A DNA stretch of 64,000 nucleotides from an uncultured Cytophagales bacterium (GTDB lineage Bacteria; Bacteroidota; Bacteroidia; Cytophagales; Thermoflexibacteraceae). The position numbers and the translations under genes were made by a program. Below the pieces are notes generated by a model. That model was not told where the DNA came from. It was given only the letters and a program-made list of their open reading frames with translations, and searched no databases. The DNA lies in the NCBI GenBank assembly GCA_938039675.1, contig CALHUI010000014.1, positions 124,001-188,000 of the forward strand, given 5' to 3'. Positions 1 through 64,000 of the stretch are shown one piece after another (the first letter of the stretch is position 1; each line of letters starts with the position of its first letter).

Positions 1-248
1 AGTGGCGAGGGGCTTTCTAATGCGGAGGTATTCACTATTTCAAACCACTGGGGCATAAATGAGTCAGTTTTATTGACACGGCAACAGATTCATGCAGGTT
101 TCCGCGCTTGTAATTGGTTGCAGCGCCGAAAATAGTCCTTGTGAGATGATTCCATTTTTTAAAGTCTTAAGCCGCTTAATCTTTACAAATAGAATTGCGA
201 CTATGTAACTGAATTTTGCAAATCTGCAAAAAATTATTGGCTATGGTC

Positions 249-1745
249 CTACTCCACCGCCTTTGTCCAGTTCATAGTACGCTTGACAGCCTCTTGCCAG
301 CCGATATAGCGTTTGTCGGCTTCGTAGCTGTTGAGTTGCGGGCGGAAATTTCGTTCTACTTTCCACAGGGCAGCGATTTGTTCTTTCGTCCACAGGTCGA
401 TGCCGATACCTGCCAGAAAGGCTGCGCCACGAGCTGCACTTTCAATAACATCGGGGCGCTGCACTTCTACACTCAGCACATCTGCCTGAAACTGCATGAG
501 CAAGTTATTGGCAGAAGCGCCGCCGTCCACTCGGAGAGCTTTCAGCGAAACTTTGTCGTCTTTGGTCATAGCGTCCAACACATCGCGGGTCTGATAGGCC
601 AGCGATTCCAGTGTGGCACGCACAATGTGCGATTTGGTTGTGCCGCGGGTCAGTCCGAAAATGGCACCGCGTGCATACATATCCCAGTAGGGCGTACCTA
701 AGCCTGCAAAGGCCGGCACTACATACACGCCGTCGGAATGAGGGACTTTGGCTGCAAAGTATTCAGAATCAGCGGCTTCATCAAGCAGTTTGAGGCCGTC
801 GCGCAGCCATTGGATGGCCGCACCCGCTATGAAAATGCTGCCTTCCAGTGCGTATTCTACCTGATTATCAATGCCCCATGCAATGGTGGTAATTAGCCCG
901 TGTTTTGATTTGACCGGTTGCTTGCCTGTATTTTTTAGTAGGAAGCAGCCTGTTCCGTAGGTGTTTTTTGCCATGCCGGGCTGGAAACAAGCATGACCGA
1001 AAAGCGCTGCCTGCTGGTCGCCTGCCACGCCCGTAATCGGTATTTCGGCACCGTCAAACAGCGATTTGTCAGTTGTGTCAAAGCTGCCTGCCGATGGGCG
1101 AACCTCAGGCAGCATCGCACGGGGAATATTCAAATGGTCTAACAGGGTTTGGTCCCAATCTAAGCTGCGGATGTTGTATAACATTGTGCGCGAAGCATTG
1201 GAGTAGTCGGTGGCATGTACCCAGCCCTTGGTCAAGTTCCAGATAAGCCAAGTGTCTATGGTGCCGAAAAGAATTTCTCCTGCTTCTGCTTTTTGCCTGA
1301 GTTCGGGGTAGGTATCCAGAATCCAAGCGAGTTTGGTGGCAGAAAAATATGCATCGGCAACCAATCCGGTGTTTTCGCGGATATAAGACTCTATGCCTTC
1401 GTTTTTGAGGCGGTCGCAAAGTTCTGCGGTGCGGCGGTCTTGCCAAACGATGGCGTTGTAAACAGGCTCTCCGGTTGTCTTATTCCACACAACGGTGGTT
1501 TCGCGCTGGTTAGTGATGCCAATGGCGCTGATGTCGGAAAATTGCAGCATTGACTGTTGCACTGCGTCTTTCATGGTCTGCAACTGCGTGTTCCAGATTT
1601 CAATGGGGTCGTGTTCTACCCATCCGGGGCGAGGGTAAATCTGGCGGAACTCTTTCTGTCCGATGCCAATCATGCGCCCGTTTTCATCAAAAATGATGCT
1701 TCGGCAACTGGTTGTACCTTGGTCAATGCTGAGGACATACTTCAT
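249..1745 (-). CDS. glpK: Glycerol kinase
   Basis: Cytoplasmic FGGY-family kinase that phosphorylates glycerol to glycerol 3-phosphate with ATP. The 498-aa length is normal for GlpK. The N-terminus carries the phosphate-binding motif 'DQGTTSCRS' (about residues 8-16). Other family blocks are 'NQRETTVVW', '[16 protein letters not shown]' and the C-terminal '[19 protein letters not shown]'. The ATG sits one base after the stop of the preceding lipoprotein gene, so it is very probably translated from the mrp-nfu-lipoprotein-glpK transcript. No glycerol facilitator (glpF) or G3P dehydrogenase (glpD) lies in the window, so the usual glp partners are elsewhere. The identification is firm; the operon context is unusual. 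Confidence 0.96.
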
Positions 1746-1746
1746 A

Positions 1747-2250
1747 TTACAAGCGGCGAATCATTTCTTTTTTGTCCAGAACGATACTCCACATACCGAT
1801 AAATTTGCCTTGGTGGTGTATCGGAGAGGTGTACAGCAACTGTTTGTTGTCTAATTTCTGAATATTTTCCGCAATTGCAATATTTTGCTGCACATTGTAG
1901 TTGTATGCCTCCCAAATTTCTTGCGCCTTTGGATGCAGGTCGGGCGTTTGGCGGCAGACAAAGCGGTACTCTACCACTACTTTGTTAGTTAGAGTACCGT
2001 TAATGCGGATACTGTCGCAATTGCCACTTGCCGGTATTATCAGCAGCGGTTGCAACTGCGAAACGGCGCGAATGCCTTCTTCGGCGGCCAGCCCCATAAT
2101 TTGTGCCTCGGTAACGCGTTTGAGTTTGCGTCCGCGCATTTCTTGGGCAAGCGCATTACGGTCTGTGCGGTCTTCTCTTTCACCGCAGGCAACTAAAAAA
2201 ACGAGGATAAGCCATGCAAATTTGCAGGCATCAGACAATAGGCGCGGCAT
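1747..2250 (-). CDS. DUF3365/Tll0287-like lipoprotein
   Basis: A 167-aa protein with a lipoprotein signal peptide, '[11 protein letters not shown]', so it is probably membrane-anchored in the periplasm. The body resembles the Tll0287-like (DUF3365) sensor fold: a basic N-terminal helix, a central region with '[20 protein letters not shown]', and a C-terminal strand pair '[15 protein letters not shown]'. Many relatives carry a CxxCH haem site; none is visible here, so haem binding is not supported. The start codon lies 20 bp inside the upstream nfu-like gene, and no later Met would keep the signal peptide. Family placement rests on sequence feel rather than a search; a generic hypothetical lipoprotein is the alternative. 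Confidence 0.6.
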
Positions 2251-2494
2251 TGACTGCTATAACAGATTTAATTTCGGGAACATCTTTGATAATCGCCTGT
2301 TCTACACCTGCTTTGAGTGTCATCATAGACATCGGGCAGGAGCTGCACGAGCCGAGCAGTTCCAGAATAACGGTATTTTCAGAAGTGATTTCCAAAATTT
2401 TGACATTGCCACCGTCTGCTTCCAAATAGGGGCGAATGGAATCCAGCGCTTTGTCCACCCTTTCCAGTAAGTCTGTATTTGCTGATGTTTCCAT
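2231..2494 (-). CDS. NifU C-terminal domain Fe-S scaffold protein (NfuA-like)
   Basis: An 87-aa stand-alone NifU C-terminal domain, which binds or carries an Fe-S cluster to client apoproteins in the cytoplasm. The hallmark CxxC is present as 'LGSCSSCPMSMMTLKAGVE' near residues 48-66, preceded by 'SIRPYLEADGGNVKILEI', the standard start of this domain. It lies 10 bp downstream of the Mrp-family ATPase gene, another Fe-S carrier, which fits a two-gene Fe-S maturation module. Its 3' end overlaps the next lipoprotein gene by 20 bp, suggesting translational coupling. Confidence 0.93.
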   Translation of the reverse strand: METSANTDLLERVDKALDSIRPYLEADGGNVKILEITSENTVILELLGSCSSCPMSMMTLKAGVEQAIIKDVPEIKSVIAVNAAPIV

Positions 2495-2504
2495 AATTGA
2501 AAAG

Positions 2505-3584
2505 TTATGCTTTTGCCAGTTCCATCTGTGCGTTGCGCATGGCTACGTATCTTGCCAGACTTTCCGCCAGTTCTTTAAACGATGCAGCCATAATATCGTT
2601 GCTCATAACTACCGGCCTGCCGTTGTCGCCTGCTTCGCGGATGCTTTGCACCAACGGTATTTCGCCGAGAAAGGGCACTTCGTTACGTTTGGCAAGTATT
2701 TTACCGCCGTCTTTGCCAAACAGGTAATATTTATTTTCGGGTAATTCTTCCGGAGTGAAATAGGCCATATTCTCAATTACGCCCAAAATAGGTACGTTAA
2801 TCATTTTTTGGCGGAACATGGCAAGCCCTTTTTGTGCATCGGCAAGCGCTACTTTTTGGGGAGTAGTAACAATTACCGCACCTGTTACCGGTACGGTTTG
2901 TACCAGCGTAAGGTGGATATCGCTTGTGCCCGGAGGCAGGTCTACCAACAGGTAGTCCAAATCGCCCCAGTCGGCATCGCTGATGAATTGGCGTAGCGCC
3001 GAGCTCGCCATCGGTCCGCGCCATACAAGGGCATCTTCGGGCGGCGCCAGAAAACCGATGGAAAGCAATTTAACACCGTATTGCTCAATCGGGACAATCA
3101 GATTGCGCTCGTTTTTTTTGATGACACCCGGGCGCGCACTTTCGCAGTTAAACATAGTAGGCAAGGAAGGGCCAAAAATATCGGCATCTATAATGCCCAC
3201 TTTGGCACCGCTCTGCGCCAGTGCAATGGCAAGGTTAGCTGTTACGGTAGATTTACCCACTCCGCCTTTGCCCGATGCAATGGCGATAATGTTTTTCACG
3301 CCGGGTAGCAGTTGCTCATTGTTGCGGAGGCTGGTAACGTTTGCCGTCATATGGATTTGCACCGCAAGGTCGGGCGATACGTGCTCGGCAATTGCTTTTT
3401 CGCAGTTCTGACGAATCAATTCTTTCAGCGGGCAGGCCGGAGTAGTCAGCACCACAGTGAAACTCACGCGGTTACCCGCAACCTGCACGTCGCGAATCAT
3501 ATTCAAGGATACTAAATCGCGCTTCAAATCAGGCTCTTCCACATGTGAAAGTGCCTGTAAAATATCTTCATTTGTATAGGTCAT
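2505..3584 (-). CDS. mrp: Mrp/NBP35-family Fe-S carrier ATPase
   Basis: Cytoplasmic P-loop ATPase (ApbC/Mrp) that assembles or transfers Fe-S clusters. The 359-aa chain has an N-terminal MIP18/DUF59 domain (residues 1-80, 'ALSHVEEPDLKRDLVSLNMI') followed by the deviant Walker A 'SGKGGVGKSTVTANLAIAL' at about 105-123. The later blocks 'DADIFGPSLPTMF', 'LLVDLPPGTSDIHLTL' and 'GVIENMAYF' are typical of the family. The conserved CxxC seen in many members is replaced by 'YFTPEELPENKYYLFG', as in numerous bacterial homologues, so a lost motif should not be inferred. It is the first gene of a minus-strand operon with nfu, a lipoprotein and glpK. Confidence 0.95.
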   Translation of the reverse strand: MTYTNEDILQALSHVEEPDLKRDLVSLNMIRDVQVAGNRVSFTVVLTTPACPLKELIRQNCEKAIAEHVSPDLAVQIHMTANVTSLRNNEQLLPGVKNIIAIASGKGGVGKSTVTANLAIALAQSGAKVGIIDADIFGPSLPTMFNCESARPGVIKKNERNLIVPIEQYGVKLLSIGFLAPPEDALVWRGPMASSALRQFISDADWGDLDYLLVDLPPGTSDIHLTLVQTVPVTGAVIVTTPQKVALADAQKGLAMFRQKMINVPILGVIENMAYFTPEELPENKYYLFGKDGGKILAKRNEVPFLGEIPLVQSIREAGDNGRPVVMSNDIMAASFKELAESLARYVAMRNAQMELAKA

Positions 3585-3687
3585 ACTTTGATAAGGTTCA
3601 AAAAGTGTTGCAATTTACGCCCAAATTGTCTTAGCTTAACGTTTTGACGAAACGATTGGTTTACACTGCGGGTACAAGTGTCCGATT

Positions 3688-3707
3688 ACGAACACCTGCC
3701 TGTTCGT
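3688..3707. promoter_or_regulatory. Inverted repeat ACGAACA-N6-TGTTCGT, operator-like
   Basis: A perfect 7-bp inverted repeat with a 6-bp spacer lies in the 213-bp gap between divergent mrp and the ABC exporter genes, about 90 bp before the ABC ATPase start. It has no T-run, so it looks more like a protein-binding dyad than a terminator. No regulator gene is adjacent; function is inferred only from position and symmetry. Confidence 0.35.
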
Positions 3708-3797
3708 TAGAAGTACAATATCGGGAAATAATTTTTGCAATCTACTCATTTTGAACGAGTTACTAAATGGTACTAAATTAGCTTAGAAAGTGGACGT

Positions 3798-4490
3798 ATG
3801 AACCCTATTATTCGCACGGTAAATCTGACAAAGGTATATGCCAGCGGCAACGTAGATACGGTTGCTCTGCGGGATATTAATTTAACCGTGCAGGAGGGTG
3901 AGTTTGTCAGCATCATGGGCCCTTCGGGTTGCGGCAAATCATCGCTGCTGAACCTGTTATCGCTAATGGATAAGCCGACTTTGGGAGAGTTGTATTTTAT
4001 GGACAAGCCAACCTCTCAACTCAGCGACAGGCAGCGCGCAGAGTTGCGTCGCTATCATATTGGCTTTGTTTTTCAGAGTTTTAACCTGATTGAAGAATTG
4101 ACCGTAGCTGAAAATATAGCACTGCCTTTGATTTATCAGCGAGTCCCTGAGGCAGAGCGGATGCATCGGGTCAATCAGGTTATGAAGCAGTTGGATGTTT
4201 TGCACAAAGGCCATTTTTATCCGATGCAGTTGTCCGGCGGGCATCAGCAGCGTGTGGCCGTGGCTCGTGCGATTGTAACCCGCCCCCGCATCCTGTTTGC
4301 TGACGAACCCACAGGCAATTTGGATTCGCAGCACGGTCAGGAAGTCATGGAAATTCTTTCCGACCTCAACGACAAGGGCACTACCATTGTAATGGTAACT
4401 CACTCGCCTCAGTATGCGGAGTTCAGCCAGCGCACCATCCACCTGTTCGACGGGCAGGTAGTCAGCGGTGCGATTAGTCAATTTCGTTAA
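3798..4490 (+). CDS. ABC transporter ATP-binding protein (MacB/LolD type)
   Basis: A 230-aa nucleotide-binding subunit of a MacB/LolD-class (type VII) ABC system. Walker A is 'GPSGCGKSS' (about residues 41-49), the Q-loop 'VFQSFNLIEELTV', the signature 'LSGGHQQRVAVARAI' and Walker B 'ILFADEPTGNLD'; the switch His is in 'MVTHSP'. The signature reads LSGGH rather than LSGGQ, a small deviation. The permease follows 20 bp later on the same strand, so the two genes form one unit. Such complexes move lipoproteins, peptides or drugs from the inner membrane or periplasm; substrate cannot be told from sequence. Confidence 0.93.
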   Translation: MNPIIRTVNLTKVYASGNVDTVALRDINLTVQEGEFVSIMGPSGCGKSSLLNLLSLMDKPTLGELYFMDKPTSQLSDRQRAELRRYHIGFVFQSFNLIEELTVAENIALPLIYQRVPEAERMHRVNQVMKQLDVLHKGHFYPMQLSGGHQQRVAVARAIVTRPRILFADEPTGNLDSQHGQEVMEILSDLNDKGTTIVMVTHSPQYAEFSQRTIHLFDGQVVSGAISQFR

Positions 4491-4510
4491 AATTCAATCC
4501 GTGAAGGCAA

Positions 4511-6973
4511 GTGCTGAAAGACTGGTTTAAACTTTCCCTAAGTAATTTGTTGAAAAACAGGCTCTATACGTTTCTGAACGTACTTGGTCTGTCTATTGGG
4601 GTTGCAGCCTTTACAGTGCTGTTTTTGTTGTTTATCCACGAAACACAATACGATAATTTTCACCCCAATATTGATAAACTCTACCGCATTACGCAAGAAA
4701 TTAACCAAAGCGGTGTAGGTGAACATTCGGCCAGTGTGCCGTTTCCTTTGGGGCCTACTTTGGCTGCCGATTATCCGGAAAAAATAAAAACTTTTGTTCG
4801 CCTGTTCAATTTTCAATCTCCGTCGCTTTCTGTCAGCTACGACGAACGTAAATTTAACGAACAGCGGTTTTTCTTTGCCGACAGCAGTTTTTTGCAAGTA
4901 TTCGGCTTCGCCCTGTCGAAAGGCAATGCGGCAACCGCATTGCGTGAGTCCAACAGCGTGATTTTGACAGAGGCCACAGCCCGCCGCTATTTTGGCAAAG
5001 AAAATGCTCTTGGGCGCCAACTACTGTTTCAGGGCAGCATCCCGCTGAAAGTTACGGGGGTTGTAGCCGAAAGCCCGCGCCGTTCGCATATTGATTTTGA
5101 CTTTATTGCTTCATTTACCACCTTAGACCGGATGAGCGTAAGCACATTCCGCGACAACTGGGTGTGGAATCCCTGCTGGACGTATGTAGTACTGCAACCC
5201 GATGTTAAGCAAAGCGATATTGCTACTTTGTTTGGCGATTTGATAGACAATTATTTCCCTGAAAGTATTGCCGCCAATGTCCGCCTGTATTTGCAACCTG
5301 TATCGGCCATTCACCTAACCTCCAATCTGGACTATGAAATCAGTGCCAACGGAGACATTCGCTATGTCTATATTTTTGGAGGAATGGCAGTATTTATTTT
5401 ACTAATTTCGGTAATTAATTTTACCAATATCAGTACGGCCATGGCATCGGCACGTGTGCGTTCGGTCATGGTGATTAAAGCGATAGGTGCTTCTCGCAGC
5501 GAGCTGTTCTGGTTTTACCTGACCGAATCGGCAATTATCGGCGGCTTTGCCGTCATTGCAGGCTTTATTTTGGTAGAGATTATTTCGCCTTTTCTGACCG
5601 ACCTTTCCGGCAATCCGCTGCAAGGTTCTGTTTTGAGCGAACAAAACATGCTCATCGGTATTTTGGGTGCGGGTATTCTGTCGGGTTTTTTGGCCGGTAT
5701 CTATCCTGCCTATTACCTCTCGTCTTTTGAAATCGGTAATCTGTATCACGGACGCTTGCTCAAAGTGCGCAGCGGCAGGCGTTCCCGAAGCATATTGGTT
5801 GTTGTGCAGTTCAGCATTTCCCTTCTTCTTTTTGTTACTACCATCGTGAGCAGCAGGCAGTTAGAGTTTTTGCGCAATGCCAAACTGGGCTTTGACCAAG
5901 AACAGATTGTGGTTGTGCCGGTTGCTAACAGCCGCATCGCACAGGTATTTCCCGAATTTAAGGAGAAGTTATTGAATACGCCTGCTATTGCTTCGGTAAC
6001 TGCCATGGAAGAAGTATTAGGCAAGAGTTACCAAACGCACGAGTTCTACAACGAAGAAAAAGGCAGCAGTTTTTACCCTTCTATTATTGTCAGCCACGAC
6101 TTTATCCGCACCTTCAACATTGAAATTATTGAAGGCCGCGATTTTATTTCGCGCAGCGGCAAGCCACAGGGCTATGATAGCGACTTTGGCGTAGTAGAAG
6201 ATATGTTCGATTACTTTGATGAAGATGAGCGGAATGCGGTCATCATCAACGAAGCAATGGTGGAATACATGGGCTGGGGAAGCCCGATAAACGCCATCGG
6301 CAAAACCCTGAGCCGCCGAACGGGTAATGAAAAAGTAATCGGCGTGGTGAAAAATTTCCACTTTTCATCGTTGCATAAACACGTAGCCCCGTTTGTGATT
6401 GATTTGGCAGGTGAAAACATCAACCGAAACTACATTAAGTATGTGGCAGTGAAAATCAAGCCCGACCAAATCAGTCAGGGCATACAAGCCATAGGAAGGG
6501 CATGGGCGGCACTCAATCCTTTGCAGGCATTTGATTATTTTTTCCTCAAAGAAAAATTAGACAAGCTCTACATCAAGGAGCAGCAGTTGAAGCATATCAG
6601 CATTTGGCTGACTGCCATTGCCATTCTGCTAGCTTGTATGGGGCTTTTTGGCTTGTCCTCGTTTGTGGTGGAGCAGCAACGCCGCGAAATCGGCATCCGC
6701 AAAGCCATTGGCGCATATGATTACCAGTTGGTAGCTTATCTGGGTATGCGCTTCCTGTGGATGATTCTGTTGAGCATAGCTGTTACGCTTCCGGCGAGCT
6801 ACTTACTGATGCGCCAATGGCTGTCTTCTTTCCCTTACCACATTGAACTTTCCCCCGATATCTTCTTAATATCGGGAGGTATTATCTTGATAGTCAGTGC
6901 AATAGCCATCGCTTACCACACCATTCGTGCGGCTCGGTTTACGCCGATGGAAACCATTGTACGGACGTGGTAA
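4511..6973 (+). CDS. ABC transporter permease, FtsX/MacB type, duplicated permease core
   Basis: An 820-aa inner-membrane permease of the Bacteroidota double-FtsX type. An N-terminal membrane helix (about 20-42) precedes a MacB-like periplasmic core. Three helices follow around 285-405, then a fourth at about 430-450 ('SILVVVQFSISLLLF'), a second periplasmic core, and three C-terminal helices between 680 and 800. The FtsX signature occurs near the end as 'QQRREIGIRKAIGA', with a weaker copy at 'ARVRSVMVIKAIGASRSEL'. The start is a GTG, since no ATG precedes the conserved 'LKDWFKLSLSNLLKNRLYT' segment. It pairs with the ATPase 20 bp upstream. No HlyD-type adaptor is linked. Confidence 0.92.
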   Translation: MLKDWFKLSLSNLLKNRLYTFLNVLGLSIGVAAFTVLFLLFIHETQYDNFHPNIDKLYRITQEINQSGVGEHSASVPFPLGPTLAADYPEKIKTFVRLFNFQSPSLSVSYDERKFNEQRFFFADSSFLQVFGFALSKGNAATALRESNSVILTEATARRYFGKENALGRQLLFQGSIPLKVTGVVAESPRRSHIDFDFIASFTTLDRMSVSTFRDNWVWNPCWTYVVLQPDVKQSDIATLFGDLIDNYFPESIAANVRLYLQPVSAIHLTSNLDYEISANGDIRYVYIFGGMAVFILLISVINFTNISTAMASARVRSVMVIKAIGASRSELFWFYLTESAIIGGFAVIAGFILVEIISPFLTDLSGNPLQGSVLSEQNMLIGILGAGILSGFLAGIYPAYYLSSFEIGNLYHGRLLKVRSGRRSRSILVVVQFSISLLLFVTTIVSSRQLEFLRNAKLGFDQEQIVVVPVANSRIAQVFPEFKEKLLNTPAIASVTAMEEVLGKSYQTHEFYNEEKGSSFYPSIIVSHDFIRTFNIEIIEGRDFISRSGKPQGYDSDFGVVEDMFDYFDEDERNAVIINEAMVEYMGWGSPINAIGKTLSRRTGNEKVIGVVKNFHFSSLHKHVAPFVIDLAGENINRNYIKYVAVKIKPDQISQGIQAIGRAWAALNPLQAFDYFFLKEKLDKLYIKEQQLKHISIWLTAIAILLACMGLFGLSSFVVEQQRREIGIRKAIGAYDYQLVAYLGMRFLWMILLSIAVTLPASYLLMRQWLSSFPYHIELSPDIFLISGGIILIVSAIAIAYHTIRAARFTPMETIVRTW

Positions 6974-6976
6974 GGT

Positions 6977-7684
6977 TTAAATATCTCCCAGCTGCGGACG
7001 GAGCAGCAATTCCTCTACAACGGTATAGCGGGAAAGTTGCCATGCACCTACAACGGCTTTACCAATATCGTGGGCAGGCATAAAGCGCGATTCGGGCAAG
7101 TCCACACCTGCCCAACTGTCAGTAAGGGTTGCCCCCGGCAGAATAGCCGTTACGCGCACGTTGTGAGGTTTCATTTCTTCGCGCAGCACTTTGGTCATGC
7201 CCAGCAGCGCAAATTTGGAAATGCAATAGCTGCCACCGTTAGTATAAGGAATAATACTTGCCGTGGAGCAAATATTGAAAATATGACCATCCTTACGGGT
7301 CATCATGGCGGGCAACAGGGCACGCGTCAGATGGTAGGCACTGTAAAGGTTGGTTTTCATTTGCTGCTCTAATACGCCTTCTGCTTCATTGTGGATTTGC
7401 CCGGGCATAAAAACGCCTGTATTATTAACCAATACATCAATAGGCTGTTGCAGGCTGTTGATAAAATCGGCAAAAGCTGCCACTGATGCCTGCTGCGAAA
7501 GGTCGGCGGCAAACGCATGTACCTGTACGCCATATTGCTTACCAATGGCATCGGCTGTTGCCTGCAAAGTAGCCTGATTACGTGCGCAGAGAATCAGCCG
7601 AAAGCCAATGGCGGCAAACTGCTCTGCTATAGCCTTGCCGATGCCTCGGCTGCTGCCTGTAATAACTGCGATGGGTTGCGACAT
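6977..7684 (-). CDS. Short-chain dehydrogenase/reductase
   Basis: A 235-aa classical SDR oxidoreductase using NAD(P). The Rossmann glycine motif is 'GSSRGIGKAIAEQF' (residues 10-23), the second motif reads NNTG in 'LVNNTGVF' rather than the commoner NNAG, and the catalytic Ser and Tyr-Lys appear in 'NICSTASIIPYTNGGSYCISKFA'. Substrate cannot be predicted. The gene is convergent with the ABC permease, ending 3 bp from its stop codon, and is a single-gene unit. Confidence 0.9.
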   Translation of the reverse strand: MSQPIAVITGSSRGIGKAIAEQFAAIGFRLILCARNQATLQATADAIGKQYGVQVHAFAADLSQQASVAAFADFINSLQQPIDVLVNNTGVFMPGQIHNEAEGVLEQQMKTNLYSAYHLTRALLPAMMTRKDGHIFNICSTASIIPYTNGGSYCISKFALLGMTKVLREEMKPHNVRVTAILPGATLTDSWAGVDLPESRFMPAHDIGKAVVGAWQLSRYTVVEELLLRPQLGDI

Positions 7685-7804
7685 TAGTTAAGTGGTTAAA
7701 AGTGATTCAGTGGTTGAACGGGATAGGATAGTTAACCGGTAATTTAAAGTAAACCTTAAATTTGCAGCCGTAAAGTTTACATAAGTTTTATGCAAAACAT
7801 TTTT

Positions 7805-7850
7805 TCTCTGTGCACTTCGTGATTGAACCTTTGTGCTCCCTGCGGTAAAA
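7805..7850. repeat. Possible intergenic repeat of the 'CTTTGTGC..CTTTGCGG' kind
   Basis: This intergenic stretch has the rhythm of tandem near-copies of a 'TGTGC-CTTCGTG-A' unit: 'CTCTGTGCACTTCGTG' then 'CCTTTGTGCTCCCTGCGG'. Similar G/T-rich degenerate units are scattered in intergenic DNA of many bacteria. Only one cluster occurs here, so repetitiveness in this genome is inferred and not shown. Confidence 0.3.
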
Positions 7851-7890
7851 ACTGCTCTGGGTTTACTTGTGCAAAATAAACAATTAAGGC

Positions 7891-9183
7891 TTATCTGCTG
7901 TTCATTAGGTCTTCTATTTCTTCGGCCAAAATTGGAATATGTGCCATCAAGTCTGTATTGCCGTTTTCGGTGATGAGGATATTGTTTTCTAAACGAATAC
8001 CGAATCCTTCTTCAGGGATATAAATACCCGGCTCGCAGGTAAACACCATACCCGGCTCAAATACGTGGTAGCGGCTGCCATAGTCGTGCACATCCAGCCC
8101 TAAGTGATGGGAAGTGCCGTGCATAAAGTACTTTTTGTACAGCGGATTTTCGGGGTCTTGTCGGGCGACTTCGTGCCTGTCCAACAGCCCCAGCCCGATT
8201 AGTTCCGATTCCATTAACTTGCCTACTTCTTTGTGGTAATCTATCCAGTTATTGCCCGTAACGAGCATAGCCTTGGCTTCCAGCATGACGCGGTGAACGG
8301 CACTGTAAACTGCTTTCTGGCGTTCGGTAAAGCGTCCGCTCACGGGCAGTACTCGTGTCAGGTCGGCGTTGTAGTTGGCATATTGTGCCGCCACATCGAG
8401 CAGCAGTACATCGCCCGCATGGCATTGTCGATTGTTTTCTATGTAGTGCAATACACAGGAATTAGCTCCCGAAGCAATAATGGGCATGTAGGCAAAACCA
8501 TTAGAGCGGTTGCGAATAAATTCGTGAATGAGTTCGGCTTCAATTTCGTACTCCCAAACGCCCGGGCGCACAAAACCCAGCAGGCGACGGAAACCTTTGG
8601 CGGTAATATCAATAGCCGTTTGCAGTTGTTCTACTTCGCGGACAGATTTTACGGCACGCAAACGGTGCATAATAGGCTGCAAGCGCTCATATTTGTGTAA
8701 GGGGTATTTTTCCTTGCAGTAACGAATAAAACGGTCATCGCGAGTTTGTACTTCGCTGCTGTTGCGCAGGTGCTCGTTCGTATTCAGGTACAAATACTCG
8801 GCTTCAAAGGCTAATCCGTTAAAAATATTGGCGAACTGATGCGTCCAGTAAATAGTTTGAATGCCCGACAGTTGACGGGCTTCTTCTTTGGTAAGTTTAT
8901 GTCCTTCCCAAATGGCGATGTGTTCGTTGGTTTCGCGCAGAAACAGAATTTCGCGGTGCTTTGCTTCCTTAGCATCGGGGAAGATAAGTAAAATGGTCTC
9001 TTCTTGGTCTATTCCGCTCAGGTAAAACAGGTCGGTTTGTTGCTTGAAGCCCATCGTGCCGTCGGCATTGGTAGGCATAATATCATTGGCATTGAACACT
9101 GCCAGCCCGCCCGGTTTGAGGTGGCGACGGAATTTTTCGCGATTATGAATAAACAAGTCGGAGGGTATCGGTTTGTAACGCAT
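7891..9183 (-). CDS. pepP: Xaa-Pro aminopeptidase (aminopeptidase P family, M24B)
   Basis: A 430-aa cytoplasmic dinuclear metallopeptidase that removes N-terminal residues preceding proline. An N-terminal AMP_N domain (residues 1-130, 'NDIMPTNADGTMGFKQQTDLF') is followed by the pita-bread M24 domain. Expected metal ligands are visible in 'LLLDVAAQYANYNADLTRVL' (two Asp), 'MHGTSHHLGLDVHD' (His), 'CEPGIYIPEEGFGIRLEN' (Glu) and the terminal Glu-containing strand. Length and order match PepP. The gene stands alone, divergent from the lipoprotein-HIT-kinase operon. Confidence 0.94.
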   Translation of the reverse strand: MRYKPIPSDLFIHNREKFRRHLKPGGLAVFNANDIMPTNADGTMGFKQQTDLFYLSGIDQEETILLIFPDAKEAKHREILFLRETNEHIAIWEGHKLTKEEARQLSGIQTIYWTHQFANIFNGLAFEAEYLYLNTNEHLRNSSEVQTRDDRFIRYCKEKYPLHKYERLQPIMHRLRAVKSVREVEQLQTAIDITAKGFRRLLGFVRPGVWEYEIEAELIHEFIRNRSNGFAYMPIIASGANSCVLHYIENNRQCHAGDVLLLDVAAQYANYNADLTRVLPVSGRFTERQKAVYSAVHRVMLEAKAMLVTGNNWIDYHKEVGKLMESELIGLGLLDRHEVARQDPENPLYKKYFMHGTSHHLGLDVHDYGSRYHVFEPGMVFTCEPGIYIPEEGFGIRLENNILITENGNTDLMAHIPILAEEIEDLMNSR

Positions 9184-9229
9184 AGTTTCGTTTGAGAAGA
9201 TAAATGGGCAACAAGTCTATGCAATTTGG

Positions 9230-9237
9230 TAATTTTG
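9230..9237 (+). promoter_or_regulatory. Putative -7 promoter element TAATTTTG
   Basis: Exact match to the Bacteroidota -7 consensus TAnnTTTG, followed by C, 33 bp before the lipoprotein start. No convincing -33 TTTG at the expected spacing, so support is partial. Confidence 0.4.
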
Positions 9238-9269
9238 CACAAATGTTTCGTTCATCCTTAAGCTAAAGC

Positions 9270-9734
9270 ATGAAAATTTATAAGCTCATTCCGGTTGTTA
9301 TACTGTTAGGTATGATGGCTGCCTGTGGCGAGCCAAAAGAGGAGGTGATTCCTGAGCCAACCGAAGAAGTCATGACAGCCACTATCAATGATAGGGCGTG
9401 GAGGGCAAGCGTTGCCGATTTGTTTATTTTTGATACGGATTTTGTGTTGAATGCTCAGGAGTTAGATGAAAATAATGTTCCGATTCGCACGATTACTATT
9501 CAGAGTCCTTTTTCTCGCCCCGGTACCTATGGCATTGGTGCGGTCAATGGTAACGAAGTGGGTTATTTTGAAAGTACTGAGCAGGGTGATATTAGCCGCG
9601 GTGCCTTGGTGATCAGCCGTGTTACAGAGCGTTGGGTAGAAGGTACGTTTAATTTTGAAGGCAGTATTGGCAGAGGGTTAGACAACCGCCGAGTTTCTGT
9701 TACCAACGGTAGATTTGCTCTTAGAAGAAATTAA
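9270..9734 (+). CDS. DUF6252-like lipoprotein
   Basis: A 154-aa secreted lipoprotein. The signal peptide 'VILLGMMAACGE' gives a lipid-anchored Cys at residue 19, followed by an acidic linker 'EEVIPEPTEEV'. The mature part reads as a small beta-sandwich: 'TATINDRAWRAS' at its start and 'VSVTNGRFALRRN' at its end, the pattern seen in DUF6252 proteins of Bacteroidota. Function is unknown. It is first in an operon with a HIT hydrolase (14 bp gap) and a NadR-like kinase. Confidence 0.75.
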   Translation: MKIYKLIPVVILLGMMAACGEPKEEVIPEPTEEVMTATINDRAWRASVADLFIFDTDFVLNAQELDENNVPIRTITIQSPFSRPGTYGIGAVNGNEVGYFESTEQGDISRGALVISRVTERWVEGTFNFEGSIGRGLDNRRVSVTNGRFALRRN

Positions 9735-9748
9735 ATCCGATTCGTCTT

Positions 9749-10135
9749 ATGCCTACCATCTTTACGCGTATCATTAACGGTGAAATACCTTGTCATAAAA
9801 TTGCGGAAAATGAGCACTTTATTGCTTTTTTGGACATTCGCCCCGTAGCCGAGGGACATACGCTTGTTGTTCCCAAGAAAGAAATTGACTATATTTTTGA
9901 CCACGACGACCAAACTTTGGCAGACATGATGGTTTTTGCCAAAACAGTTGCCAAGGCCATAGAAAAAGCTATTCCCTGCCTGCGCGTAGGTTTAGCCGTC
10001 ATTGGTTTGGAAGTACCTCATACCCATTTGCATTTGATTCCGCTGCATCAACCGCATATAGACTTCCGCCATACGCTGCAGCAAAGCCCCGAGCAGTTGG
10101 CGGCAACTGCGCAAAAAATAGCAGCACAACTATGA
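9749..10135 (+). CDS. HIT family nucleotide hydrolase/transferase
   Basis: A 128-aa histidine-triad protein, the usual size for the Hint branch. The catalytic triad appears as 'PHTHLHLIPLH' (about residues 90-100), and the N-terminal nucleotide-binding segment 'TRIINGEIPCHKIAENE' is typical. Hint proteins hydrolyse purine nucleoside phosphoramidates and related adenylates in the cytoplasm. The stop overlaps the next gene's ATG by 4 bp (ATGA), indicating translational coupling with the NadR-like kinase. Confidence 0.93.
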   Translation: MPTIFTRIINGEIPCHKIAENEHFIAFLDIRPVAEGHTLVVPKKEIDYIFDHDDQTLADMMVFAKTVAKAIEKAIPCLRVGLAVIGLEVPHTHLHLIPLHQPHIDFRHTLQQSPEQLAATAQKIAAQL

Positions 10136-10716
10136 GAAGCGATGAGCCGGCTACTGTTAAGCGCATCGTCATATTCGGGCCGGAGTGCAGCGGTAAAACC
10201 ACACTGGCACGCCAGTTGGCAGCTCACTTCGGAACAAGTTGGTCGCCCGAATACGCCAGACCATACCTGACTTATAAAAATGATATTGAACATCGCTGGC
10301 AGCGCGGTTTCATCTCTATGTACGATGATGTCGAGCCTATGGCCATCGGGCAATTAGCCGTAGAAGACCATGCAGTGGCTTGTGCTGCCAATGGGATGGT
10401 TTTTCACGATACCAACCTGCTAACCAATCTGGTGTATGCGGAGTACTATTTTGGGCAAACTCCCGAATGGCTGCCGCTGATGGTAAATAACCGTGTTTAC
10501 GACGGTTATCTGCTGATGAAACCTAATTTGCCTTGGCATGCCGATGGCCTCCGCGACCGCCCGAGGCAGCGCAATTTACTGCTTGAAATATTTAAAAATG
10601 CGCTCCATTTGCACAAATGCAGGTATGCGCAAATTTCTGCAACGGGCGAAGGCCGCATGCAACAGGCTCTCGAGGTGCTTAGCCAATGGGGTATCAGCTT
10701 GCCGGTAAAGCCTTGA
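10132..10716 (+). CDS. NadR-like ATPase (ribosylnicotinamide kinase-type domain)
   Basis: A 194-aa P-loop protein of the AAA_28/NadR kinase type. Walker A is 'GPECSGKTTLARQLAAHF' (residues 14-31), followed by 'WSPEYARPYL', the characteristic post-P-loop motif of NadR C-terminal kinases. 'VFHDTNLLTNLVYAEYYFG' carries the likely catalytic Asp, and 'LRDRPRQRNLL' supplies lid arginines. Only the kinase domain is present; the adenylyltransferase domain of full NadR is absent. A role in nicotinamide riboside salvage is inferred from the family. Its 3' end overlaps the convergent glycosyltransferase gene by 23 bp. Confidence 0.82.
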   Translation: MRSDEPATVKRIVIFGPECSGKTTLARQLAAHFGTSWSPEYARPYLTYKNDIEHRWQRGFISMYDDVEPMAIGQLAVEDHAVACAANGMVFHDTNLLTNLVYAEYYFGQTPEWLPLMVNNRVYDGYLLMKPNLPWHADGLRDRPRQRNLLLEIFKNALHLHKCRYAQISATGEGRMQQALEVLSQWGISLPVKP

Positions 10717-11794
10717 ATTGCTCCCGATTGAATTGCCAAACATCATCGGGCGGTTCGGGGCTGTAAAAGGATGTCTGCTGAATGCGTTGCAGTAAAATTT
10801 CCGCATCTACTTGCTGAAAATCAACAACTAAGGCCGCATTGTACGGATGAGCTACCGATTCCCACAAAGGATTGGCAGGCATCAGGAAGGGCAGCCTGAA
10901 AGCCATATACTCGTAAATCTTGGTAGGCACACAACGCTCTGTGCTGCGATTGGGCAAGTAGGGCATCAGTGCCAAATCGGCATCGGGTAAGGCATTAATA
11001 ATTAACTGATGATTGACGGGTTGTGTACTTACTTGCCAAAGAATAAAAGAACAGTCGGCAATCAGTTGCTCTAATTCTTGCAAATAGTCAGCATCTGTAC
11101 ACGAGCCTATCACCAAGAGAGAAGTTTGTGGCGCAATTTGGTGCAGCTTTTTCGCCAAATCGATAGCTAAGTGAGTGCCGTAGGCGCGTGAAACCGTTCC
11201 TGTATAAATCAGACGCATTTTGCTGCTGTCGGATAAAGGCTTGCCGATTTTAATAGCCTGCAAAGGTGCAAATTTGTTGGGAATCAAGTCAAATTTGTCT
11301 TTTACGAAAGGTAACTCCTCTGCATAGCTTGCTTCTGCCAACCAGTAGCGATTGACGCGCAAGCTGCCGATTAATTCGGCTGTACGTACTGCCCCCGCAA
11401 GTATGTGCTTACTGATACCGCAATAATAACCTTGGTACAGCATATTGAGCATGTAGTTTTCCCGTATATCATAAATTAGCCGACAGGGTCTAAAAATTGC
11501 GTAAGCAGCGGCAAACAGCAGCAGGTCCGGGCTTTGTATAATCAATGTATCAGGTTGGATTTGTCGCAGTTGTTTAAAAAATCGGATACAGGCAATGAAG
11601 CGTTGCTTCAGCCTGCGCGGAAAAAAATCATACGGCAAAAAGTGAATGTTAGGTATTTTCGGCAAAGAGGAAAGGCTGGGCGCACCAACCATAAACACCT
11701 CAAAATCAGGTGCTAATGAAAGTGCGAACCGCTCAAAACCACGTACGTCGTCCACGGGTTTGAGTAAAGAAGCTATTAGTACTTTGCAGGGCAT
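10694..11794 (-). CDS. Glycosyltransferase, family 4-like (GT-B)
   Basis: A 366-aa GT-B glycosyltransferase. The C-terminal nucleotide-sugar domain shows 'MRLIYTGTVSRAYGTHLAIDLAKKLHQ' (about 205-230) and the acceptor-end pattern 'LMPYLPNRSTERCVPTKIYEYMAFRLPFLMP' with the E-x7-E-like 'PTKIYEYMAF' motif. The N-terminal domain includes 'RLIYDIRENYMLNMLYQGYY'. No signal peptide or membrane helix is evident, so it probably acts at the cytoplasmic face on envelope polysaccharide or lipid. No polysaccharide cluster surrounds it; donor and acceptor are unknown. Confidence 0.85.
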   Translation of the reverse strand: MPCKVLIASLLKPVDDVRGFERFALSLAPDFEVFMVGAPSLSSLPKIPNIHFLPYDFFPRRLKQRFIACIRFFKQLRQIQPDTLIIQSPDLLLFAAAYAIFRPCRLIYDIRENYMLNMLYQGYYCGISKHILAGAVRTAELIGSLRVNRYWLAEASYAEELPFVKDKFDLIPNKFAPLQAIKIGKPLSDSSKMRLIYTGTVSRAYGTHLAIDLAKKLHQIAPQTSLLVIGSCTDADYLQELEQLIADCSFILWQVSTQPVNHQLIINALPDADLALMPYLPNRSTERCVPTKIYEYMAFRLPFLMPANPLWESVAHPYNAALVVDFQQVDAEILLQRIQQTSFYSPEPPDDVWQFNREQFKALPAS

Positions 11795-11804
11795 TGTATG
11801 AAAA

Positions 11805-11836
11805 AAACCTGTCAGGTTTGAAAAGCTGACAGGTTT
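11805..11836 (-). terminator. Rho-independent terminator of ald
   Basis: Perfect 11-bp hairpin (AAACCTGTCAG / CTGACAGGTTT, 10-nt loop). On the minus strand it is followed by seven T residues, placed 23 bp after the alanine dehydrogenase stop and just before the glycosyltransferase start, so the two minus-strand genes are separate units. Confidence 0.88.
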
Positions 11837-11858
11837 CGGTGTATGTATAATGAAGTGA

Positions 11859-12974
11859 TTAGTTCAAAACAGTTGCTACATCGTGGTAAGGCAAACTCCA
11901 TGCGTCTGCTACGTTTTTGTAAACTACTTTCCCTTGTACCACATTCAACCCCAGCATCAATTCGCGGTTGTCCAAACAGGCTTTTTTCCAGCCTTTGTCG
12001 GCCAGTTGGGTAACATAAGGCAGTGTAGCATTGGTCAGACCCAGCGTAGAAGTATAAGGCACTGCACCGGGCATGTTGGCTACGCAATAGTGCACGACGT
12101 CATCAATAACATACGTAGGGTTTTCGTGGGTAGTGGCGCGGGTAGTTTCAAAACAACCCCCTTGGTCTACCGCTACGTCCACCATTACCGTACCCGGACG
12201 CATCATTTTCAGCATTTCGCGGGTGATGAGTTTCGGGGCCTTTGCTCCCGGAATCAGTACCGCACCAATAATCAGGTCGGTGTGAGGCAGTTCCTGCATA
12301 ATGTTGTAACGGCTGGACATCATCGTGTCTACATTAGCAGGCATAATATCGTCTAATACACGCAAGCGCGGCAGGCTTACGTCCATAATGGTAACATGTG
12401 CGCCCAAGCCAGCTGCCATCTTAGCTGCCTGCGTACCCACAATACCGCCGCCCAGAATCAACACTTTGGCAGGTTTTACGCCGGGAATACCGCCCAATAA
12501 AATGCCGCGTCCTTTAATTGGCTTCTCAAGGTATTTCGCACCTTGCTGAATGGACATGCGTCCGGCAACTTCCGACATGGGAATGAGCAATGGCAAACTG
12601 CGGTCGGCTCTTTCAACGGTTTCGTAGGCACAGCAAACCGCACCGCTGCGAATCATGGCATGGGTCAGTTCTTCGGAAGAGGCAAAGTGAAAATATGTAA
12701 ACAGCAACTGATCTTTGCGAATTAGGTCGTATTCGGATTCAATCGGTTCTTTTACCTTTACAATCATTTCGGCAATGCCGTACACATCCTCAATGGTTGG
12801 CAAAATTTTGGCGCCTGCCGCTATGTATTCTTCATTTTCAAAACCGCTGCCTATGCCGGCAGTACTCTGTACATACACCTGATGGCCACGTTCGGTCAGT
12901 TCTGCCGCACCTGCGGGCGTGAGAGCTACACGGTTTTCATTATTTTTGATTTCTTTTGGAACACCGATAATCAT
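11859..12974 (-). CDS. ald: Alanine dehydrogenase
   Basis: A 371-aa NAD-dependent alanine dehydrogenase interconverting L-alanine with pyruvate and ammonia in the cytoplasm. The N-terminal signature 'GVPKEIKNNENRVALTPAG' supplies substrate-binding Arg and Lys; the NAD Rossmann motif is 'VLILGGGIVGTQAAKMAAGLG' (about 170-190) followed by 'TIMDVSLPRL'. 'VDVAVDQGGCFETT' is the usual catalytic-loop block, and the C-terminal 'HYCVANMPGAVPYTSTLGLTNATLPY' is complete. It is monocistronic, with a terminator after it and a -7 element before it. Confidence 0.96.
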   Translation of the reverse strand: MIIGVPKEIKNNENRVALTPAGAAELTERGHQVYVQSTAGIGSGFENEEYIAAGAKILPTIEDVYGIAEMIVKVKEPIESEYDLIRKDQLLFTYFHFASSEELTHAMIRSGAVCCAYETVERADRSLPLLIPMSEVAGRMSIQQGAKYLEKPIKGRGILLGGIPGVKPAKVLILGGGIVGTQAAKMAAGLGAHVTIMDVSLPRLRVLDDIMPANVDTMMSSRYNIMQELPHTDLIIGAVLIPGAKAPKLITREMLKMMRPGTVMVDVAVDQGGCFETTRATTHENPTYVIDDVVHYCVANMPGAVPYTSTLGLTNATLPYVTQLADKGWKKACLDNRELMLGLNVVQGKVVYKNVADAWSLPYHDVATVLN

Positions 12975-12999
12975 TTTTTTGCTTAATTTAATTGGGCAA

Positions 13000-13007
13000 C
13001 AAAGGTA
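13000..13007 (-). promoter_or_regulatory. Putative -7 promoter element TACCTTTG for ald
   Basis: Minus-strand match to TAnnTTTG, 25 bp before the ald ATG. No clear -33 box at the right distance. Confidence 0.4.
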
Positions 13008-13041
13008 CTAAATAGAACGAAGTTTTTATACTTGATTTCTC

Positions 13042-13341
13042 ATGAGCTACAACCCCGCCAACGAAGCCCACTGGATTGACCAATACCGCGCGTTTGCTGC
13101 ACTTTACGAAGTTGAGAAGTTTGACGAGTTGGTCAGTCTGTACAACATTTACGACCTTACCTGTTTCCTGCCTGCCAATCCTACGGCGGAAGACAAGCAA
13201 ATCCTCAATCAACTCATCGGCGTTACGGCCGAATCGGGTTATATGGACTACCAGCACTCCAATAACACCTTTGAACTGATTATGCAGTGGCAAGAGCGGC
13301 GCGGCAATTACGACAGCCATGCTATTTCTTTCCATCGGTAA
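13042..13341 (+). CDS. Small hypothetical protein
   Basis: A 99-aa acidic, soluble-looking protein without a signal peptide or membrane segment. It is rich in aromatic residues ('AHWIDQYRAFAALYEVEKFDELVSL') and probably mostly helical. I do not recognise the family. It stands 44 bp before trpB on the same strand, which suggests co-transcription. The opposite-strand ORF over the same bases lacks any recognisable feature, and this frame begins right after the ald promoter region, so this is the better gene call. Confidence 0.65.
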   Translation: MSYNPANEAHWIDQYRAFAALYEVEKFDELVSLYNIYDLTCFLPANPTAEDKQILNQLIGVTAESGYMDYQHSNNTFELIMQWQERRGNYDSHAISFHR

Positions 13342-13385
13342 GCAGTTGAGCAAAACAAACGCATACATTACATATCTTTACAGCT

Positions 13386-14600
13386 ATGATACTGGAAACC
13401 ATTACTTCGCCTTTTCAGGTAGATGAAAAAGGCTACTACGGGCAGTTTGGCGGGGCGTACATCCCCGAATTGCTTTATCCGAACATTTCGGAATTGGCAG
13501 AGAATTATCTCCGCTACATCCAATCTCCTGATTTTCAGGAAGAGTTTAACAATTTGCTGCGCGACTACGTAGGCAGACCGACCCCATTGTATTTTGCTTG
13601 GCGTCTGTCTGAAAAATACAATACTCGTGTCTATCTGAAACGAGAAGATTTATGCCATACAGGTGCTCATAAGATTAACAATACCATCGGGCAAATTTTG
13701 TTAGCCAAACGATTGGGTAAACGCAAAATCGTAGCCGAAACGGGCGCAGGGCAGCATGGAGTAGCCACCGCCACCGTTTGCGCACTGATGGGGCTGGACT
13801 GCATCGTTTATATGGGTGCGGTTGATATTGAACGCCAAGCCCCTAATGTTGCCCGTATGCGTATGCTGGGTGCAGAAGTTCGGGCGGCTATGAGCGGCAG
13901 CCGCACGCTGAAAGATGCTACCAACGAGGCTATGCGCCACTGGATTAACAACCCAACTGACACACACTACATTATTGGTTCTGTTGTAGGGCCACACCCC
14001 TACCCTGACATGGTGGCGCGTTTCCAGTCGGTCATTAGTGCAGAAATTCGCAAGCAGTTGGCAGAAAAAACAGGCAGCGAATTGCCCGATTACGTACTGG
14101 CTTGTGTAGGTGGAGGCAGCAATGCCGCAGGTGCTTTCTATCATTTTATGGATGAACCTTCCGTAAAACTCATTGCGCTGGAAGCGGCTGGCAAAGGAGT
14201 AAACAGCGGCCATTCGGCTGCCACTACTGCCTTAGGCAAGCCGGGCATCTTACACGGCAGCAAGTCGCTGCTCATGCAAACCCCCGACGGGCAGGTCATT
14301 GAACCTTATTCCATTTCCGCAGGTTTGGATTATCCGGGCATCGGGCCGCTTCACGCACACCTGTTTACAACAGGCAGAGCTATCTTTGTGCCTGTTACCG
14401 ATGAGGAGGCCATGGAAGCAGGTCTGCTTTGCAGCCGATTAGAGGGCATTATTCCTGCCATTGAAACGGCACACGCTTTGGCTTATTTGGAAAAACTGAA
14501 CGCCGCACCCAATGAAACAGTCGTTATCTGCCTTTCAGGAAGAGGCGACAAAGACCTGCAAACTTACATCAACTGGTTTGGCGACAGATTAAAAAAATGA
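13386..14600 (+). CDS. trpB: Tryptophan synthase beta chain
   Basis: A 404-aa PLP enzyme joining indole and L-serine to make tryptophan. The PLP lysine lies in '[19 protein letters not shown]' (about residue 94), and the catalytic loop '[20 protein letters not shown]', the phosphate-binding '[10 protein letters not shown]' and C-terminal 'LSGRGDKDL' are all present. It is the TrpB1 type, which normally partners TrpA, but no trpA or other trp gene is linked; only the small 99-aa gene is adjacent. The missing partner may lie elsewhere in the genome. Confidence 0.96.
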
Positions 14601-14909
14601 CGTTACTCCCATTAGAAGCGTGGAAACACGCTTGACATTCGGGATTGGTCATTGCAAACATTTCGGAAGTCCCGCCAAGTATGCCACATTCATATACTTG
14701 GGATATTACTACGCAGCCCGATGCTTTCTGAACGGTATCGGGCTACATTTTCCGCATGATTATACGCAAACCCGAGAAGGCTTAAAATTTTATCAGGTTT
14801 AAATGCTTGTTTTTCACCGATTTAAACAAAACATTTTTCACAAAACACTTGTGCTTTTGTATAAACCAATCAATTTTATAGTCTGCAATAAACCGCTATC
14901 CTCATCCAT
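14601..14909. other. 309-bp gap with three consecutive stem-loops
   Basis: No supported gene. The 60-aa plus ORF at 14620 has no recognisable features and runs through the stems. Three perfect hairpins follow one another: 14616-14633 (AAGCGTG-GAAA-CACGCTT, GNRA loop), 14675-14701 (CCAAGTAT/ATACTTGG) and 14715-14744 (AGCCCGAT/ATCGGGCT). None is followed by a good T-run. The remainder to 14909 is AT-rich and must hold the M61 gene's promoter. A structured RNA or a palindromic repeat element are the leading readings. Confidence 0.5.
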
Positions 14910-16586
14910 ATGCTATTAGAAGTTGCCTATCAATTGCCCCATAAGCACATCATTGACTTTACCTTACACATACCGACAAAAGAGGCAGCTGTACTGCGCC
15001 TGCAATTACCCGCTTGGCGGCCGGGACGCTACGAGCTGCAAAATTTTGCCCGAAACATACAGCACATCTATGCAGTATCGGACACGGGCAAACCGCTGAA
15101 TTTAAAGCGAATTGCACGCAACACGTGGGAAGTGGCAACCGAAAGCGCAAAAGAGATAACGCTGCACTATAACTACTTTGCCAAACAGTTAGATGCGGGC
15201 GGCAGTTGGTTAGACGAGCGGCTGCTTTACATCAACTGGATTAACTGCACATTTTACGTTGAAGGGCGCATCTACGAGCCTTATGAAGTACAACTACACC
15301 TGCCCGAAGACTACCGCATCAGTTGCGGGATGGCAATGCCTGCACCGCACCGCTTACATGCTGCCGATTTCTACGAATTGGTAGATGCTCCGTTGCTTGC
15401 TTCGGCACATTTGCAGCATCGCAGCTATCGAGTGGAAGGTTGCAACGCCGATTTCCACATTTGGCTGTATGGTGAGTGCCTGCCCGACTGGAACGAACTG
15501 ATTGCTGATTTTCAAGGGCTTACAAGACCACAAGTGGCGCTTTTCGGCGATTTCCCCGCATCGGATTTCCATTTTCAGCTCATTATTGTCCCTTGGCAGG
15601 TTTATCACGGCGTAGAACACCGCAACTCTACCGTTATAGTGCTTGGCCCTAATGCCGATTTTAAGGAACAGTATTTTTATGACAATATTTTAGGCATCGC
15701 TTCGCACGAATTGTTCCACTTCTGGAATGTCATCCGCATTCGCCCGAAAGAACTGACACCGTATGACCTGACAAAAGAAGTCTATTTTCCTACAGGTTTC
15801 GTAATAGAAGGGCTGACGACATTCTATGGTGATTGGATGCTCTATAAGGGCGGCATATGGAGTTTTGAGCGCTACTTAGAAGAAGTCAATGCACAATTGA
15901 AAAAATATGCCGGAAATTTCGGCAGAAAAACCATGTCGCTGACAGCGGCAAGCTATGACCTTTGGACAGATGGCTACTCAGCAGGCATACCGCATCGCAA
16001 AGTGTCTATCTATAACGAAGGAGCACTGGCGGCACTGCTGCTGCACTTGTGGCTGCTGGACTGTACGCAGGGTGAGCGTTCGCTAAATGATGTAATGCAA
16101 CTACTCTGGCAACGCTACGGCACCAACAGCAGCGGCTACACACTTGCCGACTATAAACAGTTAGTCGCACAAGTAGCCTCCCAACCAATGGATGATTATT
16201 TTGACCGCTACATTGAAGGAACAGACGATATAGCAGAAGCCATCGCCCGATTGGCACATCGCATCTATTGTGAAGCAGAAATCGTACCTGCTACCCACAG
16301 CTGGGAGAGGCGCTTTGGTATGGAACTGCAAAAGCAGGGCAACTACATACTCATTACGCACATCATTCCCGGTTCACCTGCCGACAAGGTCGTTTCAGTA
16401 AAAGATAAAATCCTGTCGGTTAATGATTTAGTTATTCAAAATCTGACAGAAACCGCCCTTATTATGGAGCACTTCCCGATGGTCAAACTAACGGTGAATC
16501 GCGATGAGCGCATCCATCAGGTCTTATTGGAGACCGATGGAGCGCAATATTTTACTCATACAAAGTTGCGTGTATTAACTACTTAA
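14910..16586 (+). CDS. M61 family metallopeptidase with PDZ domain
   Basis: A 558-aa M61 (glycyl aminopeptidase-type) protease. The N-terminal beta domain 'PAWRPGRYELQNFARNIQ' (residues 30-50) is typical. The zinc site is 'ASHELFHFWNV' near residue 265, with the third ligand Glu probably in 'FVIEGLTTFYGDWML'. A C-terminal PDZ-like domain spans about 465-545 ('LITHIIPGSPADKVV'). No signal peptide is visible at this start, so the protein may be cytoplasmic, unlike many family members. The gene is isolated. Confidence 0.9.
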   Translation: MLLEVAYQLPHKHIIDFTLHIPTKEAAVLRLQLPAWRPGRYELQNFARNIQHIYAVSDTGKPLNLKRIARNTWEVATESAKEITLHYNYFAKQLDAGGSWLDERLLYINWINCTFYVEGRIYEPYEVQLHLPEDYRISCGMAMPAPHRLHAADFYELVDAPLLASAHLQHRSYRVEGCNADFHIWLYGECLPDWNELIADFQGLTRPQVALFGDFPASDFHFQLIIVPWQVYHGVEHRNSTVIVLGPNADFKEQYFYDNILGIASHELFHFWNVIRIRPKELTPYDLTKEVYFPTGFVIEGLTTFYGDWMLYKGGIWSFERYLEEVNAQLKKYAGNFGRKTMSLTAASYDLWTDGYSAGIPHRKVSIYNEGALAALLLHLWLLDCTQGERSLNDVMQLLWQRYGTNSSGYTLADYKQLVAQVASQPMDDYFDRYIEGTDDIAEAIARLAHRIYCEAEIVPATHSWERRFGMELQKQGNYILITHIIPGSPADKVVSVKDKILSVNDLVIQNLTETALIMEHFPMVKLTVNRDERIHQVLLETDGAQYFTHTKLRVLTT

Positions 16587-16796
16587 AGTTCTTGTTTTAT
16601 ACAAGCACCACTCATAAGAAAGTTCTTTTTTCGGATGAGTAGCCGATTGATAATTTCGTGTAATGCGTGTTAAGTCCACAAAGCTGCTTTATCAGTCTCC
16701 TATCCCCAACGACTTTTCGATACACACATGCAAATTCATTTTGACAAATGAATCCGAAACCTCTAATCCGAATTTCTGAAAGGCCTCACTTGGCTT

Positions 16797-19700
16797 TTAC
16801 TGAACGACTAACCTCACAGTCTGAACATCGCCTGATTTGAGCATAATTTGAACCAGATAAACACCACTACTCATATTGACCGGCACGTAAGCATCTTGCA
16901 CCTCAGCGGCAGTTTGTGGAACACCTTGATAGATTAACTGTCCAATCAAGTTATATACTGCAATGTGGCTGATTTTATTAACCGATTCGTTTACAAAGAA
17001 GCCATTGCCTTTGGTAAGCGGATTAGGATAAGCCTGTAACTCTTTTTGCCAATCATCAAATACAACTGCAACAATTTTTGAGTATTCAAAAGTACTATCC
17101 GTATTTACCATTTTAAGACGGTAGTAGTTAAGTTGGCGCGGCTCTGTATCTATCCACTCATAGGCAGCGCCATTTACACTTTTACCATTGACTTTTGCCA
17201 GTTCAAAAAAGTTATAGTCATCGCGGCTTTTTTCCAGTACAAAATGACTAAATCCTTTTTCGCTGATGGTTTTCCATTGCACCAGAATAGATTTTTCCTG
17301 CTTGCGGGCACTGAAATCTATCAACTCAACGGGCAACAATGCCAAATTAGGTGATTGTCCGATACCAAAATCGGAAAAGCCTGTCATGTTGAGTTGGGCT
17401 GTTTTATTCGGGTCGTCATCCAAACACAAACCGCCACCGGGCACCCATGGGCTTGACCCGTCTGCCCGACGGACAATAGTAGTGCTAATGGTGTTACCCG
17501 TGCCACAAATAATCCCGAAGTTGCTGTAATGGCGGTTGTACAATCTCATGATATATTTACCGGAAGTGGTAATCTGGCTATTAGCTGTATTAAAGGCATT
17601 AATCGTCCAGTAACCATGATTCAACATTTGGCAATTGAAATCAGCACTACAGATGTTTGGCAACCCTGTCAAAGTGGGCGGTGTGAAGGTATTAAAATAG
17701 GCAAGCAGATTATCTACTCCCGAATTAGTCGTAAAGTTAACATTTGCTAACTGATACTGCTTTTCAACACTACAAACAGCAGTTTTATGGTTTATATCAG
17801 AGCCTGAGCCTTCCTCAAAATCATAGTAAGCCACTAAACCGACAGGCGGATTGCAACGGTCTATGAGTTGGTTACGCCATTCATCTATCTGTGCTTGCGT
17901 GCGGGCTATGCTCCAAATACGCACTTCGTCTATTTGACAATTAATGTAACTGTTATTCCAGCGTCCTAAAAAGTTTTGCAAACCTATTTGCGTATTTAAG
18001 TTACGAGCAGCTTGTGCGGCTAATTGCCCATTAATGTAGAACCTTACAGTGCTACCATCATAGGTTACGGCATAATGTGCCCATGTATCGAACACGGGAA
18101 ATGGCGGATTGTCAACATTAATATCGTTAGAACCTAATTCTATGGTGTATCTGTAGTTCGTGTTACTACCGTTGTTGAGGCGCAGCGAAAAATCATTAAG
18201 GGCACTGCTGGAAGTCGTACCTAAGGCGAATAGACCGCCTTGCCCTGAGAAACTGCGTATACGAGCCCACATTTCTACCGTACGCGGTGCATTACCTGCA
18301 ATAGCGACTGCGGCAGGCAGCTCAACATGTTGGTTATGAGCAGGATTGAAATCAAGCACTGTGGTTGTACCTATGCCTGTGCTGTAATTAGCTGTCTGCC
18401 AAGTAGGTAAATTGCTGCCATTACCTTTCAGTGTACCTTTTTTGGTAAGGTCTGTAGTAATCACGGTATTTTCTTTTACAATACCTACGGGTAAATCGTA
18501 ACCTCCCAGCAGGTTTGTGTAACGGCGCAGTCTTCCGGCAACAAAGCGCTTATTTGCCTCATCGTGCCCCTGCACGGCATTGGAATCTCTATTTTTGATG
18601 ACTAATTCACGCTGCCCTTGTGTACGTATATAACCGTTTTGAAAGGTAAAAGTACAGTTATTTTGCACAATCAGGTTGCCGCGTGTATTGGCACTGTCCA
18701 AAATTTGCAGGTAGTTGTCCTTCTGAAAGCTGTGCGGCAAAGGTGTAGTGTTGTTCAAAACAACATTGGGAAATTCGCCGGAAGCACTGGCGAAGAATTC
18801 ATAATTCTGCGGCACAGTTCCAATGAACCGTATCGTTGATGAAGGATGTGCGTTGATAGAGCCTTCATGTCTGAAATGGCGACAGATATTAAACGTACTG
18901 TTGGCATTCATAGTCATTTGCCCTGTAGCAAACAACAATATGTCGCGACAGGAAAATGTTTGATTGTTGTTTAATACAGGCCAGTGAGAGCCCAAACGTT
19001 TTGAAAGTGGCGGAATAACAATATCATAGTTACAGTTAGGAACTCCTGACAGCCCGCATGGAATACTCCAGTTGTCAGGGTCGTTGATATTAGTATCTTT
19101 GCCTCCTTCCCATACATACTCAAATGTTCCGATACAAATCGTATCGCGCAGTACGCAATCGTTGCCTTCTACTTCAACACGGTAATAACCACGCGAAAAC
19201 ACAGAAAGAGTCAGTGTTTGATTCGTGCCAAGCACTGTAACATCATCAGGAATACGATACCACTTATAACTGATACCGTTAGGGCCGGCATCCAACGTGA
19301 TACTGGTATTAAAGGCTACATTAATATCTGCCCCAAGATTTACTGAGTTGAAGCTGGAAAAATAACCATAGCGCGTACCACCACCAGTAGCACTGCCATT
19401 AATAATACCTACATGAAAAAGCCCTGAGGAGTTGCTGATAGAGCCTGTTCCACCGGTCGGAAGGCTTGCCGTAGAAATATTATCATAGCGTGCCGCTACC
19501 CATCCGGGCAGGTTGGGCAGCGGATGAAAATGTGCGGGACTAATAGTCAGGAAGTTAGAAGTAAAATTAGCAATATGTGTATTTTTCACTAAGATAAACA
19601 CACCGAAGAACTCATTGGTAGAGCGCGTAAAACGCACTGTGCGCGAGCCTGTACACTCTAAGGGAGGCACCAGTGCGCCACCTGTTTCGCAACCAAAACC

Positions 19701-20732
19701 ACCAAAATGGAATACATAAATAGGCTTATCGGCAATAATGGAAGCATGTATTTGTGTATCGTTCAAACTGATGATAGTAAATGCTCCCGGTGTTGCCAAG
19801 TTGACGACCGTAGCCGCAGCATCTCCGGTACGTTGCCACGTTACTTGCGTACTTGCTTGCGTAGCCATCACTACTACACGCTCCGGATTATCAGTATAAG
19901 TGGTGCCGTTGAAACCTAAAAATGAACGCACAATGCCATATTCTTTTCCCAAAATATCAATAGGTACTAACTGGTCGCCTACCAAATCGTAACAACTGCC
20001 AGACGATGTTTTGATAGAATCGTGAAACATGGTAACAGCCACCGGCTTATTGGAGGTAATTTTTGTACCGGCCGGCATACCAGGCCCTGTTGCCCCCGCT
20101 ACGGTTCCTGAATAACTCTCCCCTCGATTGAGCGTTACCGTATAAGGTACGTTTGCAGCCCTACCCCCTTCTAATGTCTTGGTAGGTGTAATGGTAACTA
20201 CCGTGTTATCTTCGGTTGCCACTACAACGAAACCTGAGCGTCCTTGAATTGCTAATGGTTGATGATTCCACACATTTTGCAGGGGCAGGTAAAACTCCTT
20301 CCCCAAAGCATTTTTGCCTTTCAAAGCAAAAATATCGGGGTTGATGTTCCTATTTACCTCGTAGTAAGCAGCAATATCTGCCGTAGATTCTAAAAGAATA
20401 CCTGTTGTATGGGCTGTTACGGGTAATCCTCCTGCATCAAAGGGCGTTTCAATTTGCGCCAGCCATGGGGTCATATTTTGACTAATGGTTGTGTTGGCCG
20501 GCACACTTAAAACAAATGGCGTAAATAAAGGATTGGACGGCATACTGACCGTTACTGAGGCGGGAGTACCAAAGGCTGTTACTCGAATAAATATTGGGTC
20601 ATGTCCATGGCTTTGTGATACATCAGGTGCTGCAAACCAAAAGGTACGATCTATCTGCGCAAACAGAGCCGATGCATTCAGTAATATTGCCGTAAACAGC
20701 AAAAAGACAGACGCTCGTAATGAATTTCCCAT
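16797..20732 (-). CDS. Large T9SS substrate with IgGFc-binding-like and LamG-like domains
   Basis: A 1311-aa secreted protein. I place the start at the ATG ending at 20732 rather than the ORF-track start because it opens a clean signal peptide, 'SVFLLFTAILLNASALFAQ'. An IgGFc-binding-protein-like N-terminal region includes 'FYLPLQNVWNHQPLAIQG' and 'VVATEDNTVVTITPT' (about 140-190). A LamG/concanavalin-like domain lies at about 820-950 ('HYAVTYDGSTVRFYING'). The linker 'LLPVELIDFSARKQEKSILV' (about 1130) precedes a type-A T9SS sorting domain from 'LQAYPNPLTKGNGFFV' to 'SSGVYLVQIMLKSG'. It is probably exported by T9SS (SprA at 37.9-45.6 kb) and surface-attached; adhesion is an inference. Confidence 0.88.
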   Translation of the reverse strand: MGNSLRASVFLLFTAILLNASALFAQIDRTFWFAAPDVSQSHGHDPIFIRVTAFGTPASVTVSMPSNPLFTPFVLSVPANTTISQNMTPWLAQIETPFDAGGLPVTAHTTGILLESTADIAAYYEVNRNINPDIFALKGKNALGKEFYLPLQNVWNHQPLAIQGRSGFVVVATEDNTVVTITPTKTLEGGRAANVPYTVTLNRGESYSGTVAGATGPGMPAGTKITSNKPVAVTMFHDSIKTSSGSCYDLVGDQLVPIDILGKEYGIVRSFLGFNGTTYTDNPERVVVMATQASTQVTWQRTGDAAATVVNLATPGAFTIISLNDTQIHASIIADKPIYVFHFGGFGCETGGALVPPLECTGSRTVRFTRSTNEFFGVFILVKNTHIANFTSNFLTISPAHFHPLPNLPGWVAARYDNISTASLPTGGTGSISNSSGLFHVGIINGSATGGGTRYGYFSSFNSVNLGADINVAFNTSITLDAGPNGISYKWYRIPDDVTVLGTNQTLTLSVFSRGYYRVEVEGNDCVLRDTICIGTFEYVWEGGKDTNINDPDNWSIPCGLSGVPNCNYDIVIPPLSKRLGSHWPVLNNNQTFSCRDILLFATGQMTMNANSTFNICRHFRHEGSINAHPSSTIRFIGTVPQNYEFFASASGEFPNVVLNNTTPLPHSFQKDNYLQILDSANTRGNLIVQNNCTFTFQNGYIRTQGQRELVIKNRDSNAVQGHDEANKRFVAGRLRRYTNLLGGYDLPVGIVKENTVITTDLTKKGTLKGNGSNLPTWQTANYSTGIGTTTVLDFNPAHNQHVELPAAVAIAGNAPRTVEMWARIRSFSGQGGLFALGTTSSSALNDFSLRLNNGSNTNYRYTIELGSNDINVDNPPFPVFDTWAHYAVTYDGSTVRFYINGQLAAQAARNLNTQIGLQNFLGRWNNSYINCQIDEVRIWSIARTQAQIDEWRNQLIDRCNPPVGLVAYYDFEEGSGSDINHKTAVCSVEKQYQLANVNFTTNSGVDNLLAYFNTFTPPTLTGLPNICSADFNCQMLNHGYWTINAFNTANSQITTSGKYIMRLYNRHYSNFGIICGTGNTISTTIVRRADGSSPWVPGGGLCLDDDPNKTAQLNMTGFSDFGIGQSPNLALLPVELIDFSARKQEKSILVQWKTISEKGFSHFVLEKSRDDYNFFELAKVNGKSVNGAAYEWIDTEPRQLNYYRLKMVNTDSTFEYSKIVAVVFDDWQKELQAYPNPLTKGNGFFVNESVNKISHIAVYNLIGQLIYQGVPQTAAEVQDAYVPVNMSSGVYLVQIMLKSGDVQTVRLVVQ

Positions 20733-21056
20733 AATTTTTTTATTTGATATTCCAATAAAATACGGCAAATAGAGTATGTAAAGTTCAAAGGGTGAAAGTT
20801 TTGAAACTTGATTCAATGTAACTTAACTGTTGTATCACATCAAATCAAAACCGCTTAACTCACATTATTGACGCAAGATATTGTATTGTTAAATTGTATT
20901 TATACTATATCAACTTGTTTTATTTAAAGCATAACAACGATTACATATTTCATGTATTCCGTTTAATAGAAAAAGCTTAATATAACTTACACGTGCAAGT
21001 TTTATTAAGCTTTTATCTTTTATTTGGTCGATTAACCTATTGAAGTGTTGTTCTGC
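20733..21056. other. 324-bp AT-rich gap
   Basis: No gene supported. It holds the upstream region of the 1311-aa T9SS substrate and, at 20971-21014, a long terminator hairpin. No exact TAnnTTTG element in the right orientation was found for the large gene. Confidence 0.5.
20971..21014 (-). terminator. Long AT-rich terminator hairpin
   Basis: Arms AAAAGCTTAATA-T-AACTT and its near-perfect complement (17 of 18 pairs), loop centred on ACGTG. It lies about 43 bp after the stop of the Ser/Arg-tailed lipoprotein gene on the minus strand; T-rich tails exist on both sides, so it may work in both directions. Confidence 0.65.
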
Positions 21057-21836
21057 TTACCTTCTTCTACGGCTGCCGCCTAAGGAACGGCTCGGCGAAG
21101 AACTTGACTTGCGGCTGCCGCTGCTGCTGCCTACCGAAGATGATGAGGAACGACCCGAAGAACTGCTGCGCGTTACACGGCTGTTCACTTTGTCCTTAAA
21201 GGCCGTAGCACCACCCGTACGATTATAAAAATCGGGATTAGCGCGCTGACCATGCGGAGAATATGTGCCATAGGCGGGGCGACCGTCGGGCAATGCGCCG
21301 TAGTAAGGGCGACGACCGTAGTAATTATCCCGATAGTCGTAGTAGCTGTTGCGGTTAATCATACTTCCCACCAGCCCCAGCATACTGCTCATCATCGCAT
21401 ATTTGCCGTAGAATTCCCAGAATGAGCTGCCGTCTGAGCTGGTGCGCCACTGCCCGTATTGCGGGTTGCCAACATAGTTAGAGTAGCCCGGAGGCGCAAC
21501 AACTTTGCTCAATTTGCCGTCTTTTTTGCTGGCAATCTCCATGCCCATGTTTTTTTCATGCTCAAAGAAAAACTGCTCACTTACGGGCATCCAATCGGTA
21601 ATGCGTTCCTGTGGCACACTGTCTTTCATGGTAATTATCTTGTACTTGTGTTTGTACTCATCGCTGCCGATATTATCTTCCATTTCCATATCGTACAGGA
21701 TAATGGTAAAGTTCTTTTCTGAATCTAAGTCGCGAATAAGATTATCCAGTGGCGATTTGACAAACTTGCGCTCGCTACTGCCGCAAGAGGTTAACCAAAG
21801 CAAGGCAACGGGAAGTATTAAAAGAATGCGTTTCAT
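21057..21836 (-). CDS. Lipoprotein with Ser/Arg-rich C-terminal tail
   Basis: A 259-aa lipoprotein of unrecognised function. The signal peptide 'LILPVALLWLTSCGSS' has a lipobox Cys near residue 18. The folded part (25-190) includes 'FTIILYDMEMEDNIGSDEY' and a Tyr/Gly-rich stretch 'YYDYRDNYYGRRPYYG'. The last 45 residues are almost purely Ser, Arg, Gly and Pro ('SGRSSSSSVGSSSGSRKSSS'), a disordered basic tail that may contact DNA, LPS or peptidoglycan. The DUF4178-like gene upstream (72-bp gap with a hairpin) is probably in the same unit. Confidence 0.75.
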   Translation of the reverse strand: MKRILLILPVALLWLTSCGSSERKFVKSPLDNLIRDLDSEKNFTIILYDMEMEDNIGSDEYKHKYKIITMKDSVPQERITDWMPVSEQFFFEHEKNMGMEIASKKDGKLSKVVAPPGYSNYVGNPQYGQWRTSSDGSSFWEFYGKYAMMSSMLGLVGSMINRNSYYDYRDNYYGRRPYYGALPDGRPAYGTYSPHGQRANPDFYNRTGGATAFKDKVNSRVTRSSSSGRSSSSSVGSSSGSRKSSSSPSRSLGGSRRRR

Positions 21837-21853
21837 GTGCGTATTTTTGATTT

Positions 21854-21878
21854 ACAGGTATCTTTGATAGATACCTGT
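21854..21878. promoter_or_regulatory. Perfect 10-bp stem-loop between DUF4178-like and lipoprotein genes
   Basis: ACAGGTATCT-TTGAT-AGATACCTGT. On the minus strand it lacks a T-run, so it is a poor terminator for the upstream gene; an RNA-processing or attenuation site, or an operator, is possible. Confidence 0.4.
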
Positions 21879-21907
21879 TTCTTAAACGTTTATAAGTGAA
21901 ATAAAGT

Positions 21908-22447
21908 TTAGCGCGGCAAAATGTTGTTGATAGCATCTGCCGTTTCTACAACACCCACAGACAATTCAAAATCTTGTGTATCCCATTGGTGGATAACCAA
22001 CATGTGTTTGCCGCTATCATCCAAGTAATCCCATTGTATCATCTCCACGGAATCTTCGTCTTGCGTGCTGCGGAAAAAGCCCGGATTTTCGCGCTCCAAG
22101 TAGAAGGTTATCCCTTCAAACTCAATCGAAGATGGAGCTGTCTGATGCTCTTTAAAATACTGCGCTGCATCGCCTAACTTACCGAAAGGCATCTTTTGCG
22201 TAAAAATACAGTATACTCGGTCGTCTTCCTCTACACGCATATACAGCGTTTCAGAACCGCTGACAATTTTATACTCATAAGTAAAAAAATTATCGCCCCA
22301 ATCATACTCAAACTCATCTATTACTTCCCACGTTTTAAGGTCGTAGTCAAACAGAAAACCGATGCGAAGGTCTGTAACCTTCATGTTGGTAGGGTCATAG
22401 TGCGGTTTTGGCGGATTTTGGTCTTTTTTCTTAAACAGATTGAACAT
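21908..22447 (-). CDS. DUF4178-like protein
   Basis: A 179-aa soluble acidic protein without a signal peptide. It resembles DUF4178: 'MKVTDLRIGFLFDYDLKTWEVIDEFEYDWGDN' followed by 'TYEYKIVSGSETLYMRVEEDD', a beta-rich arrangement ending in 'DDSGKHMLVIHQWDTQDFE'. Family assignment is by pattern only. DUF4178 proteins are often encoded beside small envelope proteins in Bacteroidota, and here the Ser/Arg-tailed lipoprotein follows. Function is unknown. Confidence 0.65.
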   Translation of the reverse strand: MFNLFKKKDQNPPKPHYDPTNMKVTDLRIGFLFDYDLKTWEVIDEFEYDWGDNFFTYEYKIVSGSETLYMRVEEDDRVYCIFTQKMPFGKLGDAAQYFKEHQTAPSSIEFEGITFYLERENPGFFRSTQDEDSVEMIQWDYLDDSGKHMLVIHQWDTQDFELSVGVVETADAINNILPR

Positions 22448-22486
22448 AGCTTTGATAGTAATAAAGTGATTCTGTTATGAAAACGG

Positions 22487-22494
22487 TACTTTTG
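22487..22494 (+). promoter_or_regulatory. Putative -7 promoter element TACTTTTG
   Basis: Match to TAnnTTTG followed by C, 24 bp before the ATG of the BamE-like lipoprotein that opens a four-gene plus-strand operon. No -33 element at the right distance. Confidence 0.4.
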
Positions 22495-22517
22495 CCGTTA
22501 AGTTACAATCATTGCGC

Positions 22518-22907
22518 ATGAAGAAAATATTTTATCTGCCCATACTGCTGCTGTTATTGAGCAATTGTAAGCCCAATGCCGGTCCGGAAGGATTTGACGA
22601 TGAGAGCTGGCGCAATGACCCGATGGGCTGCCAAAACAAACGCGCCAACCAAATAAATGATTTCTTAAAAATAGCTAAGCCTTATTTGCTGGAAAAATCG
22701 CTGCGGGAAATAGAGGTTCGGCAACTGCTCGGCAAGGCAGATGCCATAGAAATAGCCGAACGCGGCATGAAATTTTACAAATACTACATTGACAAAGGCA
22801 GACAATGCGAAAACGACAGCAGCAGCAGACAAGGCCGATACATTCAAATTCGCTTTAACGCACTCAATCAAGTCAATGAAGTGGCTATTATCACTCCTAA
22901 CGCTTAA
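22518..22907 (+). CDS. Small BamE/SmpA-like lipoprotein
   Basis: A 129-aa lipoprotein; I use the ATG at 22518 rather than the TTG two codons earlier. The signal peptide 'LPILLLLLSNCKPN' has a lipobox Cys near residue 17. The mature part follows the BamE/SmpA pattern: a helical start 'INDFLKIAKPYLLEKS', then 'VRQLLGKADAIEIAERGMKFYKYY', then a beta strand 'RYIQIRFNALNQVNEVAII'. BamE-type proteins help assemble outer-membrane proteins, but the fold is also used elsewhere, so only similarity is claimed. The next gene begins 14 bp later. Confidence 0.6.
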   Translation: MKKIFYLPILLLLLSNCKPNAGPEGFDDESWRNDPMGCQNKRANQINDFLKIAKPYLLEKSLREIEVRQLLGKADAIEIAERGMKFYKYYIDKGRQCENDSSSRQGRYIQIRFNALNQVNEVAIITPNA

Positions 22908-22921
22908 CCCAAACACTGTAA

Positions 22922-23824
22922 ATGCTCCCTATACAAGCACTCACACCGGTCGCTTGGCCTGATTATGAACTGATAGACTGTGGTAATTTTGAGAAGTTGG
23001 AACGCTTCGGCAAGTACATTGTTGCAAGGCCTGAACCACAGGCAGTTTGGGACAAATCGCTGCCGGAACAGGAGTGGAACAAACTGGCAGGGGCATGGTT
23101 TCGCCGCGAGGAGGGCGACAAAGACCGCAACAGCGAACGAGGCAAATGGCATACCCGCCCGGGGCAACCCGATAAGTGGTGGATGCACTACCAACGCGGC
23201 AAAATGGATTTGCAATTAAAGTTGTCGCTTTCTTCGTTCAAACACGTAGGCATATTCCCCGAACAGGCCGTAAACTGGGATTATCTGACCAAGAAAATTC
23301 GGTCTATGAAAGTGCCTCATCCGCGCCTGCTGAATCTGTTTGCCTACACCGGCGTAGCATCGCTGGCTGCACGCCATGCAGGTGCAGAGGTTACTCATGT
23401 GGACTCCGTGAAACAGGTAATCACTTGGGCACGCGAAAGCATGGAAGCCTCCCGATTAGACGGCATCCGCTGGATGGTAGAAGATGCTCCCAAGTTCGTA
23501 GTCCGCGAAATCAGGCGCGGCAACCGCTACCAAGGACTGATTTTAGACCCTCCTGCCTACGGAAGAGGCCCCAACGGCGAAAAGTGGGTACTCGAGGAGC
23601 AAATTAACGAGCTTTTGAAGAATTGCGCCCAAATACTCGACCCCGACAATTATTTTTGTATCATTAATTTGTATTCCATCGGCTTTTCGCCTCTGATTGT
23701 GGAAAATCTGGTAAACGGCATTTTCGGCAAAGTAGCCCACATGGAAATCGGCGAACTATACCTGCCCGACCGCTTTAGTAAACGCCTGCCGCTGGGTATC
23801 TTTTGTCGTTTTGCGAGTTGTTAA
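22922..23824 (+). CDS. RlmI-like class I SAM-dependent methyltransferase
   Basis: A 300-aa cytoplasmic methyltransferase of the RlmI/RlmK family, which methylates 23S rRNA cytosine or guanine; other RNA targets are possible. The SAM motif I is 'LLNLFAYTGVASLAARHAGA' (about 138-157), motif II 'VTHVDSVKQVITWARESM', and the catalytic 'LILDPPAYGRGPNGEKW' occurs near 220. It lacks the PUA domain of E. coli RlmI and has instead a short N-terminal beta domain rich in Trp ('GKWHTRPGQPDKWWMHYQ'). Second gene of the operon, 12 bp before the VWA gene. Confidence 0.88.
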   Translation: MLPIQALTPVAWPDYELIDCGNFEKLERFGKYIVARPEPQAVWDKSLPEQEWNKLAGAWFRREEGDKDRNSERGKWHTRPGQPDKWWMHYQRGKMDLQLKLSLSSFKHVGIFPEQAVNWDYLTKKIRSMKVPHPRLLNLFAYTGVASLAARHAGAEVTHVDSVKQVITWARESMEASRLDGIRWMVEDAPKFVVREIRRGNRYQGLILDPPAYGRGPNGEKWVLEEQINELLKNCAQILDPDNYFCIINLYSIGFSPLIVENLVNGIFGKVAHMEIGELYLPDRFSKRLPLGIFCRFASC

Positions 23825-23836
23825 TCAAGCAAACTC

Positions 23837-24814
23837 ATGCAGTGGTTTAGCGAATTCGGTATTACGGAAATCATACTCGTCAGCAGTTTTTTGCTGCTGT
23901 ACGGGCTGTATATCGTGCGTACTTATCGGTTAGCAAAGCGTCTGCAAACGAATGCCCGCCGCGTATGGATAAAATTTGCCCTCCGCTCGGCTTATTTCAG
24001 CCTGCTGATTATAGCCCTGATGGGACCTTCGTTTGGCGAATTGATACGCAAGGAAGTCAAATCCGTAGGCAAGGATATTTACATCGCCGTAGATTTGTCC
24101 CTTTCCATGAACGCTACCGACATTCAGCCTTCGCGCCTTTCCAAAGTCAAATTTGAACTCAAAAGGCTGGTAGATAACCTGACCAACGACCGCATCGGGC
24201 TGATTATTTTTTCGTCGGAAGCCTTCATTCAATGCCCACTGACCTACGACAAAGGCGCTATTTACACTTGGATTGAATCGCTGAAAACCTCGTTGCTCAC
24301 CACCGGTGGCACCGATTTTGCACAACCGCTTGCATTAGCACATCGCAAACTGACTGACACAACCGAAGTGCAAAAGAAAATGCCGCAGTCCAAAATGCTT
24401 ATCCTTATCAGCGATGGCGAAGATTTTGGCGACGAAACCGAGCAAATGGTCAAAAAATTTGAACAAGATGAAATTCGCATTTTCACTGTAGGGGTAGGCA
24501 CAAAAGAGGGCGGTAAAATTCCTTTCCGCGACAACAGTTTCAAGCGCGATGTATCAGGCCGTGAGGTCATCACAAAACTCAACTCCGAATTGCTGCAAAG
24601 CATTGCTGACCAAACCGGCGGACGTTATTTTGAAATTAATGCCAGCACGGTTGAAACCAACCGCCTGATTGAAACTATCAATCAGATAGAAGGCGAACTG
24701 ATGGATAAAAAACAGTTAGACGTTACTGCCAACAACTACTCCTACTTTCTGTTTGTGGCAATCCTTCTGTTAATGGCAGATATACTTTTCACCGTTAATA
24801 TTCTCCGTATTTAA
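23837..24814 (+). CDS. BatA-like VWA domain membrane protein
   Basis: A 325-aa inner-membrane protein with a von Willebrand A domain facing the periplasm or cytoplasm. TM helices flank the domain: about 12-29 and 50-65 at the N-terminus ('FSLLIIALMGPSFG') and 305-323 at the C-terminus. The MIDAS site is complete: 'VDLSLSMNATD' (residues 85-95), 'TGGTDFAQPL' and 'LISDGEDFGDE'. This is the architecture of BatA/BatB in Bacteroides aerotolerance operons. Here it lacks the usual moxR, DUF58 and batB-E neighbours, so a Bat role is inferred from the domain alone. Confidence 0.85.
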   Translation: MQWFSEFGITEIILVSSFLLLYGLYIVRTYRLAKRLQTNARRVWIKFALRSAYFSLLIIALMGPSFGELIRKEVKSVGKDIYIAVDLSLSMNATDIQPSRLSKVKFELKRLVDNLTNDRIGLIIFSSEAFIQCPLTYDKGAIYTWIESLKTSLLTTGGTDFAQPLALAHRKLTDTTEVQKKMPQSKMLILISDGEDFGDETEQMVKKFEQDEIRIFTVGVGTKEGGKIPFRDNSFKRDVSGREVITKLNSELLQSIADQTGGRYFEINASTVETNRLIETINQIEGELMDKKQLDVTANNYSYFLFVAILLLMADILFTVNILRI

Positions 24815-24825
24815 TCCATATACTT

Positions 24826-25533
24826 ATGAAAAAACACCTTCTATATTGGCTATCAGCATTTTACCTGATAGCAGCAGCCTGTACCGGACAAAATAAGACC
24901 GGTGGCGAATCGTTAGACGCTATTGCTTTCCACCAAAAGATGAAAAGCACTGCAAACCCTGTTGTACTGGATGTGCGCACCAAAGGTGAATTTGTCAAGG
25001 GGCATCTGGCAAATGCCAACTGTATGGACTACAACGACGACAAGTTTCCCGATATGGTAGCCAATCTGGATAAAAATAAAACTTATTTTGTTTATTGCCT
25101 CTCGGGGGCAAGAAGCGCAGCTGCCGCCAACTATATGCGCAAGAACGGCTTTACGCAGGTGTATGACATGAAAGGCGGTATTTTGGCATGGCAAAAAAAT
25201 AACCTGCCCATAGAAATGCCCAAAGTTGCCGCACAGGACAAAATTTCACAGCAAGAATACCAACGGCTGATTAACAGCCAAAAAGTTGTACTGGTTGATT
25301 TTTACGCGCCTTGGTGTGCACCTTGCAAACAAATGGAACCCATGCTGGACGAATTAGCAAAAAAACACAAAGGGCATGTTGAAATTATTCGCATCAACAT
25401 AGACGAAAACCGCCAATTGGCAAAATCATTGCAAGTAGAAGAAATTCCGGTACTGAAAGTTTTCAAAAATGGACAGCAAACTTGGCATCACAAAGGCTTG
25501 GCAAGTAAAGTTGAAATTGAAAAGGCGCTTTAA
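24826..25533 (+). CDS. Rhodanese-thioredoxin fusion lipoprotein
   Basis: A 235-aa two-domain protein, probably anchored in the envelope by Cys19 ('LIAAACTGQ'). A rhodanese domain (about 28-128) has its active Cys91 in 'YCLSGARSA', the sulphur-carrying loop. A thioredoxin domain (about 138-235) has 'WCAPCKQM' with CxxC at 164-167, followed by cis-Pro in 'VEEIPVLKVF'. The fusion couples a persulphide-forming site to a dithiol site in the periplasm, suggesting thiosulphate or persulphide handling, or disulphide repair. It ends the operon begun by the BamE-like gene and is convergent with the Rieske-like gene. Confidence 0.9.
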   Translation: MKKHLLYWLSAFYLIAAACTGQNKTGGESLDAIAFHQKMKSTANPVVLDVRTKGEFVKGHLANANCMDYNDDKFPDMVANLDKNKTYFVYCLSGARSAAAANYMRKNGFTQVYDMKGGILAWQKNNLPIEMPKVAAQDKISQQEYQRLINSQKVVLVDFYAPWCAPCKQMEPMLDELAKKHKGHVEIIRINIDENRQLAKSLQVEEIPVLKVFKNGQQTWHHKGLASKVEIEKAL

Positions 25534-25548
25534 CCTGTTGGGGCAACC

Positions 25549-25974
25549 TTAGTTATTGATGCTTAGCAACGAACCACTCAACGATGTGCGGTATCGCACC
25601 ATTGGGAAGTTGGCAGGGCCGTTAATCGGGTTGCCCTCAAAATCAAACGCCGAACGACAGCAGGGACAGCGCATAAAAAAACCCGTAGGTTCTATCTCTA
25701 CCACCCCGCAAGGATTAGACGGGTGATGCGTGCATACCCTGTCAAAGGCGATGAAAGCATTAGACGCACGCCGATAAATAATCAAGCCGCGAATGCCTCC
25801 TGTTTCGTACACAAATCCTCTGTCAAAGCGCAGCGCCTGATAGGATGTATTGTTCAGGTCTATCAGTTTTTGTACAAAAACATAGGGCATAGGGTCTGTA
25901 ACTTGTTGTTTTTCACATCCCAACAAGCCTATTATCAATAAGCAACCGCTACAAACGGCTCCAATATTTTTCAA
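25549..25974 (-). CDS. Rieske-like lipoprotein with CxH...CxxC site
   Basis: A 141-aa lipoprotein. I choose the TTG ending at 25974, giving 'MKNIGAVCSGCLLIIGLLGC' as signal peptide; the longer track ORF overlaps the divergent gene and lacks an N-terminal signal. The mature part is Rieske-like: 'CTHH' (C81, H83) and 'CPCCRSAFDFEGNPINGPA' (C103, C106). In a normal Rieske protein the second motif is CxxH; here the fourth ligand is Cys. The site could hold a 3Cys/1His [2Fe-2S] cluster or have lost its cluster. Redox function is therefore uncertain. Confidence 0.75.
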   Translation of the reverse strand: MKNIGAVCSGCLLIIGLLGCEKQQVTDPMPYVFVQKLIDLNNTSYQALRFDRGFVYETGGIRGLIIYRRASNAFIAFDRVCTHHPSNPCGVVEIEPTGFFMRCPCCRSAFDFEGNPINGPANFPMVRYRTSLSGSLLSINN

Positions 25975-26007
25975 TATTATTTGCAAAGCGTTACAGCTAA
26001 AAGGTAC

Positions 26008-26015
26008 TATATTTG
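26008..26015 (+). promoter_or_regulatory. Putative -7 element TATATTTG for the outer-membrane protein gene
   Basis: Match to TAnnTTTG followed by C, 29 bp before the ATG at 26045. A TTTG at 25980-25983 lies 24 bp upstream, slightly far for the -33 box. Confidence 0.45.
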
Positions 26016-26027
26016 CTCCAATTGTTG

Positions 26028-26035
26028 CAAAAATA
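26028..26035 (-). promoter_or_regulatory. Putative -7 element TATTTTTG for the Rieske-like gene
   Basis: Minus-strand match to TAnnTTTG, about 54 bp before the TTG start. It overlaps the 5' leader of the divergent gene, so the two promoters face away across roughly 20 bp and may compete. Confidence 0.4.
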
Positions 26036-26044
26036 CGACTTTTT

Positions 26045-26725
26045 ATGAAGCAAGGTTTCACGCTCGTCGCAGGCATTTTCCTGTTACTATTCGCAACTTC
26101 AAACGCTTTTGCGCAGTTTAGCGTCAGCATTGGTGGCGGAACAGCGAAATATTTCGGGAAAACAATTGGTATCTATCCACAAGTAAACCCTAATGAATTC
26201 CCTTTTATTTTTGGTGGCAGGTTGCGGGTCGGATACGGATTTTTGGAACAAAATAGTATCAATGTAAGCTTTGGCTATTATGCTCCCTCTTCACCGTTAT
26301 ACAACTATGGTAACTATGTGCTCACCTCACTCCGTGTGCAAAATATGGAACTGGAACTGAACTATCACCGCTATCTGTCGGGGCGTTACAGTTTCCCAGA
26401 AGCAAAAACATATGCATTGGTAGGTTTTAGTGCCATTATGTCTAATCATATTCCGGATGCAGTTATTGAACTGGTTGCACCGGGCGAACGCAAATTCTTT
26501 GAAAACCGCCGCATAGAAACAGGTCATGTAAATATTGGCTTGGGTGGTGAAGTACCCGTACGTGGGGCTTTTCTCTTTTTGGAAGCCAAGGCAGCTATTC
26601 ATATGAATGCCTTCCTTAATAAAACCACTATTTGGGAAACCAGCCTGATTAATTTCGGTGCTGCCACGGCAGGCATTCGCTTCCTTGTGGGCGGCGGCCG
26701 AAGCCGTGCACCAAGAGGCCGTTAA
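26045..26725 (+). CDS. Outer-membrane beta-barrel-like protein
   Basis: A 226-aa protein with a signal peptide, 'LVAGIFLLLFATSNAFAQF', cleaved after about residue 24. The mature sequence alternates aromatic and hydrophobic residues in the way of an outer-membrane barrel: 'VSIGGGTAKYFGKTIGIYPQ', 'GRLRVGYGFLEQNSINVSFGYYA' and a final 'INFGAATAGIRFLVGGG'. It ends with a basic 'RSRAPRGR' instead of the usual terminal aromatic. I cannot name a specific family; it is similar in style to the 8-strand barrel proteins common in this phylum. A terminator follows 45 bp later. Confidence 0.7.
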   Translation: MKQGFTLVAGIFLLLFATSNAFAQFSVSIGGGTAKYFGKTIGIYPQVNPNEFPFIFGGRLRVGYGFLEQNSINVSFGYYAPSSPLYNYGNYVLTSLRVQNMELELNYHRYLSGRYSFPEAKTYALVGFSAIMSNHIPDAVIELVAPGERKFFENRRIETGHVNIGLGGEVPVRGAFLFLEAKAAIHMNAFLNKTTIWETSLINFGAATAGIRFLVGGGRSRAPRGR

Positions 26726-26770
26726 AAGCATCGTTTGCTAGCTGCTTACTACTACCCCATAAGCAACAGA

Positions 26771-26812
26771 AAATCCCCGACAATTTTTTCATGAATGTCG
26801 GGGATTTTTGTT
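26771..26812. terminator. Bidirectional terminator between convergent genes
   Basis: Perfect 12-bp hairpin (AAATCCCCGACA / TGTCGGGGATTT) with a T-rich tail on the plus strand and an A-run before it that gives a T tail on minus. It serves both the barrel gene and the DUF5686 gene. Confidence 0.88.
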
Positions 26813-26815
26813 TTA

Positions 26816-29449
26816 TCAGAATCCGATGCCTAATCGGAAGGCATTGGCTATCGGTTGGTCGCGTTGGAAAGCCATTACATAATCCACGCGCAGAATCTTA
26901 AAAATTTTCTCAATACCTAACGTCAGTTCGGCATACTGTTTCAGTTGCTCCGTGTACAGCACGTGTAAACCTGCCACCTCCTGCCAGCGTAACTTTTTCA
27001 ACAGCGGAATTTTGTTAAACAGAAAGCCGTTGAAGTGGTGTTCGGCGTGTCCTTCAAAGAATGTTCCCGAGGTGCTGTATTGGTAATAAGGTAAGGCGCG
27101 AAAACTCCGCAGCGCCAATGGGTTAAAGATGGTTTGCGTGGTATTAAAATGTTTAAAATCCATGAACTGCAAACGGTTGGTATTCAGAAAAGTACCTACC
27201 GAAAAGTCATATTCGGTGCTGCCCAGCATTCCCAGATTCAGCTCATCTTCTACCGAAAAGTGCACGTAGTCATAGTCCACATCTGCCATGCCCTTCTTAT
27301 AAGCCAGCGTGAATACAGGCCATTTAGAGCCCAGAAAAACGCGGCGATTGGGGAAACTGCGGTATTGGCTGCCGGGCTGATAACGCATCCTGAATCCTAA
27401 AACAACTGCCTGATGGGCTTCAAATGCCGGGCTGTTGTTCAGTGGATTTTGCGGGTCGTTACCGGTATATTCACGGTCGGTAATATCGCGCCGCCAGAAA
27501 GTGGGCAATGCCTCTGCGTTCGTAAGCGGACTGCGGCGCTCCCACTGAACAGATGCCCATAAATTCAGGTCGCGGGCAACCTGCATACCGTTTTGTACAA
27601 TCGCATAGGCTTTCTCGTACAGTTTCATGAAGTTCTGCTCTGTCCAAAGCGTATAGCTGGTGTTGTGGGTAAACGGAATAGCATCGGGGTTGAACTGTAA
27701 GGCTTTGTTGCCTGCTTCTGCAAGAACATAAAGCCTGTTGATAGCATTGAACCGATGGGACACGCCAAGTCCGCCATAAGGCCGTTGCAGATTAAACCCG
27801 TAATGCAAATTGCTGTAAACAGAGGTGTTGCCCGTACGGGCACTATCGTAGCGGTTCATTTGCAGGTTCATATCTAATGCCCAGCCTTCTACGGTATTGA
27901 ACTGAATGCCATTAATAGGTGCAGATATATTAAAATTAACCCTTTGGGACGATTTATTATACCGATAACCCGTCAGTATATTAATAGGCTTAAACTTATT
28001 GCGAATTTCATCTACCGAATCTTTGTAAGATACCGACTCTACTACCTGCCGAATGCTATCCTTCAGCATATAGTCCGCGCGTTCCTCATCGGTCAGGGGA
28101 ATGGGGCGAACCTGTGCCCAGTAGTTGGTATCGGCCATGTTGGCTTCTTTTTCTACCCGTATCAGCTCTCCTTTGAAAAAATATTTGCCATAGGGTTGGT
28201 CTAATTTGTTCGACATAGACTGTGCAACCGATACGCTGTCAGATTTATTAACAGGTGGTTTTTCCATTATTTTGGTAGTTGCAATAGGCTGCTTGCTGCG
28301 GGCTTTTCGGGGTGGTGCCGTTTTAGCAAGAGCAGGCGTTTGTTTTTCCTGCGCAACGGATGTGGTGGAAGTATAATACTTGGAAGGCAGTACATAAGAG
28401 GAAAACACACCCGTATAACTGCCTGCAAACTTGAGCTTAATACCCAGTATTTCAATGCCGCCGCTTCCATCAATTACCTGCGAACCCAGCATCCAGACTT
28501 GGTCGCTGACGGGTATGTACTGTTGGCGAACGCGCACGGTATCTACAAAATCCACACCTGCGTCTTTGGTAATATAAAGGTCGGTGCTGTGAATGCGCCA
28601 AGTGCTGTCCTGTATGTAGATATAGCCACTGAACAGCGGTGCACCCTTGGCGCGGGGTATTACCTTTATCTTGTTGATTGTCAAACCCTTGTCTTTATAC
28701 TCCCCGATGTATTGGAAGCGATAATGTACAAATGAGGTTGCGGCTATGGGCGATATGAAGTTGCGCTCGGCAAAACTCTCCATTGAGTTTTCATAAAAGT
28801 TGAATTTGAAGGCCATGGCACTGTTCCAACTGAATCCGCGATTATTGCCACTGACTTTGGAGGATAGCATGACTTCTTTCTGCTTATTCGGAGCCTCAAA
28901 ATAGTAGCGCGAAAGCGACTCTGAGAGGTAGATAATGCCCGAACGATTTTTATCTAACCCGGGAAGAATGACATCTTGCCCCAGAATTTTCTTGGGCGCA
29001 TTCAAGATTCGCTGCAAACCTTTGATATATACCTGACACTCAAACCTGTCTACCTGATTGAGATAAAACTTACGGTTGCGCTGCGCAGCGCGAATAATGG
29101 CATAGGCGGGGTCTTCATCTTTGCTACTCACCTGTACTTCTTTCAGAACAACCGGCTGTGGCTTCATCTGTAAGTCTAATGTCAGCGTTTGTCCTTTGCT
29201 TATTTCTATCTCGCGAGTTTCGGTCTGATAGCCTAAGTAACGAAAAACGATACGCCTTTTACCTGAACCTATTTCCAAGAAGTACTCCCCCTCGGCATTA
29301 GTGGTTGTACCATTAGATGTTCCTTCCTCAAAAACCGTCAGATACGGCATCGGTTGGTTTTGCTCGTCGGTAACGCGCCCACGAACTTTTTGTGCCTGAA
29401 CGGTAAACACCAGCAAGCAAGACAATATCGGCAACGGTAAGTTTTTCAT
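26816..29449 (-). CDS. DUF5686 family outer-membrane protein with carboxypeptidase-regulatory-like domain
   Basis: An 877-aa outer-membrane protein. After a signal peptide ('LPILSCLLVFTVQAQ') comes a CarboxypepD_reg-like beta-sandwich (about 20-110: 'GRVTDEQNQPMPYLTVFEEG', 'YFLEIGSGKRRIVFRYLGYQ'), the same plug-side module that opens SusC-like receptors. The remainder fits DUF5686, with many alternating barrel strands and a Pro/Lys-rich insertion around 365-400 ('KQTPALAKTAPPRKARSKQP'). The last residues 'IANAFRLGIGF' end in an aromatic, as expected for a BAM-inserted barrel. Function of the family is not established; it is not a full TonB receptor. Confidence 0.87.
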   Translation of the reverse strand: MKNLPLPILSCLLVFTVQAQKVRGRVTDEQNQPMPYLTVFEEGTSNGTTTNAEGEYFLEIGSGKRRIVFRYLGYQTETREIEISKGQTLTLDLQMKPQPVVLKEVQVSSKDEDPAYAIIRAAQRNRKFYLNQVDRFECQVYIKGLQRILNAPKKILGQDVILPGLDKNRSGIIYLSESLSRYYFEAPNKQKEVMLSSKVSGNNRGFSWNSAMAFKFNFYENSMESFAERNFISPIAATSFVHYRFQYIGEYKDKGLTINKIKVIPRAKGAPLFSGYIYIQDSTWRIHSTDLYITKDAGVDFVDTVRVRQQYIPVSDQVWMLGSQVIDGSGGIEILGIKLKFAGSYTGVFSSYVLPSKYYTSTTSVAQEKQTPALAKTAPPRKARSKQPIATTKIMEKPPVNKSDSVSVAQSMSNKLDQPYGKYFFKGELIRVEKEANMADTNYWAQVRPIPLTDEERADYMLKDSIRQVVESVSYKDSVDEIRNKFKPINILTGYRYNKSSQRVNFNISAPINGIQFNTVEGWALDMNLQMNRYDSARTGNTSVYSNLHYGFNLQRPYGGLGVSHRFNAINRLYVLAEAGNKALQFNPDAIPFTHNTSYTLWTEQNFMKLYEKAYAIVQNGMQVARDLNLWASVQWERRSPLTNAEALPTFWRRDITDREYTGNDPQNPLNNSPAFEAHQAVVLGFRMRYQPGSQYRSFPNRRVFLGSKWPVFTLAYKKGMADVDYDYVHFSVEDELNLGMLGSTEYDFSVGTFLNTNRLQFMDFKHFNTTQTIFNPLALRSFRALPYYQYSTSGTFFEGHAEHHFNGFLFNKIPLLKKLRWQEVAGLHVLYTEQLKQYAELTLGIEKIFKILRVDYVMAFQRDQPIANAFRLGIGF

Positions 29450-29659
29450 GTATGCAACAGATGAAATGCTGACAGTTCAAACTGATTATATCTCAAAGAT
29501 GTTGCATTGCCGGCAAAGGTTGCTGCGCATGGGTGGAAATGTGTATGGCTATATAAATAGACATTGTCCCTGCATGTATGCTCCCTACCCCTTCAGTGAC
29601 ACCCGTGCTATTGCAGAGAGTATTATTTGCCTACCTGAATGGTTTTATAAAAGAGCTGC

Positions 29660-30292
29660 TCACCTGTAATCAATCACTACCTCTTGCGAAGGGGGTGCAT
29701 CGGTGGCGGAGAAATTTTGAGTAGCAACAATGGCATTTGCCCATTCGTCAAACTTGCCGGTATAAGCACCGCAACCAATGTATTGGTAAGAACTGTTGAG
29801 TATATTACGACGGTGGCCGGGCGAATTCATCCAACCTAAAATAATCTTCTTTGCCTGATCGAGGTAAGAACCGGCAATATGTGAATGATAAATAATATTT
29901 TCTCCCGTATAGCTATTATTTATACCTTCTGCCGCTATGCGTTTGCCGGACGTTTCCTTTCCTTGAACGGGGCTTTTATGCGAGAAAAAGTTCAGCCGCA
30001 TCATGTCTTTGGAATGTTCAAAAGCAGCTTTTTCAAGTGCAGCCGAGTGCTTAAAAGGTTTTTGTTGATGCATATCGCGTTGCCAATTGGTTGCATAAAA
30101 GATGGCAGCATTGAGCAGCGCGTAGTCAATATTTTTGCTATCAATCGGCTGATGCGCCATAGGCAATTGGGCAAAACTCTTGTAGTCGTGCTTGGCATAC
30201 ATTTCACGTGTCCATTTTGTCTGTACAGGTGCATGAGCCATCGTAATGAATCCTACTACAAGGCTGTAAACGATTGGATGCGATTTTTTCAT
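29660..30292 (-). CDS. CAP domain (SCP/PR1-like) secreted protein
   Basis: A 210-aa protein with an N-terminal signal peptide ('HPIVYSLVVGFITMAHAPVQ'). The CAP domain covers about 60-200. Its signature residues are in 'LEKAAFEHSKDMMRLNFFSHKSP' (first His and the helix), 'GENIIYHSHIAGS' (Glu) and 'GWMNSPGHRRNIL' (the second His), followed by 'YIGCGAYTG'. CAP proteins bind lipids or glycans or act as proteases in some lineages; bacterial roles are mostly unknown. The gene is monocistronic, between the DUF5686 and L,D-transpeptidase genes. Confidence 0.9.
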   Translation of the reverse strand: MKKSHPIVYSLVVGFITMAHAPVQTKWTREMYAKHDYKSFAQLPMAHQPIDSKNIDYALLNAAIFYATNWQRDMHQQKPFKHSAALEKAAFEHSKDMMRLNFFSHKSPVQGKETSGKRIAAEGINNSYTGENIIYHSHIAGSYLDQAKKIILGWMNSPGHRRNILNSSYQYIGCGAYTGKFDEWANAIVATQNFSATDAPPSQEVVIDYR

Positions 30293-30472
30293 GGTTTCAA
30301 CACTTAGGATTTAGGCAATCAAACAACTTAAACACATGCATAAGCGGAGATTTCACGAATGAATGCCGATTGGGATGCTCTATAAAAAAATCTGCGCTAT
30401 CCACATTCAACAGAAGAACGTCAAAACTTGCTTTTGTAATTTTAATATCCTTTCGCCGAAAACTTTCCAATT

Positions 30473-32170
30473 TTATTGCCAATTTCTGACGGGTACATCC
30501 AACATGCGCAGCACGCGGCGGTCGTGTCCGTAAACATCGCGGCGCAGGATGAGCAACTGTCGACGGTCGGGGAATGCAGTAAAGTAATGAATATGCACCG
30601 GTTCGCGGTGGGGTAGCATTACGTTGCGCGTAGTGTCGGGGGCAAGCAGTTTGTCAAAAGCTGTTTTGTTCCATTGAGTAGTATCGCCCATGAGCAAGCT
30701 AGCCAAAATGAATGGATTCCATACGCGAATACACCCGTGGCTGAATGCACGTTCTTGGAACTGAAATTTGCTCAAATTGGGTGTATCGTGCAGATAGATA
30801 GCGTGCGGATTGACGCAGAAAAACTTGATTTTTCCTAATTGATTTCCCTCGCCGGGCGGCTGGTAAACATGGTAGCGAACTCTGCCACTGCGCACGTCGT
30901 TCCAATTAACCGTAGAAGCATCTACCTCTTCACCTGTACTATTGATAATTTTAAAGCGGTTGCGCGCAATGTAGTTGCTTTTTTTGGCTGCATCAACTGC
31001 CACTTCTTTGGTAATAATACTTTGCGGGATGTTCCATACGGGGTTCAGTTCCAAGTGCGAGATATAGGTTTCAAACATGGGCGTTTGATTGACGCGCGTA
31101 CCCGCTGTAACAGGTGTTTCCCAAACAACCTCGCCATTGCGGAAAAGGAATAGGCGAAAATCTGCTACATTGACCAAAATAAAATTCGGGGTCAGTGTAT
31201 CGGGTAGCCAGCGCATACGCTCCATGTTCACGCGGATGGTAGCAATGCGCTGCTCTACCGGGACGTTGAGTGCGTTGCGCGTCATCGTATCTAAAATGCC
31301 CGTCTGTTTCAAGCCATGCCTGTATTGCCATATTTTGAGTGCCTCGCTCAGCGAATCATCCAAGACCGTTGTATCCAAAGCATGAAGGTAAACTTTTTCG
31401 GCACGCAGCCGCTTGCGCAGGATGCCAATGGCTTCATGACTTCCGCCTTTTTTGATAGCTGTATCGCATTTAATAGGCTGAAAAACACCGGCTGCAGCCA
31501 TCTGCCGATAAAAAGCCAATTGATTTTTCAAGAACACATAGTACGGATGCCGACGCAAGTAGCGGAAGGTCTGTGCGGTGGAATCGGCCGCAACGTATTT
31601 TTCCAATATCTCACCCTGATTTTTCCACACAAAATCGCGCGAGGGATAATTCCATAAAGTATGGAATATATGAGGTTTGAGTTTGCCTGCCAACAAATGT
31701 GAAGCATATTGCAACAGCCCTGTTGTCAGGTACAGTTCCATTATTGCCAGTGTTTGCGGATTTCGGTACTCCTCGCGGGCAACCGTGCGTTTCAAGGTCA
31801 GAATCTCTTCTGTCAAATAATCTGTGGCTGCCAAACCGTTCTCATCGGCATTGAGCAACACATTGGCCGCTTCTTCTATCTTGACAGGCCTATTCCACAA
31901 GGTTTTAAAGTCGCGTTTCCGATAAAAATCTCTCAGGACACTGCCCTTTTGCAATAGCAGCGAATCTATTTGCCGATGTGCAGACAAGGTACTGTCATGG
32001 CGGGAAAGCAATAATTGGAGGGCTTCTGCATACGCTGCCACTCGCAGTTGTTCGGGTTCTTCCGAGCTGAAAATTATAGCGGTTGCTTCCGACACTTCAG
32101 GCTGTTTTTCGCAGCCTGTGATTGTCCAGAGCAACGTACAATAGAGCCAGAAAAAATAGGTTGCGTTCAT
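30473..32170 (-). CDS. L,D-transpeptidase, YcbB/LdtD type, lipoprotein
   Basis: A 565-aa periplasmic peptidoglycan cross-linking enzyme. I start at the ATG ending at 32170, where a lipoprotein signal peptide 'FFWLYCTLLWTITGCEKQ' begins; the track start adds 11 residues that spoil it. The order is that of YcbB: an N-terminal scaffold domain, a peptidoglycan-binding-like helix bundle ('LSEALKIWQYRHGLKQTGIL', about 275), and a YkuD catalytic domain from about 320. The active site is 'RAFSHGCIRVWNP' with Cys near 476 and His in 'YLHDTPNLSKF'. Such enzymes make 3-3 cross-links and confer beta-lactam tolerance in other bacteria. Confidence 0.92.
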   Translation of the reverse strand: MNATYFFWLYCTLLWTITGCEKQPEVSEATAIIFSSEEPEQLRVAAYAEALQLLLSRHDSTLSAHRQIDSLLLQKGSVLRDFYRKRDFKTLWNRPVKIEEAANVLLNADENGLAATDYLTEEILTLKRTVAREEYRNPQTLAIMELYLTTGLLQYASHLLAGKLKPHIFHTLWNYPSRDFVWKNQGEILEKYVAADSTAQTFRYLRRHPYYVFLKNQLAFYRQMAAAGVFQPIKCDTAIKKGGSHEAIGILRKRLRAEKVYLHALDTTVLDDSLSEALKIWQYRHGLKQTGILDTMTRNALNVPVEQRIATIRVNMERMRWLPDTLTPNFILVNVADFRLFLFRNGEVVWETPVTAGTRVNQTPMFETYISHLELNPVWNIPQSIITKEVAVDAAKKSNYIARNRFKIINSTGEEVDASTVNWNDVRSGRVRYHVYQPPGEGNQLGKIKFFCVNPHAIYLHDTPNLSKFQFQERAFSHGCIRVWNPFILASLLMGDTTQWNKTAFDKLLAPDTTRNVMLPHREPVHIHYFTAFPDRRQLLILRRDVYGHDRRVLRMLDVPVRNWQ

Positions 32171-32650
32171 TGGCAGCAGTAAGTTTGTTACTACTATTAC
32201 CATACGAAATTTTTGCCAATTTAGCTGTCTTTAAAAGGGTTTTAGTAATAAAAGTCTCTTTTGCCTTACAATTTATTTCGTCGGGCAAACTCACCTTTTC
32301 CTGACTGTCTGCTTTAACGACCACGACATGAGTCATGGAGATAATTCTGCATCGGCTTGATGCAAAAGTTTAATCAAAAAAATTAACTCAATCAGTAATC
32401 AATTTAATAAAAACGGCTTTTTAGATGAAAAAAGCTAAAAAATTATTAATGAAAATCAACCAAAAGAGTTTTTACTCTTTAAAAACCGAAAATTCACAGT
32501 TTTTCGCCACAAGGTATAATTAAAAAATTTACAGTAAAAAAGCAAGTCTTCCGAAAGAATTTTTAAAACCTACTAAACTCGCAAGCTTAGGGTATCGTAT
32601 TGACTCTTAGAAATATTTTCTCATTTTCTTTCATTAAATTTTGTTAAGCT
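32171..32650. other. 480-bp AT-rich intergenic region
   Basis: No supported gene; short ORFs here lack any recognisable feature. It separates the divergent L,D-transpeptidase and 748-aa genes and is far more AT-rich than its surroundings. It contains small hairpins, for example AAAGAGT-TTTT-ACTCTTT at 32463-32480. Just before the 748-aa gene is a TAAATTTTG, one base longer than the TAnnTTTG consensus. A long regulatory region for the secreted-protein pair is likely. Confidence 0.45.
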
Positions 32651-34897
32651 ATGATTAGGCAATTACGGCGACTTTTTTTAGTCGCATGGATTTGTTTTAT
32701 ATCGGCAAATGCAACAGCACAATCTGCAAGTGAATTGTGGCTTAGCGGCGGATGGGGGTTGCTCAATTCCGAACAGTCCAATCGACAATATGTAAAGTCA
32801 GGCATCCAGTTTTCAGGTGGTTACAACCGCTTTTTAGGCAAATCGCAAAAACCTTTCAGCGTAGGATTGCAAACACGCGTACAACACAGCATAGGCGGCA
32901 GAAGCGCAACAAACATTGAGCCGCTGTTTCAAGTTGCTGGCGTAGCAGATTTATCGGCAGCATTGAATCAACCTTACAGCCAATCGCTCACTTTCTTGGG
33001 TGTCGGCCCGTTGGCACGAGTGCAAATAGGTAAATCGCTGCAATTGACTGCCGGCGTTGTTGGTGGATTGAACCTGTTCAAGCAAGATTCTTTTGCTATT
33101 GTGCAACGTTTTAGCGTCGGGCAAGGCGGGGCATTAGTAGTACCTACTACGAAAGATGTATTGCGACAAAGCCCGGTAAGTTCATCGACACTCGGATGGT
33201 TGCCAACTGCCCGCATTAACTGGCTACTTAACCAGCGGATAAGTTTATGGGCGGAGGCTAACTACTTCCTATCAAATTACACAACAAGGCAGCGCGAGCT
33301 TATACCTTTGGGAGGGCCCGACGCAAGCAGCGTGTATAAAATTGAGCAACTACTCCGCAGCAATGAATTTCGAACGACGGAACGTACTTTTTCGCTCAAT
33401 CACATGCAGTTCAATGCAGGCTTAGGCATTCATTTAGGTAAAATAAGAACCCAAACCCCAGATGCAATACCCGAAAAACCGCAACTTTCTCCTCGCCCTG
33501 CCGCAACGGTCAAATTTGACAAAAAACCGACCCAAACCGATAAACCCAGACCTTCTGACCAATCAAGTGATGCACCTGCTTGGCATACCTACGAACACAA
33601 GCCGCTGCCTGTCGGTACTGACATAATCGCCCAATCAGCCGTAGCGGATATACTCATCCCTCAACAACAACAGCAACAAAACGACTATCGCATTATATTG
33701 GTCGCTCCGTTGAAACAGCATTTTGAGGACATCCGCAACCTGAAAGAGTTCAGGTGGAAAATTGCAGGGCAGCCCCGCACCAAACCTGAGTTTATGCTAG
33801 AAATCATTGCCGAGCAACGAATGCCCAACGGGCGAACCACTCCCACGGTGATTTATCGCAAAGAAGGATTAGGCGCTGCCGAGTCGTGGCGCACCGATGA
33901 GAATTTTTACAGAGCCATTGACAACAGCAAACAACTGCAATTTACGTGGCGCGTGATTGATAGGGCTAATAAAAAAGACTCAGAAACGGGTTCATTTTCA
34001 AGGAGCAACTGTAACTTCAATTTGGGGATAACTGTTAACTCTGTTCGTTGCTTAGGTTTCCAAAACGGAAAGTTTCGCTATGAGATATGTTTTAGTTCCA
34101 AGTATGAAGCCATCGACCCGCAAACGCCGCTTACTTTCAATCAGGTGGGCTCAGGGTTATTTATCATGCAAACCAATGGTTCGTCGTTTCCTCCGGGCAC
34201 TATCACCAATCTAATAACGCCTGTGCTTAATACTCAAGGGCCTCCTTATCCCAATACACAAAACTATTGCCTGAGTTTTGACGCACCGACTTCCGTTACG
34301 GACGTACTGCTTATCTTCCAAGGCGATAACCTGTTAACGTATGCCAATTGCAGACCGGGTGTTGAAGACACCATCAGATTGGAGGCTTGCCAATGCAAAG
34401 ATTGCGACAACTTTAACGCTCGGTTTAACTTAACCGGTGTTTCGCAAACCTCTCCTTCCGCGCCATTCAAACTGACAGGCAATTTTGTAACCAATGCCAA
34501 CGTGCGCCGCATTAACATGACCATTACGCACATGAGTTTTACGGATGCACAACAATGTAGCAACGGTGTTACCAATCACCAAACAGCCGGCGTATTTATC
34601 AACAATGCTCCGTTCCTTTCTACGGTCAATAGTCAGGCTGTAACCCTATTGGAAGCCGCTCCGGCAAATGGCACCGCCAAATCCTTAACGGTGCAATGGA
34701 ATGTGCCGACCATGAACATCCCCGTTCAACTTCACTTGGGTTTACCCGTGCCTTTCGGCAATGCCTCTGCCGACTGCTGCCCGATAAATTATAAAGTTTG
34801 CTTTAAAGGAGAATTTTTCATTGACGACGGCAACGGCAATTTCTGTACCCGCTGCGTGCGTGAGTTCTGTGTAGAATTTTCCAACGTCTCATTCTAA
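32651..34897 (+). CDS. Secreted barrel-like protein with Cys-rich C-terminal modules
   Basis: A 748-aa protein I do not recognise. The signal peptide is 'LFLVAWICFISANATAQS'. Residues 25-270 look like a small outer-membrane barrel ('SELWLSGGWGLLNSEQSNRQ', 'GVGPLARVQIGKSLQLTAGV'). A Pro/Lys/Thr linker (270-325) is followed by a beta-rich part with 'VADILIPQQQQQQNDYRIIL'. From about 450 come cysteine-bearing modules: 'VRCLGFQNGKFRYEICF', 'LEACQCKDCDNFNARF', and at the end 'CCPINYKVCFKGEFF' and 'CTRCVREFCVEFSN'. No type-A or type-B T9SS sorting domain is visible. The 962-aa gene follows 22 bp later, so the two are probably co-expressed and may form one surface assembly. Confidence 0.72.
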   Translation: MIRQLRRLFLVAWICFISANATAQSASELWLSGGWGLLNSEQSNRQYVKSGIQFSGGYNRFLGKSQKPFSVGLQTRVQHSIGGRSATNIEPLFQVAGVADLSAALNQPYSQSLTFLGVGPLARVQIGKSLQLTAGVVGGLNLFKQDSFAIVQRFSVGQGGALVVPTTKDVLRQSPVSSSTLGWLPTARINWLLNQRISLWAEANYFLSNYTTRQRELIPLGGPDASSVYKIEQLLRSNEFRTTERTFSLNHMQFNAGLGIHLGKIRTQTPDAIPEKPQLSPRPAATVKFDKKPTQTDKPRPSDQSSDAPAWHTYEHKPLPVGTDIIAQSAVADILIPQQQQQQNDYRIILVAPLKQHFEDIRNLKEFRWKIAGQPRTKPEFMLEIIAEQRMPNGRTTPTVIYRKEGLGAAESWRTDENFYRAIDNSKQLQFTWRVIDRANKKDSETGSFSRSNCNFNLGITVNSVRCLGFQNGKFRYEICFSSKYEAIDPQTPLTFNQVGSGLFIMQTNGSSFPPGTITNLITPVLNTQGPPYPNTQNYCLSFDAPTSVTDVLLIFQGDNLLTYANCRPGVEDTIRLEACQCKDCDNFNARFNLTGVSQTSPSAPFKLTGNFVTNANVRRINMTITHMSFTDAQQCSNGVTNHQTAGVFINNAPFLSTVNSQAVTLLEAAPANGTAKSLTVQWNVPTMNIPVQLHLGLPVPFGNASADCCPINYKVCFKGEFFIDDGNGNFCTRCVREFCVEFSNVSF

Positions 34898-34919
34898 ACA
34901 CTTAAACTAAGACTTGACC

Positions 34920-37808
34920 ATGAAAAAGATATTATTTTTTGTTTGTTTCCTCTGTTTGTGCGCCATTCAGCCCATACAGGCGCAACTTTCTGCCAATTTA
35001 TCGCAAAACGGCTCTTCAAATATTACTCAGGTTTATTCGGGTACGCCCTTCGATTTAGTTTTGACCAATTTAGAATGCAACTGCCCCGACCAAACGCTGA
35101 CCATTACTTATAACAATGTGGTAACTTTTCAAGGCAACAGTCTGCTGCCTCTCACCACACCGCTCCCCGGCACCTTGCAGGTGGATTTTGCCGCCCTGCA
35201 AAACAGTAATAATTGCAACGGGGCTCTGCAATACACGCTGCCGTTCATATTTCCGGCAGGTATTACCTGCGACGCTGCAATCGCAACATTCAACATACAA
35301 TACAGCGGTTGCGGGAACAATCACAACCAGAAGCTTGAAGTAAGAGCACGCACGCTCAACCTGTGGAGAGCCTCTAAGGAACCGGTAGAGCCAACAGCCT
35401 GTGCCGGAGAAAAAATCTTGTGGCGCGTGAAAATATTTAAAGATTTCACCAATGTAACCGCCATTAACGGCCTTATGCCGAGCAACTCCAATAATATCGG
35501 GACTTACCACTTGGTATTAACCGATTTTGCAGACCAAATAACGACTACTTGTACAGACGTTACCAACAATTTGGGTACTTTTTCCGCCGGTATTATCGGT
35601 TATACACCGCCTATTTATTTTAATCCTAACACACCCAATACACCTTTTATTTCGTTGCCTTCAAATAGCAGCCAATCTGTCAATCTTAACAATACTCAGC
35701 CCATCACAGCAAACACAATATACATGTTCATTTGTACGCAGGCTTTTACCTGTGACAACAGTTGTACGCTAAACAACTCTATCCAATTGAACGGCGTTTT
35801 GGGCAGCCTGAACAATCCCTGTGGCAACATTACGCTAAATGCGCAAAGCCGGCAACCCGCGCAGGTGAATTATTGCGGCTCTACATTAACCCAGCAAGGT
35901 GCTTTAACCAAATCCATACAATTTCAACCCTTTACCCAACTTTCCCCCGGTTGTAGCGGCAGATATATTATCAAATTCACAAATACCGGCAATGTACCCA
36001 TCACACAACTGACCATTACCGACCCTTTCCCGACAGGTCTGACTCATATCAACCACGTCATTTATCCTAATAATGCGGGCGTGCTGAACACCAATAGTTC
36101 GCCTTTTCAGTTCAACATGACGCAAAGCAGCTTAGCACCCAACGCAAGCATCTTGATTGAAATCAATTTTCAGGTAAATACGGCAGTCAGCCCCGGCACG
36201 CTGATAACCAACTGTGCCACAGCCAATTTTAACGCAAACATTCCCATTAATCCGGGCAATGATTTTTGCAACAATCCTGTGCAAACCGTTGTCAGCAATA
36301 CCGCGCAGGGCTGTGTCTCATTCAACGTAAAACAACCTTCACCGCTTGTTTCTATTAAAAAATGCGTTACAGGGCCATCTGCCGTAGCTGTCGGAGGGCA
36401 ACAAAGTTTTGCTATCTTCATTGCCAACAACGGCGACCAAGCCTTTAACGGTACACTTACCGACCCGATAGCAGCACACAACCTAAGCAACGTTCAAAAC
36501 GTGCAGGTTTTTGCAGGCACCGTGCCAAATATTCAATCAGTGAATTATAACAGTTGTAATTTCCTCAACAGTCCGACGGTGCAAAATCACCTGCAACTAT
36601 TAACCGCTCCTACCAACGGGTTTAGCGTTACCACATCGGTAAGCAACACGGCACTGACTGCCAACCTGACCATACCGCCCAACTGCAACTTTATGCAAAC
36701 CAACGTGGTGATGATTACTTTCACGGCTACGCAAATGCCGGCATTAATGGGTACTAACCTTGCTACGGTTACGCTTGGTTCAGGACAGACTATCAGTAGC
36801 CAAGTAACTTACAACATTTTGAGAATGGCGGCAATAAACGGCGAAAAACAGGTCAATTCGGGCATTAACCAAAGTAATTGGAGCAATTCGCAGATAGTGC
36901 CGGTAGGAGGAACGTTCCAGTATCGCATCAGAATCAGCAACGTGGGCAGTTTGCCGCTGTCCGAAATTCAGGTGCATGACAACCTGCCAAGTTGCGTTCA
37001 AATGGTAAATCCTGCCAATATTACGGTGGTAGATGCTAACAACAACACGCTTACAAACGCATTGCCGGTCAACTTCGGTGGAAGCGTATTTGTACTGCCT
37101 ACAAATTTCACCTTAAATCCGGGTGAGAATGTATTCTTGGTGTTTAATGTACAGCGCACAGTTGCTACACCCGAACCTTGCGTAAACTGTGCAACCGTAA
37201 GTGCCGTTTCGTCACTTTCTGCTAACTTACTGACATGGAATGCCGGCTGCGCTAATATTCTTCAACCTTTGAATTGCCAAGATGCCGCCTGCGAAGAACT
37301 GAGAGTAGAAATTAAGCCTATCGGAATTCTTACTAACACGGGTAACAGTCAGCCGATGTTATTGCAACTGAGCCACCCTGTCCCGATTCAGGAGCTTTCC
37401 GTTCACGTGGACGATTTCTTTATCCAATACCTCCCGGGCGACTGCAAACCTGCCAATATTGGCAATGCCGTAGGGCATATTGCTACGGCAAGCTCTCTAA
37501 TCGGCGGAGCAAACGGTTTGCTGCTCCAACAGCCGCATTCGCCTATGAATAACAACTTGACATGGATGGGTAACCCTACGCCGGTAAATACGGGCTTCGG
37601 TATTCTTGGAGGCATCCGATTCAATCTTTCTCTGCCTGATATTCTCAACCTGAAATGTTGTGAGGGTAGAATGAATATCTGTTTCACAGTGCGGATTAAA
37701 GACGTAAACTGTGTAGTTTGCGAAAGAAGGATATGTAAAGAGCTGAAATTTCCCAATGCGGTCATTGTAACACCATCGCCGTTGCCAAGCATCAATCAAA
37801 AGCAATAA
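34920..37808 (+). CDS. Secreted DUF11-repeat protein with Cys-rich C-terminal module
   Basis: A 962-aa protein; the ATG at 34920 is used instead of the TTG two codons earlier. The signal peptide is 'ILFFVCFLCLCAIQPIQAQ'. Three DUF11-like Ig repeats are visible near 343 ('GRYIIKFTNTGNVPITQLTI'), 473 ('SFAIFIANNGDQAFNGTLTD') and 640 ('FQYRIRISNVGSLPLSEIQV'). The region 790-960 is different: 'CCEGRMNICFTVRIKDVN' and 'CVVCERRICKELKFPN' parallel the end of the upstream 748-aa protein. DUF11 proteins are generally extracellular fibres or stalks. No T9SS sorting domain is visible. A terminator follows 15 bp later. Confidence 0.78.
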   Translation: MKKILFFVCFLCLCAIQPIQAQLSANLSQNGSSNITQVYSGTPFDLVLTNLECNCPDQTLTITYNNVVTFQGNSLLPLTTPLPGTLQVDFAALQNSNNCNGALQYTLPFIFPAGITCDAAIATFNIQYSGCGNNHNQKLEVRARTLNLWRASKEPVEPTACAGEKILWRVKIFKDFTNVTAINGLMPSNSNNIGTYHLVLTDFADQITTTCTDVTNNLGTFSAGIIGYTPPIYFNPNTPNTPFISLPSNSSQSVNLNNTQPITANTIYMFICTQAFTCDNSCTLNNSIQLNGVLGSLNNPCGNITLNAQSRQPAQVNYCGSTLTQQGALTKSIQFQPFTQLSPGCSGRYIIKFTNTGNVPITQLTITDPFPTGLTHINHVIYPNNAGVLNTNSSPFQFNMTQSSLAPNASILIEINFQVNTAVSPGTLITNCATANFNANIPINPGNDFCNNPVQTVVSNTAQGCVSFNVKQPSPLVSIKKCVTGPSAVAVGGQQSFAIFIANNGDQAFNGTLTDPIAAHNLSNVQNVQVFAGTVPNIQSVNYNSCNFLNSPTVQNHLQLLTAPTNGFSVTTSVSNTALTANLTIPPNCNFMQTNVVMITFTATQMPALMGTNLATVTLGSGQTISSQVTYNILRMAAINGEKQVNSGINQSNWSNSQIVPVGGTFQYRIRISNVGSLPLSEIQVHDNLPSCVQMVNPANITVVDANNNTLTNALPVNFGGSVFVLPTNFTLNPGENVFLVFNVQRTVATPEPCVNCATVSAVSSLSANLLTWNAGCANILQPLNCQDAACEELRVEIKPIGILTNTGNSQPMLLQLSHPVPIQELSVHVDDFFIQYLPGDCKPANIGNAVGHIATASSLIGGANGLLLQQPHSPMNNNLTWMGNPTPVNTGFGILGGIRFNLSLPDILNLKCCEGRMNICFTVRIKDVNCVVCERRICKELKFPNAVIVTPSPLPSINQKQ

Positions 37809-37822
37809 CCCGCGCTTTATTG

Positions 37823-37861
37823 AAAAAACTCTGACGGGCTTTAAGTCTGTCAGGGTTTTTT
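37823..37861. terminator. Bidirectional terminator between the 962-aa gene and sprA
   Basis: Hairpin AAACTCTGAC / GTCAGGGTTT (one G-T pair) with T-runs on both strands, between convergent genes. Confidence 0.82.
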
Positions 37862-37895
37862 GTAGCCTGATTAAGCATCGCAGTATTTCAATTAC

Positions 37896-40800
37896 TTACA
37901 ACTGCGCTAAATTGAAGCGCACTTGGAAACCAAAGGCTGTATTTGTTCGGCGGAAAGAGTTCGAAACCAGTGGATTGTTAATCTGACGGTCAAAGTATAA
38001 TTGCACGCTTACCTGCTGATTTACCACGTAGTTGATAGTAGGCCGCAATTGCAAATTGTAGTTGCCCATAGTGGCAATACTTTCCTGCACCCCGTCCTGA
38101 ATACGTCTTTGCAGCGTGCGCGTATCGCGGATGGTGAACGACATACGGAAGGTCAGGTCGTTTTTCAGCACCGTGTAGCCGCCGTTAATCTTAAACGGAA
38201 TTTTCAGATTAGCTTTTGTGAACCCCACATCCACTGTAACATCATCGTTGCGCATTTCGCTGATTTGTGCATTGTTCAGTGTCAGTCCCAAAGTACGGCG
38301 TTTGTTGTAGTTCACCGTGATGGTCATATTTTGGGTCGTGCGCATTGTTACACCCAGCAGCGGCGCAAAGTTTTCGTCAATCGTTACCTGATTCATTACG
38401 AAAATAGGTACAATAGCCTGTGTAACAGGGTCAATAATAGGGAACGGCAAGGCATGTTCGCGGATATCTAACCGCAGAAAATCGGGGCCGTAGAGTAGCG
38501 AAGAAGTAAAGTTGCCTACGTTATAGTCGTTTTTGTAGCTGTGCTTAATCTGAATCTGACGGAAATTTTGCTTGAAAAACGACAATTGTGTCAGGCCGGT
38601 GTAGGTCAGTTGCCAGTTGGGCAATGGAATTTGTGGAAACGCTGAAAGCGCCTGATTGTTGGCATCTCTGCCTGCGTAAGCGGCCAAAAATGCAGGAATC
38701 AGCACATCTTGTCCGTTTAAATCAAAGTTGGCACCGGGTACTTCTCTTTCCATGCGCTGGCGGATGATGTTGCGATTTCTGATAAAATTATCAAATACAG
38801 GCGACTGATTCGCTGAGTTATCACCGCGAAAAGCCGTGCGAAGCGTGTTAAAACTGATGCTGTACTGCCCATTGCGCATAGGTGACTGCGACTCATGCAC
38901 CCCCAGTGCTGTATTGAAGCGGAATACTTCGCTGTAACTGCCGGTAGTAATTTTGCGCCAATCCATGCGCAGGTCAAAGTCTTTGACGGGTGAAATATTG
39001 GCAATAATCCCCAGATTGCTGTTGCGCCCCTGCATGAATGAGTTGTTCTGTAAAGGACTGATAGACAGTGCATTGCCTTGTGCCAAACGGTCTTTGATGC
39101 CGCTGTCCTGACTACCGAATACGAAGCCCCAACCGGGATTATTAAAGTCTTTGTCCATACCCAGAAAGCGGGGTACAGTGAGCACGCCCGGAATCATGGT
39201 ATTGCGGGTAACATCGTAGTTCAGTTGCACATTCTGAATAGAGGTCAGCAGGCGCGCAATGGTAGCAGGCGCACCTGTTGGTTTCAGAGGAACAGATTTT
39301 TTGGCGGCTTGTCGGGCTTCCACTGCGGCTATTTTGGCTTGCAAACGCTTAATTCGTGCGTCAATTTTTGCCAGTTTCTTCTCCAATCGGGCAGAATCCA
39401 TTGGCTTTACTTTGGCTGCCTGACGAATCTGGCGGATGCTGTCTTTCAGGCGCAGCAACTCCGAAGGGTTCATCTTGATTTTCCATGCCGCAATCTTATT
39501 GCGGTAGCGGCTGATGCGTTTACCGTAACGCACCGAATCAAACTGTATTTCCAGAATTTTACCTTCGTAGCGGTCTATTTTGGCCTGATAGCGCAATTGG
39601 CGCGGGGTGAGGGTGGTTGGCAATTGCCCTCCCATTGGCATAATGCTGTTGGCAGTTGGCTTGGCATTTGTCAATTTATTTTTGCGTTTATTATTGCGCT
39701 CTATGCGTGCCTGCAAGCGGCGCTTTTTGGCTTCACCCCACTGCTCTGCCTGCCCGTTTTGCCGGTTAGAGCTTAACAGCGCCTTCAATACACGGCTTTT
39801 GTTGTAGAGTGTTCGCATATTCATCTGCCCTGCTACCCGCAGTGCACTGTTGTTTTGCATGGTATTGCCTAAGGTATCGGCTATGCCCACTGCACCTGCT
39901 GTCCATGTATAGCCTGCCTGATAGCGAGCATTGGCGTTGAGCCAGTCGGTAGCAGGAAACATTTTGAAGGGTACTTCGTACTGCACGCCTACGGTTTGCA
40001 CATAGTTCTTCATCCGCCCTAAACGGAAGATGTTATTAATTACCGAATCGCGGCGGGTGATATTTCGGCGCGGGTCAATCAGTTCGTTGTTGATTTCGCC
40101 CGCCGGTTCGTCTATAATACTGAACGCCTGTGCGTTATAGTCCAGTCCCAGCGATTTTGTCAGGCTCCAACGCACATTGTAAGTGCGATTGAAGGTAAAT
40201 GCCTTTTCATACAGCGGTGCTACGCCAACTGTATTGAGGTCTGAATTGCGCAGTTGTGTTTTAATAAACCGTCTGTCCACATCGCCTGTGATGGTAACAC
40301 TGGCAGGCATGGGGTTAATGTTGAAATCTTTCAGGAATTTGAGATAGGGTGCATCCAGTAACACCACATTTTTGAAAGGCTCTAACGGCGTGGCTGAAGT
40401 ATTGTTAAAGTTGTATTGCAAGCCGACTTTGGTAAACCGCTCAATGTATTCGGCTGTTCGAATGTTAGTATTGCGTGCATCGGCAAAAGAGAAGTTCAGT
40501 GTCAGATTCTCCACATCCCACAAATGAGATTTAGCCCCTTGCTTTACTTTGTTTTTGCGCACGTTGGTAAAGTTTAGGCTGCGCCGAATCATGTCTTCCC
40601 GCACCAAGTTGCGCAAACCGATAGCCTCGGCACCGGGGCGCGTTTTCAAGGCAAGTTCCAGCGGCATATCTGGGTCTAAGGGGTTAAAATACGGTGTCAT
40701 CAGGCGGCGTTCGTAGCCTACAAACATGGGCAGGTTGAGGCCGATGCGCTCCAAACCGAACTTGTGCAGTTGTATGGTAGAGGCCAAATCATACTCTAAG

Positions 40801-43800
40801 GAATGTTCGCGGGTACGCTGCGAAATTTTATCTTGTATCCCGCCAAAGAACGGCGAAGAGTAGCCAATAGAGGCGTTTACCACTGCCAAGTCGGCAAGGG
40901 TAGCATTCAGGCGTGCTTGCGCTGCCCATCCCGAACGGCGGTTAAAGCCTGTTACGCGCAGTTCGTTTACCCAAATACAAGCCGAATGAGGTCTTCCGTC
41001 TGTAGTTTCAGGGTTGCGAATACCAATCATGATGGTTTGCACACTGCTCAAATCGGGGTTGCCCACTATCGTAACCTGAAAACGACCTATTTGGGTAATG
41101 TAGGGCAGCCGCAGCGAAAGCCCCAAGCGGTTGCGTTCGGCTTTGGCATTAATCAAATCCATTATGGCGATATCTAAACTGTTCTCCTCCGGCCAGATTC
41201 CTTCGGCAGTGGTAGTGCCGGGCGGGGTAACCTGCGAAGGCATTTGCACTTCGTAGTAGTTCTCGGTAAAGTCTGTACCGAAGCGGACAAATACGTTGAT
41301 ATCATTGTCATTAAGTGGTTTGAGGCGATTGAAGGGGCTTACATGAACGAACATTTTAATGCGTTCGTAATTGACCATATCTACCACATAATTTTTGTAA
41401 ACGGCACGGGCATCGCGGTCGGTAAGGTTGTCCACGCACAAACGCAAGGATTGTTCATTGCGGCGTGCCTGTGTGTTACTTGCAAAATCTAAGTCGCGAA
41501 CGAAGCCCGGCGGCAACACATAAGGCGTACGCCCCGACTCTGTCTTTTCAGGACCGTTTTCTTCGATATTTACCGACGAAACAGTAAATGTGGTTTGGGC
41601 AGGCTCGCGCGGCACTTGGAGGCCGGGCTGCTCCAAACTCTCCAAAAATGGCCGCCACTGTGCACCTACCAACTGAAAGTGTGCCATACGCAATACAACA
41701 GGCTGCTCCCAATCGGTCATGTAGGTACGAATAAAACGGATGGACTTAAAGTCATTGATATCGCCCACTTTGCGGGTAAAGTCGCGGATAGGGATGCGGA
41801 ACAGATACCATGTAACGTCTTCATTACAGCTTGTTCGTGAGGAAGTTACGACTCTGTCCACTACATAAGGGTTGTTGTCTAATTTGCCGGGGCGCAAGTC
41901 AATTTCATATTCGTAGTATGCGTCAATATCGTTGAGCGTATTGTCGCGGTTCAAATCTTCATTATCAGGCAAAAAACTGTTGGATTGCGTACCTGCTCCC
42001 TCAGGAGAGTTGCCCTCCATACCGTTGAAAAACTTGTAGCGGTCAAATACTTTCAAGTCCTGTGTAGTAGCCTCATCGGAGAGGTAATAGTTAAAATTAT
42101 CGGCAGAAGGGTCGCGTTCGATGGCTGCATAAGCTGCACCGCTTACCCTGCTGCGCACCTGATTGAGATAACTGCGAAAAAACTGCCGCTCGCCTTCATC
42201 GTTCAGGCCGTCCATACCGACATCCTGACGTGCCCTTGCGCCGGGTTCGGCAGCAAAGGCATTGGTAAGATAGGGCTTGCGCGTAACAACGCCCCAATCG
42301 GTACGCACCGTATCGCGGTCGGTGTCATTGGTGGGTAAACCGTTTTCAAAGCCGTGTCGCCCGTCGGGGATGTAGTCTTCCGAAATGCTGCCTAAGTTAA
42401 AGTACAACTTACCGCCGGTTGTATTGTTGATACCCACATTCCGCCCGTTCACATTGGTAATAATTTGGCCGTTTACGCCACGTATGAAGGGGTCTAACAA
42501 CCAAAACTCTATGTACTGAATGTTGATGTTGTCAAAGTCAATGTCATAGGTAATGCCTTTGGTAATTGCGCCGAAGTTCTGCCGCGGATTGGGCAAGCGA
42601 CCGTCAGGAGTCAGGTTGGGGTTATAGTTGTACATCCCCCGCTCTTGGGGGTAAAATGCCAAATCCATCGTCAGGTCAGGATTATTTAACATTTGCGGGT
42701 CGCGACCGCGAAAGATTTCATCAAAAGCAATTGGTCGCACATAATGGTTGCAGCGGTCTTGCTGGCTGATATTGGAAGGTGGTGCTTGCCCCAGCCCACG
42801 ATTGAAAAACACAGTATTGTCCACCGTGTACCATGCCATTCGCGCTCTGCGGTAGGCATACTCCAAAGGATTATTGCGACCAACGGGTCGAAACTGGTTA
42901 GGCGTACTGCCCAATGCCCAACTTTGTGGTTGTCGGCCTAACTCGTAAGGCACTTCTGCACCTTCAAAGTCATCCACAAATGAAGTGCCGCCGTCTGTAC
43001 CGATGAGTTGATTGGCACCGGGAATAATCTGTGCAAAATCGCCACTGAAAGCAATGGTAGAAGGCGCTTTGGTGCTTACCAGCGGCAATTTGTCCACCAT
43101 TCGCGTCAGCCGGCGGCTTTCTTTGCGGTAGTTCAGCCCGAAGCCCCACAGGGTATTGCGGGTAGGCTCGGCACCAATGCTGACTCGCGAAATGTTCGGG
43201 CGCTCGTTCATGTGCATTAGCGTAGTATGCACGCGAAAATCATTGCTGAAACGGTATTCCAAATCTGTACCTACCAAGTTGCGGGTTTGGAAGTTGAATA
43301 AATCCTGTCGCTCGTACTGAATGACGATTTCCTTACCCGAACTAAGAATCCCCGTATTGGTAATGCGCACCGTACCCATCTGATAATCAACGGTATAATC
43401 TATTCCTTCGGTAAGCATGGTACCACCGGCACGGACTTGCACCGAGTTGCGGGCAATGTTAATGCCGTTTAGGCGTATTTCGGAAGAACTTACCGACTGA
43501 AAACTACCTTTGAGGAAAAACTTGCTTTTGCTTGTCAGCAGTATCGCATCGGCACGCGTACCGCGATACAACTCATTGAATACGTACTTGTTGATAAGTT
43601 GCTGTTCCAATTGCGGAATAAACTGCCGCTCTAAATGTGAACCGAACGGCTCTAACACAGGAAAAATAACCCGTCCGTTGCGCGAATCTACTGTAATACC
43701 TTCAATGAAATCAATGTTGCCGTCGGGTTGCGGGTCGTTGTTTGGGTTGAGCAGGTCTAAGCGCATGACTTGCACCAGCGGAATGTCTTTCAAATTGGCA

Positions 43801-45569
43801 CCTTCCTGCAAATTGGGGTTGTCAATCCCTGTGGCATCGTCGCGGTAAATTATGCGCAACTGAAAATTAGTGCGCTCCAATTGTTGTGTTTGCAGGGAGT
43901 AAATATTTTTCATCATCAAATCCCAAGAGGGAATGTCTTTCCGAATGGTAGAAGGTTTGAGCATTTTCATGATGATGATATCGTTGTTAGGGCGACTCTG
44001 GTAGTTCTCGGTCAGCTCGCCCACCCGATAAACCTGACCATTGTAAGTATATTCAAAAGATACGGCCAAAATTTCATCATTACGCAGTGGTGTAATGAGT
44101 GAGATATAGCCCAAATTGGGATGCAATACAAACTCATTAGGCTGCAATCGGCGTGCGCCGCGCAGCATTTCATAATCAGAGCCTTTAACCAGCCCGAAGG
44201 TCTGTTCCATAACGCTCGTCAGGCGGTCGGGGTCTCGCACGGCAGAATTAGCTTCCAGATTGGCAAACAAGCGGTTAGCAGCATTGCCGGCAGGCCCTCG
44301 CCCTGTTGCCGGCGCAATATTGGGATTATTAGCACGAAAGGGTTCTCCTTCGCCCAAATCTAACAGAGCTACAATGTTTCGCAGTGTTTGCGTGTTGTTG
44401 TTGCGGTTAGTAACGTACACCTCTACACGCGTTACCACTACCCCCGATGTAATAACAGGAATAGTACGCAACGAGGGCTCGTAGTTATGACGGAAAAACT
44501 GCCCCAAAAAAAAGTGGCGGTTTTCGTCATAAGAATCGGCGCGGATTTCAAAAGGGCGCACTTGTGCCCCGCCCCGAATGCGCATAGATTCTACTGTTCC
44601 GCGCGACTGTGAGGCGATGGCATTAATCCACAACTTGCCAAAGCGCAAGCGGGTTTTGATGCCAAACAGGTTCTGCGCACCGGTAATCAGGCCATTGCTA
44701 ACCGGCATACTAACGTTTCCTACTTTGACCTCTTGTATGATGTCTTCTTCCTGTGCGGTGTAGCCTGTCAGGAACGTATTTTCAAATTGGAAAGAACTCT
44801 TGGTATCCCAGTTAAAATTCAGGTTGAGCTTAGTGCCTATTTTTCCGACCATGTTCAACTGAATTTGCTGGTCAAAAAAGAGGCCGCCGTTGCGCTGCTG
44901 CCGCAAAAGAATCTGCGGGTTTTCGATGCGCTGCCACTTGCCGCCCAAATCCAGCAGGATAGTGCCATTGGGCTGGATGTCTAAGTTGCTGCCACCGAAC
45001 AGCCTGTCGGCCAAAGGCGGCAATTTAATCAGCGGAATCAGTCGCCCCGACTTTACGGGGTCTGTACCATCGGCAGCCCGCGAAAGGGTGCGGTAGTAAT
45101 CGCGTAAAAGTTCCGTATTGCGTGCCCGCTCTACCTGTCCGAAAGGGGCGCGTGCAGGCGTGCGATAATTGAAGTTGCCGATTTGCTGGCGCAGATTATA
45201 AAACTGCCCGTCAGGGTCTAATTCTATTTTCGGATTAAAGGGTTTGCCCAACAGCGGCGAGGTGCGCTGGCGGTAAGGTGTGAAAAAACCAGAGTAGCGC
45301 CCCATTTCGCGGTCGCTCAGTGAAAAGGGGCGAGTAGCTGCTTTTCGGTCTATACCGCTGCCCAAACGGGTCGTATCCGGCTCTTCCAAGTCGGTAGTAT
45401 CCGAGGATAATGAAATATCGGCAGTCGGGTTGGCAGGTCTTGTCTGGGTAGGTCGGGTGGTTGGGTTGCGCCCCGGTTTTCCTTGCGCACAGGCTTCTGC
45501 TATCCAGCCCGGCACGCAAAAGAACAACAGACAACAAAAACCTGCGACAGAACTATTTTTAAACATCAT
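37896..45569 (-). CDS. sprA: T9SS outer-membrane translocon SprA (Sov)
   Basis: A 2557-aa protein, close to the usual 2400-2600 aa of SprA/Sov, which forms the very large outer-membrane barrel through which T9SS substrates leave the cell. The signal peptide 'SSVAGFCCLLFFCVPGWIAE' is followed by a Thr/Pro-rich stretch. Family blocks include 'LDLGGKWQRIENPQILLRQQ', 'VGNVSMPVSNGLITGAQNLF', 'GTDGGTSFVDDFEGAEVPYEL' and the C-terminal barrel strands ending 'AFGFQVRFNLAQL'. Residues about 1927-2100 form a strongly basic, Lys/Arg/Ala-rich insertion ('ARLEKKLAKIDARIKRLQAK') likely to be coiled coil, flanked by barrel strands. It is 118 bp after gatB on the same strand. In Flavobacterium SprA is needed for gliding and secretion. 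Confidence 0.95.
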   Translation of the reverse strand: MMFKNSSVAGFCCLLFFCVPGWIAEACAQGKPGRNPTTRPTQTRPANPTADISLSSDTTDLEEPDTTRLGSGIDRKAATRPFSLSDREMGRYSGFFTPYRQRTSPLLGKPFNPKIELDPDGQFYNLRQQIGNFNYRTPARAPFGQVERARNTELLRDYYRTLSRAADGTDPVKSGRLIPLIKLPPLADRLFGGSNLDIQPNGTILLDLGGKWQRIENPQILLRQQRNGGLFFDQQIQLNMVGKIGTKLNLNFNWDTKSSFQFENTFLTGYTAQEEDIIQEVKVGNVSMPVSNGLITGAQNLFGIKTRLRFGKLWINAIASQSRGTVESMRIRGGAQVRPFEIRADSYDENRHFFLGQFFRHNYEPSLRTIPVITSGVVVTRVEVYVTNRNNNTQTLRNIVALLDLGEGEPFRANNPNIAPATGRGPAGNAANRLFANLEANSAVRDPDRLTSVMEQTFGLVKGSDYEMLRGARRLQPNEFVLHPNLGYISLITPLRNDEILAVSFEYTYNGQVYRVGELTENYQSRPNNDIIIMKMLKPSTIRKDIPSWDLMMKNIYSLQTQQLERTNFQLRIIYRDDATGIDNPNLQEGANLKDIPLVQVMRLDLLNPNNDPQPDGNIDFIEGITVDSRNGRVIFPVLEPFGSHLERQFIPQLEQQLINKYVFNELYRGTRADAILLTSKSKFFLKGSFQSVSSSEIRLNGINIARNSVQVRAGGTMLTEGIDYTVDYQMGTVRITNTGILSSGKEIVIQYERQDLFNFQTRNLVGTDLEYRFSNDFRVHTTLMHMNERPNISRVSIGAEPTRNTLWGFGLNYRKESRRLTRMVDKLPLVSTKAPSTIAFSGDFAQIIPGANQLIGTDGGTSFVDDFEGAEVPYELGRQPQSWALGSTPNQFRPVGRNNPLEYAYRRARMAWYTVDNTVFFNRGLGQAPPSNISQQDRCNHYVRPIAFDEIFRGRDPQMLNNPDLTMDLAFYPQERGMYNYNPNLTPDGRLPNPRQNFGAITKGITYDIDFDNINIQYIEFWLLDPFIRGVNGQIITNVNGRNVGINNTTGGKLYFNLGSISEDYIPDGRHGFENGLPTNDTDRDTVRTDWGVVTRKPYLTNAFAAEPGARARQDVGMDGLNDEGERQFFRSYLNQVRSRVSGAAYAAIERDPSADNFNYYLSDEATTQDLKVFDRYKFFNGMEGNSPEGAGTQSNSFLPDNEDLNRDNTLNDIDAYYEYEIDLRPGKLDNNPYVVDRVVTSSRTSCNEDVTWYLFRIPIRDFTRKVGDINDFKSIRFIRTYMTDWEQPVVLRMAHFQLVGAQWRPFLESLEQPGLQVPREPAQTTFTVSSVNIEENGPEKTESGRTPYVLPPGFVRDLDFASNTQARRNEQSLRLCVDNLTDRDARAVYKNYVVDMVNYERIKMFVHVSPFNRLKPLNDNDINVFVRFGTDFTENYYEVQMPSQVTPPGTTTAEGIWPEENSLDIAIMDLINAKAERNRLGLSLRLPYITQIGRFQVTIVGNPDLSSVQTIMIGIRNPETTDGRPHSACIWVNELRVTGFNRRSGWAAQARLNATLADLAVVNASIGYSSPFFGGIQDKISQRTREHSLEYDLASTIQLHKFGLERIGLNLPMFVGYERRLMTPYFNPLDPDMPLELALKTRPGAEAIGLRNLVREDMIRRSLNFTNVRKNKVKQGAKSHLWDVENLTLNFSFADARNTNIRTAEYIERFTKVGLQYNFNNTSATPLEPFKNVVLLDAPYLKFLKDFNINPMPASVTITGDVDRRFIKTQLRNSDLNTVGVAPLYEKAFTFNRTYNVRWSLTKSLGLDYNAQAFSIIDEPAGEINNELIDPRRNITRRDSVINNIFRLGRMKNYVQTVGVQYEVPFKMFPATDWLNANARYQAGYTWTAGAVGIADTLGNTMQNNSALRVAGQMNMRTLYNKSRVLKALLSSNRQNGQAEQWGEAKKRRLQARIERNNKRKNKLTNAKPTANSIMPMGGQLPTTLTPRQLRYQAKIDRYEGKILEIQFDSVRYGKRISRYRNKIAAWKIKMNPSELLRLKDSIRQIRQAAKVKPMDSARLEKKLAKIDARIKRLQAKIAAVEARQAAKKSVPLKPTGAPATIARLLTSIQNVQLNYDVTRNTMIPGVLTVPRFLGMDKDFNNPGWGFVFGSQDSGIKDRLAQGNALSISPLQNNSFMQGRNSNLGIIANISPVKDFDLRMDWRKITTGSYSEVFRFNTALGVHESQSPMRNGQYSISFNTLRTAFRGDNSANQSPVFDNFIRNRNIIRQRMEREVPGANFDLNGQDVLIPAFLAAYAGRDANNQALSAFPQIPLPNWQLTYTGLTQLSFFKQNFRQIQIKHSYKNDYNVGNFTSSLLYGPDFLRLDIREHALPFPIIDPVTQAIVPIFVMNQVTIDENFAPLLGVTMRTTQNMTITVNYNKRRTLGLTLNNAQISEMRNDDVTVDVGFTKANLKIPFKINGGYTVLKNDLTFRMSFTIRDTRTLQRRIQDGVQESIATMGNYNLQLRPTINYVVNQQVSVQLYFDRQINNPLVSNSFRRTNTAFGFQVRFNLAQL

Positions 45570-45687
45570 TCCCTGATTATTGTACCAATCGGGTAAATTT
45601 GAGTCATAGGCGATTATACACAGATTACAAATTAAGCAAAAAAAGTATGGACTTTACAAGTGTAAGAAGTTGCCGACGGCATAATAA

Positions 45688-47169
45688 TTACGACTCCAAC
45701 ACCTGCCGCAACAGCTCGCCTGCTTTTTTGGGGTCTATCTTAACGGAGGAAGCCTTCATTACTTCACCCATAAACATGCCCAACAAATTTTTCTTGCCCT
45801 TTCTGTAAGCCGCGGCTTCGTTTGGAAATTTCGCCACAATTTCCCGAATGAATGGCAATAGTGTATCAGTGTTGCTTTCCTGCAATAAATTCAATCGGCG
45901 CGCGGTGGCCTCTGCAACTGCTTCGGGCTGATTGACAAGGGCTGCAAAGAGTTCTTTGGAGGCTACCGAAAAACTGAGCGCTCCCTGCTCGGTCAGTTCT
46001 ACGGCATCGGCCAACTGACGAACGGTAAGCGGCATTTCGGCTGCTGTTTTTCCTGTTTCGTTCAGGTAGGATTTCACAGGCCCCATCAGCCAGTTAGAAA
46101 CCGCCTTGTAGTGCTTGGTAAGAGCGCAGACCTGCTCGAAATACACGGCCATTTCGCGCTCATCGGTCAGCACGACGGAATCGTATTCCGGCAATTGATA
46201 TACTTGCTGGAACTTTTCTACCAGTTGCTCGGGCAACTCAGGCATTGCCGCACGAATGCGCGACAGGTCTTCATCCGTTACTACAAAAGGTGCTAAGTCC
46301 GGCTCTGGAAAATAGCGATAGTCGTTGAGTTCCTCTTTGGTGCGCATGGCAAAAGTACGCCCGCTGTTTACATCGAACAGGCGCGTTTCGGAAGTTATTT
46401 TTGCGCCGCTTTCCAACACTTGGACTTGGCGCACAAACTCGTACTCAATGGCACGCTGTACGTTGCGCATCGAGTTCATGTTTTTTATCTCTACTTTTTG
46501 TCCCAGTTTAGTATCGCCCTTTTTGCGAACGGAAACGTTGGCATCGCAGCGCATAGAACCTTCTTCCATATTGCCGTCGCAAATACCTAAGTAGCGCACA
46601 ATGCGGCGCACAACGGCCAGATAGGCGGCAGCTTCTTCCGGCTGCCGAATATCGGGTTCGGTAACAATTTCAATCAGCGGCGTTCCGGCGCGGTTCAGGT
46701 CTATGAGGGTGTAATCAGCATCGGCAGGATGGATAGACTTGCCTGCATCTTCCTCCAAATGGATGCGATTCAGGCGAATGCGCTTTACCCAATAGTCTTT
46801 GCTGTTGCCTTTGCGGGCTTTTACATCCAAATAACCGCCTTTGCAGATGGGGGTTTTGTCTTGTGTGGTTTGAAAACCTTTGGGTAGGTCGGGATAAAAA
46901 TAGTTTTTCCGGTCAAAGATATTGTAGCGCGAAATTTCGCAATGGCAGGCAAGCCCCATTTTAATGGCCATTTCTACCACTGCTTCGTTCAACATGGGCA
47001 AAGTGCCCGGATGCCCCAGTGTAATCACACTTACGTTCGTGTTGGGTGCATCACCGAACCGGTTGGCATCTGCGGCAAAAATTTTACTCTGTGCGCTCAA
47101 CTGCGCATGTACTTCCAATCCGACAACTAATTCGTATTGGGATAAAATAGCTTCTGAAACTGTCTTCAT
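45688..47169 (-). CDS. gatB: Aspartyl/glutamyl-tRNA amidotransferase subunit B
   Basis: A 493-aa subunit of GatCAB, which converts Glu-tRNA(Gln) and Asp-tRNA(Asn) to the amide forms. N-terminal 'ELVVGLEVHAQLSAQSKIF' (residues 12-30) and 'RKNYFYPDLPKGFQTTQ' are classic GatB blocks; the tail domain 'AAYRKGKKNLLGMFMGEVMK' is intact. gatA and gatC are not linked. The overlapping plus-strand ORFs are shadows. The tRNA-Glu gene 3 kb away is functionally related but probably unlinked in expression. Confidence 0.96.
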   Translation of the reverse strand: MKTVSEAILSQYELVVGLEVHAQLSAQSKIFAADANRFGDAPNTNVSVITLGHPGTLPMLNEAVVEMAIKMGLACHCEISRYNIFDRKNYFYPDLPKGFQTTQDKTPICKGGYLDVKARKGNSKDYWVKRIRLNRIHLEEDAGKSIHPADADYTLIDLNRAGTPLIEIVTEPDIRQPEEAAAYLAVVRRIVRYLGICDGNMEEGSMRCDANVSVRKKGDTKLGQKVEIKNMNSMRNVQRAIEYEFVRQVQVLESGAKITSETRLFDVNSGRTFAMRTKEELNDYRYFPEPDLAPFVVTDEDLSRIRAAMPELPEQLVEKFQQVYQLPEYDSVVLTDEREMAVYFEQVCALTKHYKAVSNWLMGPVKSYLNETGKTAAEMPLTVRQLADAVELTEQGALSFSVASKELFAALVNQPEAVAEATARRLNLLQESNTDTLLPFIREIVAKFPNEAAAYRKGKKNLLGMFMGEVMKASSVKIDPKKAGELLRQVLES

Positions 47170-47490
47170 AGTTTTTAATGCCTGCGAATTTAGGGAAAAG
47201 CGCGGATACTCCTCAGACAGATGCCGATTATTAGCTAAAACAATTCACACGCAATAATGAAAAACATACACATGATAGCTTATCTGACAAAACATGCAAT
47301 AATTGAATTTTAAGTACTTAAAAACAAGGCTTTCATTAACAAATAATCATCAACAGTTAATCAATCGAATTAGAAAAACGGCGAATGCGCTGCAAATCAT
47401 ACAAGGTAGTTGTTAAAAACCTTTGCAGCATATATACGAATTTGCATTTTTTGGCGTTTTTTAATAAAATATATAACTATTCTAAGGTAT
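47170..47490. other. 321-bp AT-rich intergenic gap
   Basis: Divergent upstream region of gatB and the 862-aa T9SS substrate. No gene supported; the first 27 codons of the track ORF at 47410 are treated as untranslated. A TAAATTCG lies before gatB, one base off the -7 consensus. Confidence 0.5.
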
Positions 47491-50079
47491 ATGAAAATTG
47501 CTCTACCGCTTACAGTCCTGCTGATTTTCTTTTACTTGCTTTTATATGCTGAAGGTACGCCTCAGATGCGCCCTACATATAACGATGGCGGTTTCTTGCA
47601 CCTGTTAGACCCTGCCACTACAAACGACTTTGCTGCCTATGGTGCTACCGATGAGCGCCGGATTTATTTTCGTATCAGAAATACCAATGAGAGAGTTTAT
47701 TTTGGGTTTGGTCGCTATAAAACCACCAATATGGGGAATAATGCCAACATTAACCCTGTAAATCAGCCACTGCCTTTGCCTACCGCAGCCGCTAACCCGC
47801 AACGCGAGTTGCGTTTCCGTATTCTCGACCCGAGCGGTGCAGTTGTATGGCCTGAACAAGCCATTCCCGTAAGCGGTCAGGGATTTATAGGCGCGGAAAA
47901 TCTGGCTGACTATAATCGTTGTGTAGCAGGTCCTGCACAGTTAGTAGGTACCAGTGGCTACTATGCCTATGTTTTCACACCTGCTACAACAGGCGATTTT
48001 CGCATTGAATTTGAAACTTACAATATAGCAACCAATACTGTTACTGTGCCTGCAAACAATCGCAAGGCTATGCTCCAACTATTTGACCTGACCATTGCAA
48101 CGGGCGTAGGAGGTTTTACGGTTACAACACAAAACGCAACTACGGGCGCAGTTACCGCCGTAACGGGCAGCGCAACGGCTACAGCCATTCCCGGTCGTTT
48201 GTGGTCGCGGGCATGGAGCCTTAGTACGGGCAACGGAAATGTACCCTATAACGGTCGTGCTTACCCATATGCCAATGACGGCATTGTAACGGAAATCAAT
48301 TTTAACGGCATGCAACCTTTTGGGTTTGTCATTAGTTGTAACCGTGATGGTATTAACACTATTGCTGCTACGCCTGCCAACAATTTCATTGTTAATCGCC
48401 GTTCGCGTTGGGGATTAAGTGCCCCTGTGGCACTGCATACGCCGCTTTATCGCATTTTTTTACAAAATCCCGACATTAATGAATTCCCCAACGGTATTAT
48501 TGGATGCTTACATTCTGCTTCGGCAAAACAATGCGATCAGAACTCACCTTATTGTATTAACATAACAGCACAAGCCAACGGAGAGGTAGAGGTTATAATA
48601 GATTTGCATCCGGCAATACCTGACGGCATCTATACAGCAGGTACTCGAGATGTGCGCCTAATGACTGAGTTTAACACTCCGGGGGTGCCAGAAACTAAAT
48701 GTGTTCCATGGGATGGCTTAGACGGTCTGGGAGTGCAAGTGCCTACCGGTAATATTTCCATTATCGTCAATTTTCAGGCGGGCAGAACTAATTTGCCTAT
48801 TTATGACATAGAAGACCACCCGAATGGCTTCGTAGTTCGCTTGGTGCGCCCACTCACCAATGTTTGCGGCAACCCTTTGACTCCTCCCAAACTCTACTGG
48901 GATGATACTAACGGAACAATCAACATGCCGACAGGTACTGCCATTGATGGACATATTAACCTGGCAGGCTGTACCTCTTCACCTGTACCGCCGGCTTATC
49001 CTGCTGCTATTCCTTCCGGAACAACCGGTTGCCATCGCTTTACGGGCAGAGGGGCCAACGGCAATTCCGAAACCATCAACACATGGTGGTACGTAGCCGA
49101 AGACAAATTGACCGTTCCGTTTTTCAACGATAATTCGTTGTTCGATATCAGCGGCCTGTTCCCGAATGCAAACCCTTGCATATTTACCGATGGGTCGTTT
49201 CTTGATGTAAATGTAGTTTACAGCGATGCTAAATTTTCATTACCTGCACTGTTTTTTACCATAACCCCCACGTTGAGTGGTTACAGCTTTGCCAGCCCGA
49301 TAACCAACAATCCGGTAGTTGCTAATGCTGCCGCCAACGCCGCTAATGGGCCACAGGTAGTAAGCGATATACTAATAGGTGGCTCACCTGTCAAACGACA
49401 AGTTACTTTGCGTTATAAAGTTGATACCGGCGGAGGCACTGTGAACGATATGGGCTATAATCTGACAGTTACCACCAATGCCTGCGGAAACAACCAGAGT
49501 ACGGCGAGTGTACTTTGCAGCCAGCTAATGCCTGTTGAACTAGCAGAGTTCAGTGGCAGTAACAAAGTTAATATCAATTTGCTCACATGGACAACCGCAT
49601 CAGAAAAGAACAACCAAGGATTTGGCATAGAACGCAGCATGGACGGCATTAATTTTAGAGAAATTGCTTTTGTCGAGGGCGTAGGCAACAGCAACCGCCT
49701 GCAGCGATACAGCTACGAAGACCACTTGGAAGCACCGCAAACATTCTATTACCGCTTGCGTCAGGTAGATTATGACGGTATATTTACTTATTCCAAAATA
49801 ATTGTGCTCACAGTAGATGCCACAAGCAGCAACTATGTAGAAGTTTACTGCGACGGAAGCAGTGCCGATATTGCCATTCGCACCCAATTTGATAAGCAAG
49901 ACAAAGCTACACTTACTATCTACTCGCTGACAGGTGCTGTCATCAGCCGTCAGAGATTAGAAATTCCCGTCGGCAATTATTTGCAACGCATCTGTCTCCC
50001 ACAAACAGCCAAAGGCGTTTACATATTAGAAATCAACACTTTGGGCGGCACGTGGAAACGGCATAAGATTGTGCACTAA
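47491..50079 (+). CDS. Large secreted protein with T9SS-type C-terminal region
   Basis: An 862-aa protein. The ATG at 47491 is preferred over the track start because it opens a signal peptide, 'IALPLTVLLIFFYLLLYAEG'. The N-terminal 650 residues are beta-rich with no named domain; they include 'ERRIYFRIRNTNERVYFGFG' and clustered Asn, Gly and Pro. From about 679 comes the T9SS-substrate linker 'LMPVELAEFSGSNKVNINLL' and 'FYYRLRQVDYDGIFTYSKII', also seen in the 1311-aa protein. The last 80 residues resemble a type-A sorting domain ('LTIYSLTGAVISRQRL', 'AKGVYILEINTLGG') but lack the usual YPNP motif. It is probably exported by SprA. Confidence 0.8.
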   Translation: MKIALPLTVLLIFFYLLLYAEGTPQMRPTYNDGGFLHLLDPATTNDFAAYGATDERRIYFRIRNTNERVYFGFGRYKTTNMGNNANINPVNQPLPLPTAAANPQRELRFRILDPSGAVVWPEQAIPVSGQGFIGAENLADYNRCVAGPAQLVGTSGYYAYVFTPATTGDFRIEFETYNIATNTVTVPANNRKAMLQLFDLTIATGVGGFTVTTQNATTGAVTAVTGSATATAIPGRLWSRAWSLSTGNGNVPYNGRAYPYANDGIVTEINFNGMQPFGFVISCNRDGINTIAATPANNFIVNRRSRWGLSAPVALHTPLYRIFLQNPDINEFPNGIIGCLHSASAKQCDQNSPYCINITAQANGEVEVIIDLHPAIPDGIYTAGTRDVRLMTEFNTPGVPETKCVPWDGLDGLGVQVPTGNISIIVNFQAGRTNLPIYDIEDHPNGFVVRLVRPLTNVCGNPLTPPKLYWDDTNGTINMPTGTAIDGHINLAGCTSSPVPPAYPAAIPSGTTGCHRFTGRGANGNSETINTWWYVAEDKLTVPFFNDNSLFDISGLFPNANPCIFTDGSFLDVNVVYSDAKFSLPALFFTITPTLSGYSFASPITNNPVVANAAANAANGPQVVSDILIGGSPVKRQVTLRYKVDTGGGTVNDMGYNLTVTTNACGNNQSTASVLCSQLMPVELAEFSGSNKVNINLLTWTTASEKNNQGFGIERSMDGINFREIAFVEGVGNSNRLQRYSYEDHLEAPQTFYYRLRQVDYDGIFTYSKIIVLTVDATSSNYVEVYCDGSSADIAIRTQFDKQDKATLTIYSLTGAVISRQRLEIPVGNYLQRICLPQTAKGVYILEINTLGGTWKRHKIVH

Positions 50080-50108
50080 AAGATTCTTCAAAAAAATGCG
50101 GCAAAGTA

Positions 50109-50139
50109 TTGCAAGATAAAATTAGCCGCCCTACCTTTG
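50109..50139 (+). promoter_or_regulatory. Putative tRNA-Glu promoter (-33 TTG, -7 TACCTTTG)
   Basis: TTG at 50109-50111 and TACCTTTG at 50132-50139 are spaced by 20 bp, matching the Bacteroidota housekeeping promoter. It lies 19 bp before the mature tRNA 5' end. This is the best-formed promoter in the window. Confidence 0.6.
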
Positions 50140-50158
50140 TGCCACATTTAAAATAAAT

Positions 50159-50233
50159 GCACCGTTCGTCTAGGGGTTAGGACGTATCCCTTTCACGGAT
50201 AAAACACGGGTTCGATTCCCGTACGGTGTACCA
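50159..50233 (+). tRNA. tRNA-Glu (anticodon UUC)
   Basis: A complete cloverleaf with encoded CCA. The acceptor stem GCACCGT/ACGGTGT pairs fully with a G-U first pair, the D region is GTCTAGGGGTTAGGAC, the anticodon stem TATCC/GGATA encloses loop CTTTCAC with TTC at 50192-50194, and the T arm is ACGGG-TTCGATT-CCCGT. Discriminator A at 50230, CCA at 50231-50233. Confidence 0.96.
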
Positions 50234-50241
50234 AAGTTTTC

Positions 50242-50277
50242 AAAGGTGCCGGAAAAATCAGCGCCTTTTCTTGTTTT
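50242..50277 (+). terminator. Terminator of tRNA-Glu
   Basis: AAAGGTGC / GCGCCTTT hairpin (one G-U pair, 11-nt loop) followed by TTCTTGTTTTT, starting 9 bp after the CCA. Confidence 0.8.
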
Positions 50278-50360
50278 TCCCCAAGCTAAGGAATGCTAAT
50301 CTGATTTACATTTTTAGTTGCCCTACATCCTCCATTTGCCTTACAGCAGCCCCCGCAAAA

Positions 50361-50388
50361 TAAAAAAGCCCTGCGGAGTATACAGGGC
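50361..50388 (-). terminator. Minus-strand terminator without an obvious gene
   Basis: GCCCTG / CAGGGC hairpin (9-nt loop) followed on the minus strand by six T residues. No supported protein gene reads into it; it may end a small RNA. Confidence 0.65.
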
Positions 50389-50599
50389 GAAAATAACTGC
50401 GGCATATATCAGGTATCGTACCGACCATGAAAGTGCCGATATGCATACCTTATGAGTAGAACAAATGATACCACCCCAAGGCATGGTAAGCATCTTGCCA
50501 ATTACCGACAAGCTGTTCGGAAACATCCGAAACTTTTAGAGCAATGCAGCACAGACGCCACCACCCAGCCCGCCGCAACTCGAGTTGTTTTAACAGCCA

Positions 50600-50646
50600 A
50601 AAAAACGGACAAAGACCCTTTAAAAGCGAGGTGTTGTCCGTTTTTT
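50600..50646. terminator. Perfect 13-bp bidirectional terminator
   Basis: AAAAAACGGACAA and its exact complement, with A and T runs at the flanks. It lies 107 bp beyond the stop of the 297-aa minus-strand gene, which it most likely serves. Confidence 0.8.
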
Positions 50647-50752
50647 AAAGCCCTTATTACAAGATAAGCATTTGATAATCAGCAAAACGCATCAAGCAAT
50701 AAAAGTTAGTCAATCCGGTTTTGTAATCAAACCACAACGGAAGAACCAAAGA

Positions 50753-51646
50753 TTAGCGCGTAACTTTCTGATTAGCAAAAGTTTGCTCTTTAATACAACC
50801 ATTTTCAAACTCTACTAACACTTTCAGGTCAAATGTAAACTCTTCATTACAACCCTGTACTCTGGGCGGCAAGTAGAACATTGCATTCCAGAGTTTATCA
50901 CCTTTTCCGGTAGCTGAAAAGTCACGCCCGCCCGGATAAAGCAGTTGTGCACTGCTCATGCTAATCCATTTATAATCGGCAGGTATTTTTTGAAAGTGTT
51001 CGTGCATCAGAGGTGTCAAATTCCAGTCTAAAACTTTATCGGGCTGACCGAGGCACTTGATAATCCTTTTGACATTGCTAACCTCATAAGTGATACCTCT
51101 TACTTTGTCATTGCCCGGCCCGGTTTGTAATCCGGCTATAAAGCTGACGGTTTGTTCATTCCGTAATGAGGCTAAAGCATCTGTTACTACTGATGCCATA
51201 ACAGGTGCAAATGATACGGTTTGATTACAATTTACACTGGCACAAGGTGTCAAATTAAAGTTGCTGACAGCACGGCAAACTTCATTTTGTCCATTAGTAG
51301 GGGCTAATCGCAAAGTGAGTGAAGAAGCAACGGCAGCTTCATCGTAGGTAAACGATATGTTGGCTTGGTTGTTCTGTAGCGGTACTTGGCTTACGCTGAT
51401 TGTTCCACCGCTCATGGAAGCAATATTAACAGCAACAAGTGGAGGCGTAGTGGTGGGGGGATTTACTTTAAAAGTAAATGAAATCGTAAACTTACGACTG
51501 GGAGCAGATTGCGTACAAACAGACTGAAAGTTTTCCACAATGTAACATGGTGTAGTAACTTGCGAGTAAAGGGGGGCAATAACCAGCAACAGGCAACAGA
51601 TAAAAACAACCTGCCACCGTTGCATTTGTTGTTTGAGAGTATCCAT
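50753..51646 (-). CDS. Secreted protein with Cys-rich module, unknown function
   Basis: A 297-aa protein of no named family. The signal peptide is 'WQVVFICCLLLVIAPLYSQ'. The mature part has two beta-rich modules: a first with 'VCTQSAPSRKFTISFTFKVN' through 'EVCRAVSNFNLTPCASVNC', and a second running from 'VRGITYEVSNVKRIIKC' to the end, 'GCNEEFTFDLKVLVEFENGC' then 'IKEQTFANQKVTR'. These parallel by eye the C-terminal modules of the 748-aa and 962-aa proteins. No T9SS sorting domain or lipobox. It is monocistronic. Confidence 0.72.
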   Translation of the reverse strand: MDTLKQQMQRWQVVFICCLLLVIAPLYSQVTTPCYIVENFQSVCTQSAPSRKFTISFTFKVNPPTTTPPLVAVNIASMSGGTISVSQVPLQNNQANISFTYDEAAVASSLTLRLAPTNGQNEVCRAVSNFNLTPCASVNCNQTVSFAPVMASVVTDALASLRNEQTVSFIAGLQTGPGNDKVRGITYEVSNVKRIIKCLGQPDKVLDWNLTPLMHEHFQKIPADYKWISMSSAQLLYPGGRDFSATGKGDKLWNAMFYLPPRVQGCNEEFTFDLKVLVEFENGCIKEQTFANQKVTR

Positions 51647-51974
51647 AAACTCATATTAGGTTGATAATGAAAATAAAGACAAGATACGTGCCAAAATCAG
51701 CCCTATAATGCCCATAGGTGGTTATCAGCGTATTGTTCATACACAGCCGGTTGTACAGGTTGCTTGCCCTGTAATATCTGAATGGCTAATGGAGTTTATA
51801 CATGGTTGAACGTAGCACCGGTAGCGCACTATCGGTTGATTATTCTGCAAAAACCTGATAAATATCGGAATTTATCAGGTTTTTGTACAAACGTAGAGAC
51901 TCAAAGCCGCCTGATTGTTTTTTGTTGAGAGAGAAAATAAATTTTCTTATGCTCTTGTTTAAACAAGAGTTGGT
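51647..51974. other. 328-bp intergenic gap
   Basis: No gene supported. It carries the upstream region of the 297-aa gene, with TATCTTG about 30 bp before the ATG (one T short of the -7 consensus), and the terminator of the saccharopine dehydrogenase-like gene at 51849-51884. An imperfect ACCGGTAG/CTATCGGT stem lies beside it. Confidence 0.5.
51849..51884 (-). terminator. Terminator of the saccharopine dehydrogenase-like gene
   Basis: Perfect 15-bp hairpin AAAAACCTGATAAAT / ATTTATCAGGTTTTT, 6-nt loop. It lies 91 bp after the minus-strand stop. Confidence 0.85.
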
Positions 51975-53324
51975 TTATTCTATTAGCCGCTCTTTTTCGC
52001 GGAAACTGATGCCCATTGCGGAAAGTTCTGCCAGCACGGGCTCATACACACTGCGCACGACCGGAATTTGTACGCCTTTTAACGGCAATTGATTGTTTAA
52101 CAACAGTTTAGCCCCAATACCTAAAGGCAGCCCTACTGTTTTTGCCATGGCTGTATGATGGCTGTCGTCGCCGTAAACTATCAAATCAGACACTATTTCA
52201 AATTTGCCTTCCGCTTTGTGGTACTCGAAGCGATGTTGCAGAATGACCATGTCGCGATCGCCTTCTTCCAGTTTCCATTTTTTCTCCAGCAGGTGTTGCA
52301 GAATTTGGGCGGGTGTGGCGCGTTCCAACCCGATTTTGTCATGACTGAACAAGCCCAACCATTTGATTTTTTCAATCAAATCCGACTTGGGCGTTACGTT
52401 CATCATTTTGGCAAGTTTTTCTTCTACCAAATACATACGGCTGTACTGCAAAAACATATTGACAAACTCGCGATAGGTCATATCGGCAGAGTTCTCAATA
52501 ATGATTTCATCATCGGTAAGCCCTAATTGAACGAACGTATCCCATGCGGCACAGAATCCTTTCCGACGCAGCGTGCCGCGCAGAATGGTCGGTATTTGCC
52601 GCAAACCGTACAACTCCTTGTAAATAATGGAGTCGCGGTTGGGGTAGCCTTCGTAGTCTCCCAAGCCTTCTATAAAAACGTCTTCGGTATGGCTGAACAA
52701 ACGATGATAAGGTACATATTTGACCTGCCCGTTAATCATGTATTTGGCCGTACCTTTGCCTGCCAACACTACGTTGCGCGGATTCCATGTAAACTTATAG
52801 TGCCATGGGTTATTATCGTATTTGGGTGCAACCAAGCCGCCAGCATAGGAACGAAAGGCTGTAATGACGGCATCTTCGGCATGTAAGCGGTCAATAATTT
52901 GCATGGCCGACATGTGGTCTATGCCCGGGTCAAAGCCCAGTTCATTGAGCAGAAGTACGCCCTTTGCCTGTGCTTCCTCGTGCAGCTCACGCATTTCGGG
53001 CGATACGTAGGAGGCAGTCAGCAGCGGTTTGCCAAACTCCACGCAGGCTTTGGCAACGGTCAAATGCGCAGCGGGAGGCAACAGCGAAATAACCACATCT
53101 GCATCCTGTACTACACTGCGGCATTGTTCCTGATTATTTCCATCCAATGCAATAGCTTTGGCAGACGTATCATCACCACCGTTGGCGATAATTTTGGCAT
53201 GTGCCGCTTCTTGTACGGCATCAGCGACGGTAAGCCTGTAGCCTTCGCTTCGGCATAATTTCAACAAATAATGAATCAGAACATCGGAAGAACGCCCTGC
53301 GCCGAGCAAAAGGATATGTTTCAT
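51975..53324 (-). CDS. Saccharopine dehydrogenase family protein (LYS9-like)
   Basis: A 449-aa NAD(P)-dependent enzyme. I start at the ATG ending at 53324, where the Rossmann motif 'HILLLGAGRSSDVLIHYLL' begins; the track adds 11 residues. 'VVISLLPPAAHLTVAKACVE' and 'LLNELGFDPGIDHMSAMQII' are typical of saccharopine reductase, and 'SYAGGLVAPKYDNNPWHYKFTWNPRNVV' is the substrate-domain signature. It may act in lysine degradation or a related polyamine or amino-acid step; no lysine-pathway neighbours are present. Its promoter -7 element is inside the preceding operon's terminator. Confidence 0.9.
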   Translation of the reverse strand: MKHILLLGAGRSSDVLIHYLLKLCRSEGYRLTVADAVQEAAHAKIIANGGDDTSAKAIALDGNNQEQCRSVVQDADVVISLLPPAAHLTVAKACVEFGKPLLTASYVSPEMRELHEEAQAKGVLLLNELGFDPGIDHMSAMQIIDRLHAEDAVITAFRSYAGGLVAPKYDNNPWHYKFTWNPRNVVLAGKGTAKYMINGQVKYVPYHRLFSHTEDVFIEGLGDYEGYPNRDSIIYKELYGLRQIPTILRGTLRRKGFCAAWDTFVQLGLTDDEIIIENSADMTYREFVNMFLQYSRMYLVEEKLAKMMNVTPKSDLIEKIKWLGLFSHDKIGLERATPAQILQHLLEKKWKLEEGDRDMVILQHRFEYHKAEGKFEIVSDLIVYGDDSHHTAMAKTVGLPLGIGAKLLLNNQLPLKGVQIPVVRSVYEPVLAELSAMGISFREKERLIE

Positions 53325-53338
53325 GGTAGGAAAAAAGA

Positions 53339-53368
53339 AAAATCTATCTTCGGGCAAAGATAGATTTT
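53339..53368 (-). terminator. Terminator of the ABC exporter operon, overlapping a -7 element
   Basis: Perfect 12-bp hairpin AAAATCTATCTT / AAGATAGATTTT (6-nt loop), 25 bp after the last permease stop, with a T-rich tail on minus. The same bases contain TATCTTTG (53355-53362) on the minus strand, a TAnnTTTG match 30 bp before the saccharopine dehydrogenase-like ATG. Confidence 0.7.
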
Positions 53369-53393
53369 CCTGATGAGAGTTGGTACTGTTTCC

Positions 53394-54644
53394 CTATTCG
53401 TCCTTCAAAGCAACCACCGGATTGACGGCAGCGGCTTTGGCGGCAGGAATAATACCGGCAAGAGCCCCCGAAATAATCAGCATTACCAACGCAGAGAGTG
53501 CAACCGTCATGTTTACTTCAGGATTGGCAAAAAATTCACCTTCTGCCTCAAATTTTTTCAGTAAATAGTTAATCAGCTCAATTAGCCCGATGCCGCACAT
53601 CAGTCCGATATAGCCTGCCGCGGCAGTAATCAAGATGGATTCCTGCACAATCAGGCTGATGATGCTCCACGGGGTTGCGCCCAGTGCCTTGCGAATGCCT
53701 ATTTCTTTGGTGCGCTCCCGCACAACGATGAGCATAATGTTGCTGACACCGATAATGCCCGCAATGATGGTTCCCAAGCTCACCAACCAGCTAAAACCGG
53801 CTATACCGATAAACAGACCGTTGATGCGCTGAAATTCTTCTTCCACATTGGCAGAACCAAAGGCTTTGAGGTCGTTGGGGGCTACTTTGTGGCGTTGTGC
53901 CAGCAACTTTTTGGCTTCCTGTTCAATCTCGGCGGCAGGTACGCCCGGCTTGGGCAGCATCGCCAGCCAGAAAACGCGATTGCCTTGATTAAATGCCTGT
54001 TGCATAGTGGTTTGCGGCAAGTAAATCGTATGGCGGTCTTCGCGCATATCCTCGCCGCGTGTGCCCAGCCCGCGCTGAATACCTACAACTTTGAAGAAAA
54101 TGCCCTTGATGTCAAGATATTGACCAATAGGGTCTTCGTCTGCGGCAAAAAGTACATTGACAACTTCTTCGCCAATGACGCAGACTTTGCGACGCTCCCG
54201 GATGTCCATATGGTTAATAAAACGACCTTTTACCATTTCCATTTTTTTCAGGTAGAAAAAGTCGGGATAATCGCCAAAAATGCGAAAAGCAGTAGAGTTT
54301 TTCAGCCCGCGAGTTACGGTTCCATCTAAACTGTTGCGCGGGGCAAGTACCTCTATGCCTTTCACCTGTTCGCGCAGGGCTTGCATATCCTCTGTGTTGA
54401 GTTGGATGAACCTGCCCGGTTTCAGCCCCATGTAGGGTTCGCTGGTGCGCTGCGTCCACATAAATACCGAACGCGGCGAAATATCAATGCTCTGCATGAT
54501 GCCGTTTTCAAAACCTTTGCCCGAACCCAGAAGTACAATCAGCATAAAAATGCCCCAAAAAACGCCAAAGGCGGTCAGTGCCGTCCGCAACTTGTGTTTG
54601 CTTACGGTGGCATATATTTCTTTCCATTTGTCTATGTCAAACAT
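53394..54644 (-). CDS. ABC transporter permease (MacB type), second copy
   Basis: A 416-aa inner-membrane permease. The N-terminal helix 'TALTAFGVFWGIFMLIVLLG' (about 20-40) precedes a MacB periplasmic core. The FtsX domain starts near 285, with 'VVRERTKEIGIRKALGATPW' as the signature and three further helices to 'ALVMLIISGALAGIIPAAKA'. It is clearly paralogous to the permease at 55236, and the two may form a heterodimer driven by the ATPase at 56503. Last gene of the operon. Confidence 0.93.
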   Translation of the reverse strand: MFDIDKWKEIYATVSKHKLRTALTAFGVFWGIFMLIVLLGSGKGFENGIMQSIDISPRSVFMWTQRTSEPYMGLKPGRFIQLNTEDMQALREQVKGIEVLAPRNSLDGTVTRGLKNSTAFRIFGDYPDFFYLKKMEMVKGRFINHMDIRERRKVCVIGEEVVNVLFAADEDPIGQYLDIKGIFFKVVGIQRGLGTRGEDMREDRHTIYLPQTTMQQAFNQGNRVFWLAMLPKPGVPAAEIEQEAKKLLAQRHKVAPNDLKAFGSANVEEEFQRINGLFIGIAGFSWLVSLGTIIAGIIGVSNIMLIVVRERTKEIGIRKALGATPWSIISLIVQESILITAAAGYIGLMCGIGLIELINYLLKKFEAEGEFFANPEVNMTVALSALVMLIISGALAGIIPAAKAAAVNPVVALKDE

Positions 54645-54689
54645 GGCGGTAAGGTTTTAAGTGTTGGTTGATTTGACTTTTCCATACAC

Positions 54690-55136
54690 TTACTTTCGTT
54701 GGTTGAGTTCAATCAAATACCCGTCGGGGTCTGCCAGATATATCTGACGCACGCCGTCAAATCGCGTCTGTGCATGATAGGGTATTTTTTGCGATTGGAG
54801 AAAACGCTCCGCCGCCGCAATATCGGCAACGAACAGGGCAAAATGGCTGCCGTCTTTGTCGTTTACTACCGGCTGTGTGCGCCCTGCCAGCAAATGAATC
54901 TGGTGTTGCTCGCTCACCTGAAACCATGCGCGAATCGCTTGTAAGTCGTCGGGCACAGGCACGGATTTCAAGCCGAGTATATTGCCGTAAAACTGCTTAG
55001 AAGCCTCAATATCAGCTACTTGCAAGGCAATGTGATTGTGCGCCGTAATGCCTATTCCTTGCGCCTGCACCGCCGGCCCTGAAAAGAGCAGCAGCCATGC
55101 AATAGTGAAACTATAAAAGCGATTGGGTGATAGCAT
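54690..55136 (-). CDS. Secreted VOC (glyoxalase-like) protein
   Basis: A 148-aa protein. I use the ATG ending at 55136 because it opens a signal peptide, 'FTIAWLLLFSGPAVQAQ'; the track start adds 21 residues without one. The mature part is a single VOC/glyoxalase I-like fold: 'HNHIALQVADIEASKQFYGNIL' with the first metal His, 'HFALFVADIAAAERFLQ' with the second, and 'QIYLADPDGYLIELNQR' with a Glu ligand. It sits between two permease genes of one operon. An envelope-located VOC protein there suggests substrate binding or metal-dependent chemistry linked to export, but this is inference. Confidence 0.85.
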   Translation of the reverse strand: MLSPNRFYSFTIAWLLLFSGPAVQAQGIGITAHNHIALQVADIEASKQFYGNILGLKSVPVPDDLQAIRAWFQVSEQHQIHLLAGRTQPVVNDKDGSHFALFVADIAAAERFLQSQKIPYHAQTRFDGVRQIYLADPDGYLIELNQRK

Positions 55137-55235
55137 GGTATAACGAGTTTGTATTTTCAAAAATAGCTGTGTTTTAAAAGGTGGTTCGTGGGGACACAAA
55201 CCACGGCGACAAAATCCGCGTGCTTAAAATCAAAC

Positions 55236-56483
55236 CTAATCTGCCCGCAATGCTTCAATCGGCTTGACGCGGGCTGCTTGCACGGCAGGAATCAGCCCTG
55301 CCAGCACACCTGCTACCACCAACACCAGCGTTGCGGATATTGCCACGCCCAAATCAACTTCGGGGCGCGTAAAGTAGGGCAGTTGCGCACCGCTGGCATC
55401 TATCAGAAACCTGAGCGCATCCAGCAGCCCGATGCCAATCAACATACCGATATAACCGGCAATTCCGGTAATAAAAACCGACTCTTGGATAATCAGGCTG
55501 ACAATGCTTGCAGGGGTAGCCCCCAAAGCCTTGCGAACACCGATTTCGCGGGTGCGTTCTTTGACGATAATCATCATGATATTGCTCACGCCTACCACGC
55601 CCGCAATGAGCGTACCGATGCCTACCACCCAAATAAACATCCGAATACCTTTAAACAAGCCCTGAAAGCGTTTGTAGTTTTCTTCGTTATTCCAAATTTC
55701 TACTGCCTGTTTGTCTTCGGGTGAAAAATTGTGCCGACGAGCCAGCGTAGCGCGGATTTCGTTTTCCAATTCAATGGCAGGTTTGTTGTCGCGAGGCGTT
55801 ACCACGAAAGTTTGCACCTGATTGGGCTGATTAAACACGTTTTGCAGCGTACTGAACGGAATATAGGCGCGTTCTTCGTTGCGTCCGTTGTTGCCGTTGC
55901 TGGTGAAGATGCCTACTACTTTGAACGGAATCCCTTTTACGTTGATGTATTCGCCGATGCCGATATTTTCATCTTCACCGAAAAGTACTTTGCGAACTTT
56001 TTCGCCCAAAATAATGACTTTGCGCTGTTCCGCAATATCGGACTTGTTGAGCAAACGTCCGGTTTTCAACTTCTCACCATTGATGCGGAAGAAGTCGCCT
56101 TGTGCACCAAATACCTGATAAGACCCGTTTTTGTGCTGATAGTTGAGCGTAAACTCACCCATGAGGCGGTTGCGCGGAGAGATTTTTTCCACGTCGTCCA
56201 GCCCTGTTTCCAACGTGCGGAGGTCGTCGTTGGTAAATTTAATATACCGACCGGGCTTTGTGCCGTTGTGCGGAACGGTGGTTTTGCCTGCCCATATCCA
56301 GATACTGTTTTTGGCTTCTTCAGCAAATTCGGCTTCTACGCCGTTTTGCATCCCGTTGCCTGCACCCAGCAGCAGCATGAGCATAAAAATTCCCCAGAAA
56401 ACACCAAAAGCTGTTAAAAAAGTCCGCAGTTTATTCTTGCGAATCGTGCCGAATATTTCCTGCCATTTATCAAAATCAAACAT
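55236..56483 (-). CDS. ABC transporter permease (MacB type), first copy
   Basis: A 415-aa permease with the same plan as the 53394 gene: helix 'TFLTAFGVFWGIFMLMLLLG' near 20-40, MacB core with 'GDFFRINGEKLKTGRLLNKS', then FtsX with 'VKERTREIGVRKALGATPAS' and three C-terminal helices ending 'GVLAGLIPAVQAARVKPIEAL'. It begins 19 bp after the ATPase stop. Sequence similarity to its paralogue suggests duplication in an ancestor; the interface probably differs. Confidence 0.93.
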   Translation of the reverse strand: MFDFDKWQEIFGTIRKNKLRTFLTAFGVFWGIFMLMLLLGAGNGMQNGVEAEFAEEAKNSIWIWAGKTTVPHNGTKPGRYIKFTNDDLRTLETGLDDVEKISPRNRLMGEFTLNYQHKNGSYQVFGAQGDFFRINGEKLKTGRLLNKSDIAEQRKVIILGEKVRKVLFGEDENIGIGEYINVKGIPFKVVGIFTSNGNNGRNEERAYIPFSTLQNVFNQPNQVQTFVVTPRDNKPAIELENEIRATLARRHNFSPEDKQAVEIWNNEENYKRFQGLFKGIRMFIWVVGIGTLIAGVVGVSNIMMIIVKERTREIGVRKALGATPASIVSLIIQESVFITGIAGYIGMLIGIGLLDALRFLIDASGAQLPYFTRPEVDLGVAISATLVLVVAGVLAGLIPAVQAARVKPIEALRAD

Positions 56484-56502
56484 GGTTGCGGTGGAGATTG
56501 AT

Positions 56503-57225
56503 TTAATAATGCACTGCCGTATGCTTCACCATGTCTTCCTGCCCGAAGTGCGTATCTGCATGTGAAATAATTTGACCGTCGCGCAGTCGGATGATGCGGT
56601 TGGTTTGGTTGGCTACGTCGTTTTCGTGGGTTACGATAACGACCGTCATGCCTTGTGCGTTCACTTGCTTAAAAATATCCATCACTTCCTGTGAAGTTTT
56701 GGAATCCAGCGCACCTGTCGGCTCATCGGCGAGGATGATTTTGGGCTGACTAATCAGGGCGCGGGCAATGGCAACGCGCTGCCGCTGACCACCCGACATT
56801 TCGTTGGGGCTGTGCTCTGCCCAGTCGCGCAGACCGACCATTTCTAAGTATTCCAAAGCCTTTTTGTTGCGCTCTTTGCGGCTTACCTGCTGGTAATACA
56901 ACGGCAAAGCCACGTTTTCCATCGCATTTTTAAAATTCAACAAATTGAAGGACTGAAACACAAAACCGATGAAGCGGTTGCGATAGTAGGCGGCTTTGGT
57001 CGCTGACAAGTTTTTCATCAGCGTATTGTTCAGGTAATATTCACCGGTGTCGTAATCATCCAAAATACCCAGAATATTGAGCAACGTGGACTTTCCCGAA
57101 CCCGAAGAACCCATGATAGACACGAGTTCGCCCTCTTCAATGGTGGCTTCCAGGCCTTTCAGCACGTGCAAGCGGCTGTTGCCTACCGAGTAGTATTTGT
57201 GGATGTTATTGAGTTGAATCATCAT
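56503..57225 (-). CDS. ABC transporter ATP-binding protein (MacB type)
   Basis: A 240-aa nucleotide-binding subunit, first gene of the exporter operon. Walker A 'GSSGSGKSTLLNILG' (about 39-53), Q-loop 'VFQSFNLLNFKNAMENV', signature 'MSGGQRQRVAIARALI', Walker B 'IILADEPTGALD' and switch 'IVTHENDVA' are intact. It energises the two permeases downstream. No HlyD-type adaptor or TolC gene is linked, so a full tripartite pump cannot be claimed. Confidence 0.94.
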   Translation of the reverse strand: MMIQLNNIHKYYSVGNSRLHVLKGLEATIEEGELVSIMGSSGSGKSTLLNILGILDDYDTGEYYLNNTLMKNLSATKAAYYRNRFIGFVFQSFNLLNFKNAMENVALPLYYQQVSRKERNKKALEYLEMVGLRDWAEHSPNEMSGGQRQRVAIARALISQPKIILADEPTGALDSKTSQEVMDIFKQVNAQGMTVVIVTHENDVANQTNRIIRLRDGQIISHADTHFGQEDMVKHTAVHY

Positions 57226-57368
57226 ACCGGCGTTTTTAATTTGACTTGCCTACTCATTGCCAAATGCAGTACCAAAAGATACAATCATCTGACAATCAAC
57301 AGCTTAAACGAAAATAGCATAAAAAAGTTGTTCACATATGAACACCTGTGCGTACAGAATGGAACAAA

Positions 57369-57399
57369 AAAGCCACCTTGCATGTAATAAGGTGGCTTT
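57369..57399 (-). terminator. Terminator of the aminotransferase gene
   Basis: Perfect 11-bp hairpin AAAGCCACCTT / AAGGTGGCTTT (9-nt loop) with a T-run on minus, 24 bp beyond the stop. Confidence 0.85.
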
Positions 57400-57422
57400 C
57401 TGTATTCTCAGGATTGAAAATC

Positions 57423-58667
57423 TTAGCTCAATTTAGCCAGCGCTTCGCCGATGCGACGCACAGCCTCTTTGATTTGCTCATCGGCAGCGGCAGTGGAGAT
57501 GCGCACACAAGGCGGTGCACCAAAACTGTCGCCGTCCACGATGGAAACGTGGGCTTCGTTGAGCAGATAAATGCACAAGTCGTATGAATTTTTGATGTGA
57601 TAATCGCCGTGAGACTTGCCGAAATACGCACTCACATCCGGGAAAATGTAGAATGCGCCTTCGGGGTTATTGGTTTTGATGCCCGGAATTTGGTCTAACA
57701 ACTGTTTGGCAAGGTCGCGGCGACGCAGGTAGGCCGCTGCCATTTCGCGGGTAGGGGTCATATCGCCCGTGATAGCGGCCACGGAAGCCTTTTGTGCGAT
57801 GGAGCAAGTGCCCGAAGTTACCTGCCCCTGCATTTTGTCGCAGGCATCGGCAATCCATTTGGCGGCTGCAATGTAGCCCACGCGCCAGCCCGTCATGGCA
57901 AAACCTTTGGAAAAGCCATTGACAGTAATTACGTTATCTTTGATGAAATCCAGTGAACCGATGCTGAAATGTTCGCCCGTGAAATTGATGTATTCGTAAA
58001 TTTCGTCGGCAATAATGTAAATCGGATTGCCACCATTGTCTTCGTGTGCTTTTACCACTTTGGCAATTTCGGTCAGTTCTTCGCGGGAAAATACTGCGCC
58101 CGTTGGGTTGCAGGGCGAAGAAAACATAATCGCCTTGGTTTTTGGCGTGATGGCGGCACGTACTTGCTCGGCTGTTACTTTGTATTCGTTTTCCAATGAA
58201 CCGCTGATAATGACGGGCGTTCCTTCGGCCAATTTGACCATTTCCATATAGGAAACCCAAAAAGGTGCAAAAATGATAACCTCATCGCCCGGATTGACCA
58301 AACAAAGCAACACGTTGGCAAGCGATTGCTTGGCACCTGTGGAAACCACAATGTTTTCGGGTTTCACATCCAAGCCGTTTTCGCGGTTGAGCTTGTCGGC
58401 AATTCCCTTGCGCAATTCAGGAATACCGGCTACGGGTGTGTAGAAGGTAAAGCCCTCGTCAATGGCCTTTTTGGCTGCATCTTTGATGTGCTGCGGTGTC
58501 TGAAAATCAGGCTCGCCAAGGTTCAGGCTGATTACATCAATGCCCTTGGCTTTCAGCTCGCGGGCTTTCTTTGCCATTTCAAGGGTTTGAGATTCGGCCA
58601 ATGAGTTGATGCGGTCTGAAAGGCTTTGCGGGCCTGCATGTACTTGGTGTATAACAAGGGAACTCAT
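57423..58667 (-). CDS. Aspartate-type aminotransferase (PLP, class I)
   Basis: A 414-aa fold-type I PLP enzyme. The ATG ending at 58667 begins the conserved 'LSDRINSLAESQTLEMAKKA' region; the track start adds 22 basic residues with no support. 'SPCNPTGAVFSREEL' and the PLP lysine in 'VNGFSKGFAMTGWRVGYIAA' (about residue 238) are diagnostic of the aspartate aminotransferase Ib group. Substrate is probably aspartate and 2-oxoglutarate, possibly prephenate or aromatic acids. It is monocistronic between the ABC operon and the LutB-like gene. Confidence 0.92.
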   Translation of the reverse strand: MSSLVIHQVHAGPQSLSDRINSLAESQTLEMAKKARELKAKGIDVISLNLGEPDFQTPQHIKDAAKKAIDEGFTFYTPVAGIPELRKGIADKLNRENGLDVKPENIVVSTGAKQSLANVLLCLVNPGDEVIIFAPFWVSYMEMVKLAEGTPVIISGSLENEYKVTAEQVRAAITPKTKAIMFSSPCNPTGAVFSREELTEIAKVVKAHEDNGGNPIYIIADEIYEYINFTGEHFSIGSLDFIKDNVITVNGFSKGFAMTGWRVGYIAAAKWIADACDKMQGQVTSGTCSIAQKASVAAITGDMTPTREMAAAYLRRRDLAKQLLDQIPGIKTNNPEGAFYIFPDVSAYFGKSHGDYHIKNSYDLCIYLLNEAHVSIVDGDSFGAPPCVRISTAAADEQIKEAVRRIGEALAKLS

Positions 58668-58690
58668 AGAAAAAAGAATTTTTAAGCTGC

Positions 58691-58698
58691 CAAATTTA
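58691..58698 (-). promoter_or_regulatory. Putative -7 element TAAATTTG for the aminotransferase gene
   Basis: Minus-strand match to TAnnTTTG, 23 bp before the revised ATG. The -33 region shows only a degenerate TTTC. Confidence 0.45.
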
Positions 58699-58781
58699 CG
58701 CCGTTTTTTTGCGAAAATCGCATGAAAACGCATGTTTATTTGAATAAATAGCGTTTTGCGACACTATTTTTTTAAACTCTG

Positions 58782-60149
58782 TTACTGCTGCCGCCTGTTG
58801 CGAAGATACCATTCGCGGAAACTTTCCTTAGGCGGTTCGGGCATTTGGCGGTTTTTTGCCCAAACATTCAGCGGATGATTCACCAAAAATTCGGGGGCAA
58901 ATCGCAGCGTGCCTCTGCCGACTTTTCCCGCCATCCGATAAAGTGCAGGATTGGCAAAAATTTTACCCAACACTTTCATTCCCAGCCGCTTAGAGGCAGG
59001 CAGCAACCCTTCGCGGGCAATCACTTGCCGCCATTTGTAGAGTTGTTGGTGGATGTCAATTTTTACGGGGCAAACGTCGGTGCAAGAGCCGCAGAGGGTG
59101 GAGGCAAAGGGTAGCGAGGCATATTCCCGCATATCTACGTTGGGCGAAAGAATAGAACCAATCGGGCCGGGGACGGCATAGCCGTAGCTGTGCCCGCCAC
59201 TGCGTCGGTAAACGGGGCAGGTGTTCATGCAAGCCCCGCAGCGGATGCAATAGAGCGATTTGCGGAAAGCTGCTCTACCCAACAGTTCAGAGCGCCCGTT
59301 GTCTACCAGAATCACATGGATTTCTCCGCCTTTTTTAGGTTTGAAAAAGTGAGAAGTGTAGGTTGTAATGGCCTGTCCGGTAGCGCTACGCGCCAAAAGT
59401 CGCAGAAAAACGCCCAGATGTTCTTGCTTGGGAATTATTTTTTCAATGCCCATGCTGGCAATGTGCACGTCGGCAATGTGTGCGCCCATGTCGGCGTTGC
59501 CTTCGTTGGTACATACTACAAAGCCGCCTGTTTCAGCAATGGCAAAATTTACGCCTGTCAATGCTATTTTATTTTGCAAAAACACCTCGCGCAGGTGCTG
59601 CCTTGCCGCTTCGGTGAGGTATTTGGGGTCGCTTGCGCCTTTTTCAGTGCCTAATTTTTCATAGAAAAGTTCGCCGATTTCCTCTTTTTTCATGTGGATG
59701 GCGGGCAACACAATATGACTTGGCGGTTGATTGGCAAACTGCACCACGCGCTCGCCAAGGTCGGTATCCACTACTTGAATGCCGTTTTGTGCCAGAAATT
59801 GATTCAGGTGGCACTCTTCGGTGAGCATGGACTTGCTTTTTGCCATGCGCTTTACGCCTTTTGCCTGTAAAATACCAAGCACAATGCGATTGTGTTCGGC
59901 TGCATCTTTCGCCCAGTGTACGCATATGCCGTTACGTGTAGCCTTCTCCTCAAAAGCAATCAAATACTCATCTAAGTTAGCCAACACATTCGCTTTGATT
60001 TGCGAAGCCAATTCACGGAGTTGCTCCCACTCGGGTACTGCTTTAACGGCCGCGTCGCGTTTGTTGCGTACAAACCAGAGCGTTTCATCGTGCCAGTTAG
60101 TCCGTGGCACATCCTGATTGAATTTAGCTGCTTCAAGGGCGTGGTTCAT
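58782..60149 (-). CDS. lutB: LutB-like lactate-utilisation iron-sulphur protein
   Basis: A 455-aa protein of the LutB/YkgF family, an iron-sulphur flavin-linked subunit of the LutABC L-lactate oxidation complex. The ATG ending at 60149 gives the standard start 'NHALEAAKFNQDV' and 'HDETLWFVRNKRDAAV'; the 38 extra track residues are not conserved. The two 4Fe-4S motifs are 'CIRCGACMNTCPVYRRSGG' (about 303) and 'CGSCTDVCPVKID' (about 353). lutA and lutC are not linked, so the pathway is complete only if they lie elsewhere. Confidence 0.9.
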   Translation of the reverse strand: MNHALEAAKFNQDVPRTNWHDETLWFVRNKRDAAVKAVPEWEQLRELASQIKANVLANLDEYLIAFEEKATRNGICVHWAKDAAEHNRIVLGILQAKGVKRMAKSKSMLTEECHLNQFLAQNGIQVVDTDLGERVVQFANQPPSHIVLPAIHMKKEEIGELFYEKLGTEKGASDPKYLTEAARQHLREVFLQNKIALTGVNFAIAETGGFVVCTNEGNADMGAHIADVHIASMGIEKIIPKQEHLGVFLRLLARSATGQAITTYTSHFFKPKKGGEIHVILVDNGRSELLGRAAFRKSLYCIRCGACMNTCPVYRRSGGHSYGYAVPGPIGSILSPNVDMREYASLPFASTLCGSCTDVCPVKIDIHQQLYKWRQVIAREGLLPASKRLGMKVLGKIFANPALYRMAGKVGRGTLRFAPEFLVNHPLNVWAKNRQMPEPPKESFREWYLRNRRQQ

Positions 60150-60184
60150 ATCGGCAAAAGCATTAAAGCAACTGCAAATTAACC

Positions 60185-60192
60185 CAAAAATA
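60185..60192 (-). promoter_or_regulatory. Putative -7 element TATTTTTG for the LutB-like gene
   Basis: Minus-strand match to TAnnTTTG, about 35 bp before the revised ATG, with TTG 16 bp further upstream (shorter than the usual spacing). Confidence 0.4.
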
Positions 60193-60286
60193 GGAATTTT
60201 ACAGGAAACAAGAAGCACAACCCTGACAAGCGTTTGTAAACCTGCCGGGATTGTTTTTTTCAAATGGCCGAAAATCCATGCTGTGC

Positions 60287-60745
60287 TTATCTGAAATCTT
60301 CCAAGTCGTCCATAGCCTCATCGGCTGCCCCACCTTGATTGCGACCTCTGCCGCCGTGTTTGCCGCCGCGCTTGTGCATCCTGTCTTTCATCTGTTCTTT
60401 GCGCTTGGCCTGAAATTGTTCAAACTTCGCGTGTTGCTCGGCGTTCAAGATTCCTTTCATAGATGCCTTGAAGTTCTGCTGAATGGCAAGGGCTCTGTTT
60501 ATGCGCTCTTGACGGTCGGCGGCTGTTTGTGCACGCAGTTCATCTGCTGCTTTTATGCGCTCTTGCAAGGCTGCTTTTACCTGTTCCTGTTGTTTGTTAT
60601 CTAATTGTAATTCTGCCGTAAGTTTCTTGGCTTGTGCTTCTACGCGCTGTTCAAGTGTCATTTTTTGACCCTGACCACGGCGACCTTGCGCCTGTACTTG
60701 CAGCCCCATGAATAAAAGCAGTGCAATCAATCCAAAAATTCTCAT
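60287..60745 (-). CDS. Spy/CpxP-like or DUF4890-like secreted protein
   Basis: A 152-aa protein. The ATG ending at 60745 opens the signal peptide 'FGLIALLLFMGLQVQAQ'; the earlier track start is not supported. The mature part is helical and highly charged, with 'KMTLEQRVEAQAKKLTAELQL' and 'MKGILNAEQHAKFEQFQAKRKE', the LTxxQ-like two-helix pattern of Spy/CpxP periplasmic proteins; many Bacteroidota relatives are filed as DUF4890. The C-terminus is His/Gly/Arg-rich ('MHKRGGKHGGRGRNQGG'), which might bind metal or RNA. A periplasmic chaperone-like role is plausible. Confidence 0.75.
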   Translation of the reverse strand: MRIFGLIALLLFMGLQVQAQGRRGQGQKMTLEQRVEAQAKKLTAELQLDNKQQEQVKAALQERIKAADELRAQTAADRQERINRALAIQQNFKASMKGILNAEQHAKFEQFQAKRKEQMKDRMHKRGGKHGGRGRNQGGAADEAMDDLEDFR

Positions 60746-60812
60746 AATCGTGTTATTGTTTAAAAGTTTGTCAGTAAGACAAGATAGCAAACACAAGGTT
60801 TAATGGCAATTC

Positions 60813-61550
60813 TTATTCCTGCCAAATTTCCCATGCTTTTTCAGCCTGACGGTAGAGCATTTCCAAACCGTTTTTGACTTGCGCCCCCTGTTGGCTGCCC
60901 CGCTTCATAAATTCGGTTGCTTCGGGGTTATAAACCAAATCGTGCAGATAATGCGAAGCGGTCAGTTGCTCGTAGGGCAGCGGCGGAAACTCATGCACGT
61001 TCGGATACATGCCCAGCGGCGTCGTATTGACAATCAGCCGATAAGCATCCAGCCCCAGCAGTGGTAACTCGTCGTAGCTGATGCAATTATCGCCTGCGGG
61101 AGTTCGCGAAACAAAGGTGTATTCCATGCCCATGTCTTCCAGTACGGCCTGCACCGCTTTAGAAGCGCCGCCCGTTCCCAGAATCAATGCATCAAACATG
61201 TGCCCCTCGGGAAGGAAACGCTGCAAAGAATATCTAAAACCCTCATAGTCAGAATTATAACCCGCCAAACTACCGTCTGTACAAACTTTAATCACATTCA
61301 CCGCACCTATTTGAGCCGCCTTAGGGTCTATGTAATCCAACAATGGCAGCACATCCAACTTGTAGGGAATCGTTACGTTCAATCCTTTGATATGCGGATT
61401 ATTTTTAATCAGCATCCGCAACCCATCGGCAGAAGGCAGTTCGTACAGCTCATAAACAGCATCAATTTGCTCACGCTCAAATTTTTCGGTAAAAAATTTT
61501 TTGGAAAACGAATGAGAAAGTTTCCTTCCGATAAGTCCGTAGCCTTGCAT
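60813..61550 (-). CDS. aroE: Shikimate dehydrogenase
   Basis: A 245-aa cytoplasmic NADP enzyme reducing 3-dehydroshikimate to shikimate in aromatic amino-acid synthesis. I prefer the ATG ending at 61550 to the TTG three codons upstream. 'GLIGRKLSHSFSKKFFTEKF' (residues 4-23) is the substrate-binding start; the catalytic Lys is in 'LNVTIPYKLDVLP'; the NADP motif is 'LILGTGGASKAVQAVLEDMG'; and 'NTTPLGMYP' is the usual loop. It is monocistronic. Confidence 0.95.
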   Translation of the reverse strand: MQGYGLIGRKLSHSFSKKFFTEKFEREQIDAVYELYELPSADGLRMLIKNNPHIKGLNVTIPYKLDVLPLLDYIDPKAAQIGAVNVIKVCTDGSLAGYNSDYEGFRYSLQRFLPEGHMFDALILGTGGASKAVQAVLEDMGMEYTFVSRTPAGDNCISYDELPLLGLDAYRLIVNTTPLGMYPNVHEFPPLPYEQLTASHYLHDLVYNPEATEFMKRGSQQGAQVKNGLEMLYRQAEKAWEIWQE

Positions 61551-61581
61551 GTCTAACAATTGGTTTCATGGCAATTCATAC

Positions 61582-61589
61582 CAAAGGTA
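61582..61589 (-). promoter_or_regulatory. Putative -7 element TACCTTTG for aroE
   Basis: Minus-strand match to TAnnTTTG, 31 bp before the aroE ATG. No clear -33 element. Confidence 0.4.
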
Positions 61590-61664
61590 GCTAAAAAATT
61601 TCGCCGACGCCGTAACTTGTCGCTGCCGTAGGGAGTTATGGGGCAAAGTAAATGCGTGAGTGAA

Positions 61665-61672
61665 TAAATTTG
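61665..61672 (+). promoter_or_regulatory. Putative -7 element TAAATTTG for the DUF4837 gene
   Basis: Match to TAnnTTTG, 33 bp before the ATG of the DUF4837 lipoprotein. -33 not evident. Confidence 0.4.
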
Positions 61673-61705
61673 TTTTACGATTGGAATTTTTGAACAATAA
61701 ATAAC

Positions 61706-62800
61706 ATGATGACATTGCGACAACTCATAGGAGTGGCAGTAGTAAGTACGCTCGGATGGGCATGCGGCAGCAGCGAAGGAGGCAGCCCAAATACGTCTAA
61801 CCTACCGGCAGCACGCGGCAAAACGGGTGAAATTATTGTGGTAATGGATACCGCTCAGTGGAGCGGCGAAGTAGGAGAAGCCCTTCGCAGCGTTTACTCT
61901 GCTGAACTGCCGGGTACGCTTCGGGGCGAACGCATGTTTTCACTTCGCAAGGCACATGCCACCCAACTCAATAACGTACTGAAACAACACAAAAATTTGG
62001 TTTTTGTAGTTTCACTTGAACGCAACTCTCCTGCCTCGCAGCGAATAAAATCATTCTTTCCGCCCGAGGGGTTGCAGCAAATTGCACAAGACAGCAGCCT
62101 GTTCTATCAGGTAGTACCCAATCAGTTTGCAGTTGGCCAAATGGTGGTGTTTTTATTTGGTCAAACTGATAAACAATTAGCCAACCATTTGCGTGTCAAT
62201 CGGCGCAAATTGCAGGATATTTTTGCAGAAACTGAACGCAAACGCATTACGCAAGGACTTTCTAAAGTACGCGCCAAAAACAATTTGGAAGAAAAAATTG
62301 CTAAAACCCACAACATACAACTCCTATTGCCTCGCGGCTTTGAGTTTGTCAAAGAAGAAATCAGCCCCGACAAGAAAAGCGGCTTTCTCTGGGTACGAAT
62401 GCCCGATGCAGAAGTGGACAAAAGCCTGATATTAGCATACAAGCCGTATGAATCGGAAAAGCAGTTCTCTAACGACAGCCTGATTGCATGGCGCAACAGC
62501 TTAGGAAAAGCTCATCTGTACGGCGACCCCGAAAAGCCCGAGACTTACATGATTACGGAACCGCTGGAGCCTCCTACCCTGCGGGAAAGTACCGTAAACA
62601 ACAACTACGCTAAGGAAATGCGTGGCCTGTGGCGCACCAATAATGCCATTATGGGCGGCTCTTTTCTGAGCTATAGTTTTGTTGATGCCAAAACAGGCAG
62701 GATGTACTACTACGAGGGTTTCGCCTATGCTCCATCGCGCAACAGCAAACGCGAAATCATCCGCGAACTGGAAGCTATTTTGCGAGCAGCCAAGTATTAA
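61706..62800 (+). CDS. DUF4837 family lipoprotein
   Basis: A 364-aa lipoprotein of DUF4837, a family largely restricted to Bacteroidota. Signal peptide 'IGVAVVSTLGWACGSS' with lipobox Cys at residue 20; 'GKTGEIIVVMDTAQWSGEVGEAL' begins the domain, and 'EISPDKKSGFLWVRMP', 'GSFLSYSFVDAKTGRMYYYEGFAYAP' are typical late blocks. Function has not been established. It stands alone, divergent from aroE. Confidence 0.9.
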   Translation: MMTLRQLIGVAVVSTLGWACGSSEGGSPNTSNLPAARGKTGEIIVVMDTAQWSGEVGEALRSVYSAELPGTLRGERMFSLRKAHATQLNNVLKQHKNLVFVVSLERNSPASQRIKSFFPPEGLQQIAQDSSLFYQVVPNQFAVGQMVVFLFGQTDKQLANHLRVNRRKLQDIFAETERKRITQGLSKVRAKNNLEEKIAKTHNIQLLLPRGFEFVKEEISPDKKSGFLWVRMPDAEVDKSLILAYKPYESEKQFSNDSLIAWRNSLGKAHLYGDPEKPETYMITEPLEPPTLRESTVNNNYAKEMRGLWRTNNAIMGGSFLSYSFVDAKTGRMYYYEGFAYAPSRNSKREIIRELEAILRAAKY

Positions 62801-62896
62801 AACGCGGATTTGAGATTTAGGATTGTGGATTTTTTTAAAAAACACATCATCCGCAGATGTTGCCTGATAGTATGGCGGTTTATCACGGCAAAAAAT

Positions 62897-62929
62897 AGAG
62901 AGTTATTCCAGAAGCCGGAATAACTCTCT
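62897..62929 (-). terminator. Terminator of the TonB-dependent receptor gene
   Basis: Perfect 13-bp hairpin AGAGAGTTATTCC / GGAATAACTCTCT (7-nt loop) with a T-run on minus, 25 bp beyond the stop. Confidence 0.87.
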
Positions 62930-62953
62930 TAACCATTAATAACCAATTGATAA

Positions 62954-64000
62954 TCAAAAGCTGTATGTAACCGATAAGGTAATTTGACGACCCAAAATCG
63001 GACGTGCCCACACAGGGAAATCAGCAGCGTTTAAAGCCGTAATGTCGGAGTTGGAAAGTATTGTTCCGGCGGGAGTGCGGATACCGCCAACAGCAAGGTC
63101 TTCGGCAGTAGAACCGAACGCACCGTAGCTGCTGAAATTCAAAATACCTGTACTGTTGAGCAGGTTGCTGCCCTGCAAGGCAAAGTTGAAGCGGTTGATA
63201 TCTGCCATAATGCCCCCACTCAATACACCATAAGCAGGCAACTCAATCGTATTGCGGCGGTTGCCATAGCGCTTGCCGAAATAACGGTAGTTTACGTAAG
63301 GGGTAAATTTACCGACTTTGTATGAAGGCGTAATGTCAAACATGACAACAGGCAAGAAATCCACGCGATTGCCCGAAAAATCTTCATCGAAAAAGTTGGC
63401 GGGGTTGGTGCTGCGCGCTGTGTTCTGATAGGTCAGACGGGCAAAGCGCGGGTCTTGCAGGGTAGAAGACAGGCGCACGTTAAAATTCTGTACGGGCTGC
63501 CAAATGGTTTCTATTTCTACGCCCATCGTGCAGGTAGCGTTGAAGGTCGGGTCGGTAAAGAAACTGTTCGCACCCTGAGTAATGAACAATTGCAGCAGTA
63601 CATTGTCCTGATAGCTGTAAAAACCTGTAATAGTAGCCGAAACTTTCTGTGAGGTGATTTTGTAACCGACTTCTGCCTGCGTAATGGTTTCAACCACGCC
63701 GCGTTTGATGGGTACGTTTACGAAATTATTGGCGTAGTAGTCCAATTCTGGAGCTTTGTTGCCGCGTGAGAAGCGTACATAGGTAGCCGATTTATCACTG
63801 ATTTTGTAATTGATACCCAGTGAGCCTGAGAAATAATTGTAGGTTTCGTTCCAATCGTAAGTAATGCCGTTGTAGAGGCGCGTGCCCAAATCGTAAGAAG
63901 TGAACGGGTTGCGGTCTAATCCACCCAGTGCCGCCAAGCCGGGCAGACCTGCCGTTACTGTGCTGCCGCCGCGCCAGCCTTCCTTCGTACCGCTGTGATT
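62954..64000 (-). CDS. TonB-dependent receptor, C-terminal part (truncated by window)
   Basis: The reading frame stays open to the window edge; the track start at 63937 is only an internal TTG. The visible 348 residues are the C-terminal barrel of a TonB-dependent receptor: 'YFSGSLGINYKISDKSATYV', 'YVRFSRGNKAPELDYYAN', 'FNFALQGSNLLNSTGILNFSS' and a final aromatic strand 'GRQITLSVTYSF'. Substrate cannot be inferred without the plug. No SusD-like gene follows downstream, so it is probably not part of a SusCD pair. Confidence 0.92.
   Translation of the reverse strand, partial: NHSGTKEGWRGGSTVTAGLPGLAALGGLDRNPFTSYDLGTRLYNGITYDWNETYNYFSGSLGINYKISDKSATYVRFSRGNKAPELDYYANNFVNVPIKRGVVETITQAEVGYKITSQKVSATITGFYSYQDNVLLQLFITQGANSFFTDPTFNATCTMGVEIETIWQPVQNFNVRLSSTLQDPRFARLTYQNTARSTNPANFFDEDFSGNRVDFLPVVMFDITPSYKVGKFTPYVNYRYFGKRYGNRRNTIELPAYGVLSGGIMADINRFNFALQGSNLLNSTGILNFSSYGAFGSTAEDLAVGGIRTPAGTILSNSDITALNAADFPVWARPILGRQITLSVTYSF

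Follow-up and report, generated by a model that had tools for sequence, protein, structure and literature searches.

Three genes for unnamed secreted proteins lie in the vicinity of sprA in a 64,000-nucleotide stretch of DNA from an uncultured Cytophagales bacterium (the window), and they raise the question of whether their cysteine-bearing C-terminal ends are one domain and, if so, what that domain is for. A first-pass annotation had described the ends of the 748-, 962- and 297-residue products (p748, p962 and p297) as alike and had placed a second, cysteine-bracketed module in p748 and p297; we refer to the tail as module B and to the second module as module A. All three open reading frames were found where that annotation had put them (Table 1). 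Our analysis points to p748 and p962 as an operon-like envelope or surface pair with a disulfide-held, Ig-like module B, and to p297 as a protein that probably carries module A and maybe a diverged module B, a reading to which we assign a probability of about 0.55. Orthologues of p748 (86%) and p962 are present in G006, and those of p297 in G006, G007 and G008. p297 was found in four species of one genus of the host family, two of which also have p748 with p962.

Table 1. Positions in the window of the three genes and of the modules assigned to their products.
Feature	Position	Strand	Residues	Description
p748	32651..34897	+	748 aa	ORF; signal peptide, possible N-terminal outer-membrane barrel, linker, FN3-like region (by eye only), module A, module B
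Module A of p748	34004..34393	+	452-581	Cys-bracketed, ending in LEACQCKDC; aligned with p748-type relatives
Module B of p748	34394..34894	+	582-748	Common C-terminal domain; jackknife HMM
p962	34920..37808	+	962 aa	Signal peptide, DUF11/DUF7507-type repeats, C-terminal module B
Module B of p962	37275..37748	+	about 786-943	Jackknife HMM, AlphaFold2
p297	50753..51646	-		ORF; signal peptide, module A-like half, C-terminal half where module B would sit
Module A-like half of p297	51227..51559	-	30-140	hhalign, rank among real proteins
C-terminal half of p297	50756..51226	-	141-297	Possible diverged module B

With its DUF11-type repeats, which matched PF24346, PF01345 and TIGR01451 in Pfam and NCBIfam, p962 resembles other DUF11/TIGR01451 repeat proteins, but it differs from them in its separate C-terminal module, which matched nothing in either database. 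The N terminus of p748 gave a sub-threshold match to OMP_b-brl (PF13505; residues 10–129, E = 0.0043, 17.7 bits against a curated cut-off of 28.7), and across the p748-type relatives the N termini showed hardly any likeness. We considered and rejected an FN3-like domain common to p748, the Chitinophagaceae proteins of ~290 residues and the shorter module-B proteins: the likeness was by eye only, and an HMM profile built from the FN3-like domains of the Chitinophagaceae proteins did not detect the FN3-like region of p748.

Compared directly, the tails of p748 and p962 were of borderline similarity, with Smith–Waterman shuffle values of p = 0.001–0.03, varying with the stretch compared. A profile made from the last 437 residues of p748 reached G201, a genome of another order (E = 3e-9), in which a 981-residue p962-like gene starts a few bases beyond a 749-residue p748-like gene. 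The C termini of these two G201 proteins matched each other (BLASTP E = 4.5e-9); p748 matched its distant G201 homologue over residues 340–745 (BLASTP E = 1.3e-15), and p962 of the window matched its G201 counterpart across most of its length (BLASTP E = 6e-58). Because the G201 tails match mutually and the window p962 matches its G201 counterpart, the tail of p748 and p962 is a real homologous module. A jackknife profile built from 20 members, all of them non-Bernardetiaceae from other orders and with the host's taxonomic family excluded, recovered p962 at E = 1.5e-26 and p748 at E = 7e-17; the best of the other open reading frames in the window came at E = 0.57. By these sequence comparisons, the C termini of p748 and p962 are one homologous module of ~165 residues. 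Profile searching was a check that the first-pass annotation had proposed. Profiles of the window tails alone, run against the host's order and GTDB contigs, found matches confined to the genus; searching onwards from G201 brought together a Bacteroidota-wide family for p748 and p962.

Module B was without a Pfam or NCBIfam model in every member tested. A PDB sequence search with its profile returned no match, and searches of a viral fold library and a plasmid collection found nothing useful. The earlier suggestion of an undescribed surface or complex-forming domain is supported for p748 and p962, whose tails belong to a real family modelled in neither library; p297 is, by its tail, only a putative member. 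AlphaFold2, run on the p962 module with a 40-row alignment, gave an all-beta model (pLDDT 82, pTM 0.80), and module B is thus predicted to be a two-layer, Ig-like beta-sandwich. Its Foldseek neighbours were Ig-like pilin, adhesin and cohesin folds (AggA, PsaA and cohesins) at TM scores of about 0.4–0.5, including an AggA match with E = 1.6e-4 and TM 0.52/0.56. The chaperone-usher pilins AggA and PsaA (4ph8, 4f8o), among the best of these neighbours, share the Ig-like beta-sandwich, but at a TM of about 0.45–0.5 and 8–9% identity the likeness is one of fold alone, with no sign of a common function.

In the numbering of the p962 module, Cys61 and Cys150 are present in 40 of 40 rows of the alignment, Cys133 and Cys153 in 39 of 40 each, and Cys10 in all 37 rows that have a letter there. 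Both p748 and p962 carry this near-invariant set (C10, C61, C133, C150 and C153). Cysteines of module B stand at residues 636, 709, 710, 717, 732, 735 and 740 of p748 and at residues 842, 913, 914, 921, 931, 934 and 939 of p962. Other cysteines come and go in pairs: Cys140 and Cys158 occur together in 31 of the 40 rows and are jointly missing from 9, and for Cys108 and Cys148 the corresponding numbers are 8 and 25. These counts ignore kinship, as the rows are related sequences and not independent events. The C140/C158 pair was lost in at least two lineages, and the C108/C148 pair is seen in a single one. As read from strand positions, Cys140 lies opposite Cys158 in the last predicted hairpin (strands 134–147 and 152–163), and the two appear to behave like disulfide partners. 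In the module B alignment A6, this likely bridge is seemingly swapped for C108/C148 in an other-class lineage. We infer that the cysteines of module B form disulfides, with the CxxC possibly binding metal instead.

The module occurs sporadically among genomes. A search of 195 genomes of the host's own order found convincing module B in just two species of the genus; in the order of G201, open-frame members were present in 11 of 399 genomes (G201 counted). The module recurs in Chitinophagales and in several families of other Bacteroidota classes. Weak matches in G440, G030, G690, G454 and G668 were short or contained stops and were taken as noise. The p748/p962 pair is carried by two of the genus's four species and is missing from the rest of the order, a pattern that suggests acquisition or repeated loss; the G+C content of the pair is close to that of the neighbouring genes.

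This wide and patchy distribution, together with the internal and repeated copies of the module in large proteins of other classes, fits an explanation in which module B is a generic Ig-like spacer that is freely shuffled, so that its pairing in p748 and p962 has no functional meaning. We consider that explanation possible but on the unlikely side, given the arrangement and ancestry of the genes. A p748-type gene lies directly ahead of a p962-type gene in seven genomes from two orders (G000, G006, G201, G788, G764, G840 and G874), at a spacing of some 3–22 bp. In a module B tree, the p748-type modules of six genomes formed one clade (100/99) and the p962-type modules of six genomes a separate clade (99/96), and the G874 pair grouped gene for gene with the G954 pair (97/98 and 100/99); some long branches meet in this tree, and its deep joins are left aside. 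Separate clades for the first and second genes indicate that the pair was inherited as a unit. Free shuffling is disfavoured because it would not result in such a tree grouping or in a gene order kept across two orders.

The surroundings of the unit also recur. In G201, G788, G764 and G840 the p748-type gene comes immediately after genes for a sensor kinase of the propeller type and a response regulator of the LytTR type (loci L031, L057, L058 and L059; domains were scanned in L058 of G764 and assigned by likeness in the rest). In other Chitinophagales clusters, a module-B protein of 430–780 residues sits beside a second one of 630–2100 residues, the latter often with PKD repeats, and these are followed by a separate gene for a putative barrel of 576–588 residues and a gene for a protein of ~290 residues. 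Clusters L062–L066 contain this set of two module-B proteins, putative barrel and ~290-residue protein, several without any Pfam match. The ~290-residue neighbour may be a TANFOR protein, an identity that serves as a lead. In Chitinophagaceae-like genomes it gave a sub-threshold match to TANFOR proteins (TIGR02542; PMC7073777; E = 0.019, 14.9 bits where the cut-off is 67), whereas neither p748 nor p962 has a TANFOR match.

As the first-pass annotation had claimed, Pfam and NCBIfam models detected no T9SS type-A or type-B sorting domain in p748, p962 or p297. It had gone on to suggest that the shared tail is possibly a different export or anchoring signal, and a C-terminal module B might act as a functional stand-in for the T9SS C-terminal domain (CTD): the module stands at or near the C terminus of p748, p962 and most Chitinophagales members, in which no CTD was found, and a T9SS CTD is likewise a beta-sandwich domain at the C terminus (PMC4804311). 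Module B is like the type-A sorting domain (TIGR04183/PF18962) in being a C-terminal beta-sandwich on secreted Bacteroidota proteins, but none of p748, p962 and p297 matches that domain in sequence, and module B has invariant cysteines and precedes a real CTD in relatives. In G943, a type-A sorting domain (Por_Secre_tail, E = 1.9e-12) comes after module B, and in other-class genomes the module stands several hundred residues ahead of type-A-like ends (by eye). The module also precedes a beta-lactamase-like domain in one protein (L063:7635-13763), and its sporadic occurrence is unlike that of a general signal. A CTD after module B in relatives favours an extracellular place for the module and disfavours it as an export signal; we therefore regard the stand-in role as quite improbable, and as a general property it is not supported. 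Module B would then face outside.

The beta-lactamase-like protein has 2042 residues and PKD repeats, and its serine beta-lactamase-like domain (PF00144) after module B may stem from the fusion of two genes or from a join made in assembly. The window itself encodes a protein of 882–889 residues between gatB and p297 (47431-50079, + strand) with a C-terminal T9SS type-A domain (TIGR04183, 27.9 bits, above the cut-off), which indicates that the host also uses the ordinary T9SS route.

The claim of a second module common to p748 and p297 proved probable. Pairwise alignment of the two second modules was not significant. In hhalign, a module-A profile made from p748-type relatives scored 34.1 against the p297 family, compared with a mean of 12.1, an SD of 2.1 and a maximum of 18.9 for 100 shuffles, and in a module-A ranking of 211 real proteins the p297 homologues came next after the true members. 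Because HMMER gave only 7–10.5 bits, the first half of p297 is probably, but not certainly, related to module A.

The tail of p297 scored E = 3.4 against the jackknife module B profile and was indistinguishable from shuffles by pairwise alignment, HMM and profile-profile comparison. The claim that the three tails are alike was thus borne out for p748 and p962, and for p297 the scores fall inside the shuffle range. The three tails might look alike just because Cys-rich, beta-rich secreted tails resemble one another. This explanation may hold for p297 but is excluded for p748 and p962 by the jackknife profile and the G201 pair, and for the three tails together we think it extremely improbable. 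For the C-terminal half of p297 we lean towards a diverged member of module B. The hhalign register places 'LPPRVQGCNEEFTFDLKV' of p297 on 'LP...CC....CF.V', the expected order of LP, cysteine and strand, although 5–20% of shuffles score as high. AlphaFold2 with four sequences gave a poor model of p297 (pLDDT 53), with strands at 168–175, 182–198, 251–258, 266–280 and 285–296; the spacing in this low-confidence model resembles that of module B (29–37, 42–57, 118–123, 134–147 and 152–163), and Cys198, Cys266 and Cys284 fall near the counterparts of module B Cys61, Cys133 and Cys150. p297 has plausible counterparts for only four of the five near-invariant module B cysteines, and neither cysteine of the 140/158 pair is present.

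The three genes had also been said to flank sprA. This describes p962, which is adjacent to sprA and convergent with it, but p297 is parted from sprA by gatB and the T9SS cargo gene. Adjacency of p748/p962 and sprA is kept in G006 and absent in G007 and G008, where a gyrase/topoisomerase-A-like gene (by eye) directly follows sprA instead of the pair. Proximity to sprA is therefore not conserved, and we reject a functional linkage on account of the gene after sprA in G007 and G008. p297 lies beside a saccharopine-dehydrogenase-like gene (window 50753-53357) and does so in G006, G007 and G008 too; G007 and G008 are without p748 and p962.

Taken as an envelope or surface pair, p748 and p962 would be the products of one operon-like gene pair. 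p748 would be the membrane-held partner, possibly anchored by its barrel, and p962 an adhesin-like partner with DUF11 repeats that ends in module B; the module would be an extracellular Ig-like domain stabilised by disulfides (or, at the CxxC, possibly by metal). The two proteins may form an assembly, perhaps by way of their related modules, with that of p748 carried on the barrel anchor. A more specific proposal is that module B is a docking domain, by which the operon products pair and the membrane-held partner displays the repeat adhesin, neither having a T9SS sorting domain; this we put forward tentatively and think unlikely. Module B would be a phylum-wide extracellular domain of Bacteroidota that is absent from Pfam and NCBIfam and has a clear cysteine signature, and it marks out what may be a conserved two-gene surface system in distant members of the phylum. 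It also raises a testable question, namely by what route adhesin-like proteins that lack a T9SS sorting domain are exported, and how they are held.
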